A DNA stretch of 64,000 nt from Phorcus lineatus (Eukaryota; Mollusca; Gastropoda; Trochida; Trochidae): assembly GCA_921293015.1 (NCBI GenBank), contig OV121096.1, forward strand, positions 8,055,000 through 8,118,999, read 5' to 3'. A model generated the notes under the pieces. It worked only from the letters and a program-made list of their open reading frames with translations. It made no database searches and had not been told where the DNA came from. The first letter of the stretch is position 1; each line of letters begins with the position of its first letter. The position numbers and the translations under genes are program-made. Below, one piece after another: positions 1-64,000 of this stretch.

Positions 1-416
1 ATTGTTGATTGTTAATTGTGACACTGTACATTCCTAAAGTACAGTGTTGGTACAAATCAGTTTGGAAAGCAGAAAGGTTTCATTCTTGATCCGTTTAAAA
101 AAGAGTACGGCGTTTTGATCGTGTGAACCCATGAGCACAAAGGAATGTCAATGATATATCTTTAAAACCTTTCGGCATTTAAATCAATACAGTAAAGCCT
201 GACAATTTGACAAATTCTTTGACCATAATTCAGAAGATAACGGTTTTATTTTTTGTCTGTTATTGGACTTATGAAATTAAATAATGCGTCGATATTTGGA
301 AAGTTTAGGCTCAGTGTATTCCATAGTTCAATAGTTTCAGGTCATGTTACCATACATTCGTCGCCGTTCTTATTTTTACTGTACGCACTGTTGAACTTTC
401 TCTTAGGTTATAGTGA

Positions 417-560
417 GGTGAGGTGAGGTGAGGTGAGGTGAGGTGAGGTGAGTTGGGTTTAATGTTGCTTTCAAGAGCTTTTACTAAATCGCGGCTGCTA
501 GTAATATTGAAGGGAGAAAGCCCGCAACACCATCTCTGGTACATCTCGCCGAGCAAACGA
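417..560 (-). repeat. SINE fragment (minus strand, 5'-truncated)
   Basis: On the minus strand a body segment (unit sharing 'gaaagcccgcaacaccat' and 'tcgcggctgctagta' with the element at 33542-33813) ends in a (CACCT)n tail, seen on the plus strand as repeated 'gaggt' at about 417-452. It is the 3' half of the same SINE family as the longer copy inside gene B. The right end is blurred and no target duplication was found. Confidence 0.6.
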
Positions 561-1098
561 GAGTTACGGTTCCTGGCCCAGAATAAGCATCACTAGTGGA
601 GTTCCCATAGACTGATTTTACTGTTGCAAGAATAGTTCTGATAAGTTGAGATGACATAATTTTATTTGTCGAAAAATGTCGATTTTAGAATCAAAGTGCA
701 AAATTATGAATTATCAACAAGGTTCTTTAGATAATCCAAAGAGATTACTAATTGCATGAGTGTCTTCATGAATACGAATACCATACAGTAGGAAAGCTTT
801 TTAAAATACAGGGATGGGGATAAGTGATAACATACTCAAAAAAGGTACAGAGAAACAAAGGAATATTGACCTCACCAATCCAACATCGATTGTCCCAAAG
901 AGTCAAAGTTCACCTGTTCCCTATTGGCACATCCCGGCCTAACTCCGGAGTCTTTCTCACTAAAACCGAGTTTCGGGTTAATATATACCTTCAGGCGTCT
1001 AGAGTGCGGACGTCGAAGAAAACCATCTATTAAGTTTTTAGCTTAGCCCCATAGCAACTAAAATGGCCTTTTCTTCCTGAAATTTGGGGTAACATTCA

Positions 1099-1866
1099 CA
1101 CTCAAAAGCTCATTATAAGGGGCAAAACGCCCACGTCGGAATAATCGGAAACGAGAAAGCCGACAAAGCGGCAAAGGAGGGCCTTAGCCTACCAACACCT
1201 ACACTACCACTACACCACTCTAAACAGGAGGCCAAAAGCCTCACTAAACTACACGCTAAAAACAAGTGGCAACAACAATACCAACAATCCACTATCGCCA
1301 CCCACACCAAAACACTACTTCCTAAACCACTCCGCAAGCAAATAATATACTCCAAAAACACCAACATGGACAGGGCAATCATCAAATTACAAACGGGGCA
1401 TACATGCCTCAACACACATAAACATAAACAGAAACATATTGCATCCCCCAACTGCCCACATTGCCAACACATACTCACTCAATGCACACACTACTCAACG
1501 CAACGCGCTACACTCAATACAACATTGGTAGCAACTGGCCTAAACCCCACCAACATACACCAAATTCTAAACCCTCTCAATAAAACACACATACACCACG
1601 CCTTAGGCACATATCTAAAAGACACGGGCCTCCTGGCCCGTATCTAAAACTAAAACCAACCTAAAAATCACAACACAACACACCACACCTCCCTTCCCCT
1701 CCCTCCCTTCTCATCTCCCTTAACTTTTTAGACCAGGCTTTCAAAAAAATACCTCCCACTTCTCTTTCAAACTTTAGGCTCTTTTATAAAGGCTGCGGCC
1801 CGAGCGTGACATCAGCTATCGCTGGAACGCGCTCGTAAATCTCTCAACTTAAGTAAGTAAGTAAGC
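1099..1866 (+). mobile_element. 3' end of a non-LTR retrotransposon (RNase H and C-terminal zinc-knuckle region)
   Basis: An uninterrupted reading frame runs to a stop at 1645-1647. Near 1147-1164 it carries the sequence GNEKAD followed by KAAKEG, the usual C-terminal motif of the RNase H domain of non-LTR elements. Near 1453 it has CPHC, then a His and a Cys (CPHCQHILTQC), the zinc-knuckle pattern of Jockey/I-like ORF2 proteins. The segment is C- and A-rich on the plus strand, unlike the AT-rich DNA around it. After the stop there is a roughly 200-base 3' untranslated region that ends in repeated 'aagt' (about 1852-1866), as expected for an element tail. Reverse transcriptase and endonuclease parts are absent, so this is a 5'-truncated, dead copy. 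The clade call (I/Jockey-like) is from the motifs only. Confidence 0.75.
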
Positions 1867-1869
1867 AAA

Positions 1870-4104
1870 ACTCTTCTGTACGTACATGTTAATTTAAACA
1901 ACATAGGTATTGAAACATAAATGATAGATGGTAAACAGGGCATGAACAATATACTGGAACATACATAAATAACCGTGGTAGGTATAAATGATAAAAATAA
2001 TACATAACTGGAAAGTGCATATGATGTACTTTCAATATATACAATTATTTATGACATTTTATAAATGCGCAGTTGATGAGAAAAGGAGGAAAGCTCGAAT
2101 ATATGTTTGTATAACATGCAGAGGCAAATAGAAAACATCATTGTTGTTATAAATAATTATAATAAAAAAAATCATTGTTGAAATGTAATATTATAATTTT
2201 ATTTTCCCCATAAGGCGTTGTTATAATCATATTCACTACTTGTTTATAAATCAATACTCTTTCATTTGGTTTCATGAACTTTTTTATCACTTGATAGGTT
2301 ACGACAGTTTGTCATTCATGTAGCAGTTTGTTACAATAGACGCTGATCATTCTAATTTGAAAGGAAAATAATCCATTGAAAGATTGATATTGATTTAGCT
2401 TTCAGAATTTAGGAACAATTAAGATTTTCGATCTAGTGTTCTTTTCAGATAAAATATTTGTTTATCATGTAAATACTGTGTAGAAAAAAATCAATTTCAG
2501 TGTAGATTGTATTGGAATTATTCATCATCAAATGGAAACATTTGTTTGTTGTTGTTTGTTGTTGTTACATTAAATGCATTGTAGCACGTTTGTATTCCTC
2601 TGGAAACACAAAGGATCTCTGAAGAGGAAACAATTATTGAGAAATTAAAGGAGTTCTTGGACGAATATCCAAGGTCTGCCTAAGCTGTTCGAATCCATTT
2701 CGCTATATTCGATTTAAAATGTGTTCACAGTGAAATTGTTGCTAGAAGTGTTCGCTTGAAACGTGGCAATTTTTATCTGATAACTCTGGATAATTGGATT
2801 AAGGGATTTGATATTTTACCCTCGCAATCCTATTATAATGACTTAAAAGTTCATTTCCTAAGATACATTAAATTTGAATCCAGATTTTTACAGAATTCTT
2901 CAAAAGGTAATAGGTATATAGGTAATATAGGTAACATTTATAAATCTTAGAAAGGTAATTAATTTGATTTTTTATGTTTTGCAATTTATACAATACGAGT
3001 ACAAAAGGTCTTAGAACTATTTATCATCTTATAAAAACATTTTCAGTTATGAGAAATAAAAATGTATCTAGAGAAGACCAGTTGTTGTCAATAAATTGTC
3101 TTTCTTTTATATTTACACGATGCGTTTCTTGTTTTTAATTTTTTTTGATGACATACATTGTACATTCATGAAATTTAAATGGTGGTCTATATGAAGCTAG
3201 GTGGCCTGTATGAAGATTTTGCGTTTTGAGCAGGTTCCAATTCTAATTTTCAATTTGATTATCAATCAAAATTGGTTTTGTTACCCTTATCGGTTCAAGA
3301 TTACATTATAGCCCCAAACTCTTCCATTGTAGGGAAACTCCAACCAAAGATCAAGGATCAATATATCTTTCTTATAATCTATGACCATTTAAGTTGATTT
3401 CCTGTCGCATTCCTAAACCACAGATTGATTGAATGTTGTGAACTTATGGACAATTATTTTCTTTTGAATTTTTCCATAGGCAACCTAATAAATAATGTCT
3501 TTTGTAAACAAATAATTGAGTGTTATGAATTCAAAGCGACAAGGAGACTGCATACATGTCAATTATGAATTTCATTTTCCAGTTATACTTTTATTATATT
3601 GGATAAAAATATTTTTTGAAAAGTTAATTCAATCATTAAATGCTCTCGAATATATTTGTTAAGGAAATAAGGTTATCTTTTTTTCTAAACAAATGGTATC
3701 GAAAATCATTTCAAATATCAAATACGTGTGAAAATGATGTCCATTTGTTTTTGCATTATTGATTTCTTCCAAACGCTAATGACACGGTGGAAGCCTTGAG
3801 CCCATAAGTTCAACGTTTCAATGATGCTTATGTCAACTATATCAAAATACTGTTGACAAATTAAGATATTTTACCGCTGTAAATATTTGAAAAGTACTAA
3901 GTTGTAATAAGGTGCCTGGGGAGCAAATAGCCAATAACATCCTTCTATTCTGAATTGAATTGGAAGATAAGATGATTCATGCCATAAAACGATTGTGAAG
4001 AGTATAATGAAAAGTCCTGTTCCTTATAGGACATAGCAGCATTCCTTTAACAATACACAATATAACGCGCTAGAGACTGTATGGAAGGTCTTGGTTAATT
4101 GAAG
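1870..4104. other. AT-rich intergenic stretch upstream of gene C
   Basis: No convincing exon, RNA gene or transposon was recognised here. There is a short GTT/TTG-rich simple repeat at about 2540-2568. The promoter of gene C must lie near the right end, but no clear TATA box or initiator could be assigned. Confidence 0.5.
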
Positions 4105-4405
4105 ATGATGAAGCTTGTAGGACATCTCCTTGTCTGTACCACTCTGATATTCAGCTGTTATTGCTTGTCGTTTTACTACTCATCAAACCCAGCTTGTAAT
4201 GGTCAGAAAAGCAGCAAATTCATCTGGTCAACACTCGAAGACGTCTCCAAGGTTAGGTGTGTCCTGATGTGTGACAGTCAAGTGATGTGCGTCTTTGTTT
4301 CCTATAACATTGACACCCGGGTGTGTTATCTACAATCTCACCCCCTGTATGACTTTCATAAGCATGTGACAGCCGATGCCAATTTCATCTGTCTGTTTCC
4401 TAAAG
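4105..4405 (+). CDS. Gene C exon 1: signal peptide and PAN/Apple-like domain
   Basis: Residues 1-100. The hydrophobic N-terminus (LVGHLLVCTTLIFSCYC) fits a cleavable signal peptide. Cysteines then follow the spacing C-x2-3-C ... C ... C ... C of PAN-like folds. The exon ends CCT AAA G before GTTTGA, a weak but usable donor, in phase 1. Confidence 0.7.
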
Positions 4406-7400
4406 GTTTGAGCTTTCATTTTCTTGTTATTTATGATATGTATTAAAAGTTTTAGCTGTTGTTCGATGGTGTTCACCGATCTCGTTGAAATCAAATAGTT
4501 GATTCTTTTCCTAGTCTTCTATTAAAAAATGTCAAAATTGTTTCCCATGATTTGTCATCAATGAAATAGTTTAAATCCTCCTTACATTAATCTCGGAATA
4601 TTTAAGAGTTTTGGTGCTTTATTTGTTTATGAGTATATCATATATGTCACCAGAGCAATTTCGGCCTCCCAATATATTTTGTAAACATATGGTGATATAG
4701 GTAGTTGTATCCTCTTTTCAATTTGGACTGATGTGGATTTACAATGATATTCTAATTTCTTATGCTTATTCCTTAGCGTTCAAAGAAATGTGTCTTGTTT
4801 TTGTCAAAGTGGTTTGGATAAAACTTCGTCTACATATTTAGCATTTTGGCCTTTTTAGTTATGAATCTGTCCAACGAAGTTAAAGTGTCTTTCCAAAAGT
4901 CATTTGTTTGGGTGTTATTACGATTCGTTTCTGTGTGTTTCACATTATTGTATAAAACTATCTATGTCACCTTTGAGATTATTACACGACTAAGTGTGTC
5001 ATATGATTTCTAGCTCGGGTAATACATTATTTTGACGCGAGTTTTGTAAATATCATATGACACACTTGGGAGTGTAATAATTTCTTTATTATTAAGTTAT
5101 GTTAGAATTCCCCCGAAAAAGGTGAATTTAGTTCATGGTGCACTAATACTTCGAAGTCAGTGACTGGAAATAGTGCAAAGTTAAAGGCACTAGTACACGC
5201 TTTTACAGTTCATGCGGATTTAATGTAACGTAACATTAAATACTCCCGGCCTTTAAAAATCCAATTTACTACCTGAATACGTAAATATTTCTTAAATAAC
5301 TTACGAGGTAGGTTACTTGAGTGAGGATAGTGAGTAATATCGAGAGATATGCAGTATCTGTGCATTCGTTCTGTTTACAAAATATTGGCGTGCACTAGTG
5401 CGTTTAAGCCCTAGCTTCCGGAACAAAAGAGGAACATAACGGAAAGTATTTGAGCATTTGCTGTCCTAGTTTAGATTTAGTAAATAATATATCGACACTG
5501 CTTCACAGATAGCGAAACTGTGATATCGCTGTGGAAAAATAAAATAGCATTGAAGTGACGCGGCCATTTTAAACGTGTTGATAGACGTTCAAAGAACCCT
5601 GCTACAATGAGTTATTCAGCTAAAGATAAATGACAGAAAGAGTTGAAATTCAACTTAATATGTTTAATAACTTTGAACATGAATATGGCATCAACGACTA
5701 AACGTTAGTGTTTATGGAGGCATGTATTCGTCATCTGACGAGGTTCGAGGGGACGTTAGATTCACAAGCACGGGAGACAATGATACAGGTCATATATAAT
5801 ATATAACAAGGCTATTCACTTATGCATGTCAAGCTCCGATATATGTACTTTTATTAACTTACTATAAAGTGACATCCGTAAGTATCACTCCTAACGTATC
5901 CATAAATGACCTACCTCCAATCTAAAAGTGTAATTACGTCTATGTCACCTTCTTAATTAGAGCTACGTTACTTCAGTTAGTGGAAGGCGAGTTTTATGGC
6001 GTCATCGCAAGACGGAAGTGCCCAGATCGAGGTAAAAAGCCTCGTTCCAGGTACGACCTCCCATCACATTTGCCCATTTTCAAAAAACAACAAATGCACG
6101 TGTCAAAGTTCATGTGTACCTGCTTCCATACGAATCACAATTTAAACACATTCAAACTTCCAAGTGGCTGAATGATGTCAATAACTCTACCTTCAGCTTT
6201 GCCGTTTATATCAACAAGAGATTTGACAGGCGAAAACGTCGCTCCGGCTGCTACTTACACTAGTGAATATTTTACACCTGAAATTTTGCAGGAAAATGGG
6301 AAACTATGAAGTTCAAAGAACATGTCTTGACTATGATGGTACTCAGACTGATAATTTGTGTATGAATCTCGTGATTTTCGTGCAATTTACACTCAATTGG
6401 AATTTGCTTGTACAATATTTACGCGTTTTGGGCATCTTTTAATGTCGTTTACAATTACACAAAATTTTATCATTTTACCGGTGAAAAGACATTTCTAATT
6501 GTGTTTATATGATGCATCAGAAAGTTCTTTTTAGGAACGCCTTAGTTAACTGAACATGGGAAAAAATAAAACTCTTCCGTGTTTGCTATTTGACTCAAAT
6601 CCCCCTCCAACTAGTGGATTAAATTACCGAATTAACAAAGCATCAAATGTTCGATCCATGAGTCATCCACCACAAAAAGTATGTTTCCATATGTGAGACA
6701 TTTTATGGTCATTATTTTAATCATGTATCGCTGTGTTATTATTCATTCATTTAACATGCATTCAGCTTAACTTTGTGGTAACAAAAACCTTCAAACACAC
6801 TCCTCATATTTATTACCATCAATGATGGATACGTGGAAAGTAATGTTCTTTTAGAACGAAAAGTGGCCTCATCAAAAAGGATAGAAATCAGTGATAAATC
6901 TAAGATAAGCGAAAGACAACTGCTGCTTCCAGCCAAAGCGAGATTATACAAACGACATCAAAGATGTACAACTATCACCAACGGAAACACCTCAAGAGCA
7001 TAAATAATGCAATTTGATAAAAATAAATCAATCAAAATGCATACCTTACTGTGGGTGTTCTTAAGGGCGTACATAACTTTACAGAAAGAAAGCGTACCCA
7101 AGCAGGTTAATTTCAATGTTTTCAGATTTTTTGGAATCATGGGTGACGAACATTTTGGCATCATCTGAATCGTAAGTTGACCATTACACTTGACCATTTG
7201 TCATTTTTATGCCATTGTATTTTGAAATGAATGTTCTTAAAACTTCGGTTTATCTCTTATCAATTACCTACGAGGGCAATCATTCTGTATTCATATTTTT
7301 CCTAGTGTAAATTGTACTATTTTCAGTGCGACCTAACGTCATAATTCTGAGGTTCCGTTCAAAACATTCCGAAGGCAGGTTGTCCCCCTATGCTTGATAT

Positions 7401-10400
7401 AGATATTCGTCATTTTGATTGATTTCGCATTCTCTCCCAACAGTGGTAGATCCGTCATAAATTCCTATACAACCTCTGTCTTAATTCGAAGGTTTCTTGG
7501 TCAAGAAATGTAGAACGCTGATTTGATGCAATCAATGTTACATGTACTTGTGCAATCAGCGACGCCGTTTCATTCAAATCGCCTACATATATCCAAAAGC
7601 TAAACTTTATTCGAATATGCACCTTGCACTTTGAGTCGTCTTCACAAAACACAAACGCCTCATTTTGCGACTGTATCATTGCACAGGCCTGTGTACAACA
7701 AATATCTTATTCATGCATTCGTTGTTTTCATTGGCTGAGATATTGCCAGATAGTTTAAGTTGCAATATTGTGCTGGTAGGGGAAACTGTCGGAAGCCCGA
7801 GAAACCTTCGTATTAAGACAAGGGTTGTATAGGAATTTATTACAGAGCTACCTCTGTTGGGAGATAATGATTTTGTGACTTAAGATTTAAATTTTTTGAT
7901 TCGTGCCCAAAAAATATTATTCATTCCTAGGTATGAGTAAATCTGTCGCCCTCGCTCGGGAAGTATAAATAATCAGTCACCCGTGTCGTTATCATTCTCA
8001 TGAATGCTCGTGTAATATCCATAATATCGTTTCTTATGTGTCAAAAATTTGAGCCCAGCTTCTTTTCTATTGTTGGTACTTGAAGTTAGTTTGGTTAGCT
8101 CATGTGGCGTACTACAGCTGCATACCGAATCGTAGTTAAAAAATCATGTAATTTGGGTTTCGTTTCAACGTCAATAGAATAACTTCAGCAAGACTGACAA
8201 TGGATCACCCACTGTCCACGTTAGAAATAGCCATTCTTGAACTCAATTTGCCATTGTCTGGTCACTCGTGCAAAAATTCGAATTTTCGCATATCAATATA
8301 GACAGAAGGGTCAAATTTTGAAATTTCAATTTTGTTAAATGTCGAATAAAATGTTCCATATCGACTCTCTGAGATTAAAACCAACATAATCACATTGACT
8401 TTGTGCTAAGAAAAAACGTGACTAATCTTTAAAGAAGTTGATTATAAAGGATTTTATGGAGAAAAATAAAAATTAGTGTTTTCGGAATTTTGACCCCTGG
8501 TAACTTCAATGACCTGCCAAAACTGTTACGGGTTCGATAAACATTTGCCTGAAAGAAGAATGGATCTGCATATGTGGATTGAAAAATCAATATTATACGC
8601 TTCTTTTTCGCAAAGCTACGATACCTTAAAGGCATCTCAAATTACATGATATTTGCACTAGTATATTCAGGTATGTAAACAAACTTTTGGCATGCAGCTG
8701 TATAACTTATGTCTTTTTGCAGTTTTCAGAATTACTTCTCAATATATATGAAGAGAGTCATGGATTTCATACCTTGGATTACATATAGGAATTCTACTGT
8801 CTTTGTAGAGGTAATGAAAGCTATAACTTTCTCATCTAATTTTTTTTTTCATTTTTTTAATTCTCTTTGAAAAGCAATCCCTCCTATATCAACACAAGAC
8901 AGGCAACCAGTCAAACAAGTATTTTTTTGCACCTTGTAAATATTAATAGCAATAAGAAATAATCTAAAGAAGCCGTTACCGAAAACTTCTCTACACTTAT
9001 ATAAACCCTTGACCTCTTTTTAGTGTCCTTAATTGTAAAGAAACATTCTCAAAAGCGTATTTTCCTGTCGCAATACACGTTTACAAATAATTTTGAAATA
9101 GATTAAAATTAATCACTTGAGATTTGTGGTACACCAGCCTTACTAAACTAACACAAAAATGATTAATTTTTGGTCATTGCTGGAGTTTATTTTTTGCACA
9201 CCGCTAATGGCTGAAATATTGCTCCACCGGCGTTAACCAGTAACTCCTTCACCATCGTTTTGTCGAACAAAGACGTCAGTAACCCAGTCTGATTAAGATC
9301 GACCGTGTTCCAAGGAAAATAAGTTTCAAAATATTGACTCCATCGAGATTTGAACTCTATCTGTCTAGGCTATGAGAGGATAGTAACCAAAGACGAAACA
9401 AATACCAACACATAGTTTATATTCTACAGGGAACCACTCAAACTTTTTAAAAGCGTAGTCCCATCTTAAACTTGTTGCTGGCTATGGTTGAGAACATACC
9501 TTTCACTTTTTTCAGTTCGACATTGCAATGGACATGTATGTTGAGCGGATGTTCATCTATACAATACGACAAGTGAATTTCAGTGCAATAAGTGTTCTCT
9601 CTCCTGGTGGTAACTGGATGTCTATCTGGAGTGGACCACAAGCGCAACCGAATTCAGAGATGTATATAACTTTCTCACCGGAATTGAAGGTATGTATGAT
9701 TTTAGTTGTATCACAGATGATTACTACTACAAAATATTCACTCCCCTGGTATAACCTTGTTCAAAATGCGAGAGTTAAAAGCATAGTTTAGTTTTAATTT
9801 CATCATATTTACCGATTCCGGAATAATTGTAAAAAAATCATACCATTACAAGATAAAAGGTGGTGGTTAAAGCGTTAATGAATTAAAAAACTATAACATT
9901 CTAAAATGTCAAAGATAGCAAGTTCAAACAGTAACATTCAAAGACATTATATCCAGATTATAAACCGAATGTAAATGATTTCATTACATGGACAAAATTA
10001 TAACAGTTTGCTCAAGGATCCATTTATTCACTATTAGGAATAAAAATGGTCTTTTGCGAGTTTTCGAGACAAGTTTTACATTCTTTATTTTCTAATCAGT
10101 TCACGGAGGGAACGTAAATAAAAAAGGTAATAATACTAAGTGAGACACATATAGGCTTACGGTCCTAGGTAATTAGTTCAATGTTGCAGAAATATATTTA
10201 TGTAGTTCCACTTGGGAATTCATAAAAGGATCTATTGTTTTTTCCAAACTTAGTTGGTTCATTTAAAAAGATGAAGTTGTGAGGTAAAATCTTAGACAAT
10301 CGATAACTTTTTTTTTAAATTGCAAAATAGTTCCTTGGTTCTATGAAGAATAAAGTATTGGTTCAGGTGCAAGAAGAAAGACCTTTGTCTCAATGCTACT

Positions 10401-12986
10401 TTGTTTCTCTAACAACCTAAAAGTCCAAATCGATTAATATGTACGGAACCAACATACAATGTACCGTATCTGGGTTAATATTGTATATCGACCATCAGTG
10501 TTGAATCTCAAGTAAGAGATTAACACCGAATCTAGAAAACGGTGATCTGACGTTATTCCTTGATCGATTAGCAATAAGAGGAGACATACTTATCTTATGA
10601 TAAAGTATTTTTTACCAGGCGGTTAAGTGATTTCACTCCAAAGCAGAAGTACGTTCCGTTAAATTTAGATTACACCCGTTGAACTAGTCTTATATTTTCT
10701 TTCAATACACTTTCATAAGCTCAGGTGGTTAAGCGTTTGGATTCAAAATCCACAGCATAAGTACGTCCCGTTAAAGTTAGATGGAAATCTAAATTGAAAT
10801 TTATCTTTGAAGACTTTTAACAATTAAATTCTGATCATGTTACTCGTATTTGACAGTTAACATGTTGATCTAGGAGCAAAAAAATAATTGCAAACTTTCA
10901 CCCGATTTCCTTATGGAACTCCACAACACTGTTATCGCGCAACCAGAAAACAGCCTTGAGTGGACGATGATCAAAGAAAAAACACAACAGGCATGCCCTT
11001 TACGTTAAATGTTATAGTTCGTCATTCCTTCCACACAGAGCTAGCTCAGTCATTAATTCCTTTACAACCTCTGTTGTGATACGAGCTGTTCTGGGGCTTC
11101 CGGCAGGTTTCCCTATCGGCATAATATTGCAACATAATCTAATATTCCAGCCAGTGAAAACACCGCATGCTTTGATAACATATTCGTTGTCAAATAAAGT
11201 TTAGGTATGCTAAAGCAAATGGAAATAACCGGGGCGTTTTGAATGATAACTTTTAAAACGACGTCGCTGATTATACAATTAACTTTGATTGGATCCAATC
11301 AGGCTTCTGCATTTCTAGACCGTCCGTATTACAACAGTGGTTGTATAGGAATTAATCACGGAGCTACCTCTGTTGTGAAAGAATATCATTTCGCTTGTAA
11401 TGATGTCGTGAGTTTCTTTTATATGTGAGTATTTGAACAAATTGAAATACATTATGATCATCAATAAACCCATGCATTATCAAACTTATGAACCGTTGAC
11501 AAAGGCAGAATAGTTAAAATAACAAAAGATTTAGTAATGTCACAACAGTCACAGCCTTTTTGCAGTGTATATGTAAGACGAATGTTAGTTAAGATAGCAT
11601 TTTGTGGTACTTACTGTGAGTTTTTCTATCAATTAAACAGAATTTATGAAAATTATGAACATACGCTCCCCTCAAATGTTTAATATTTTCTTTTACACAC
11701 CTGTCTTATTTTTGTTCATAATGTATTAGATAGCTTGGTGTTTTACAGAATGTATATATAGTAACCATGTCTATATGTATATATACATAATCATCTCTAT
11801 TATAATACCCACAATAAGGTTGCAAACCTTTTTTCAAAGTTTTGTTGTTTAAGAGTTTCTTTAAATACTTAATTAAATATTAGTGAGGTATCTTTATTTA
11901 TCTAAAACGTACTACTGCTCCGTTAATGTATGCTTTATATATTAATCTTATTTTCTCAACCTGGGAAATATTTCTAAATATAATGTTGAAGCGTTAGGTT
12001 TAAACCTAAAATTGGTGAGCTGTACAAAGGTTTAATCTTCATTTGGGATACCAAAACATACTTAAACCTATACCTAAATATTTGGCACAAGAGAAAGAGA
12101 AAACATTATGTTTAAAAAAAAATTCCCAATTGATTTTTATCATGAATCTTCGACAATCTCATTAAAATATATTCTAATCTTCCTGTGCTACACTGCACTG
12201 ATTATATTAGTGGATTATTTTAGATATCATTTATAATAAGAATGGATTTTACAATTAATACATCAGGATTATCATAGAGTAAAGGATTAAACCATAATCA
12301 TAATTCAAAAAGGAACTTTAGAATAATGGCATTTTACGTCGAATACCATATGTATTTAATTCATTGAGACCTATCCTCAGAGTGTAAGTATATGATGTCT
12401 ACTTATTGAGATGAGATATACATTGCATTTGACAAAAATGACATTTATTACCACTAAATGAATCTTCAAAATCACAATGTTTTGTATCCTAGGCGTCAAA
12501 TCTCGATTCATTTATTAGTTAATAAAAATGAACATTAAAATTAAAAATGTCAAATTTGTTTGTATCGAATTTTAAAAGATGAACATTTTCGGAAATGACG
12601 ATCGTTTTATGAATCAAATAGCCTCATACATGTAGCATAGGCATTAATCAATAATCTCATTAAATTGTTTTTCAATCCATAAAAATACTGTTTTTTTATT
12701 ACCCCATACATCCATTTCACCGTTCAAAATATGATATTGGTTTGTATTGTTTTCATATTGGAAAATCATGCAAACTCAATGTCAGTTCCATGGTTATTAG
12801 TTTATTTGTAAGACATTCGCAATATTTAATATATATCATGTATTGTATATTTTTTATATAATAATTTTCCAGGTTACCAACTTCAAAACTTCAAAATTTC
12901 GGTTTGACATTTATCGAGTCGATAAGACCTGGAGCATTGATGCAGTCAAAGTTGTCGGAAAACAAAATCAACGTTTGAGGGATTAA
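4105..12986 (+). CDS. Gene C: secreted PAN/Apple-like plus FBXL4-type galactose-binding-like protein (5 coding exons, 240 aa)
   Basis: Predicted coding sequence joins 4105-4405, 7126-7171, 8723-8810, 9516-9689 and 12873-12986 (723 nt). Junction phases are 1, 2, 0 and 0 and all agree. The protein starts with a hydrophobic signal peptide (about residues 1-22). A cysteine-rich PAN/Apple-like domain follows (about 30-100, with CVLMC and a C-terminal FICLF). From about residue 101 there is a beta-rich domain whose landmarks (WVTNIL, a central IYT strand, GGNWMSIW, and a terminal W-S-I-D-A-V-K-V-V-G) match my memory of the discoidin-like N-terminal domain of FBXL4 and related molluscan secreted proteins, which end in a similar E-I-D-A-V-x-L-V-G. 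No transmembrane segment is seen. The domain identity is by eye; binding partner and function are unknown. Two ATGs are adjacent (4105 and 4108); the first was chosen. An AATAAA lies 171 bases after the stop. Confidence 0.7.
4978..5081. repeat. Fold-back palindrome, ~32-bp arms
   Basis: Left arm 'attattacacgactaagtgt' and onward (4978-5009) is the inverted complement, with few mismatches, of 'atcatatgacacacttggga' and onward (5052-5083). It lies in gene C intron 1. Similar hairpins occur at 42843, 54847 and 55829. Confidence 0.65.
7126..7171 (+). CDS. Gene C exon 2: start of galactose-binding-like domain
   Basis: A 46-bp exon after acceptor 'aatgttttcag' and before the strong donor GTAAGT. 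It enters in phase 1 and leaves in phase 2, matching both neighbours, and encodes D-F-L-E-S-W-V-T-N-I-L-A-S-S-E. The exon is very short and was accepted because phases and domain order fit. It is the least certain exon of gene C. Confidence 0.5.
7428..7869. mobile_element. MITE with ~65-bp terminal inverted repeats (copy 1)
   Basis: Left end 'cattctctcccaacagtggt' is the inverted complement of the right end 'ctctgttgggagataatg', and the match continues inwards through 'aattcctatacaacc' and 'gaaggtttct'. The interior is non-coding. It lies in gene C intron 2. A shorter relative sits at 11024-11384. Confidence 0.75.
8723..8810 (+). CDS. Gene C exon 3: galactose-binding-like domain, middle part
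   Basis: 88 bp, acceptor 'gtctttttgcag', donor 'gaggtaatg', phase 2 to 0. It encodes a segment ending R-N-S-T-V-F-V-E, which leads into the strand at the start of exon 4. Only this frame is open across the exon. Confidence 0.6.
9195..9258 (+). repeat. Diverged SINE 3' end
   Basis: 'gctaatggctgaaatattgc' followed by 'cggcgttaaccagtaactcc' matches the SINE 3' end at 39625-39690 and 17996-18050. It lies in gene C intron 3. Confidence 0.5.
9516..9689 (+). CDS. Gene C exon 4: core of galactose-binding-like domain
   Basis: 174 bp, phase 0-0, acceptor 'cactttttt cag', donor 'aaggtatg'. It encodes Y-V-E-R-M-F-I-Y-T followed by G-G-N-W-M-S-I-W-S-G-P and F-S-P-E-L-K, the expected order of strands for an FBXL4-like beta-sandwich (position 'vEIYetynpGavv...W..lW.g'). 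Confidence 0.75.
10610..10795 (+). repeat. Two diverged ~100-bp tandem copies with a tRNA-like start
   Basis: 'aggcggttaagtgatttcac' (about 10617) and 'caggtggttaagcgtttgga' (about 10722) begin two copies that both run on into 'gtacgt(t/c)ccgttaaa'. The second has a tRNA-like A-box and anticodon-stem look (ggatt...aatcc). No B box or closed cloverleaf is present, so it is not called a tRNA. Confidence 0.3.
11024..11384. mobile_element. MITE with terminal inverted repeats (copy 2 of the 7428 family)
   Basis: The left end ('cacacagagctagctcagtc' then 'attaattcctttacaacctc') is inverted at the right end ('ggttgtataggaattaatca' then 'cggagctacctctgttgtg'). The repeats match those of the 7428-7869 element; the interior is shorter. 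It lies in gene C intron 4. Confidence 0.7.
12873..12986 (+). CDS. Gene C terminal exon
   Basis: Acceptor 'ataattttccag' then phase-0 coding of 37 residues and TAA at 12984-12986. It contains T-W-S-I-D-A-V-K-V-V-G, the closing strand typical of FBXL4-like domains, which anchors the whole gene model. It is far (3.2 kb) from exon 4. Confidence 0.75.
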   Translation, partial: VTNFKTSKFRFDIYRVDKTWSIDAVKVVGKQNQRLRD

Positions 12987-15237
12987 ATTCAAAAGCGGAT
13001 TTTTCCTGCATGTGATATCCTGTGATATGCATTTCAAATCTTCAATTCCTGACAGACTGCAGATCTGATGTTTGATGAATGTAATCCTTTAATTGCGATC
13101 CAGTGTTTGGCTAAGGAATTCTTAGAGTTACATGTACATCGTGTCCTTTCTTAACGAATAAACCTTGATCGTTAGATTTCTCAGTATTCGTTATTCACAG
13201 CAAGAACCCAAGATCTAGTACAAAGTGTTGACCTCAGAAGAACCCAACTACATGTACCTCAGCAATGTCTTATATTGCGGAGTTCTATACCTCTTGTCAG
13301 GTCAATATTTGCAAGCATCCAGCTTCTAAACAGGAATTTCTCAATTATTAGATTATCAAAAGGAGGAATTACTCAAACAACTTCTCCTCGAGTGACTAAG
13401 AAAATTTATCATCGATATGGTTGAGGCATATTTATAATATGTGCACATGTTCATACAACATTTGCGATGCGATTTTTAACGAGTCCCTTTTTTGTAATCA
13501 TATATGTCTTGTCAATTTCCGTAGAGCATGACATAAGCGTTATGTGAAACGACTTTTGAGATTATAGCAAGTTCAATCGACATAGGAATCTTATTGGTGT
13601 AATCAAATCAATTATTAATGTGTCATTACAATAATTACTTATGTTAATCCCTAATTGCCTTATTTTAGAGTATTGGTCGGAACATAAAGCCCAAACTTTA
13701 GTAAAAGCCGTTTTACTTACAATAATTCGGCCCAAATCGAGTTCTTCAAATCTTTTAAAAAACTGATTATAACTGCATAATGATATGCAAGAAGGCCTTT
13801 TTAGCTATCCGATTAATTTTAATCAAATCAACTGATAACGTGATGATTTCATCCAAAGTCGGACTTAAAGAGGTATTAACATTTATTATGTAAGCTTATT
13901 TTTCCGGCGAGACGATTGGTCGAGAAGCGGTCACGTGTCACTACAGAAAAGCATATTGACTTCACTCCGAGTCCGACCAAGAGTGATATTGACTTGAAAT
14001 AGACATAATGACGTCAAACCGTTGTCATGACTGTATTTTTTCTTTTCTTTTCTTATATAATTCTAAACATAATGAAACAATTATGGACTGGTGAATTCGG
14101 TCAATACCTGTATTTATAGAGTTGATAAAAAAAGTTCTGAAGCCAAATCATTGTTTTATGTGATGGTATTGGGATTTAGACTGATGAATATTGTTTTCAT
14201 TTTGTTTTGATTTGTCGAGACATAAACATCAATAATAGACATCATGCATTTGTTACAGTCCCGACTTCCTGGCGTGCTGACGTTAGACTTTTGTTTCAGA
14301 AACTCAGGCTGTCGATATCATGACGTCATTTGCCCTAAACAATTCTTTCAAACTACCTTAATTGACTGCGGGTTATTTTTTAATTTTTTTGTGTGTGCTA
14401 AACAACCATGGAATGAGATTTAATACCTGTGAATTAGACCCGGGTAACACAATATTGACCTAAACACTTGGAACAACGTTAGTTGGAAGCAAATGCATAT
14501 TTTCTAATGAAGTTATTCTATTATTTTACAGCTTTCAATTTCCTTCTAATGAACCTGACTACGATGATATAATGACAGAGTAAATTAAAAAGATATTAAC
14601 GGTCGAGGTATATTTTGAAATAGTATGTCTCAAAAGAATTAATCAAGGTAACGAAAAAGTTTTATTTACGAATCATATCACTGATCATCTACATATATAA
14701 TTCTAACCATGAACTTTTTAATACAAACAGCACATCTCTGAAATTCCAAATTGAGGTTTTTATTTGATACATGCAAATATATCACACTAACGAGATCAAG
14801 GGCGGGGTAAATAAAATGGAGAAGTATGGTGAACATGTTACTAAATCGAGTTTATATATCTGTAATACAATTCTATAATAAATTTTAAATACGAATCACT
14901 ATTTTTTGGAATGAAACATGAAATCAAGATTCTTTTGCTATAAGTTACAACCTTCCTACTACCTAGATACAGTATCCTGACTGAATAAAAGAAATTCGAT
15001 TCATATCGGAGATATTGACTATCATAAAATTTTTAAGACCTTGTTAATTGATTTGTTTCAGTAATTGCGCTTAAATAATTTTTCTTTTTTTATGTAAGTG
15101 AAACTATTTACATCGAGGCTTTACGATACTAGCAAAAGAGTTAATCTGCAAAATAAAGTCCCTGGTAAAATGAACTTGATGATATCTTTTCTACTTCATG
15201 AGAAACAAATCTAACAATATTTCCGTTGGTGTTTCCT
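12987..15237. other. Convergent intergenic region between genes C (+) and A (-)
   Basis: Holds the 3' untranslated regions of both genes. No exon or transposon was recognised. Several TGACGTCA-like palindromes occur (for example about 14010 and 14322), with no way to tell whether they are functional. Confidence 0.5.
13157..13162 (+). promoter_or_regulatory. Candidate poly(A) signal of gene C
   Basis: AATAAA 171 bases after the gene C stop codon, the first perfect hexamer downstream on this strand. Confidence 0.45.
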
Positions 15238-15312
15238 CTAGTTGACTGTAAAGGTAGGCAGGTTAAACAGGCTTTGTACTCGTCCTCCTTGATGACAGGT
15301 GTAAATGGCAAC
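15238..15312 (-). CDS. Gene A terminal exon
   Basis: Acceptor 'ttttctag', phase 0, then V-A-I-Y-T-C and 18 more residues to TAG at 15238-15240. The Y-T-C ending matches Y-N-C in the last exon of gene B. An alternative open frame here (15141-15332) is a shadow. Confidence 0.75.
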   Translation of the reverse strand, partial: VAIYTCHQGGRVQSLFNLPTFTVN

Positions 15313-18300
15313 CTAGAAAAATCATTTTGCAAAGATTACAAACAAGAATCAGTACATGGAAATAACATCATAAACAGGTTGTCAACTTGTTTTTAGGACA
15401 TACGTAAACGCTGAGAGACCCGTCCATTCCATACCAGGGTATTTGAAATATCGCACCAAAAAGAGGTTGAACCCAAATGGTGACCTCTTTTTAATGTTGT
15501 CTCTCGAATACTCTGACATCTATAAGACCAATTTCCTCATATAGCTATATATATCTGAGATTACAACATTACATGATGACAGGATCGTCGTGTTCGAGAT
15601 AGTTTTTTCCTACCCTTTGCATAACGACATTTCGTTGATTTCATTGATTGAATGAACAGCCATCAGTGGTCAGTGGCATTAGACGTAGATGACCTGATAG
15701 TTATTAGGGTATTGGAGATGTTCCACTAAAATACGCTGATTAAGAAGAATTTTATACATACAGCTGCATACCAAATAATATGATATCTGCACTACGATAC
15801 GATGGTATGTGAAAAACTTTTGGTATGCAGCTGTATATGAAGCTTGAAATGACTGCGCTAGATGAATATGACCTTACAAGTATGAATTAAATGCTTTGCA
15901 CCTTTTCATACATGCTTTTCAAGTTGGTTTTGAGGACTGCAATCAATGCACTTCTTTAGAAACAGCCGCTATGGTAACTACCCTTATATACTAATTACGA
16001 AGATTACTGTAACAGTTTTGTGAATTTTAAAATCATATTTTAGAATCATAATTTGAAATAATAATTCCCTTAAAGTGAAAGGGAATTCAAAAGGCCATTT
16101 GGTATCCTTCACAACTTAAGAGGTATATATATATAGTTAAAATGAACTTCACTATTTCAATCCTTCCTTGGTGTGAAGTCTTAATTTATGAAACTCACGT
16201 ATTGCAGGCGTCCCCTGAACCGATTTCCTTCCTCTGATATTTGCATTCCACAGTCCATGACTTTCAGTTGGGGAGCTGTAGAGATAAAGAGAAAGGATTT
16301 AACATCATGAAGAAACGTGTTAAAGGAACAGAAGCACGTTTTTTTAAAGGACTAATTTCATAAAAGTGTCCCAATTAAACATTAGTTAATGGCAAATGTA
16401 TTATCTTCAGAGGTTCAAAATATTTCATTACTGTAGTTGCAGACGGAATCATGAAGAATCAAACAAACACCACTGGCGGCCATTTGTGTTCACCCTTTTA
16501 ATCATTTGAGATATGGAAATGGATTCGCATAGCTTGACTAACCATGGCAGGTTTGTTTGAAAATCTACTTCTATTGATTAAATGCATTGCTATTTGAAAC
16601 GTTTATTTCCGTTTTCGTAAAATCCCTTTATTTCTCTAAAAATTTGCTACTGGCCCTTTAGAATGTCCAATACATGGCAGTCGTTTAGATTCTAGAAATT
16701 GCCGATGATTTTGTCATTATAAAGAAATATCTAAAAAATTCTTGAAATACAAAAACATTAAATTGGGAGAAATTTTTTATATTGCGATAAAAAGTAAACA
16801 TACCGCTCTTATTCTGGTATTTTCAGGCTCATGATTAAAAAAAATTAAACTAAATTAATTAAATTTAAAAATCATGTACAAATTTACGAAATATTTAAAT
16901 TGCCGAAAAGTATTAGTTATTCAACCTCTTATAAATATGCCTCCCTTAAGCAGGCAAAGGCTACGTTTAGCGTTTCAAAAAAACATGTAAAGTAACCAAA
17001 TTTGCCGGAAACGAGGGGAGACTGGTTATGATATATACGTTGCGTAGCGTTAAACTTGGCTTGGTCTGCGATATTGGCAGATATGAATTGTGATGATTTT
17101 ACCTTGAGTACGCTTCATTGTGTAGACATTCCCGGACCTAATAATAGCCAAAAGTTCCCGTCCATTGTACACAACGGCAGCGTCAACCAGTCTCGAGTTG
17201 TCAAACCCCTGTGGTAAATATCAATATCATTTATTTGTCAAACCAAATTAGTATCTACATGTATGGTCTCACCCTGGCCAATTTCTCTTGCAAGGCCTTG
17301 CTGCCTTTTTGTTAACTTGTCTGTGCCAGCTCTATACTCTACTGCATTCAAACTTAATAATCATCCTGGAACATAAAGCCGTTGAAGGGCTACACTTAAA
17401 CAACGAATTTGGCGCAACGCAGAGGAAGGAAATTAAAACAGTTAGTTCACCTTGCGGGTAATGTTGTGCTTTAACAGTGTTACCGATAACCTTTCAGAAG
17501 ATCATTTGGCAACCTGCTAAGCAAACTCTTGATTTGATATCTGTAGTCGCTATGTTAGGTCCGTATTAGAAAGTGCGCGTCATTAAAGACATTGTTATCT
17601 GTAGGTCATCAGGTATATATATGGTATATTAAGTAAGGTAAAAATCATAAACGTACCATATACAAAAAGGATCACCGAGCATTGAACTAAAAAAATGAAA
17701 ACTTTGGCCCCAACTCCAACTCCAACTATATTGGCAAAGGCAAAAAAGTATAGTAGTCTATACACAACACCCCCTTCCCCTACAGGGATACCAAGATACA
17801 AATATCGCCGTCCTTATTTTTGACATTGGTACAGCGGAACTAGAACAGAAAGATCCCGTATAAGACTACCGGACACAATCCCTATTGAACATTTGTAAAA
17901 TCAGGAACGCCGAGAGGTACGAGTGAGAGCTTGTACAGATTTTAATGAGACTGGTATTCTAGATTATGATCATGATGTACTTGATATTTGTTCATTAAGT
18001 GAGTGAGTGAGTGAGTTATTGTTTAGTGCCATTATTTCAGTCATCAGAGGCTTGTTTATTAAAATTGCAAAACAATGAACGTTCAATCCTACAATACAAG
18101 TGCAACTCACCTGGGTTGGTAGAGATATTTCAGCCACATCCTGGTTATCCTTTGAAAGGGTGACGATGAACTGGTCGTTCTGAATACCGATCCTCAGCTG
18201 GTTACATCCTTTGCAGTCGTTGCTAAGGAAGATGGTTTGGAACTGGGTGGTTGGTGCCACGTCGAGACGTCTGTATCCTAGTTTGATGACCAGAGGAGAT

Positions 18301-21300
18301 TCATCTGTTGCTTGACCTACGGCGATGGCGCCTCGCAGGATTGAGTTGGAGCTGTCGAATGACGCCTCGCTGTTTGTCAGAGTGATTGGGATTTCTGCCG
18401 TCCATATGCCTGATTGGGTGAAGGCTCCAACGTTTACGAACCTCAGAGCATTTTCGGGTAAACAGAACTCTGGAAATGGTGAAGAAATTACTGTATACTG
18501 AAAAGTTTTGTAAAGGTATTGGTAATAGCGAAGCAATATAATTAAAATAGGATCACTACCTCCCCATGATCTGCGTAGCGTAGATTGGGTATTATTTTAA
18601 TGAGATTGATGATGAAGAATTTCCATTTGATATTTTGATAAGTTAATGAAGTAAAGTGATATTGACCGAGGCCTCAAAATAATATATAGTTACATAACGA
18701 AGCTAGCCTTGATCTTATATTTTAAGAACTTGCATTTTATGAAATTGATGATTACAAATGAAAAGAAATATTCTTTTGCCAAAAGTTAGTTAAATTACGA
18801 TCTATCTTATGCTCTGCAGTGCTTAAGTATATTACAGGAATTTATGTTTGTATTTCTTTGAAGTAAACGTAAAATTCTTCAAACTTCAGTACATATTAAA
18901 AAGATATTGCACATTCTGTATAAGAACCACAAGATTTACCATGTGACAACTTCTCTATTGAGAAATTTTTTAAAAACGTTTCCGAGTATGCGCTTCCAGA
19001 ATTTTCTGCTTCTTTCTAAGTATTAACTCTGAAACGTCGTTATTTGTCACAAAAAGTTGTCATCCAGAAAATATTGCAATTCTCATGCCACTTCTAAACG
19101 CCTTTCGGAGACTCAAATAATAATAAATGCATCATTAAATATGCAGAATATTACTAAATGTTGGCATCACCGGAATAAAACATCGAATCATTTACAACAC
19201 CATCATACACCAATGAATAATTGCATCTCCATAATAAACCATCGACTCATTTACAACACCATCATACACCAATGAATCATTGCATCACCATAATAAACCA
19301 TCGAATCATTTGCATCACCATAATAAACCATCGAATCATTTGCATCACCATAATAAACCATTGAATCATTGCATCACCATAATAAACCATTGAATCATTG
19401 CATCACCATAATACACCACCGAATCATTTGCATCACCATAACAAACCACCGAATCATTTGCATCACCATAATAAACCATTGAATCATTTGAAACAGATAA
19501 TTATTTAGATAATAAAACTTATGTCTTTCTATCGAGCCTTTCGCAAAACAAAATAAACAAATGCAACTCACGCCTTCTTGGAGCGACACATCCACACTCC
19601 AACATATCGAAATGTGAGCCTTTTGGACAGATGCGTTCATAATGTTCATTTTCCTCAGCGTGGTAGTGGTAGTAAAACGTGGGGTTGGACCAATGCGGGT
19701 AGGATCGGCAAACTTCTGTTGAATAGAATACAAATGATTCTTTATTCAACAACAAAATCAGGCGTTACTTCTTTCTCAACGAAGTTGGTATAGTACTTAT
19801 TTTTATTCAACAACAAAATAAGACAATATTTCGTCGTCAACGATATCGATACTACGTACTGATTTTTATTTAATTTATTTATTGTCTTGCAATTATATCT
19901 GTCATCGTGGTCATTGCCATGGTCCTGTCATTGAGAGAGACAGGGGGAGACAGAGAGAGACAGGGAGAGACAGAGAGAGACAGGGAGAGACAGGGAGAGC
20001 CAAAGCCAGATAGACAGAGAAACAGCGAGAGAGACAGAAAGACAAAGAGACAGAAGAAGACAGCATAAACAGAGAGTAGTGGATGGACAGGGAAAGAAAA
20101 AAGGCAGAGCATTGCGAGAAATACAGAGACAGATAGAGACGGAGACAGACATATAGCAAGGGAGACAGGGGAGACCAGAGACAGACAAACAAAGAAAGAA
20201 GAACAGACGGACTTAGACAATCAGAGGCAAAGACAGAGGCAGAAACAATCAGAGACACACTGAGAGATATGATGAGTCTGAGACAGAGAGATACTATAGT
20301 ATGAGGCAGGCACGCAGACAGGGACATATACAGACAGAGCTCGAGATAAAGACAGATAGACAGACAGACTGAGACATAAACAGACAGTCGGAGACAAAGA
20401 GATACACACAGACAGATATGCAGACAGAGACAGAGATTACCTCCATTAGTACACTCTCCTGGGCAGGGGTCTGTGCATGTGTGATCTGGCACGCACTTTC
20501 CACCCATGAAACGTTCCCCTACATCGCAGCAGTTGTGCGTTTGTGTGCCTAAAGTTGGACACAGAGAGTAGGCACGACATCCGCCATCTTGAAGGCGAGC
20601 AACAGAATCACAACGACCTGGAATATAGCGTCATATTAGAAAACTTCTCATGAAATGTACATACCAAAGAGTTGACAATTGTTATAAAGCAAGTAACAGA
20701 ATCGCATCTTCTTATCTAGATAGAATGCATGAACGACGCTACACCATTGTTTAAAGGGCGGTGATTCAATATTGTGTCTACATTTTCTACATTTTGTTAT
20801 CAGTGACACCAAAAGCAACCCGCTTTCTATGAATTATTTTCATAGAAGACTTTATAAGGACTGTAGTCCTTTAATTCGATGATAAATAGGATGAGGTCAG
20901 AAGGAAAAATCCTTTTGAGAATCTAATTAAACTTAAACTTCTCATAACGAAACAATAGCAAAGATAAGAATCATAGCCTAAAATAACAACACATGTACAT
21001 TTTTTACTCGCCCGTTGAAGATATTGCCGTTTGGTAAATCTACAATGTTATTACGCAATGTGACCGACGTCACATGACGTAACAATCGTTTGAAATGACG
21101 TCATAATGACGTCGGCACTTGTAATCAAGGTGATGATTTTCATGATTTTTCTTTAATATAATTCAGCGAGTAATAAATGAAATATTTGTCCAGTTTCATA
21201 ACATTTTTAAAAAACTCGTGAATGATATGTCTATCTCACTCGCTTTCGCTCGTTAAATACAAAACCATTCACACCTTTCATAGTTATGTTTTGAAACGGG

Positions 21301-22155
21301 ACCTCGTTTAGTATTCTCTAATATTTACTAGATTTTCTGAAGACAGTAGACGCCACTCACCCAAACCGCAGCTTCTAGGTCCTATGTCAACGCATGTCTT
21401 TGATACTTGATTCCAATGCTGCCCATACGGACAGGCCATGTAGACTGCGAAGACGTTCCCATTTTCGTCGTTATGACATTGGATGAATTCATTGCACCTG
21501 CTCTCGTGGTATAGGTACTTAACATTTCCAAGTTGATCTGCATTATCTGCACTAATGCAGACGTTCTGACCTGAAACGTACAAGCAGGTGTCAATCAAAA
21601 ACACCCTGTAAACCGACATCCTTATAAACCGAATATATAATGCTTCAGGCAAATCTGATCTGAAATAATATTTCAGTTGTCAAGTCATACACAATGCGTC
21701 AACAGTTATCATCAATGAAATATAATATCAATATTTCTGCCAAATATTCAGTGATGAAATTGAACGAAATCAATTACTTCTTAATCTTAGATAAAAGTGT
21801 TTCGGATATAAGGCTATAAATGTAGTGTACTTTTCGATTTATTTTCTGAATATAGACTCAAACACATAGCAGAGAAACACATTTAAAGGCAGCAGCACGT
21901 TTTGTGACAAAATTATTTCATCTAAATTTCTTTCGCAATTTCTAATTAATTTTGTTTTCGTGAGATCACCCTATTTTTACCTAAAAAAACGTTTGACTGC
22001 CCCTTTGATTGACAATAAAACTATTGATGTTGAACTTCTATTCCAAGTAAGATCCTCGTCGGAGCAATGATTTTATGAGCGTTTCAGTCATTATTACCTG
22101 TAACAGCAGAGACGGCCAGCGTCAATATGACCGTTATCACACTGCAGTTGATCAT
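15238..22155 (-). CDS. Gene A: secreted chitin-binding / laminin-G-like protein, Pif-family-like (8 coding exons, 401 aa)
   Basis: Coding exons, in transcript order: 22098-22155, 21361-21570, 20441-20617, 19572-19715, 18111-18469, 17103-17208, 16199-16275, 15238-15312 (1206 nt, in frame throughout; phases 1,1,1,1,0,1,0). Residues 1-20 are a signal peptide. Residues 20-89 are a peritrophin-A (CBM14) domain with spacing C-x20-C-x5-C-x14-C-x12-C-x7-C. Residues 90-148 are a second cysteine-rich module with a CC pair, and 149-196 a shorter one with FDMLECGC. Residues 197-401 form a laminin-G-like sandwich. The order matches the C-terminal part of Pif shell-matrix proteins, which bind chitin and calcium carbonate, but no von Willebrand A domain is present. 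All seven post-signal exons correspond one-to-one with gene B. Secretion and chitin binding are strongly suggested; a shell role is inferred. The 5' UTR probably has an intron, since 'ttttttaacag' precedes the start codon. Confidence 0.82.
15754..15838. repeat. Small hairpin MITE
   Basis: Arms 'tacagctgcataccaaa' and 'tttggtatgcagctgta' flank ~40 bases. A related right half is at about 8660-8712 and a related left arm at about 8113-8127. Confidence 0.6.
16199..16275 (-). CDS. Gene A exon 7: laminin-G-like, late strands
   Basis: 77 bp, phase 1 to 0, acceptor 'tctctacag', donor GTGAGT. Encodes A-P-Q-L-K-V-M-D-C-G and F-R-G-R-L-Q-Y; the D-C-G corresponds to S-C-G in the matching gene B exon. 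Confidence 0.75.
16320..16664. mobile_element. MITE family M copy, intron 6 of gene A
   Basis: The left end resembles 'aaaggaacagaagcacgttt' and the right end is its rough inverse ('tttgctactggccctttag'). Inside are 'ggccatttgtgttcaccc' and 'tggattcgcatagct', also present in the copies at 31600, 41134 and 58783. Confidence 0.55.
17103..17208 (-). CDS. Gene A exon 6: laminin-G-like, middle strands
   Basis: 106 bp, phase 0 to 1, acceptor 'taccacag', donor GTAAAA. The matching gene B exon is also exactly 106 bp with the same phases. Confidence 0.8.
17996..18050 (-). repeat. SINE 3' tail fragment
   Basis: 'gtgagtgagtgagtgagtta' then 'ttgtttagtgcc' is the minus-strand 3' end of the SINE family whose tail reads (CTCA)n at 39660-39690. 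It lies just downstream of the laminin-G exon donor. Confidence 0.5.
18111..18469 (-). CDS. Gene A exon 5: laminin-G-like domain, N-terminal part
   Basis: 359 bp, phase 1 to 0. It starts F-C-L-P-E-N-A-L-R-F and shows alternating beta-strand hydrophobics and G-A-I-A-V-G. It contains a C-x-x-C pair (C-K-G-C) that matches C-Q-D-C in gene B. Acceptor 'catttccag', donor GTGAGT. Confidence 0.82.
19150..19495. repeat. ~30-bp minisatellite in gene A intron 4
   Basis: Repeats of 'catcaccataataaaccat' plus '(c/t)gaatcattt'; the 5' part has a longer variant containing 'acaacaccatcatacaccaa'. Open frames here are repeat artefacts. Confidence 0.8.
19572..19715 (-). CDS. Gene A exon 4: short cysteine-rich module
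   Basis: 144 bp, phase 1-1. Starts E-V-C-R-S-Y and ends C-P-K-G-S-H-F-D-M-L-E-C-G-C, like the last half of a peritrophin domain. The gene B counterpart has Y-D-M-V-K-C-D-C. Confidence 0.8.
19920..20440. repeat. GAGACA-type purine-rich tract in gene A intron 3
   Basis: About 520 bases of 'gagacagagagagacaggga'-like sequence directly abutting the exon 3 donor at 20440. The many Ser/Leu/Cys-rich minus-strand frames over it are translated repeat and not genes. Confidence 0.85.
20441..20617 (-). CDS. Gene A exon 3: second peritrophin-like module
   Basis: 177 bp, phase 1-1. Cysteine pattern C-x10-C-x5-C-x9-CC-x10-C-x5-C-x3-C-x3-C, with C-R-A-Y near the start and C-P-G-E-C-T-N-G at the end; gene B has C-R-A-Y-W and C-P-G-P-C-I-N-G at the same places. 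Confidence 0.82.
21361..21570 (-). CDS. Gene A exon 2: peritrophin-A (CBM14) chitin-binding domain
   Basis: 210 bp, phase 1-1. Six cysteines with classical CBM14 spacing, aromatic residues around C3-C4 and C-P-Y-G-Q-H-W at C4, where family members bind chitin. Acceptor 'gtttcag', donor GTGAGT. Confidence 0.88.
21883..22006. mobile_element. Short MITE family M copy, gene A intron 1
   Basis: 'taaaggcagcagcacgtttt' at the left is inverted as 'aaaacgtttgactgccccttt' at the right; ~124 bp. Confidence 0.5.
22098..22155 (-). CDS. Gene A exon 1: signal peptide
   Basis: ATG at 22153-22155, then 18 hydrophobic residues (I-N-C-S-V-I-T-V-I-L-T-L-A-V-S-A) and a phase-1 donor (GTAATA). A single ATG lies just after a probable acceptor 'ttaacag'. 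Confidence 0.8.
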
Positions 22156-25100
22156 CTTCTAACCTGTTAAAAAATCGAATTCTTATATAGATTGATGAGG
22201 TACATGAACATTTGTCTAAGGTTTCTTGTCACAATCGAGAAAATTTATTTTTGTCCCAAAAGAAAGTAGAAATTGATGAAAACAAAAGTATATTAAGTTA
22301 CAAATGCTTGAGTACTCGTCATTGTAATCTAGCAATATTGTATAGCTAAACGCTCTGTCTTAGAGGGACACAGAGTATGTTGTTGGAGTCAAATATTTCA
22401 AACTTTGTTACTGATGTTAATATATGGAAATAATCACCATCTTACAGCTTACCACTTAATAAACAATACACAATAAACAGGATAATGTTGTAATTTGTGA
22501 TCCAAAACCAGAAAATAACTCCTGATATTTACAAGCTTGCATTGCGAGGAATATGCAAACATAATTATAATAACTGTTATGTGAGAAGCCTTCAATATAA
22601 TCAACATTTATTTAGAATTATTCTTCTAGATAAAACCGGAAATAATGAATATGCAATTATGATTTATACCAAAGCTGTTAGCAAGTTCTGTGTTATGATG
22701 AAATATGTCTATGTAGATACTTTATATATATCTTTATTTACAAAAGCTGTATAATTATGAATACATTTTAAAGCCTTTCCTTAACTGACAAAACATTACT
22801 AAATATGTAAAAATATCTCGCCCTTGTTATTTACAAAAATGCAATTTATAATATAGAGAATAATAACAAGTTATTATCAAAATTAAAGCTTATGTTTTGC
22901 TGTATGAAAATATCTTCACTTCTATCTACAGGCCTGTAATATAATAATATGTAATAATTATAATTATCTCCAGTGTAATTTACATAGCGTGCATTATGAT
23001 GATTTTGAAAATTATCAATATTGTTATTTATAAAATTTCTTCATGATGAAGACTTGATTGAACCTCTATGCAGTTATATTAAGATGAATATGTATTTTGA
23101 TAAACATGCACTTTAAATTAGATCAGTCGTTTTTTGCACTTTTCTGTAACTTGATGTTTATGTACTCACAATGGTATTCGGTTATACAAAATTGTGATGG
23201 CTACTAACGCTATTAAAAACTGTATTGAAAATTCGTATGCCTCAATTCAACACATATACAAATCTATGATACTTTCATGAAAAATGTTATTTCTAACTTC
23301 CAAAAATGATTTAAGTAATTTGATATTTATTTTTTTTAAATGTTTTTATTCACTTCAGTTGGATACAATCAAAGGTGGGTACAGTTGAGAGGGTAAACAA
23401 GAATTTATGAGATATGTAATTTTGATTTTGATTTTGAAATTTGATATTTAATTAGGGTCGTTGGCATGTTTTGGGGAATTTTTCTTTCTTCAAAATTTTC
23501 TGAATAAATATATCTATGAAACAAATGCATTATTTTCATTGGATCAAAGACATCATTATTCAGTCCGATTATCCATAGGAATAATATCCATTATAAGAAA
23601 GTATCAAGTATCAAGTATCAAGTATCAAATATCAAGAGAAAACTACTCCGGGCCATATTAGTGTGAACACCGTTTAATAAGTTATTGTAAGGAAACGTAG
23701 TCATGCAGGTAAACTGAACATTTACTTCCATTTAAAAACTGCAAACGATAGAAGATCGGCCATTTTTAAAACAAAACGATATAGCTTTTAACTAGAAAAC
23801 CCCAAAATGCCATAGAAATTTCGTCCAATGAGTTATAAACGTTTCTACAAAACTAAACATCTATTGAATAAAACCATTTCTCTTTGGATTCTGATTTCAT
23901 TGTTCAGTTTTTTTGGGGTAAAGTATGTATTCAATAGTTATGTTATCAGTACCAATCATGTATATGTATGTAATTCAATTATGTATCAAAAATCAACATT
24001 ATTTACATAAGATGTGATTTTGATTGCTTTTGTATATCTTTTAAAAAGAAATTCTGAATCAACGAAGCACCCATGGATTGTGGATCTTATCAAAGAAAAA
24101 CTTATGATACCATAACAAGTGAAGGCATTTATTTGGCTATGGCATAGACTTCTTGGAGAGGCATTTAGAAGTTGTTAAGGTGAATAGAAAATAAGTTCTA
24201 TGAATTTACATCTTCTTTATTGCAGGATTATCAAGCAAGAGATTTTGGACAAGATTTTGAGAGAGAATATATACATAACTAGGACTAGGTTTGTGAAATT
24301 GAGAAGGTTGAAGTGCAAGGAAGTAATTAAGTTTATGCATTTAATAAGGTTGATGTACATGGGTATTGGTTGTTGTTACAGAACGCAAAGTATGAGAGGA
24401 AGCCGCTCAAAATCATGTCAAATATCACTGGCGGTGTCAGTATTGACAACGAAACGTCGCAATCCTGCAACGAAGAAGTTGTAAATCCACAGAACTTGTT
24501 CTCTATGGTATACACCCTGAAAATTACCTAGATTTGATCGTCCCAATACCTACAACTGAGGCATATGGAATTTGCTTTCTTCGTAACTCTGATTTCGTTT
24601 TTATAAAAAAAACACACATAATGGTCTTGTATACTAACATGAACTGTACATGTATTTGGGCATGATGCTCAAATATCAGTCCAAACATTATCCTCATGTT
24701 GACCGCGTAGGTCAAGGGTCAAGGGCATTGAGGTCAAGGGTGATTATGATGAAAAATAAGTCAAGTATATTCTATGCCAATAAATTATACAGTTTGTTAT
24801 AAAATTCACTCACATTTCATAATGAACTTAACCTATACTAAAATAATAATTTTAGAAGCACCAATGCCTGCAATTAAGGCATCATATGGATAATTATTTA
24901 AACTATTGAATAGCTCGATATCTAAACAAGGAACGGGTCTCAACTCTTTTTGTTGAGGAAATAACATTAGAAGCTGATTTCCGTTGGCGCTAGTGAGCTG
25001 TATTCATCTGAATACATGTATATATGTTTAAAACCTTTAATTAAAGGTTTATAAATGAGCAACAGATTTTTAACATGTTTATCTGAAATACTGTTGAATA

Positions 25101-26620
25101 TACACTAGGGCGTGGCACGGACATAATTTTCATACCAAAAATTTAAAATAATCTTTAGTTTTTAATTATAGCTGCAAACATAAATCAAAAGATCTCATTT
25201 GATACGAAATGATTTGTAAATCTGAATTTTCAACAAAATTATATTAATAAGCAGTCTAATATTGAGGGAAAACGGAGAAATTTCTACGAGAGAAGTACTA
25301 CCGCTACAGTATACCTATGTCAGGAGATATTTACCTTGATTTTGAATCCTAAGCTTCCCAAATAATATTTTCACACAAATATTTCAAGCATATTTCTTAT
25401 AGAGAGAAGAACACAGAAAAATCTCGACACGCGTTCAGATAGATTTTGTGCGTTTATTCTATTCTGATTCTAAAAGCCATTCATTGAGCACCGGGGGAAC
25501 ATAGCAGTGAGCTTATGAATGCGGTTGTGTGGGTAGCTTTTGTGGACTGGTTTTACACGCCTAAAGTTGCATATACTTGGTCATGAATCATTTAGGGACA
25601 GTAACTCAGAAATGTACTTACAGAGACGTACAATGATTCAGCTTTAACATAATTCACAATGGTCATTATATTTATGAATGTTATTGACTATAAAAATGGT
25701 TATTTGTGACCGGATTTGGTATTTATGTAAATCGTCTTCAGGTTAGGGCACGATTTCGTCTGCGCAGATAGAGTGAGCTCATATTTCATGATTAATCTTC
25801 TTTTTATATGTGTCATGCGTTAAGTGATGTATATTTTTATGTTAGAAATTAGTAATTTGCTAAGAGGGCGTTTCCAGTGTTTTGTAAGAATTTAGATAAG
25901 TAACCACAAAATAGGCATTTTTAACATCGTAGACAATCTCTAAGTTAAATCAATATAAGCATAAACAAATTTTTTAAAGGTTACACTGACCATTTTAATT
26001 AAAATAAACACTGAATTATTTTTTAAAAAAATGACAAATGAAACGGACAATATGTTTTGTTAGCAATGTCTGAGGAAAGGTCATGACCTCTATCTATCTT
26101 ATATAAGTCATAGAAATGACATTGACCTTTTAATTCATGTGTACGTACTTTTGATAGGGAGGGTTATGTCCCTTATATAAGACCATGCACATTAAGAGTT
26201 TATCAAGCGTGATGATAAGTTTTATATAAACCATCTTATACAACTTGTTTACTATCAATTATAGCGACGCAATTCAATAATGTGTGCGAAATAAATAATT
26301 ATATATAACTTGTTTGCTATCATTTATGTAAACACAATTAAATGATATTTTATAATCTTTAAATGATATATAATAAAGATTATCAAACGTATTAGGTACC
26401 CTTATGTACTCACGAACACATTTAAATGATAAATTGCAATTAAAACTTATTTATGTTTTCTTGACTGAATTGCACCACCGATGACAATTAGGATTATCGA
26501 ACATCTAAAAAAGATTAACCTGAATATCATAAAAGAGTGGATATATGTAACACTTTCGTAATTTTTTTCTTAACATACTGAAACAGAATTTTATGTTGCA
26601 TAAAAAAAATCAGAAAATTA
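22156..26620. other. AT-rich intergenic region upstream of gene A
   Basis: Should hold the gene A promoter and a 5' non-coding exon, but none can be placed. A 7-bp repeat (aagtatc) occurs near 23600-23635. A possible decayed exon block at 24061-24531 is listed separately. Otherwise nothing recognised. Confidence 0.5.
24061..24531 (+). pseudogene. Possible decayed coding block, unknown family
   Basis: One frame reads coding-like stretches: one containing S-Y-Q-R-K-T-Y-D-T-I-T (about 24061-24144) and one after the acceptor-like 'ttgttgttacag' containing I-T-G-G-V-S-I-D-N-E-T (about 24382-24528). The two stretches share a frame but are separated by six stop codons. The number of stops is near chance for AT-rich DNA, so the case rests on amino-acid character only. 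YDTI resembles phosphotyrosine-type tail motifs. No family assigned. Confidence 0.2.
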
Positions 26621-26953
26621 TCACAAGTGTTATTTTTTATATAAATGTATATCAATAATACTAAAATTCACAAGTGTTATTTTTTATATAAATGTATATC
26701 AATAATACTAAAATTCACAAGTGTTATTTTTTATATAAATGTATATCAATAATACTAAAATTCACAAGTGTTATTTTTTTATATAAATGTATATCAATAA
26801 TACTAAAATTCACAAGTGTTATTTTTTATATAAATGTATATCAATAATACTAAAATTCACAAGTGTTATTTTTTTATATAAATGTATATCAATAATACTA
26901 AAATTCACAAGTGTTATTTTTGATACATAAATGTATATCAATTATAATAAAAT
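26621..26953. repeat. 47-bp tandem repeat, 7 copies
   Basis: Unit starts 'tcacaagtgttattttttat' and ends 'atcaataatactaaaat'. Copies begin at 26621, 26668, 26715, 26762, 26810, 26857 and 26905; the fourth and sixth have one extra T, the seventh is diverged. Confidence 0.92.
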
Positions 26954-29068
26954 TCTAATTTTGAGGAATTCGTATATGTAAGATTATAAGATAGTGTGTT
27001 CAGTCAACTTGACATGTTCCATCACTGTTTCTATTAGAAGAGATACAAAAGAAAATCCAGTTGTGTTCTTTTAAAAGGAATCAATAAACTAACGTTTCTA
27101 ACAACAAAGATCATGTCCTCATCCTTTGTTATTCAGACAATTAACAAATATATTAATATCATTCAATATTTCAATGCTTATAAGCTACCATAGTGACAAT
27201 AAACAGGAAAAAAGTCGATATTTATGATCGAAACGACTCAATGACTCAAACGTAATTTTGGAAACTTATTTATAACAGTCACAACGTGATATATTCATGT
27301 AGGTTGGTATTGCTAGGTAGATCATTTAACTTATGTACTTGAGAATGGGGCTTTATTCAAACAACATACAAAATTCATGAAACATACTCTATGTCACTTT
27401 CAGCAACATTGTTATGTTTTATCTGACAAAATCACATATCAAACTCTAATTTTTGCAAAGAAGTTGATAATGCAAAGAAACCTTGATACTTGTGGATTTG
27501 TAACGATTTACTTTTAAAACAACTTGCAAGTCTCTAAGTGCATTTTGAAAAAGATATCCCATGTTATTTTTCCGAACTTTGGGTCGAACTGGGCCTTCAA
27601 TGCATAGACCGGTCGGGGCCAAAAACTTTGGAAGGGGACTCAATGATATCGGCTAATAGACTGTAAAGTTACGTTGAAATTGAAGCAGCAATTTTGTCTG
27701 AATTGTGCTCACAAATATTAAATTATAATAATCAAAGATGCCAATGGCTGAATCCTTAACGAGATTAGTATATTTCAAATGCTACAACGTTGTTAACTAC
27801 TATTTTTTAAAAACAAATTGGTCCAATTTGTAAAAGTTCTCAGAGTTGTTTAGTGATTATCTGGATAAGTAATATCATTCAATACATATAACTTATACGT
27901 ATCTGAACAAGTGTCTTTCATCAGTGAATACCTTGATATTTAACTTTGTACATGGTAGGTAAATGGATTTAAGGGCGACGTTGGGCCAAAAATGACCTAT
28001 ATGCGCCTAGCTTTGTATATCTTTGTAGACGGAATTACTTCCCTTTACTTGTATCAAGCGCATTTGGTGTTCGTTCGTTTCTACTTTTTCTTATAAGCTT
28101 CCGTTTGAAACAATTAACTTCTCACAAGTTACTGCGTAAGGACTTTATATTAGATGCACTCTATTGACGGTAACATAAACATTCATTGTGTGTGTTGAAA
28201 AAATATTATTTTCAATACATGCATACACTTTGAATAAGATTTTCGATAAAAATATTTTCTATTCTTGTCGATACTTTATGATGATTAATGCCCATAAATA
28301 GGCACAACTCGTTCCCGTCTAATCGGTACGCAACGATGACATCAAGGCGTAGGATGACAAATATGTGTATTCGTACACCATTAATCTTCAAAAGCTATGA
28401 CTGTGTACTCTTTACGCTCTCGGTAGGAGGTGTGTATTGGTTAAAAGTAAAGTTTTTAAAACCATTCAATAACATTTTTTCCTTTTGCAGTTCATACCAT
28501 TGATTTCAATACTTAAACTATTTCAGAATAGATTTCTCAATTCAAACAGGAGGTCTCCACGATGTAAATGAGAAATGCTATTCACACCCACTGCATGCTA
28601 GATAAGTTCGCTATTCAATACAATCCTTTGCGTTTAAATGGCTTTTCTGACGTCATAGCAGGGATTACTTTAATGAAAATCACACTGGCTGAGAAGTGAA
28701 ATTAGGTAGGGTAGAATTTGATGACGATCTGCGGTATGTAAGGTGTGTATATCGTTCACACAAATGAATATCAAGCCTTGAAGTTGGAAACATAAAATCT
28801 GTGATGAAAGGATTTTAAAACTAATAAAAAAAAGGATGGGTGGTTTAAGAATATGCAATCAAAAGTGAAAGATTTTCTACCTTCACTGCACAGTCATTTA
28901 TTTGGCCCGAAAAACTTTGTTTTTGTGAGATAAAAAAAGGAGTAATGTGTGAGTTTTAACTTTTTGCATTGGGTGGTGGGTCAAACCTTATAAGACTGAA
29001 AACCAATAAAGGTTATGTTTTTAGGAATTTGCTCTGTTTTCTTAAATGTGGATTTTAACGGATATCTT
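26954..29068. other. Intergenic, no recognised feature
   Basis: AT-rich single-copy-looking sequence. Short open frames (for example 28288-28503) lack splice context or any recognisable motif. Confidence 0.45.
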
Positions 29069-29301
29069 ATCGGACACTTTATGCTGTATCACTTCATAAT
29101 GATAACATGTTCGTTGACACTTTATGGTGTATCACATCATCACGATTAAAGGTTCGTCAAAACTTTATGGTGTATCATTTCATAATGATAACAGGTTCGT
29201 CAACACTTTATGGTGTATCGCATTATGATATGATAACAGGTTCGTTGACTTTATGGCGTATCACATGATAATGATAACAGGTTCGCTGACACGTCATGGT
29301 G
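29069..29301. repeat. 43-bp minisatellite, left block
   Basis: Unit close to 'gataacaggttcgttgacac' plus 'tttatggtgtatcacatcat' and 'aat'. About five copies precede the inserted element at 29302. Confidence 0.85.
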
Positions 29302-29746
29302 CAGGGCTACAGATAACTTTTTAGGTGTGAGTGTACATACACCTTGAATATAAAGTGGAGGTGTACTGAAACTTTTGGGGGTGTACTCACTACTTTAGTA
29401 CTTGCAAAGTGTGAGCACGTTTGTATGTTGTTTATGAAGGTGTAAAGTGTTGTAATCAACCAATGAAATCGCCAATGAATTACCGACGAAGCTGTACATA
29501 TTTTTAGAAGTACATTTTACAAGGTATCAACAATAGATAATTGTTTGTCAAATAAACCTGAACATGAAATTATTATATTCATGAATCAGAACATCCTTGA
29601 TAAATTTAGAAATACGATACGCATGGAAATGAAATTCCAAGCGTAAACAGGCATGTATGTGCGTACATGATAGGCATGGAATTTATTTTAGGGCCGTACT
29701 TTTATAGGCGTACATTACGCGTGTACGACCCTTATGTGTAGCCCTG
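29302..29746. mobile_element. 445-bp inverted-repeat element inserted in the minisatellite
   Basis: Starts 'cagggctacagataa' and ends with its near-inverse 'cttatgtgtagccctg'. The 5 bases 'tggtg' are found on both sides and fit a target-site duplication inside a minisatellite unit. No coding capacity is seen. The CAGGG terminus is hAT-like, but hAT elements normally give 8-bp duplications. Confidence 0.65.
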
Positions 29747-30682
29747 TGGTGTACCACTACATAATGATATCAGGTTCGTTGACTTTATGGTTTATCACAT
29801 CATAATGGTAAGAGGTTCGTCAACACTTTATGGTGTATCACATCGTAATGATAACAGGTTCGCTGACACTTCATGGTGTACCACTACATAATGATATCAG
29901 GTTCGTTGACACTTTATGGTGTATCACATCATAATGGTAACATGTTCGTCAACCCTTTATGGTGTATCACTTCATAATGATAACAGGTTCGTTGATTTTA
30001 TGGTGAAACACATAATAATGATAACATTTTCTTTGACAATTTATGTTGTATCACTACATAATGGTAACAGGTTCGTCAAAACTTTATGGTGTATCATTTC
30101 ATAATGATAACAGGTTCGTCAACACTTTATGGTGTATCGCATCATAATATGATAACAGGTTCGTTGACAATTCATGGTGTACCACTACATAATGATATCA
30201 GGTTCGTTGACACTTTATGGTGTATCACATCATAATGATAACAGGTTTGTTGACTTTATGTTGTAACACTTCATAATGATAACATGTTCGTCAACCCTTT
30301 ATGGTGTATCACTTCATAATGATAACAGGTTCGTTGATTTTATGGTGAAACACGTAATAATGATAACATTTTCTTTGACAATTTATGTTGTATCACTACA
30401 TAATGGTAAAAGATTCGTCAAAACTTTATGGTGTATCATTTCATAATGATAACAGGTTCGTCAACACTTTATGGTGTATCGCATCAGAATATGATAACAG
30501 GTTCGTTGACACTTCATGGTGTACCACTACATAATGATATCAGGTTCGTTGACACTTTATGGTGTATCACATCATAATGATAACAGGTTCGTCAACACTT
30601 TATGTTGTATCACTTCATAATGATAACAGGTTCGTTGACTTTATGTTGTAACACATCATAATGATAATATGTTGGTCAAAAT
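29747..30682. repeat. 43-bp minisatellite, right block
   Basis: About 21 further copies, some shortened ('gttgactttatg') or variant ('cttcatggtgtaccactaca'). Variants recur in the same order at roughly 345-bp intervals, a higher-order repeat. Confidence 0.85.
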
Positions 30683-31599
30683 GCAGACTTTACAACCCGT
30701 CTTTTTGAAAAACAATACCTAGATATTTGAATAACTTCGTCAATGCCAATCATCCATTAACTCATAGCATCATTTTAGATTCTGCAAGACTCTGAAAGAG
30801 GCATTCCTGGCCAAACTTTATCGTTTGTATCATTGCATCTAGAAGTACTCGCCAGTACTAAGAATGATGATATAAAGGTTGATTTAGGAAGAGATCCTAA
30901 ATTTTAAAAATATATTTATGAGATGTTTTGAATAAATGTAACCATAAATGGTATTTTGACACGTATGAAAAGCAAATGGCAAACGTTCTGTTAGCTAATT
31001 TTACGACCGCGGGCCCTTAAAAGGCAAGCATTTTATCCAGCAGCGACTTGTGTTAGCCATTGACACTTCGCCCGTTTGTATGTACATATTTTTGAACGAA
31101 AAAAAATCAGTATTGGTGTCTCAAGATATCAATGATTTGCCTGCTCAGCTGTTTGAAGACTGCTCAACCATGTAGCATTTTATGGTTGCAGTGATATATC
31201 TACATGTATTGTTCATTGTTTGAGGTTAGGGAGAGAACTGGTGTGTAATATGTCCTCGCCACGCCCGCAACCACTGTTCAGTGCTTCGAGATTATGTATC
31301 ACGCTTAAGAAGGAAATACTCTGTCTATGGCGTGCACATATCCCTACCAGCAATAACGCATACAGTCTTTCACAACATTACTCATCAGTGGTTTTGAATT
31401 TAACAGCCTTCAACCTCACCTTCATTAAGAGCTGGTTTACAACTGATGTAATTAATGAAAAATCTTTAATCTATCAAATTCTTTAACTTCAGAATAGTGT
31501 TTTGTCATTAATAAGATGTTAAACATAACTTATTTTTAAAAAAAGTCGAAATTTAATCAAAAACCCTTTTAACAAAATATTTTCACATCAAAGTCAAGG

Positions 31600-31917
31600 T
31601 CAATATTTCATCAAATTATTATTTTAAACCTAAGGTGGGGGTAGATCTAAGTTGGAATAAATCAGTTTACACTATTTGTATCAGTTCATTTCTGTGCAGG
31701 TAAGCGTGTCGTTGTCACTACACATAGTGTAGCTATCATTCCCTATAGGAGTATGAGATTCGAATGGTTAGGGAAAAGGATTCGCATAGCTGAACCGATC
31801 AAGATATATTCGTCCTCTTTTGATCAACAAACATTGTCTTGTAATTGGAAACATTGAAAACCGTTTTCATGAGATCACTTTATTTATCTAAAAAAACGTG
31901 CTACTCTGTCTTTAAGG
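31600..31917. mobile_element. MITE family M copy, left end unclear
   Basis: Contains 'ggattcgcatagct', 'cattgtcttgtaattggaaa' and 'gagatcactttatttatcta', ending 'aaaacgtgctactctgtctt', as in the copies at 16320 and 41134. Confidence 0.45.
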
Positions 31918-32820
31918 ATGTGTTGTTTTTCAGATATTATAAAGGCATACAATCTAATCAAAATCACCAGTGACAACATACATGTAAAGATAGACTTAAC
32001 TATTTTATTATACAAGTTATGGTATGAAAACACAAATGATACATATTCAATCTAACTTCACAGTCATGACGACATTGCTTCAGACAATAAAATGACATAA
32101 ACAACATATCTTGAACAATGAAGTCTCTCCACATGAATCAGTGCTATAAATTCAACATAGCAAAAATAACAGAGTTTGCACATACACACGTTGTATAAGT
32201 TTACAATACACGTTTATATATTTATAAACTACATGTAACATTAAGCAAATGCTATGGATAAATATATCAATGTTATCAATTGTTATATCTAGATGTAAGG
32301 TTGTGAAAGCATTATAGGTATTCTTGCAAACTAATGATTTATAACGAAGGGGAACTTTTTATGTATTAATATAGTCGCTTGCACAACTCCAAAATTTTAT
32401 CCTTCTAATCGCACCCATAACACTTCAATCCGAATTTAGAGTGATTAAACTTTATTTAAAATGTAATTTAGAGTCAATCATAACATGGTTTTAGTTAAAA
32501 GAAAAATAACATATTGTTCTATACACACTAACTTTATTTATCTTTATGAAAAAAGGTATGTACAGTGCAATCAAAGAGAAATGTTACCAAATGTCACTAT
32601 GACCTTAGCACATTATCAACGCGGTTTACAGAAATCAAAATGAAATCTTATCACAGTGTATATATAGGGAAGTAAATCCTTAAACAATATATTGTAATGT
32701 TCAATTTCTACACTTAAATGCTTACATGCAGCGTTTATGTACATTTATAGCACTAATAACTATATTTCTTACATATATACATACATGCACTATCACAGAA
32801 ATATACATTTGAGATCGATA

Positions 32821-32826
32821 TTTATT
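32821..32826 (-). promoter_or_regulatory. Candidate poly(A) signal of gene B
   Basis: TTTATT on the plus strand is AATAAA on the gene strand, about 100 bases after the stop codon. Confidence 0.4.
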
Positions 32827-32928
32827 TGGGTCCATGAATCACAAATCCTCAAATCACACATGTAATTTATCTTTCCGAAAAAAACTAAGATAAACTGGAG
32901 GATAGATTATCTAAACTGAAATATTCGA

Positions 32929-32955
32929 TCACGCTTCGCAGTTGTAAAATTGTAT
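32929..32955 (-). CDS. Gene B terminal exon
   Basis: Acceptor 'tctgtttcag', phase 0, I-Q-F-Y-N-C-E-A and TGA at 32929-32931. F-Y-N-C matches I-Y-T-C in gene A; gene A continues 18 residues further. Confidence 0.7.
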   Translation of the reverse strand: MQFYNCEA

Positions 32956-35900
32956 CTGAAACAGAAGTGCAATAATTCAGTGAGTCATGAATCAACGTAT
33001 TATTTATGAAACCTTTTAGCAAACGCCCATAATTCGGGTTACAGCGGAATACAAATTAGTGACCGGATACTAATCAACTATCAGTTAAATCTTTAAACAC
33101 AGAATAATATTTTTTTCTGAATGATTATACTAATCAATAAGCTTAATTTCCTAAAATCGTATACCATTGACCGAATTACAATGATTAAGCGAATTATCAA
33201 CATAACATTTTCTTGCTCTTTCTAACATACATATGAATAAAAAACTTAAATCAAAAGTTCTTAAATAAGGTTACACTTTACTAAACTGTTGATCTAAATT
33301 GATATATTGATATTGATATTGAGGGCCAGGAAGGGTATGATTGTAGGTTTAAAATATTACTTACATCTCTTATATCACCACTGTAATTCTTTGTTGCTGA
33401 GAATTGCTGTGAACCGAAAGTGACGCCACAGCTGTAGAGGTCAACATCAGGGGCTGCAACAAACAGTTCAAAGTATATCCTTATCAAAGTTCCTCTCAAT
33501 TTGTATACAACGTAAAAGCATTACGAAGTGATAAAAGATAGAGGTGAGGTGAGGTGAGGTGAGTTGGTGTTTAACGCCGCTTTCAAGATTATTTCACTTA
33601 TATCGCGGCTGCTAGTATTATTGCAGGGAGAAAGCCCGCAACACCATGGTGGCTATGCGTTGCGGTGAAACCTGCGAGCATCGGCTGGAACTAGCGAACC
33701 ATGGGTGATACTGCGCTGAAATTCAGTGTAGCATTGCACCCAAACCTGACTGCGTGTAGAACAATTCTCTACTGCAGACAAAGTTGCCGAGCCCCTGGCG
33801 GGATTCCAACCAGATAAAAGATAGAAAGTAACAAACTAGTTTAAACATATATTTAAGTAAGCAAGTAAAGACACTTGAAATGAATTTAGATCGACTGTTT
33901 TACATTCGGTACAGTATGACTCAATATACAAATACTGTCGATTTAAATTTATTTAGATTGAATAAATTGGGATCTTATTTACACCACGCCGACTATATCA
34001 TAACGTAGTGGAGCAATGTTATGATCTTATTTTAATGAGATTGCAAGTAATGAATAACTTTATGTACATATATCAAGTGTACTCAATTTGTCTTAAGACA
34101 ACAAATAAGGACATGTATACTGAAATGCAAAAACCTTTTGAATAAAAAGCATAATTAAGGTTCATGTTCAACAATAACCTTAAGTTATTTTAAGTCCTAT
34201 TAAAGAATAAAATAAAGCACACAATGTTTGAATGCTATATATTTACTACCCAGATGACAATTATTTGATCGGTAAACAATATTTATAAACTCAGTGGGTA
34301 GATCGGTGATGGGTGGATCCAAATATTTTCGAGGGTAGGCAGGGTGGCTACCCTGGGGGTCATCCAGCCAAGTGCAATTTTTCTGTTAATTTTTTACAGG
34401 GAAGAGTCGAAGCCCCTTCCTTTTGATAAGATAAGAGATAGTAATTTAGTAAATACATACCCCATTCTTGATGTATATATTCATAATTATCAGAACTGAC
34501 AGTCACTGTAAGAATTGTGGTTGTGTGTACAATCTTCACCGTCTTCCAGTCGCCGTCCGACAGACCCTGTAAATAATCAACGATTCTGAATTCCGTACAT
34601 ACTTGCTGTAATCATGGAAAGCAGATTGAACAAAATGAACTGGTTTTAATGAGATCGATTTAATATCATATCCTTTCAAAATCATAAACGAACCTTATTG
34701 ATATATTTCCCTTCAAACACTTCCACTAATTCAGTATCTCTCAAATCCACCATTTCCTCTTAACAAATATTCCTCTAATCCAAGACTGTTTCTTAACCAA
34801 CATCTCTATAATGCAACTTAACCATTTAACCTACATCCGTCTAATCCAACATCTCTCTAATCAAACATTCCTCCTAAACCTTAAGATGATTCTTGATATA
34901 TCTATTCTGCGGGGGAACTCTCTCTAATTCATGTACCGGTTTCAAAGAAATATCGGTTGCAAAACACAAGCACTTGTAAGCAGCTATTATGTCTTACCAG
35001 GGTAGATACAGGAACCCGGACAATTCCTCCTGACATGGTTTTGATGTCAACGTTGAGCACGTCCTTAGCCAAGGTAACCACGATGGAGCTGGCGTTGTCA
35101 CAGTCCTGACAGTAGGTTGAGGAGGCCAAAACCTGTGGGGTGTCCGCATTGAAGAGGTTCTGTTTGTAGCTAAAGACTAGGGTGGAGTTCCGTGATCGCC
35201 TGTCTCCAAGTTCGGTATATGTGAGACTTCCGTTCCCGCTGAAGGTTGCAATCCTGTTTCCTATGTTGACGTTGCCTAATATATTTCCATTTGAGTTTCC
35301 GTTGAAGCCATCGTTCATGGCGATCGAGCATGCTGTAATAGATAGAAATTCATTATTAGGTGTATATCTATGTATAAGCTAGCTATTTACGTGAAGTTAT
35401 GCATCATTGTGTTGCGGAATTATGTTTTTTGTATTAGATTTGTATTAATGGATGAGGTATGTACATGTACTTATTTATTACATACCTTTCCTTTTCATTG
35501 GTATCTTTTTATCGACCTTAAAGACATGGTCAAGAATGGTTTTTTTCAAAACAGTATGGTTTTGGTGCTGATAGAAGTTTGGATGGTGAAAAATGATAAA
35601 CGAAAATTTAATGGATGAACATGTTCTTTATTCACGAAAAGCAACTATTCGACATGAATTCCCTTGCTTTTGTCGTCATATGTTTGACATTGACTCTATA
35701 ACCAGGTCAAAATGTTTTCCCATAAACATGATTTCATAAGATTCCATTTTGAGAGATTCTTGTATATCTCATATCAATTTATCGATTAACTTTGTACGGA
35801 TACTTATGGCACCATGATTTATATGAGAAAAAACACCACAATGGAAACAAAACATTCAACCACTCAGTACTAACACCAATATGACTTTATTTAAGACATT

Positions 35901-38900
35901 TCGTAGCTACTGTTTTATGTATTTTCCGGAGAATGTAATCATAGGATTTTAGAAACATCGATGACTAACCGTACCTTATTGATCGGGACGTCGAACAGTT
36001 ATTTTGACGTCAATGAATGAAACTATTCCTAAATAGTGGGCTAACTACACTGCGCCAAGAAACAAAGTACCATGTTTCAAGAAATTTCTAGAAAGTAACT
36101 GAAACGTATCTAGAAAGCTACTAGTGCATATCTAGAGGGTGTCTACAGGATATGTTTATTTATTGCTGTACTGTATGTGATTGAGTTAACTTGTCCATTG
36201 AATATTGAGTTCTGAGGTCCCTTTTTACCGCAAACGTCTTACAAGGGTTAGACACAATACGTGAGAAACTTACACGGCAAAGGCTCTACGCAGTCACATT
36301 TGACCATGTCGTAGACACTCTTCGGCGAAGTACAGGTTCCCTCTGCCCAGCCTATGTTACCCAGCAGAAGCTGAAAGTTAGCCTTCATGTTGTTGTATGT
36401 GCTGGTCTGCCGTCCGGTGGGGATTCTGTCACATACATCTGAAAAGAGAAAAACACGTGTTAATGATGTCTCTTAGAAATTGTTTGCTTAAAGGCACTAT
36501 AGCTCTCTTTCTCAATGTTAATATTAATACATTTAGACGTAGTAACCTAATTAAAGACACTGTAGCACGTTATTTAAATTTGATTTCCTTTCAGTTTTTT
36601 CTTATTTATATTTGTTTATGCAAAATGTATTACATGTGTGTTCAGATGGTCAAACAGTTCACTTCTCAACCCAATTATTGGTTGTCGTTAAAATTAAACG
36701 TATCAAGCAAAAAATGCATGCGACCATTCTAGCGTTCACAGCCTTTTATCTTTAGAGTTTGGAACATTGACTAGCATAGCAGAACCCAACTTGCTATATG
36801 TTTGGTTTCAATTTCAAATAATTCGTTCTAAATCCAAACGTCTCTGATGTCAAAGCATACTCGGTTTAACACTTATATATTCAGGGTAGAGGAGCAGGGA
36901 TTGGTTATCTGTCGATGGAGGGAGGGGATTCAACCTGCCTTTGTGCAATTCAGTAAATACAATGAAAACATGGGGGATGGAAAACACCCCCTCCCCACCC
37001 ATCAGACAAAAGGCAAGATCATGTCCTTATACTGGAACTCACCTTTGCCATTGATACAAGGTCCTGGACACTCGTCGTTACAGTATGGGTCGGGCATACA
37101 CCCCCTGCCCGCCACGAACCGGAACTCCTTATCACAGCACTGAGCTATAGACGAGCCGTTCTCACAGGCCCAGTAGGCGCGACAGCTTCCTTCCATGTCG
37201 TATATGGTTTTACAATTCGGGTCGTTGCATTTCTCTGGAATAGTCATGATATTTTTTTTATAGGAAAGTTCTATTTTTTCATATGGTATAGTCAGATTGT
37301 CGCCATTATAGAAACAAATAAGAGACAAACAATGTTAATTACAAAATAATTAATTTCTCAAGAAATACCTCAAAGAACAAATAGAATTTTTTTCGGGAAG
37401 ACTTTTTTCCTAAGAAAATTTGAGACTTTTCTCCGGGACTGTTTTCCAAGGACCTTTTTTTCACATTTCAATATTTACAGATTCTAAAGTTACCTTTGGC
37501 ACACTTGACCTTCCACGAGTGGTCACAGCGAAGTGTGTCCGGGTCCCAGTAATAGCCGAACGGGCAAGACCGGACAATGCCGACGACTTCAGCAGTGACG
37601 TTAAAATAACACTGGACGTATTTGTCGCAGTCCTCGGGATGAAGAGCATAGCCAACTCCACCGATGTTCTCCGTCTCAATGCATATACCTTATCACGAGA
37701 ATTTAGAATAAAATAATAATTATATGATCAAAAGATTATCTCACATATCATCTTACAATATACAAAGAAAATCCCTAAATTTTCACCTCACAATTTTCCT
37801 ATAAAACCCCTTAAATATCATTTTACAATATGCCTAGAAACCCCTTAAAATCTGACTTAACAACATGCCTAGAAAATCATTTTGAATGACCTTACAAATT
37901 GTCTAGAAAACCCCTAAAATGACATCCCAAAATATGCCTATAAAACCTCGAAAATGACATATAATGGGACTAATAAACCCTTAAAATGACATCTTACAAT
38001 ATGACTAGAAACCCCCTAAAATAGTACAATATAATGTGTCTTAAGTATCTGATAATGCCCCCTTTAATCAATCTGAAAGTTTATAAATATAACCTTACAA
38101 TTTTCTTACAGACGTTACAAAGGAAACAGTTGTACAGTATCTATTTCTGTTATCTTGTATCGTCTGGTGACATATTTAATTATCGATTGAGTTATTAATT
38201 ATATTTATTTGCATTAGTATATCCCTTGCCGGAAAAAAATCTTATTTTTGTGACACAAGTTCTTTTTTCTATGAAGACGTTTATAGTTGATTTTTAATTA
38301 CATGAAATCATAACATATAGAGTGATGACAAGAAATGAAATAAAAAATGCTTGTTATTTCATCCCAACAAATATTATTTTCACATAAATAAGAATTTTGT
38401 TTAAGTCATACTGACCTTCAACATAACCTGAAACAGTAAACAAAATAATGTTGCAGAAAGTATTATTCAAAGTCAATATTGACATATAAAAATAAACTTA
38501 TATACCATTATTTAAATCTATCAAATCAATACTAGCATATTCCTTCATGACCGCTGAATAAAAGTCAGAAATTCCTTTTGTTTAAACAAGTTAGAGGTAA
38601 AAGTAAATACAAAGTAAATAAATGATAAATTTAAACTATTAAAAATATAAGTGAATTCAAAGAGGGAGTAATCATCTAAATAGAAATATAACATAATATT
38701 TTAACAATGTACGCTTAAAATACACACCTTAAAACATGACAGAATTTCAAGTTTTTGAAAAATGATACATATAGATGATATTGCACATAAATGTCAAATA
38801 TCATGTACTTATCATTTAGTGAAGCATAATTCTTTCTTTTCATATAAAAATGAAAAAAATTATCAAATTAATTTTTTTCATTGATACCAAAACATTTATT

Positions 38901-40602
38901 TTACCTGGGCAGTGAGGGAGGCCGCAGTTCATTTGGAAGGTTATGTTGTCTGCGCCAACACAATCTCTTCCGTTAAACATAGGAGCTGGGTTGTTGCACT
39001 CTCGTCTACGTATTATGTTTCTGCTAAGCATACTGCCGCACGTGCGCCCACATCCGGGGTCATTCCAGGCAGACCAATCACTCCAGTTACCATCGACTGC
39101 AAAAACGAAAATTTAATCTTCATAAGAGAAATAAAGAAACGCATAGAAAAAATAAATCTTTCGGCCTTTGAGTAAAAAAAATAATTTTGTTTTAGCAATA
39201 TCAACTTTTCCTTCATAGGTATTCAAGCAACGACAATCAAGCTGTATTGTCTCAAAGTCCATATGTCTCATAGTTTGCTTGTCGGTGCTTGAATATCCAT
39301 AGCTGCCTGGTCGCATAGTTATATATGTCCTCAGGCTGATAAATGTACAACCTCATCGACATCAAAGTTCCATACTATACGAGTAAAATATGACCCTACA
39401 CTTGTATGGCATCATGGTTTTTTGTTCTCGTGTGAGTCGTTATAATGACTGTATATACCTTGGCATAAAACACTGGGGTCATTGCCGCAGCTGACCGAAG
39501 TAAATATTGTTATTACACACTTTGACAGTAGGAATTTCCGCATCTAATTGTGTTAGTTAGCTCCAATTACACACTTAACAAGGGTCATTAACGCAGTTTC
39601 CTGAATTAATTTTGGTATAACAACGTCGCCGCTAAGGGCTGAAATATTGCCAAAGCGGCGTTAAACAATAACTCACTCACTCACTCATTTGGTATAACAC
39701 ACTTTGAGAAGATTCTTGTCGTAGTTGATTATGTCCTTTAGTCGTCAATAATTACTTGGACAGGGGTCAATGCCGTAACTGTTGGTGTTATTTAGTTGTC
39801 AATACTTACTTGGACAGGGGTCGTTGTTGCAGCTGATTGTGTCCGACTCGGTGCCGTTTCCAGAGCATGGTGTTCCAGTCGGGCTGGGAGCGGGTGAATC
39901 GCAGCGTCGGGAACGGGTTCGGGTCGCAACACCTCCTCCACAGGTGTCAGAGCACTGGGATATCGAGTATGGACCCCAGTCGGACCACACTCCGTTGACT
40001 GCGTATAACACCATTTGCCGTTAAAACATGCTTATACTTTTTTTTAGATCATCGTTTTCATTTTTGTTTTTGTTAGAAAATTTCAAAAAGCATGATTAGA
40101 TTTTCAATATATGTATTACTGACCATGTATATATATGTTAACATATTCTTACCGGGGCAGTCATCACTTCCACACTCCAGTGACTCTGTACTTGTGTCAG
40201 ACCCAGGGCAACCGGCACCCCTGTCCGAGGTTGGGTATTCACATCGCCTTCTCCTCACTCTGAATCGGAATGACCTCCCACAGGTCACCGGACAATCGGG
40301 GTTTGACCACTGATCCCACTGGGACCACTGGCCGTCCTCTGCAGCAGAAATGGTCAAATATAGAAGGTGTCTGACATATAAACACTCGAAGTAGTAGATA
40401 GTAGTTTAAAGCGATGTCTTAGGGTGTCGGGACATGAAATTGTATAATTTGAATACTATAATAAAGCGAGCTTCTTATGTTATGATAATGATGATCAAGA
40501 TAATAATAATAATGTTGATGATGTAGATGAAGAAAACAACAATGACGATGACAATAATTATGATAATAAAAAATAATTTAAAAAAATAATTAAAAAAATG
40601 AA

Positions 40603-40665
<63 letters not shown>

Positions 40666-43600
40666 GTCAGTTCTCACGTGGGCACGGTTGTATCCCACAC
40701 GGAACGGGAGAATCGTTTTCAATTCCAGACCCGGCACAATACACCCCATTGTTGGATGGAGGTGGGTTGTTGCACTGTCGATATTTGGTCCTTTGAATAG
40801 TGGCGGTCGTACTTCCACAGGACACTGAACACGCAGGGTTATCCCAGTTGGTCCATTCCGACCAATTCCCGTCAACTGAAAATACGATGCAAATTGTTAT
40901 CATAGTCAAGTAGAAATCAACGTCAACATAAAATAATTTAGTATATAAAGAGTCAATTGATTTCAACTCATTTTGCACCATTAGGAAAGTTTGATTGTAG
41001 TGATGTAATGCGCCTGCTTTGAGAGAACTCTCCGTCATACCATCATGTCAACAAAACACAATCATTGTAGGTAATTGCAAGTTTGTTCATTTTTTACTTC
41101 TAAATGTGTAATATTTGGTTGAATTTGGACTGTTTTAAAGGGGCATTAGAACGTTTTTGAAAAAATATAAATTTTTAAATCTATACCAATACGGTAAGTT
41201 TTTGCCAAATATATTACCTACAGAGGGTCAAAACATCTCATTACTCAACCTGATGTTTCCTAGTGTTAAGCATCATCATAAAGCATATTTTTTGTGAACC
41301 CCTTTTAATCATTACTGGTAGGGAAATGGTTTCCCATAGTTTTACCGAACCTGGTACAATCGTGATACTTCTTTTTAAAAAAAAAGCATTGTCTTGCAAA
41401 TGGAAACATTTATTTACGACATCGTGAGATCACTTTATTTATCTCAATAACCTTTCAATCCCCCTTCAGACCTAAAAATCAGGCTCTTGGTAAATTCAAC
41501 GAGTTATGAGGGAGGGTTCTCTTCGTATAAAGGGTGTTCCATCATAAAGCTCTCACCTGGGCACGGGGAATTGTTACACGGTTCGAACTGTACATTGGTG
41601 ACATCCCCAGGGCAGCTTGTGCCTCCCTCAGAAGGAGGCGGGTTATCACATGAGCGCCGTCTCAGACGGAAAGCAAGGCCCCCGCCACACTCGACTGGGC
41701 ACGGTTGACTGATCACTGTCTGCCATTCGGACCAACTTCCATTAACTGAAGTTTATCGTGAAATAAGATATGAAAAGTAGACGGTTAAGACTTTTCCTAA
41801 CAAACATTCAAATGCATTTGGGTGGTAGGCTTAAAGACTCTGACGTATCGGCATACGGTCCGCCATTTTGTTTTGAGGTGAATGACATGAGACAAAGGCG
41901 CCGTACTTTTATTAATTTAATAAAATCATAAAAACAAACTACACTTATGGATATGATATGCACAGTTTTAAAATTGATATTATGTTAAGATTAATGCACA
42001 ATGCCCTTTAATGCCGTAGTAAGGATTTTAACGCTCGTTATGCCGATGAATGGCTTCACTTGCCATTCTCGTTTATCATACCAAATGTGCGCTCTCAGTA
42101 TCTTTAGTAACCTATTTTAACCTATAACACTGATGTGAAAACTTGAATGGCCCCTTTTAATTCGCTTCGACATGAATACCCCGATAGGACTGTCCTTTTA
42201 AAGCTAACCTCTGAAACATGAATGCATTTCGCATTTGTCATATATGAAGTAATTTGAACATGAAGAAAACATAATATAAGGAATTAAAAAAAAACGAAGC
42301 CATATTCAAGATGGAAAAGTTCAGCGCATGCGCAGGATATATTACCTGGGCAGACGCCGCTCCCACAAGGCACCTGGTCAGTATCAGTGTCGGATCCCTG
42401 GCAGTAGGAGCCATTATTAGATGGTGGTGGGTTCGTACAGTACCTCTTACGTTCTCTGAACTGCATCGAGTCTCCACACGTGACTGGACAAGCATACGTG
42501 GTCCACTGATCCCATCCCGTCCAGTTGCCGTCAACTAGAGATGAATACAGAATTAGAGGCTGACCAGAATGTTTGATAAAAGTCTCACATCTTGGGGCGT
42601 GTGATAAAGACATTTATTACCTACGAGGGCAATACATATCGGGGGCCATATTTTTCATACGATGCCCTAGTGCAAAATATAACTTTTTCATTGTGACGTC
42701 ACGTCAAAATCAATGCTTTCACGTCACAGTTCGCCTATGACGTTGTGTTCCAAATGCGTTTATGCGTACGTTTGTATGTTGATTTTGATTATTTTCTTTG
42801 ATTTCTCGACTTAAGTAATAAACAGAATATCATATTCGTGCCCATGACATACTGTGTTTACGACAGTCGTGCCTTAATTATATAATATCAGTATGTCCTT
42901 CGCTCTCGCTCGGGAAATACTAATATTGAGCACTTGAGTCGTAAACATAGTATGTCAGGACACTAATATAATATCCTCTATTTAAAACTATTATTTTGGT
43001 GTTATCGAAAGAAAAGGATATCCTTCTAATCTTTTCCCCTTTAAATCAAAGTAAAACATCATAATAGTCAACCAAATAATCCAAAGTATCCAAAGTATCC
43101 AAAGTATCCAAAGATGTAACGTATCAAGTGAAAACTGAGTGTGAACATGGTGTGAACACCTTTATGAAATTTTCAAAGGAAAAAGAGAAAAGGAAAAGCG
43201 TGATGAACCGATCTTTTTTTATTTGCTAGTTTATCCTTGTATTGATCGATTATTTTTTTGATTATATTTTCTTGCAATAGGTAACATTTGTTGTCCTTTT
43301 AATGAGATATATATTCCACTCAAAACCGGGATCAATGGGCCTATGAATTGTGTTGAATTGTTCAAAATATTCACTTAATGCATCTAAAATTTGTAAAGGC
43401 TCCCGAAGTGACTTTTAAATGAAAACATAGATCTTGTTGATTGTTGAATTTACATATTCTGTTCCTATCATATGATTTTGTTTCTTGTTATATTGTATCC
43501 CAGCAGGCAATCTGCCGTTGTATCAACGTTGAAACGACGTCGTTTATCAACGTTGAAATAACGTTGAAATTTGATTGGATTTGAAATTTGCGGCGACGTC

Positions 43601-46600
43601 GAAATCTGACGTCATTTCCACGTCGGTTCAACGTTGAAGCCATGACGTTGTAACGACGTTGAAAAGACGTGATATCGACGTCAAAGCTTGATGATCATTC
43701 AAATTGTGTTAGTGTGGTTTCGTTCTTATATTTACAGCCATGCATCATCTGTGAAACTTTACGCTAATCATCAACTCTATAAAAGACCTTGGTCTAGGAG
43801 TCGAATGAAGGGAGTTATCCATATAATGGATATTAAATTAGTAGAGAGGGTGTTTGTGTTTATAGGACAGTGTAAAAATTTAGATCAAAGTGTCAGCAAA
43901 AAATGTTTGTTACAAATCGGCAGTTATCGTTTTTTAAGAAGTACTAACTTTATTCAAATTGAAAATTTATGTTGTCATTTGTGAACTTTACTGAAAAAAT
44001 AAAGACTGTTGAAAATACAACATACCTTGTTAACTCTAATTTGTTATAAGAACAGAATTACCTCCCTTTATTGTGAAATTGAAAGAAATTAGCTTTTTTT
44101 TATCAAATCCAATATTAATAACACTTTTTAAATGTCAATGATAGCTGTTCGTTTTTGCATTTTTCATTTCATTCTTTAAAACAATTCTTTACTTATTTGA
44201 TGTTATTAATAATAATGAAATGTCATTAAAGTAATTAGTTGTCAGTTTTAAGTTGTTCTTATGACGTTGAAACAACGTCAAAAACCAACCAAATTTCAAC
44301 GTCAGGAAACTTACGTTGTTCCGACGTCGAAAAATGGTCGATCGACGTCCTGACCTGAAATCAACCAAATTTCGACGTCGAAATGACGTCAGATGCCTGC
44401 TGGGATGGCAATTATTACTATATTATAAGCCTGTGCACGTCACGGGGAGCGATATCTATAATTACAGAGAGGCAACCCTGTTTATCAACACACTTTCCTG
44501 ACCTATCTGGAAATAAATACCGTTTAAATAAAGTAACTGAACGCAGTCGGTTATGTGATCAAATGAAATCTGTTATGGGTTGTTATCTTCCCCAAGTCTG
44601 CTCCCTTTCGTTTGCAATCTAAGAAGGTCCAGAACAAATAAGTTACCAACCTTCAACAGATACTATATCCGTACCTGGACAAGGGTCAGTGTTGCATGTC
44701 CTTGTTCCTTCTTCCCTCAAGTTTTCTACACAGAAGGCTCCATTAGATGATGGCGCGGGGTCGCTGCAAGTCCTTGTTCTTGATCTCGTGAGTATCCCCG
44801 TCCCGCATGACCTTGAACATGCCCCCTCATTCCACTCCCCCCAGGGAGACGGTTTGCCGTCAACTGAAAGAAACAGCAGATTAAATTATAAATACATATA
44901 CTAAAGAAATAAGTTTCATAATGCGTTTGTTCACTGGCTTAACAATGGTTTGAAGGGTTCAATGCAAAATGGTATAAATGCCGGAGCTTGTCGACTACAG
45001 TTTAAAATGAACAAAGATAACACATAGATGTGGTTCACGGTCAACTGAACTGCAATGTGAACACGATAAAGTGAATTTATAAAAATTAATGCTTTTGGAT
45101 AATCCACATAATTAAACTCATTAAGAATAACCTTTTAAAAATCAATGAAGAGTCTATTACTTGTTTGTCATCATGACAATCTAGGTCAATGGCAAATCTA
45201 AAAGCATCTTTGACTAATAATTATTACTTTCAAGATATTTCAATTTAATCTTAATAGTACCGATTGACCTTTGCTATTTCTATTTTACACCATGATAACA
45301 TGTACATCTGATTTCCATGAGATTCTGTTTGTACTTCAAAATCTATCCTACGACAGATCACGTGCCTACACCACGGCTTGAATTTCTTGAAATCTCTTTC
45401 AGGTGTACATGTTTATAAGTTTAACCTTTATCTTTTCGTTTCTTTTTAACAACTTTTCCCTTGTGTTTCAGTACAACCTCGATAAAAATTTCGATCATTA
45501 TTTTTGCAACAACATTTGACATTTGCGAAGTAAAATGGTGGAGAAATATTGTGTTTTTTAATAGTTCCGTAGATAGAGATTTACGACTTCACGTTTAAGC
45601 CAAACGTACCAGGACAAGTATCGTTTCCACAATCTTCCGTTTCTACCTGGAAGCCAACCCCGTCACAGAAGTTCCCACCGCCGCTAGGGGCGGGCGCGCC
45701 GCACTGCCTGATTCTGGACTTACTCCTTGATCCTCCGCCACATGTTGCGGAGCAAGGCGTGAAGGTCCAAGGTACCCACTGTGACCACTGACCATTGACT
45801 GAAAACATTCAATAAACGCAAAACTGACATTGACGAAACATAGTAATCTGCATCTCATAGTGCCTATGGTAGTGGACACTCCGTTGATTGAAAACAAGCA
45901 ATGAAGAATAAAAATATGCATTTTACATAATAACTATCCCCAAATATAAGAAAATTAGCTAATGTTGACTTCAATCAACCAATAAAGGACAATACTGACA
46001 TTTATATAACATAATGATTATCATTTTATTGCCATTGAGTGTTCATATCTAGTTGACATAAAACAGTCAATAAAACATTATTTTGACATTGACACAGCAT
46101 ACCATTCAACTATGACTCAGGAAGACAACAATCCGTTGACTGAACACAATCAATGGAGGTCAAAATAAGCATTAAGAGAGCAAATATTTGCTAGGTGTCT
46201 GATTGACAACAAATTGTAGTCTGAACACAATCAATGAAGGGCAAAATAGACAATTGAGAGAGCACGTCATACAACTGGGGCTCTGAAAGAGTATTTGCAG
46301 TGTATACTTTAACTTCTTCTAATTCATCAAATATTTTCATTCTGAGGGACAAGTGAATACATCCCATTTGGACTACGCCCAAGTTGATTATTCTTTTAAG
46401 TGCTACTCTAATCCTACAAGTTGAAACAGCACAGGGTCACCACTTTGAAGTGGATTTATGGTGTCGTTGAAACTGATAATGACATACATGCATGCAGTCA
46501 TAGGCATCACTGCAACAATTCAGTACATCCTTAAGCTTAAGGTTATCGAATTGTTAAAATGATGAAATAATATTTAAATGTTTAACGTTGCAAAGTGGAT

Positions 46601-49600
46601 TTATTATGTCTGACAAGAGAGAAGAATTGTTTAATTTTTGTTATATAATTACTTGAGGCTACATTCATTCACTTTTACTATATAATTATTGAAAGTTATC
46701 ATAAGAAATGTACCTAACCATGTCAACAGCAAAAGGATTCATGAGTTGGATTTAAATTGGTTTTATAACCAAATGAACTGAAAAAAATTGACACTCACCA
46801 ACACAAGGGTCTGGGTTACATTGAGTTGTCGCGCTATCGAATGCAGAACCGTCGCAGGACCTTCCATCGTTTTGTGGTGGCGGGTTGTCACAAGCCCGGT
46901 TTCGATTCTGTCTTGTTTCTGCTCCACCGCAACTGACGGGGCAAGGGTCCACGATCCATTCGTTCCAGTTGGACCAGAATCCATCAACTGGATAAGATGA
47001 TAATAGTTTAATATTCTCTCATTTAAAGACAAAAAATCAATTGTGATTTTATATTTATATATTAATTCTATATATGGTCAAGAATCAATCCATTACATGA
47101 CGATAATAATACAGTAATCTCTCATCCAAAGTGCATAACATCAATTGTGATTTTTTATTTACATATTATTAATATGTGGATCAGAATCCATCCGCTAGAT
47201 GAGACTATTATAGTTCAGTTTTCCCTTATCCAAAATGAGTAACAGTAAGATTGAGCATTGATTGTGATTTGATATCAACATATTCATTCAAGAGAAGAAT
47301 TGGATATATGTTATCAAATAAATGAAACCCTGTCCTATGTAAAGAGCTGACAAAGAATGTTAAAACTTAATATAAGTAAATTGATATTAATAGAGATAGA
47401 AAAAGAGAAGTCTACAGACAAAAGAAGATTCATCAAAAGCATTGTTCAATGAATGATTAAATTTGCTAATGATTTAAAAAATGATTAAATCTATTAAAAG
47501 GTATACTTTAAAACTGAATGTTTCATTATGAGAAATATGTGTACAGCTTTTAAACAAAATTTAAACGATTTGGAACTTGATGACGGGACAAGAGAGACCT
47601 GATAGTTGATGTGATATGTCACTTTTAGCAAAATAAATTGAAGATGTATATATTATCATAAACAGAGGTTATCTAACACAGATGTGTGGTGTAATATATC
47701 TGAAGTGAGTACTAAAATCCAGACTGAAAACGTGAAAGATTTTAAATGACCTTTACTTAAAATAACTTTTGGGCCTAGATGTGAATGTTCATGGTTTCTC
47801 TAATATAAATTGGGCGTCTAGATATCAAAACTCCTTGCTTTCTAAAGTTTAAATTTGGCAGTTAGATGTCAAATCGTCTTGTTTTCCTAAATATGAATTT
47901 GGCATCTAGTTGTCAAATCCTTGTTTTCACTCATATAAAGTCGTGTACCTGGACAAGAATCAGCTTCACATGGTTGTGTGTCACTATCCGAGTCTAAACC
48001 AGGGCAGGATCTCCCGGGGTTGGTTGGATCTGGAAAGAGACATGTCCGGCCTCTTGTGCGCCGACGAGATCCGGTTCCGCAAGTAACAGAACACGTACCG
48101 TCGGTCCATAGAGTCCACTGAGTCCATGCTCCATCCTCTGCAAATAAGACCAATTTTAAAAAGCACTGATAAGAATTTGGTTAATTCTCATGAAAGGGAT
48201 TTAAATACAATGAGTATATGTAATGATGCAGAAAACACTAACAATGCAACACGTAGTTGGTTTTGTGTCTGCTGTAAATAAGATTCCAAAATTACCTTTG
48301 ACTCATTGAGCGCCCCAGTGCCCTGTTTTCGATCACAAAACACGACTGTGTTTGTTTATCATATACTGAACTTATAACCATAAAGATGTTAATTTTCCGA
48401 AACAACCCGTACCTCCCGATAAAATTACACTATGGATTAAGTTTGACATAGTGGCTTCAACAATAAACTCCTTGTCCCTTAAGTATTATATGAAGTATAT
48501 GATGATATCAATTCAATACATCCCAATTGAAATATATGACATATAAATGATAAATACTTTGCCTGTTGATGCAAACTGACCAATAAAAACGGTACTAACG
48601 TGGACAAGTATCATCAATGCATATCTCCTGCAGCGTATCGAAATCGTTCCCTGGACAAGAACTTCCACCATTTATTGGTACCGGATTGTTGCATAAACGC
48701 TCCTTCCGTTTCGTAACAGATGCTCTTCCACAGGTAACTGGACATGGTGGGACGGTCCATTCGTTCCACGGAGACCAATTTCCATCAACTGAAACGCAAG
48801 ATAAATTAACATACAAAAGATGAAAAACACATGGCATAGATTTTCGAAGCTCCCTCGACCAAAAAATAGACGTTGGCCAAAGTTCATGTTACTTCAGACT
48901 ATCTTGGCAGTAATCAAATACAAGTCCACATTACAATTTCGACATTGAAATAAGACATGTAATAAAACCATTAGCGGCTGTTATCTGAGGAGAACCATTC
49001 TTACTAAAATCAGTCAAAGTCAAGGAATTTTCTTATTCAAAGTCTACATTGTATATTCAAACAGAACACAGTGCCAAACAATGGCTCGCTTGATGAGGTC
49101 GATGCTTGCAATGATATTCATGTTGGTTATGGGGGATCAACTGGAAACACAGATTTGGATGATGAATGAAAATCACTTGCAAGTGATCCAAATAGTATAC
49201 GACTATTAAACCCTGGTAGACGATTTGGCTACTTGACCAATCTCGACAATATGAGAAGCGACCACTTCGTGGCAATTATTTATTCGACATTTTATTCTAA
49301 AATATGTAATGCAAAAGATGTTCAAATTGAAATGATAGTTATCAAAGTGACTGCTTCACGCTATTTGTCTACTTACACATTGTCATTGTTGGTATCTTCT
49401 AATCCACAGGATATCATATTTATTAATCGATACATTTCGACATTAAATCTTCAGGGTGAATGAAAATAATGACATGAAATTACTCTCACAATGGACAAAG
49501 AGGACCAAATGTGAAGACTTTACGAGTACGATTAGTGATTAGATCAACACTTTTACATATAACCACAAACAAATTGAAAATTACTTCACATATAATTTTA

Positions 49601-52600
49601 AGAGATTTTTGAAACTAGCAGTAACTAATGCAACCGTTTTTATTTCAGCGTTAAAGACAGGCGAAAACAAAACTTAAACTGAGGGAACTGAAGCTGAAAA
49701 GTTTAGCCTGCTTTTCTAGTGTTCGAAAGTTTCACTTTTGTAATGCATGTTTACTGTTTTGTGAATAAATGCGAGCCCTATCCCCCTTCTTTTGAAGGTG
49801 ATTGAAAAAAAACCCCATAAAAAAGAAGTTTGAACAGGTTTTTCCAAAAAATTGAATTTCATACTTATGCAAAGATTCTGGTTGCAGGGCAAGCTCTCCG
49901 TCTCTGTATCAGTGCCTGGACAGTAAGCTCCACCATCTCTAGGTGCTGGACTGTTGCACTGCTTTGTTCTTGTCCTCACTAATGTTCCTCCTCCACAGGA
50001 ACGTGAGCATTCACCATTGACCCACGGGTTCCAATCGGACCATTGTCCATCGACTGTCAAACATCAAACATTCGGATATTCAGTATATCAATATGTACAA
50101 GTATATTTCCTTGGAGTCTGACACTGTCAGAGGATGTTGTGATACCCTAGAAACCTTAATAATACCATGCATTTATATTGATTGGCTCGTATTGCCCAGT
50201 ATTCAAACGGTATATCAAGGAGAATGTAAAATAGCTAATGCACACCGATTTTCGGACTCGAAGAATTAGTCTATATCTTTAACATCCTCTTTCCTGTGCA
50301 TTTTCACTGAAAAATATTTTAAAGAAACACTGATGTTTCTGCATAACATGTACGTTTATAGTCATCTGACTTTAGATAGTTACATATGAGTGTTTCAACA
50401 GATTTTATTTTTGAAATAGAGGCTTCATTAAAAATCATGAAAATACAACTGTACGTAAAATATCTTTTCATCGACACTCCTGCTCCGTAGAGGCTCACAC
50501 CGCACGCGTCACTTGAAACTATTTAGCTATAATGTGATATCATCTACCTTCACAAGGATCCGTATTGCATGCAAGTCGTTCCGTCTGCAAGCTATCACCA
50601 GGACATGATAGTCCACCATTTAGCGGTGCAGGTCTGTTGCAAACCCTCCTTCTATCTCGATCATAAGTACCTCCATTACAGGACGCTGTACATTCTGTTT
50701 CGCTCCATTGACTCCAGAAACCCCAGTTTCCATTGACTGAAGTGATATGTCAACAATCAAATATACAAGAAAAAAGTGAGCATGGCTCACATATTCCCGC
50801 AGCCCGTCTGATTTCTTCTCCCTCTTCCAAATTCAAATGTAAACATAGTCTATCATATAAAGTCCTATGTTTTGTGCCATAAAGATCGTGTGTCCCCATT
50901 GCAGCAACAGGGCCTCCTTTCACAAAGCCCTAAGGTGATCGTAAGTCCTTAAGGTAACCTTAGTGCAATGTTAAAGTATGGGAGTTAAGGTTAACCTTAG
51001 TTGAGGTTGCTTTGTGAAAGGAGACCCAGATCTGTAAATCGATCAAGAGCATCAAAAGGTGTTTCCAAAACCCAAATTTCATTCACCTAAGTGTGATACT
51101 GTCTGAAAAAACTTATCCCCATTGAAGCATCAGAACTGTATCGCTCCAAGTACAATTTCAGAAGCAAGGGTCATAACTCTGTTAAAAATAAAATTTCGGA
51201 AATGGCTTTCGAACTCGATCAAGAATATCATCAGGTGTATCCAAACCCAAAATTTCACTCCTCTGGGTGTAATACTTTCTGAGAAAATCTGTCCCCATTG
51301 TACACCATATAACTAGGTCCAAAAAATGACGTTTTCATGGAAACGACATAAACTGAATTCTTGAAATTCAAAAGTGGTCCAAAATGTAGACAAGGTTATG
51401 GTTAACAAGTGTTCAAAGCTTGTTTGAAATAGACCCAACGGTTTTTGAGTAGACTGACCTGGCGGAGAGACGGAATGACGGAATGACCGCTATATGCCCC
51501 CGCTACGAAGTAACCCCCGTATAATTACAATTCTTGACAACTTCAAGAACTTAGATTGAGGTAAAGGATTAAGCAATCCTGCACAGGAGATAGAATCATT
51601 ACACGACGCGGAACAGGTGCTCTCGCTAAATTCATTCCAGAAACCCCAGTAACCGTTAACTGAAATGATATTTCAAGCATCAGATACATGCCATTTCCAT
51701 ATTATCTGTTACAGATTGACTAAAGAACATTCAGTAACGGATAAAAGTCTAAAAAAGTCATAAACCTTAGATACCCAAGTTTCCGCGAAGTACAATGACA
51801 CGATAAGCACCAAAATACACTGTTCTGATAGTATTCCTTACATATTTCTTTTAAGGGTAGAAGGTATATGATAAAGTCTTCACGTTGAAGGTTAATCTAT
51901 AATCTCATTAAGTAAATACTAACGAAACATCAAGCATCAACTATTTAACAATGTTCTATGACATTTTCAGTAATATAACAATAAAATCCTAAGTTTGGGC
52001 AAATTCCATTTCTAGGTTAATGAGTCAAGATATTTTCTTTGATGTTTCTAATAAACCTTTAAAGCAATATGTCCGGTGCTACGTTTTGAGTAGTTTTTGA
52101 CCCAAAAGGCACAAATTATCTAAAAAGTTCGAATACTGATAACTCACATTTTAGCCTTTAACTGTGAGAATACGGACAGAATTTGAAGTATATTTAAGTA
52201 AACTATATATCTCCTTTTCGTAAGTTAACAGTTACTGTAATTATATCATAAACAGTTAAACACTAATTTAAAGGTGTTTTATAGAAAAACTACGATTAAT
52301 AATTTTTAAAAGATTACAGTGGCATTGAGGAGTGAGGTATGATGTGTATTGAATCTTGTAAAACATTACTATCATTGTTGAAAAGCTAGTACTAAAAATA
52401 TAGAAGAGCCTGGAGAGCTTTTAAATAACAGCAAATAGTTCACGTTTGTTTGCATCTTTCGTGCATTCAATTACTCCTCCGTCTCCCTCTCTCTCCTAAA
52501 TCATTTGTTTTGAGTCAATTTTAAACGAGTATGATGTGAAACAACCAATTCTCATTTCAATGATGTGTTGACAAATAAAGAAATCCAATTACCTATGCAA

Positions 52601-55600
52601 GGATTCTGGTTGCATGGTTGACTCTCCGTCTCTGTATCAGAGCCTGGACAGAAGGCTCCTCCATCTCTAGGTGATGGATTGTTGCACAGCTTTGTTCTTG
52701 TCCTCACAAATGTTCCTCCTCCACAGGTGCGTGAGCATGTACCGTTTGTCCACTGGTTCCAAGTGGACCACTCTCCATCGACTGCCAAACATTAAGCATC
52801 CAGATATTCAATATCTTCCCTATATGAACATTATCTGGAGCACATTCTTAACATTTTTGATCGAAAGCTTAAACAATCCAAGATTCAATATTAGCATAAT
52901 CAGCCCTATCTGTATGTATGTATGTATGTATGTATGTATGTATGTATGTATGTATATATGTATGTATGTATGTATTTATGTATGTATGTATATATATATA
53001 AATCGATAAAGGACATGGTGATTATAGCAAAACTTTTGATTGCGTAAATATCTTCCCCGGGTCGAGTCAACAAAACAGTAGGGAAAACTATAAATTTGAT
53101 GCAAAGGGGTAGTCACACCTCATTAGCGTGACGATAAAGGTTATCGCTTTATCGACACTGTATCAAGCTAGAGCGTTTATTTGACGGAGAAAGCAGAGTA
53201 TCTCGCTCTTAATCATTTAACAAACACCTTGCTTCCAAAATTTGTAACAACTCACCAGGACAATTTTCAGGGTTGCATCTGAAAGTCAAAGTTTCCAGTT
53301 CGGTTCCAGGACAGGGTGCCCCTCCGTTCTGAGCAGGTGGATTGTTACATCTTCGTCTTCTTTGTCTGGTCACCTGAGGTCCTTCACAGGTCGCAGGACA
53401 CGTGGGGTTGCTCCATTCGTTCCAGTTCGACCACACTCCGTCAACTGAAAATATTTTTTTTACCAAAGTTGAAAAGTCCATCGATGCGTTCAACATATAT
53501 TTACAAGTAAAAAAATTCATATAGCATGAACTAATTGATTGCACAATCATCTTTTCTTCGTCTTACGTGTTGCAAGATAAATGCTAAACGATTACATTCG
53601 GAAAAAAACTTTCATGGACATATGTCACTTTGTAAACACACATGATTGTATAATTTTAGAGCTAGGTTAAACACACATTGAACTATTTATGACAAAAGAT
53701 GAGTTCATTCATATTCGATAAGAATGTTGTTAATGGCTGTTTTATCGAAAACTACGCAAAATTGTCGTTAATATCATTAAAGTTACATTGAAAAACATTT
53801 TGCAACTGGTAGTCTCTTTAAACATGATTCAGTCAGATATAAGGTTTATCCTTGAATAATAAATCATCATGTATATATTTATATGAATTATGTACCACTG
53901 CAAAGACCCGCGTTGCAGCTCAGCAGGTTGACCTCGGTATCAGGGCCAGGGCAGGAATAACCTCCGTCTTGTGGTGGTGGTTGAGAGCACACTCTTGTCC
54001 GGTTCTGGTGTCGAACTCCGTCCCCACACGTGACAGAACAGGGTTCAGTAGACCATTGAGACCAGTTAGTCCATGAGCCGTTTACTGAAATTCGCATTAG
54101 TTAAATCATCCATCGTTATATACAGAATGGTAAAAGTTAAATTTGTATCTAGATACGTCAACTACTCGTTTGAAACTCGACAGACATTCAGCACAGTAAA
54201 GCTGCAACTATAGAATGACAATCATTTCGTTGTAAAGAAAAATAGTAGCCTATTCGATGAAAGTGTTGTTTAGAAATGCTACAAGTGCTGTTTGTCTTTT
54301 TGATAATTCATAGTGTTAAAAAAGTCTATATTAAAGAACTGTGTTGATTAAATACCTGAAGTTACCAAAACCTCACTATGTCGCATCGAATATTATATAT
54401 AATAGTCAATCAGAATGACCATCAAAGAAAAAATATTTTTTTACAGAATATCATTCAATAGATAATGCCATTAAAGGGGAATTGCGTATAATAAAGAATG
54501 GCATTTATCAAAGTTGATACACTGTTGAGTCTCAAAACAGTATATTGAAATTAGTTTCTATCTAATGTTGATAAAACGATTCAAATTTCAGTTATCTGAT
54601 TTTGTTCCTATGGTTTAAAGAAATGTGTTTATTATATTTTCGATGGTGAAATATGCCGTTTATCGGTGAAAATAAAACCCGTATTTTCATTAAGTGAAAT
54701 AATGCAACAATCATATGACGTTGTCTGTGACGTCATGAACCAATTGAATGACGTCATGCAACGTCCGCGCTAGCGAAGCGATTTAGCTACTCCTTTCATA
54801 TAGTTAACGTCATTTACGAGGATTTTGGAAACAAAATAAAAAGAACATTTGACATTTCTGGTCGAATACCGTGTATTAGTCATATCGTGAAGTAGAAAAT
54901 CATATATTTACACTCGAGATATACATGGTATTCGACAAGAAATGTCAAATATCCTCTATATATTTCATCCTAATAATTATCAATGTTCTTCTGGAGGAAG
55001 GTAAAGGTTAACAAACAGGCAATTTTAAGAAGAGCTCGAATGACATAAAGATTACATGACCGTTGTCCCAATCAATGACAAATAGGATTGGTATGACATA
55101 TGTGTGGAAGTAATTATTTTTAACAAAATATCAGCTACCTTTACAAGGATCCGTGTTGCATGGAAGAATTCCCGTCTGTAGGGCTTCACCAGAACAGAAT
55201 AGCCCACCATTTTCTTGTGGAGGGCTGTCACATGCCCTACTTCTCCGTCTATTAAGAGTGCCCCCACCACATGTCCTTGAACATTCGTTTTCACTCCATT
55301 GACTCCAGAAACCCCAGTTTCCGTTGACTGAAACAGCATGTCACAAGTATCTTTAATATGATATGAAATGGACATCATATGATGCATGATAAAGCAAAGT
55401 AATGTAAAATATCATTGATTTTATAAAAAAAATTATTGTCAAATTAAATCGCGTTATTTCTTTGAACAAGAATAGATATTCTATCATCACACTGAAGTAA
55501 AAGTGCTTCAAATCAATCAATACACCCCTGGGTTCAAATACTCATTTAAATGAAGTGTCTTGCCACAACACGGTAAAAGGCCCAAGTGAAAAATGTTCGG

Positions 55601-58600
55601 AATTTAACCAGTATCCGAACACAAACTTTTGTATGATAGGCCAACACCCTAGCCACTACGCTACTGTTCTCCTATTTTCAAAATTATTTCTAATTCGAAT
55701 AATACAAAAGACCACTCGTGATATTCCAGTCAAACCTAATGTTCAGATTGTAGTGCTGATTGATCTTTTATATGATCAGGCCTGGCCAGTTTTTAGAAAA
55801 TACCTATTTATATACTGCTTATGTATATAAATAGAGAATCTCACCCTCGTGTCTTCTGATATCAAATATATTAACACGAGTTGATAAAAGTTACAAATAT
55901 TCGAGACTTGTCGAGGATATTTTACTTTTATCAACAAGTGTTGATATATTTGATTCAGAAGACACGAGGGTGAAATTCTATTTATCATCCAAAATCATTT
56001 TTCATTACATTTGATTGACAAATGAACATTACTGAACACCCTGTTGTCCTAAGACTCCAAGTGCGGTGATGTCATAGCATTGTGACGTCGTAGTGTTATG
56101 ACGTCATAGCATTGTGATGTCATTACTTGATGATGTAAAACAACTGTGATGTCATATACTTGACTTCAGAGGGGCATTGTTCAAAATCTACTGCCAAAAA
56201 GATATCTCTAGGAGATATCGCTTGATCTTCCACAAGCGATATCTCCTGTGGAACAGAGATTTGGATGATAAAGCTATGTCTCAGTCTCCTTCTCTTCCAT
56301 AAAGCATTTGATGTTACAAATTTATAACTAGTATTTTGTTAAACACTTCCTTAAAAAAGACAGTAACCTATGCAAGGAATCTGGTTGCAGTCCGAGCTCT
56401 CCGTCTCTGTATCAGGGCCGGGACAGAAAGCTCCGTTATTTCTGGGTTCTGGATTGTTGCACTGCTTTGTTCTTGTCCTCACTAATGTTCCTCCTCCACA
56501 GGTGAGTGAACAAGTACCCGTAGTCCACTGGCTCCAGAAGGACCACGCTCCGTCGACTGAAAAATATCAAACAAGAGGCACAATATTTAACACAATTTGA
56601 ACATACCGTAGTAAATAGCCGTTTACATCTTAATCAGGTTGGTTTTATTCATAATGTCATTGAGCAGATTTGGATAACCACTACTGTTAAAATTGGATAT
56701 CTGAAATTGACGTCATTGTTCTACACCACTCCAAAGTGGCAGTGCAACGATGACAAGGATATTTTGTGTATGAAATTCTCTACAATTCACAAAGCAAACA
56801 ATCACTACCACGCAGTGGCAAATAAAATGAGCTTTTCTTCATCCACACTTGCATTCTTATGATCATATTTATGTAAATAAGATTAGGTATTCATTGTAAT
56901 TTAATTATTTTACGTACTTAGTTTTCTGAAAATATCTCATTAATTTTAATTTCATTCAAACACATCAGTATAGACATTTAACATGCTTGGCAATCTGAAA
57001 ATAAATCTTCTTTCGTTTGCACAAAAAAATTCAAATTCTACTTTTGAGAAATGTGAAACAACAAAGTACCGAGACACATTTGATCCTACTACAAGTACGT
57101 TACACACAAACGAGCTCACCTGGACAATTTTCAGGGTTGCATCTGAAAGTCAAAGTTTCCCGTGCGGTTCCAGGACACGGGTCTCCTCCGTTCTGAGCAG
57201 GTGGGTTGTTACATCTTCGTCTTCTTTCTCTCGTCACCGGAGGTCCTTCACAGGTCACAGGACAGTCGGGGTTACTCCATTCATTCCAGTTTGACCAAAC
57301 TCCGTCAACTGATAACGTATATGGAAAACCATTGTAGATAAGTAAAAATGATTATGCCATAGAGGATGTTTATCAAAGGGCGGATCTCTTATGATAGCTC
57401 AAGGTGCAACATTACTTATCATCTGGATGATTAACCTGTAACCTTCAGGACTTTTTTGATATTTAAGGAACTAAGTCACTAACAATGTCGTTGGTACTGG
57501 GAAAAGATTTCCATTAAGAACCACACAGTACAATGTCTTATCTAACATAAAACACCGACTTATATGACTCTCGGTTAGTCTTATTTTCTTGCTTTGACTG
57601 GATGTAATTGATTTCTGCTGCGAATATTAGTTAAATGGCAATGAGCAATATTTTTAAATCAGAACTATAACTTTCAAAGTGTCCACAATTTATATGTGCT
57701 GTCCTCGAACAAAACAATAATAAAAATACAAACCCCGACAAGGGCCAAGGTTACAGGATTGCTGTTCTGTCTCGGTGTCAGAGCCTTGGCAGGAGGCACC
57801 TCCGTTTTCTGGGGCAGGGCTGTCACAAAATTTCATTTTTGTCCGTATAAGAGTTCCATCTCCACAGGTCGCAGAGCAGTCACCATTTGTCCATTCGTTC
57901 CATCGAGACCATTGTCCATCAACTTTAAGAAATTGTAAGATAACCTCAAATGGGGGTCTCACAATGACCTCACGGTAAAAGTTCTACTGGAGGAGAAGCG
58001 GTTATGACACTCCTCTAAAATCTTCGTAACAGAAAGTTTTCACACGTCGGTTTTTAAATTCATCTAACGCTATTCCACTAACTAAGTCACAATTTAGTTA
58101 TCTATTAAGAACATTCTTCTAATTTTTTTGGGAATATTTGCTGAATTTAAGTTCCCTGCCCAACACATTTCTTGAATACTTTTATTATGTATGAGAAATA
58201 CGACTCTTAATATTCAATAAATTTAGAACTCTTTTTGGTGCGGTGCGCCCTCCCCTCCCCCCTCCAATAGCTCTTTCTTTATCAAAAGCATTCTTTGATT
58301 TTAAAAATGACCAGTTTAAGAAACTCATGCACCTTTTCAATAATAACATAATTTTAGTTCCTACTGCTGAGATTAGAATCGTAGTGGTCAATTTTTGGAG
58401 AAAAACCGTAAATTTTCATTGAAGAAAATGTGATTATCATTGTTGAATCCCCCATTTACATGCTGAAGTTAATCATATATACTCAACAAAATAAATTAAG
58501 GACCACCCTGAGTTGCGCTATTGTCATGCTATATAGTTCATATAACGATCCATATAATGCATGACTATCGACTTTGAAGTTCTCTCATCAACATTTTAAC

Positions 58601-61600
58601 TAATAGATGTCATGGTTAGAAGTACTTATGATAAGTTCAAACCTAAATGTCAACCCTAAACATGTGAGATAGTGAAGTCTTCCAGGAGGTTGTCAATAAG
58701 TGATCCAAATATGACAATGTAGCCACGCAACGAAATAAATGAAATGAACCTTTCAAAATAAATCACCTACCACCATTCTTACTTAAAAGGGGAAGGTCAA
58801 CGTTTGAAAGATTATTTCAAAAGTTCGCAAATAAAAATTAGTGTGTGACAATATTCTTTTTATTTTCAGATGGTCAAAACATCTCATTACTCTATCCAAT
58901 CATCCGAAGTCACCGAAAAATCGCTGGTGGCCATTTTAGTGTGAACACCTCATAATTTTTAAACGTAGGGGAATGGATTCGCATAGCCGATCATGATTTG
59001 ATTTTAAACTGCTATTTTGATTAAAACCCAGTGTCTTGCACTTTGAAACATCTATTCTCGTTATACTTATTTTCGTGGATCAATTACGGATCTAAACGAA
59101 ACGTGTTTATGTAGTTGTCCCTTTAAGGGTAGTTAGAAATACATATATAATGTTTATAGAAGCAACAAATTACACGTATATGTGTGATGTACTAATCTAT
59201 AGAATAAAGCTGTTGTCACCTAACGTTAATAGAATAAGTTAACAAAGTCAGGCGTTTACAATTTAAGTTTTCAATACAGAATTCGTTGGCATAGATCCGG
59301 AAGTGGTTTGAATTTTGAAAGATTTGCAAACCAAAACTACCTATTTTCATTTTAATGAACGGTTAGACTTAGAGTTAACCAGGACGAACATAATCAACCA
59401 AGTTGACATTTCTCACTACCGATCTGTGCTATATCATTTGTTGAATTATAATTATTTTGTTTTGGATATCTATGAAAATTAATAATTCAAGAACAAAGTC
59501 ACAATACCAATCATGAGGATTTGTAATGTTAATGAGCTTTAAAGATTCTCCTACTTTCCCATAGAGACGCTGCCTTATGGATACTGCTATGTATCAATCT
59601 TCACAATAAATATACAACAAAATATAAGCTACCTTTACAAGGATCTGTGTTGCAAGGAAGACGCCCAGTGTCAAGTGCTTGACCGAAACAGGATGCCCCA
59701 CCATTTTCTGGTGCAGGACTGTCACATGCCCTCCTCCTCTCTCGATCATAAGTACCCCCATTACAGGACGCTGTACAGTTTGTTGTATCACTCCACTCAC
59801 TCCAGTAGCCCCAGTTTCCGTTAACTGAAAGAAATTTGTAAATATCTTGAATTAGGTAAAATTGTATAATATAATATTATTTTCTTCATTAAAACTTAAG
59901 TATCAGAATTATGAAAAAAGAGGACCCTTGAAATATTCCAGTGATTCCAGTTCAAGTAATATTGAGTATTAAACATATCTCTTAATGTTGTGTTGATTGA
60001 ACTTCAAAATGTCCAGCCACAAATACAAATCAAATTGAAAAACAACCTTTAATGATACCGTAATATATCATCTTGAAATTTATTTACTGCTTTATAATGC
60101 TGCACTGTCGAAGAAGGGTACTTAAACATATTTAAGAAGGATATATTCAGTAATAGTTCCAGGAATTGCATCAAGCGTTAAGGGTTCAGTATTTCCTATG
60201 TTCAAACCATTGATTCCATCCATAAACCTCGGTACAAACAATTAATATATACAGCTGTGTTGAATATAGTAAGCAAAAGACAGCAACCTATGCAAGGATT
60301 CACGTTGCAGTCCAAGCTCTCCGTCTCTGTGCCAGGGCCTGGACAGTATGCTCCACCATCTCTTGGTGCTGGACTGTTGCACTGCTTTGTTCTTGTCCTC
60401 ACTAATGTTCCTCCTCCACAGGTGCGTGAGCATTCACCATTATTCCACGGGTTCCAAGGGGACCACTCTCCGTCGACTGAAATTTGGTCGTACAGTATTG
60501 TGAGATTGATGCAAATGATACATTATAATAAATTGTAATTGCCAAATCTTTATCACCAGAAAACCACTCGTTCCATAGGCTCAAAACCAAATCGACAGGC
60601 CAAAGAATAAAGATTAAATTTGACGTCACAACGAAAAAACTCCAATAGTTAGAGAACTTTATAACGAATTTGTAACCAATGTAAGATTCAGATAAAGTAA
60701 GTCTTACACATTAACAAATTCTTTAAGGCAGTCTAGCATGTTTTTTTCTGGAAATAAATTGAAATCACGTAAGTAGCCATTATTGTACAATTACAAAACG
60801 CATAAATTATGTTTGATACACGAGGTTAAAATATGAACATATTTCCTTAGATGCGTGAATATAATCTTTTCTAAACTTTATTGTTTCCCAAAGGCTTTCT
60901 CTATGACTAAATAAATGTGGATTTTTATGTTATTTGAGCGAGAGAGATTGCTATACTTTCACTTGGGTCCGCCCAATACGTCACGAACAATGGTTTTCTG
61001 ACATCTCAAACGACAAAATACTTAACATGAGCAAATACAATCGCTAGGTAGAAACTATACGTTCACATGTGTATATACTGAAATATGTCACAATCTATGT
61101 TTCACCTTTTGTATTAAATAAAATATTTTTTACCAATCACGAGGAATTTTAATGTCTCCATTTGAGCTTGAAAAGATACTCTAACTCTCCCATATAGATA
61201 TTGCCATATGGATACTGCTATGTATCAATCTTCACATGTCGGATATATAACAAAATATTAGCTACCTTTACAAGGATCAGTGTTGCAAAGAAGACGCCCA
61301 GTGTCAAGTGCTTGACCGGGACAGGATGCCCCACCATTTTGTGGTGCAGGACTGTCACATACCCTCCTTCTCTCTCGACCATAAGAACCCCCATTACAGG
61401 ACGCTGTACAGGGGGAAGTAGCACTCCACTCATTCCAGAATCCCCAGTTCCCGTTAACTGAAATTATATGTCAACAATCGAATATATGACAGTTCTTGAC
61501 AACATTGAAGAGAGTAACATTGAGGTAAAGGATCAAGCATTCCTGTTCAGGACGCTGACGCCAACCCTAGTATCGTTAACAAGAAGAAATATAAGAGTAC

Positions 61601-63277
61601 CTTGAAAACGATATCAAGTCAAAATTTAAAAAAATAATCAGTTAGAAATCTTATTGTTTGTTTTGTTGCTTTTTAGAATATTCGGTAAAGGCAAAATAAG
61701 TCCAAACTTGATAATCGACTTTATCAAATTGACAACCTTAAATAATAGAATTAAATATCAGAATGAAAGTTGCTTTCTGAGTTTGCATGTACAGAGTAAC
61801 AGGAATTTCAGAAAGGGTAAAGGTTTTCGTAATTCTTATACTTCAGACTATTCTTGTCTCTGTAAGTAATAAAACAACCAATAAACATGATAGATGTGTT
61901 GAATATAAAACAAGGTTTGACAGTCACCTATGCAAAGATCTTGGTTGCAGCCCAAGCTCTCCGTCTCTGTATCAGCGCCTGTACAGAAGGATCCGCCATC
62001 ACTAGGTGATGGATTGTTGCACTGCTTTGTTCTTGTCCTCACAAATGTTCCTCCTCCACAGGTGCGTGAGCATGTGCCGTTAATCCACGGGCTCCAAAGG
62101 GACCACCCTCCATCAGCTAGCGAACATTAAATAATCAGAGCACTCTATATTCAACAAAAATGAAATGTAATCTGTTCTTGATTGCAGGTTTATATCTAGT
62201 TGTATGGACCCTAAGTTGATGTATTTTAATGGACCATAACGTTGATGTATTTTACATAAATTAGCGAATCAAACTTATAAGTTGTACATGTACTTTTCAT
62301 GGATCTAGTTTAAAGTTACTCGTCTGTAAGGTTAACATTTCACCATTGAACCACCAGCGAGTTCGTGAATGTATTAATTTAATTTTAATATTAATATAAT
62401 TTCATTTCACTAATTTCTGTAACTTTTTAAGAAGAAAGGAATATGGTCTTCCAGCATTCTGTCAGTAAACTGAAAGATGACCATGGGTTCATTATGAGCT
62501 AATGTTGACTAACCTGACATAAAATAAACAATTGAAATCGCCTTTGCGATTCTTCGCTCTTGATTGAGGTGAACACTTAATTAAATATACGTATGTATCA
62601 TATAAGAAGAACATTTCATTATAATTGCATAGTCGTATGGATTTCAGATAAAACTTAGGGCCATTCGCATTGATTGAGGTGAACACATTATTTAATATAC
62701 CGATGTATAATATAAGAAGAACATTTCATTATTATTGCATAATCGTATGGATTTCAGATAAAACTTAGGGTCATGAGCAACCATTAGGGGTCGGATTATT
62801 ACAGTGAACACAAACCTTTTACTCCCTCAGTGCAAGTGCAGACTGATGTTGATGGTCGCACACTTTGATTAACATCTTTTGAATGCACAAATTGAAACAG
62901 ATTCTTATTATTCCTGACTCTGGCTTGATTTATGGTCTATCGACATCTATGTAAGTGACCCTTGACTTCAACATACGTCAGTTAAAAAAATTATTGTTGA
63001 AAGACTCATAATCATAATCTTATATATCTGAAATGTTTTAGAACGTTAAAATACATGATCCTCCTTCTTTAAAAATAAATTAACTCACTTGGACAAGTGT
63101 TAGGGTTGCATCTGAAAGTCTCAGTTTCTGAAGCTTCTCCAGGACACGGGTCTCCTCCGTTCCGAGCCGGTGGATTGTTACATCTTCGCCTTCTTTCTCT
63201 GCTTACCGGAGGTCCTTCACAGGTCACAGGACACGTGGGGTTACTCCATTCGTTCCAGGTAGACCACACTCCGTTAA
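32929..63277 (-). CDS. Gene B: giant secreted/matrix protein, 25+ TSP1 repeats joined to a Pif-like chitin-binding/laminin-G module (5'-partial)
   Basis: 33 coding exons are visible, in transcript order: 25 TSP1 exons from 63089-63277 down to 38905-39096, a possible 12-bp microexon (38416-38427), then 37494-37688, 37043-37234, 36274-36438, 34998-35332, 34461-34566, 33365-33453 and 32929-32955. After the split first codon the sum is 5859 nt, 1952 codons plus TGA, with no frame break. Each TSP1 has six cysteines, usually a W-x-x-W-x-x-W stretch (C-mannosylation site type) and often C-S-x-T-C-G (POFUT2 O-fucose type). The C-terminal module is peritrophin-A, second peritrophin-like, short cysteine-rich, then laminin-G-like, as in gene A. 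All TSP1 exons are phase 1-1, so they can be duplicated or skipped without frameshift. The N-terminus lies beyond 64000, so signal peptide and any other domain are unknown. An extracellular matrix or shell-matrix role is inferred. Confidence 0.85.
33365..33453 (-). CDS. Gene B laminin-G exon 3
   Basis: 89 bp, phase 1 to 0, acceptor 'tttgttgcag', donor GTAAGT. Encodes L-Y-S-C-G-V and Y-S-G-D-I-R-D, the F-x-G-x-I type strand of laminin-G folds. Confidence 0.75.
33542..33813 (-). mobile_element. SINE with perfect 12-bp target-site duplication
   Basis: Flanked by 'gataaaagatag' at 33530-33541 and 33814-33825. Read on the minus strand it begins with a B-box-like 'ggttggaatcc', carries a ~230-bp body and ends 'gcggcgttaaacaccaactc' plus (ACCTC)n. 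The A-box half of the tRNA head is missing. It lies in the intron between the second and third laminin-G exons of gene B. Confidence 0.85.
34461..34566 (-). CDS. Gene B laminin-G exon 2
   Basis: 106 bp, phase 0 to 1. Starts [12 protein letters not shown], the conserved 'l.DG.WH.V.v' motif of laminin-G domains. Acceptor 'ttatttacag', donor GTATGT. Confidence 0.85.
34998..35332 (-). CDS. Gene B laminin-G exon 1
   Basis: 335 bp, phase 1 to 0. Beta-rich, with [10 protein letters not shown], a C-Q-D-C pair and [10 protein letters not shown]. Acceptor 'tctattacag', donor GTAAGA. Confidence 0.85.
36274..36438 (-). CDS. Gene B short cysteine-rich module
   Basis: 165 bp, phase 1-1, donor GTAAGT, acceptor 'ctcttttcag'. 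Starts D-V-C-D-R-I and ends [12 protein letters not shown]; counterpart of gene A exon 4. Confidence 0.8.
37043..37234 (-). CDS. Gene B second peritrophin-like module
   Basis: 192 bp, phase 1-1. Cysteine-rich with G-S-C-R-A-Y-W-A-C, a CC pair and C-P-G-P-C-I-N-G-K; counterpart of gene A exon 3 with one extra N-terminal cysteine. Confidence 0.85.
37494..37688 (-). CDS. Gene B peritrophin-A (CBM14) domain
   Basis: 195 bp, phase 1-1. Spacing C-x17-C-x5-C-x14-C-x12-C-x7-C, with C-P-F-G-Y-Y-W; the last four gaps equal those of gene A exon 2. The acceptor is a less usual 'gataag'. An open frame in another phase (37461-37679) is a shadow. Confidence 0.85.
37738..38045. repeat. Diverged ~37-bp tandem repeat in gene B intron
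   Basis: Recurring 'acaatatgcctagaaa' and 'ccccttaaaatgacat' motifs, about eight imperfect copies. Confidence 0.65.
38416..38427 (-). CDS. Possible 12-bp microexon of gene B
   Basis: GTTATGTTGAAG between a good acceptor ('ttactgtttcag') and donor GTCAGT, phase 1-1, adding G-Y-V-E between the last TSP1 and the chitin-binding domain. It is frame-neutral, so the reading frame cannot prove it. Confidence 0.3.
38905..39096 (-). CDS. TSP1 repeat 25 (last)
   Basis: 192 bp, phase 1-1, donor 'ccag|gtaaaa'. W-S-D-W-S-A-W, C-G-R-T-C-G, all six cysteines. The most C-terminal TSP1, joined to the chitin-binding module. Confidence 0.88.
39457..39785 (-). pseudogene. Three decayed copies of a TSP1 exon 3' end
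   Basis: Segments at about 39457-39500, 39560-39600 and 39748-39782 each resemble the last ~35 bases of TSP1 repeat 24 plus its donor ('acttggacaggggtc', 'ttgccgcagctgac'). None has the rest of the exon. The last copy is only ~60 bases from the real exon. Confidence 0.6.
39625..39690 (+). repeat. SINE 3' end
   Basis: 'gctgaaatattgccaaagcg' then 'gcgttaaacaataactcact' and (CACT)n; splits the cluster of decayed exon ends. Confidence 0.65.
39810..39998 (-). CDS. TSP1 repeat 24
   Basis: 189 bp, phase 1-1. W-S-D-W-G-P-Y (third Trp replaced by Tyr), C-S-D-T-C-G-G-G, six cysteines. Donor GTAAGT. Confidence 0.9.
40153..40338 (-). CDS. TSP1 repeat 23
   Basis: 186 bp, phase 1-1. W-S-Q-W-D-Q-W, C-P-V-T-C-G, basic F-R-V-R-R-R-R run, six cysteines. 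The entry codon gives E rather than the usual V. Confidence 0.9.
40480..40667. repeat. (ATA/ATG)n microsatellite next to TSP1 exon 22
   Basis: Long 'gataatgataataataata' run ending about ten bases before the donor of exon 22. A poly-Ile frame over it is artefact. Confidence 0.85.
40678..40875 (-). CDS. TSP1 repeat 22
   Basis: 198 bp, the longest TSP1 exon. W-S-E-W-T-N-W, C-S-V-S-C-G, six cysteines, ending P-C-G-I-Q-P-C-P. Confidence 0.9.
41134..41472. mobile_element. MITE family M copy, gene B intron
   Basis: Contains 'gtcaaaacatctcattactc', 'cattgtcttgcaaatggaaa' and 'gagatcactttatttatctc', shared with 16320, 31600 and 58783. Confidence 0.55.
41557..41745 (-). CDS. TSP1 repeat 21
   Basis: 189 bp, phase 1-1. 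W-S-E-W-Q-T-V (third Trp lost) and C-P-V-E-C-G, where the O-fucose Ser/Thr is replaced by Glu. Six cysteines kept. Confidence 0.9.
42346..42534 (-). CDS. TSP1 repeat 20
   Basis: 189 bp, phase 1-1. W-T-G-W-D-Q-W, C-P-V-T-C-G, six cysteines, ends P-C-G-S-G-V-C-P. Confidence 0.9.
42843..42962. repeat. Fold-back palindrome with 'tcgctcggg' loop
   Basis: 'gacatactgtgtttacgac' is inverted as 'gtcgtaaacatagtatgtc'; loop contains 'ttcgctctcgctcgggaaa'. Confidence 0.65.
43080..43116. repeat. 9-bp tandem repeat
   Basis: 'tccaaagta' repeated four times. Confidence 0.8.
43499..44404. mobile_element. 906-bp inverted-repeat DNA transposon, non-autonomous
   Basis: Ends 'cccagcaggc' and 'gcctgctggg' with ~190-bp subterminal regions packed with 'caacgttgaa' and 'acgacgtcg' palindromes. 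The AT-rich middle has no transposase. Flanks give at most an 'at' duplication. CCCAGCAGGC-ended elements are a recurrent type in aquatic animal genomes as I recall. It sits in the intron between TSP1 repeats 19 and 20. Confidence 0.8.
44675..44863 (-). CDS. TSP1 repeat 19
   Basis: 189 bp, phase 1-1. First Trp is replaced ([10 protein letters not shown]). C-S-R-S-C-G, six cysteines. Confidence 0.88.
45610..45798 (-). CDS. TSP1 repeat 18
   Basis: 189 bp, phase 1-1. [15 protein letters not shown], six cysteines. Confidence 0.9.
45780..46270 (-). repeat. Decayed tandem copies of a TSP1 exon start plus intron
   Basis: After the real acceptor at 45799, related segments recur with 'ccgttgattgaaaacaagca', 'ccgttgactgaacacaatca' and 'agtctgaacacaatcaatga'. 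Each copies the first few exon bases, the acceptor and the adjoining intron. Confidence 0.5.
46799..46987 (-). CDS. TSP1 repeat 17
   Basis: 189 bp, phase 1-1. W-S-N-W-N-E-W, C-P-V-S-C-G-G, six cysteines. Confidence 0.9.
46965..47290 (-). repeat. ~110-bp tandem repeat starting in TSP1 exon 17
   Basis: 'ccagaatccatcaactggat', 'caagaatcaatccattacat' and 'tcagaatccatccgctagat' start three copies, each followed by 'taatctctcat'-like and 'tcaattgtgatttt'-like text. The first copy includes the true exon start. Confidence 0.6.
47770..47945. repeat. ~55-bp tandem repeat beside TSP1 exon 16
   Basis: Three copies of 'aatttggcatctagttgtca' plus 'aatccttgttttc', ending at the exon 16 donor. Confidence 0.65.
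47949..48137 (-). CDS. TSP1 repeat 16
   Basis: 189 bp, phase 1-1. W-T-Q-W-T-L-W, C-S-V-T-C-G, six cysteines; entry codon E. Confidence 0.9.
48600..48788 (-). CDS. TSP1 repeat 15
   Basis: 189 bp, phase 1-1. W-S-P-W-N-E-W, C-P-V-T-C-G, six cysteines. Donor GTTAGT. Confidence 0.9.
49865..50053 (-). CDS. TSP1 repeat 14 (alpha type)
   Basis: 189 bp, phase 1-1. [23 protein letters not shown], six cysteines, ends N-L-C-I. Confidence 0.9.
50548..50736 (-). CDS. TSP1 repeat 13 (beta type)
   Basis: 189 bp, phase 1-1. [19 protein letters not shown], ends C-N-T-D-P-C-E. It lacks a long ATG-started frame and is easily missed. Confidence 0.88.
50765..51527. mobile_element. ~760-bp insertion with internal ~175-bp duplication; empty site known
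   Basis: The matching intron beside repeat 3 reads straight through ('caatcgaatata' to 'agttcttgacaac'), while here the same flanks ('caatcaaatata', 'attcttgacaac') are ~760 bp apart. Inside, 'cgatcaagagcatcaaaagg' (51039) and 'cgatcaagaatatcatcagg' (51214) begin two copies of an ~88-bp segment. No coding capacity. Confidence 0.65.
50910..51027. mobile_element. 118-bp palindromic MITE nested in the insertion
   Basis: 'gggcctcctttcacaaagc' and 'gctttgtgaaaggagaccc' form the ends. Confidence 0.75.
51575..51659 (-). pseudogene. Truncated beta-type TSP1 exon
   Basis: Keeps the acceptor and start ([16 protein letters not shown]) then loses the remaining domain and the donor. Closest to repeats 3, 5 and 13. 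It is followed upstream by the same intron text as repeat 13. Confidence 0.75.
52593..52781 (-). CDS. TSP1 repeat 12 (alpha type)
   Basis: 189 bp, phase 1-1. [20 protein letters not shown], six cysteines. Confidence 0.9.
52912..53002. repeat. (TATG)n microsatellite
   Basis: About 20 copies of 'tatg' with a few 'tata' and 'tttatg' interruptions. Confidence 0.95.
53256..53444 (-). CDS. TSP1 repeat 11 (gamma type)
   Basis: 189 bp, phase 1-1. [26 protein letters not shown], six cysteines. Confidence 0.9.
53896..54084 (-). CDS. TSP1 repeat 10 (delta type)
   Basis: 189 bp, phase 1-1. [15 protein letters not shown], six cysteines, ends C-N-A-G-L-C-S. Confidence 0.9.
54847..54950. repeat. Fold-back palindrome, 30-bp arms
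   Basis: 'atttgacatttctggtcgaa' is inverted as 'ttcgacaagaaatgtcaaat'. Confidence 0.7.
55139..55327 (-). CDS. TSP1 repeat 9 (beta-like, mosaic)
   Basis: 189 bp, phase 1-1. Ends like beta repeats (N-W-G-F-W; C-N-T-D-P-C-K) but its core [10 protein letters not shown] is alpha-like. Six cysteines. Confidence 0.88.
55829..55984. repeat. Fold-back palindrome, ~40-bp arms
   Basis: 'tcaccctcgtgtcttctga' is inverted as 'tcagaagacacgagggtga'; arms extend through 'atcaaatatat'. Confidence 0.75.
56368..56556 (-). CDS. TSP1 repeat 8 (alpha type)
   Basis: 189 bp, phase 1-1. [20 protein letters not shown], six cysteines. Confidence 0.9.
57120..57308 (-). CDS. TSP1 repeat 7 (gamma type)
   Basis: 189 bp, phase 1-1. 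[15 protein letters not shown], nearly the same as repeat 11. Confidence 0.9.
57734..57922 (-). CDS. TSP1 repeat 6 (delta type)
   Basis: 189 bp, phase 1-1. [15 protein letters not shown], six cysteines, ends C-N-L-G-P-C-R. Confidence 0.9.
58783..59126. mobile_element. MITE family M copy, gene B intron
   Basis: Contains 'gtcaaaacatctcattactc', 'ggccattttagtgtgaacac' and 'ggattcgcatagc'; ends 'gttgtccctttaa'. Confidence 0.55.
59633..59824 (-). CDS. TSP1 repeat 5 (beta type)
   Basis: 192 bp, phase 1-1. [19 protein letters not shown], six cysteines. Downstream intron matches that of repeat 3. Confidence 0.9.
60288..60476 (-). CDS. TSP1 repeat 4 (alpha type)
   Basis: 189 bp, phase 1-1. [20 protein letters not shown], six cysteines. 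Confidence 0.9.
61266..61457 (-). CDS. TSP1 repeat 3 (beta type)
   Basis: 192 bp, phase 1-1. [19 protein letters not shown], six cysteines. Confidence 0.9.
61548..61580 (-). pseudogene. Remnant of a beta-type TSP1 exon start
   Basis: Minus strand 'gttaacgatactagggttgg' resembles the beta start 'gttaacggttactggggttt', next to 'gaggtaaaggatcaagca' which also borders the remnant at 51575-51659. Confidence 0.5.
61928..62116 (-). CDS. TSP1 repeat 2 (alpha type)
   Basis: 189 bp, phase 1-1. [20 protein letters not shown], six cysteines; entry codon gives A. Confidence 0.9.
62561..62779. repeat. 110-bp tandem duplication in gene B intron
   Basis: Two copies, 62561-62670 and 62671-62779, each starting 'tgattgaggtgaacac' and ending 'aaaacttaggg'. 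Confidence 0.9.
63089..63277 (-). CDS. TSP1 repeat 1 in window (gamma type)
   Basis: 189 bp, phase 1-1. [15 protein letters not shown], six cysteines. Its phase-1 acceptor needs a further upstream exon outside the window. Confidence 0.9.
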
Positions 63278-64000
63278 CTAAAAGGAATTTATTAAATCTC
63301 GCCTGTCTATTATCAAAGCTTAAAATTCCATGGATGAGTTTGAAATGACACTATTAATTTATGTATTTATGTATACACCTACATATATTTAGTATGAACG
63401 AAGAGACTGCAAAATTTTCTGTTTCATCCTGAATGGTGGACTTGCTACAACATACCACCATAACTTATTAACGGCTACAAAGAATTTAAGGATCCTCTAC
63501 TACGTCATAATCTCTGATCGTAGCAAGATATGTGTCACAAAATTACAATGCGCACTTAAATATGGATACACGTATGAGAAAAAATAATTCGACATTCATT
63601 ACTCCAAATGATATATTAAACACACATTGAGAGAATTGCCGAAAGCAATATGAGATCATCATTTTGTTTTCAATTAACATTAAGACATCATGTTGGTGCT
63701 TTCACTAACCGGAATAATATATTTCGACAATTATTTAAGAAAATTGCCAAAAGCTATATAGGCTTATGGTAATTATAAAAAAGAAAAATTACATAATTTT
63801 CAACTAGCCGGCTATTGGTACTTGTTTTAGTCATATGTTAAACTTTTATTTTTATAAAGGGTAAGATATATAGATGATATCTGCGAAACGGCGATGACCT
63901 TTATCGTCAGTCAGTAGAGTGATGATAAAGGTTATTGCCACTTTATAAGAGAGAAGGTTTATTCCTCTAAGAACAGAATATCTTAGTCTGAATCATGTAA
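63278..64000. other. Gene B intron running off the window
   Basis: No exon seen. The last ~100 bases resemble the sequence at 53128-53220 that lies just 3' of gamma repeat 11, suggesting another gamma exon close beyond the edge. Confidence 0.5.

Follow-up and report, generated by a model that had tools for sequence, protein, structure and literature searches.

The closest described systems are shell matrix proteins of the Pif/BMSP kind. As set out in the classification of this family, Pinctada fucata Pif and Mytilus galloprovincialis BMSP have a von Willebrand A (VWA) head, chitin-binding (CB) and CB-like domains and a partial laminin G (LG) region, and are described with VWA, CB and LG domains only (PMC11291548). 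P. fucata Pif is in addition cleaved at a dibasic site and includes an acidic part, Pif80, that binds mineral; pull-downs with its VWA region recovered Pif 80, nacrein and a pair of proteinase inhibitors (PMC11291548). BMSP carries several VWA domains, four in tandem in the bivalve type (PMC11291548), and gastropod BMSP-like proteins have been reported with two or three. PifCCP, described from bivalves only, has a VWA domain, an array of Sushi/CCP repeats and then a CBM14 and LG tail (PMC11291548). The main text of this eight-subfamily classification contains neither "thrombospondin" nor "tsp" (PMC11291548).

Thrombospondin type 1 (TSP1) repeats have been listed together with such domains in shell proteins. 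Haliotis laevigata idb_25730 (Comp68740_c0_seq1_1) is given as "VWA, TSP1, chitin-bd_II (2x), ConA_like" and was detected in nacre only, where it is far less abundant than another VWA/chitin-binding protein (PMC6003135). Tridacna crocea Tcr_684094, from the shell, has a signal peptide, TSP1 (PF00090), chitin-binding (PF01607) and VWA domains (PMC8217771). A limited-confidence, one-peptide match from Laternula elliptica shell has thrombospondin, concanavalin-A and LamG domains (PMC5105077). Pif-derived genes also occur in tandem on one chromosome in oysters, and in other bivalves, as the Pif_LamG3 cluster, in which one gene gained SCR by shuffling and loss of VWA in another gave LamG3 (PMC10543319). 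The changes named for this cluster concern SCR, VWA, CB and LG; "thrombospondin" and "TSP" are absent from the running text of that paper (PMC10543319).

Here we describe gene C, one of four tandem genes (A to D) in Phorcus lineatus. The window is a 64,000-nucleotide stretch of a 958-Mb genome (C37:8055000-8118999), to which 60 kb of upstream sequence was added; window numbering is continued beyond its ends. From its domains, we read gene C as encoding a further variant among Pif/BMSP-kind proteins, a chitin-anchored matrix bridge with a long stalk. A preliminary description of the window had raised the possibility of an undescribed class of matrix protein. Comparison with published descriptions gave this no support: idb_25730 has the same listed domains (PMC6003135), Tcr_684094 has three of them (PMC8217771) and PifCCP has a repeat stalk, and we rejected an undescribed domain combination on the first two. 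In view of the oyster cluster (PMC10543319), we likewise rejected the idea that Pif-type genes standing in tandem and differing in their modules had not been described before. Thus, neither the architecture nor the changing cluster is new. The proposed search for the same architecture in other molluscs succeeded in part. The listed domains of idb_25730 and gene C are alike, compared by description only; that listing notes G/T-rich repeats and does not state the number of TSP1 modules or any Ig domains (PMC6003135). Tcr_684094 differs in having a transmembrane segment marked and no laminin-G or Ig listed, and its module number and order are not in the text (PMC8217771).

Stalk, tail and head of gene C

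The window contains 25 intact TSP1 exons on the minus strand (63277-38905), each encoding one module, each 186-198 nt long and in phase 1 at both ends. The frame runs on from the array through the tail exons to a stop at 32929. The earlier count of at least 25 repeats with 1580 residues was borne out (the 25 modules sum to 1580 aa), as was continuation in frame into peritrophin-A, peritrophin-like and laminin-G-like exons. A further 13 TSP1 exons lie upstream of the window, up to 82779, and are preceded by head exons. The full model reads SP-VWA-Ig-Ig-TSP1x38-CBM14-CBM14L-LG and comprises 50 exons, whose 9474 nt of coding sequence specify 3157 aa. It spans 55.9 kb (88855-32929), the first 24.9 kb of which are outside the window. 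The features of gene C are as follows, with stalk and tail exons from the splice model and the TSP1 exons also matched by their own profile.

88855-88789, minus: signal-peptide-like exon (by eye and hydropathy)
88294-87722, minus: VWA exon (PF00092, 92.4 bits)
87471-87211 and 85735-85490, minus: two Ig exons (upstream sequence)
63277-63089, 62116-61928, 61457-61266, 60476-60288, 59824-59633, 57922-57734, 57308-57120, minus: TSP1 exons 1 to 7 of the window
56556-56368, 55327-55139, 54084-53896, 53444-53256, 52781-52593, 50736-50548, 50053-49865, minus: TSP1 exons 8 to 14
51589..51659, minus: broken TSP1 module covering just the first 24 positions of the profile, omitted from the model
48788-48600, 48137-47949, 46987-46799, 45798-45610, 44863-44675, 42534-42346, minus: TSP1 exons 15 to 20
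41745-41557, 40875-40678, 40338-40153, 39998-39810, 39096-38905, minus: TSP1 exons 21 to 25
38427-38416, minus: 12-nt microexon, linker (G)YVE(G) between the last TSP1 and CBM14
37688-37494, minus: CBM14 (peritrophin-A chitin-binding) exon (Pfam CBM_14, 38.2 bits, cut-off 22.1)
37234-37043, minus: CBM14-like exon
36438-36274, minus: short Cys-containing exon, E3, with matches in all four cluster genes
35332-34998, minus: laminin-G-like exon 1, of which the Laminin_G_2 match covers the end only
34566-34461, minus: laminin-G-like exon 2 (Pfam scan)
33453-33365, minus: laminin-G-like exon 3 (Pfam scan)
32955-32929, minus: last coding exon, the fourth LG exon, IQFYNCEA and stop

The modules qualify as TSP1 repeats. 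All 38 have six Cys, 37 have WxxW and 28 have the CxxS/TCG motif; they are joined without linkers, and the closest sequences of solved structure are those of thrombospondin-1 and properdin. When the window modules were scanned singly, 22/25 reached the Pfam TSP_1 cut-off (PF00090). The modules at 40875 (16.1 bits) and 40338 (20.1 bits) fall below it, and the last module (39096) has no PF00090 match and matches TSP1_CFP_C only, below cut-off. A profile built from the 25 modules matches all of them. In 20 dinucleotide shuffles of the window (E<=0.01), one match arose with the CBM14-like profile and two with the LG1 profile, but none with those for TSP1, CBM14, VWA and Ig. AG/GT borders were demanded while building the TSP1 exons, so the count of 49/49 such borders is not an independent control; the even phase and length of the exons is an independent test. 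The broken module at 51659 has a weak sole in-frame donor, at 51507, and is unlikely to be spliced into the mRNA. Values of dN/dS were 0.18-0.83 in 26/26 TSP1 exon pairs (taken within module types, not independent of one another, one module left out) and 3 intron pairs were alignable among 19 introns. Thus, the TSP1 exons look selected as protein.

The frame is unbroken over the 50 exons and every junction up to the first LG exon is in phase 1. Pfam scans in two pieces, from the signal peptide to the seventh TSP1 and from the last TSP1 to the stop, gave matches to VWA (92.4 bits), I-set (46.8 bits, two stretches) and TSP_1 (78 bits) as well as the tail domains. The Laminin_G_2 match is weak (24.6 bits, cut-off 22.9) and covers residues 331-432 of the 437 scanned from the last TSP1 to the stop. 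The CBM14-like exon had no Pfam match on scanning. The CBM14 of gene C is 64% identical to that of gene A, 61% to that of B and 26% to that of D.

The preliminary description had placed the TSP1 array where Pif has its VWA domain. We rejected this replacement: the VWA exon is present about 24 kb upstream of the window and is oriented like the array, and the apparent replacement was due to where the window was cut. The gene C model thereby corrects a reading that would name a new protein class through window truncation. This single VWA exon retains the MIDAS residues (DGSES, the T in TATH, and TDG). In the modelled protein the TSP1 array is a stalk that separates a Pif-type head from a Pif-type tail, comparable to the Sushi/CCP repeats of PifCCP. 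Gene C has the features by which Shimizu et al. (2024) describe the Pif/BMSP family: VWA upstream, CBM14 and/or CBM14-like domains after it (as in 38/50 members) and, as in most members, a (partial) laminin G at the C-terminus. It lacks a characteristic feature of each of three subfamilies. The modelled protein has no acidic low-complexity Pif80-like region (Asp is 6.2% overall, and the protein ends in IQFYNCEA), and the dibasic cleavage of Pif was not seen either. Its one VWA domain differs from the four in tandem of bivalve BMSP, and Ig and TSP1 domains, which gene C has in addition to those of Pif and BMSP, stand between VWA and CBM14 in place of Sushi/CCP. PifCCP and gene C are nevertheless alike in having a stalk of one repeat type between VWA and tail (PMC11291548).

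The junction of stalk and tail

The weak point of the model is the junction between 38.9 and 37.7 kb, because a signal-peptide-like exon that starts with ATG (38485-38416) overlaps the microexon. This candidate first exon is in phase 1 and in frame with CBM14, and encodes 23 residues. The locus could then hold two genes, an SP-VWA-Ig-Ig-TSP1 gene ending at about 38.9 kb and a stalkless, gene D-like tail gene that begins at 38485 and supplies a signal peptide of its own; the 12 nt at 38427-38416 would be the end of its first exon. Gene D is a precedent for a stand-alone tail with its own signal-peptide-like exon. The failure of the last TSP1 module to match PF00090, the weak laminin-G match and the missing Pif80-like region also count against reading gene C as one gene of the Pif/BMSP kind. 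The hydropathy peak of the ATG exon is 2.32, compared with 2.62-3.14 for the starts of genes A to D.

Gene A, with the same layout, bears on this junction. Its last TSP1 exon is separated from CBM14 by a 244-bp intron, in which ATG-initiated stretches peak lower (1.91 and 0.78). That exon ends in 12 extra nt (VDVA), the counterpart of the 12-nt microexon of gene C. The abalone protein in print lists all of these domains together, and gene C has a single head, a single stalk and a single tail, arranged as elsewhere in the family. We consider two genes improbable. That the TSP1 array and the Pif-type tail are joined, as first described, is supported by the reading frame, the exon phases and gene A; splice logic and paralogues thus support a single gene.

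Proposed function and site of use

CBM14 is a chitin-binding domain. WxxW and CxxS/TCG motifs carry C-mannose and O-fucose, and a TSP1 module is about 5-6 nm long, which would give the gene C stalk a length of roughly 0.2 micrometre. We think it likely that gene C is one gene encoding a secreted, 3157-residue matrix protein of the Pif/BMSP kind that bridges chitin to the soluble matrix, secretion being predicted by eye and from hydropathy. The C-terminal CBM14/LG tail would anchor the protein to the chitin of the shell (or another cuticular) organic framework. The linkerless TSP1 modules and their two motifs suggest a stiff, glycosylated spacer, and the array may act as a long rod, probably glycosylated, that fixes a spacing. 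Other matrix proteins would be bound by the VWA head through or beside its MIDAS residues, and the protein as a whole would then bridge chitin to the soluble matrix. By analogy with Pif, the tail probably anchors in chitin and the head probably recruits matrix proteins. Mineral binding of the Pif80 kind is not expected, given that the modelled protein lacks an acidic part like Pif80.

The protein need not be used in shell mineral, because in oysters three Pif/LamG3-type genes are expressed where periostracum forms and the ancestral role is proposed to be periostracal (PMC10543319). The same protein might thus act mainly in periostracum, operculum, egg capsule, gut lining, radula or another chitinous structure, and the genome has many VWA relatives (at least 97 matches to the gene C VWA at E<=0.001, with 150/157 candidates scored; the best 20 are all on C37). 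Detection of proteins with this domain set in abalone nacre (PMC6003135) and clam shell (PMC8217771) argues for deployment in the shell, and we regard a main site elsewhere as somewhat unlikely.

The tandem cluster and its relatives

Genes A to D all lie on one strand, whereas the duplications of the oyster cluster are termed reverse tandem (PMC10543319). The neighbors of gene C are listed below in extended window coordinates.

164163-140395, minus: gene A, SP-VWA-Ig-Ig-TSP1x28-CBM14-CBM14L-E3-LG (profile matches, splice reading)
125251-100900, minus: gene B, signal-peptide-like start, Ig, Ig, EGF x7, Ig, EGF x8, CBM14, CBM14L, E3, LG (profile matches)
22155-16199, minus: gene D, stalkless paralogue without VWA, downstream of gene C (splice model)
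22155-22098, minus: gene D signal-peptide-like exon
21570-21361, minus: gene D CBM14
20617-20441, minus: gene D CBM14-like
19715-19572, minus: gene D E3 (end set by eye)
18469-18111, 17208-17103 and 16275-16199, minus: gene D LG (last exon unplaced)

The exons of gene B were taken from profile matches and are not fully spliced (C37 about 8180250-8155900). No VWA was found upstream of its Pif-type tail, which follows an Ig/EGF stalk. The CBM_14 match of gene D scores 25.3 bits (Pfam), and its layout is that of LamG3 in the bivalve cluster (PMC10543319). The tails of genes A, B and D, scanned without their last exons, had no Pfam laminin-G match. The VWA of gene A has lost the MIDAS aspartate and reads TIG where TDG is expected. 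Between genes C and D there are minisatellites of 43 and 47 bp (29747-30679 and 26621-26955).

In cluster order the spacers are TSP1x28, Ig+EGFx15, TSP1x38 and none. The TSP1 modules of genes A and C group by gene, with 4 label changes on the tree compared with 21.6 in shuffles, on a tree in which 36/63 inner branches are drawn open. Most of modules 10-27 of gene C belong to four types that recur in block order, with identities of up to 89%, and the modules at both ends of the stalk have at most 58% identity with any other module. This contrast between block-repeated and diverged modules suggests that the gene C stalk grew from the middle. We tentatively propose, at somewhat less than even chances, that the locus is a stalk-swapping cassette system, in which the same tail is kept and spacers are exchanged, and lengthened by exon-block duplication, tuning the distance and target of chitin bridging. 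Heads may have been exchanged too. Three VWA copies at 4.45-4.59 Mb share 67-71% identity with that of gene C, but the VWA of gene A shares only 29%, whereas the CBM14 domains of A and C are 64% identical; either heads were exchanged, or the gene A head changed fast after loss of the metal site.

The differences in stalk could instead come from gene-model error, with upstream exons of gene B or D missed. All four models were built without transcripts, the incomplete splicing of gene B leaves room for such a gap, and a gene B VWA could have diverged beyond detection. Signal-peptide-like starts lie directly upstream of the first domain in both B and D, and the genome search for VWA (E<=0.001, the same 150/157 candidates) recovered those of A and C and none in B or D; we therefore find such an error unlikely. 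If true, stalk swapping generalizes the gain of SCR and loss of VWA proposed for the bivalve Pif/LamG3 cluster. We did not find these four spacers on one tail type in one cluster in the literature searched. Nor did we find 38 modules, two Ig domains, or neighboring TSP1 and EGF stalks there, a weak negative given that the search covered the main text of papers from part of the journals. The TSP1-stalked gene model and its differently stalked paralogues form a natural series for relating spacer length and type to matrix spacing in molluscan chitin frameworks.

Similar domain orders are found elsewhere on C37. The CBM14 of gene A has 19 genome matches at E<=0.01, and 13 of these fall on C37, although it makes up 4.7% of the assembly; TSP1 genome counts are lower bounds (150/593 candidates scored). 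At 39.24-39.30 Mb there are two series of VWA, TSP1 and CBM14 matches, each in this order and on one strand, judged by order of matches only.

C37 39243121, 39253255-39264024, 39267656, one strand: first VWA-TSP1-CBM14 series
C37 39286088, 39296951, 39298367, one strand: second VWA-TSP1-CBM14 series

A CBM14 match (39215511) and a TSP1 match (39228507) precede both series and are part of neither. At 32.10 and 32.13 Mb, VWA lies 1.7 and 4.8 kb before CBM14, with no TSP1 between them among the matches listed. Eight VWA copies and three TSP1 matches lie at C37:4405149-4599240, with no CBM14 among the matches listed; these copies, at 4.41-4.60 Mb, may be VWA-TSP1 genes without a Pif-type tail.

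Several short frames on the minus strand of the extended window (about 199000-290000) share, by eye and among the frames listed, a pattern like CLxxxxGxGC...C. A stricter version matched one frame only, at 290037, and two frames of this type that were scanned had no Pfam match. Outside C37, 16 hemocyanin-unit matches lie in two loci of eight (C12:7646582-7661095 and 16557773-16572398). Their best solved match is 3j32, "Hemocyanin isoform 1", from an abalone; most bivalves are not known to have this hemocyanin, and the two loci thus indicate a gastropod. In the window itself, a short frame on the plus strand (4099-4446) starts with a signal-like stretch and matches the PAN domain below threshold (15.5 bits, cut-off 21.4).
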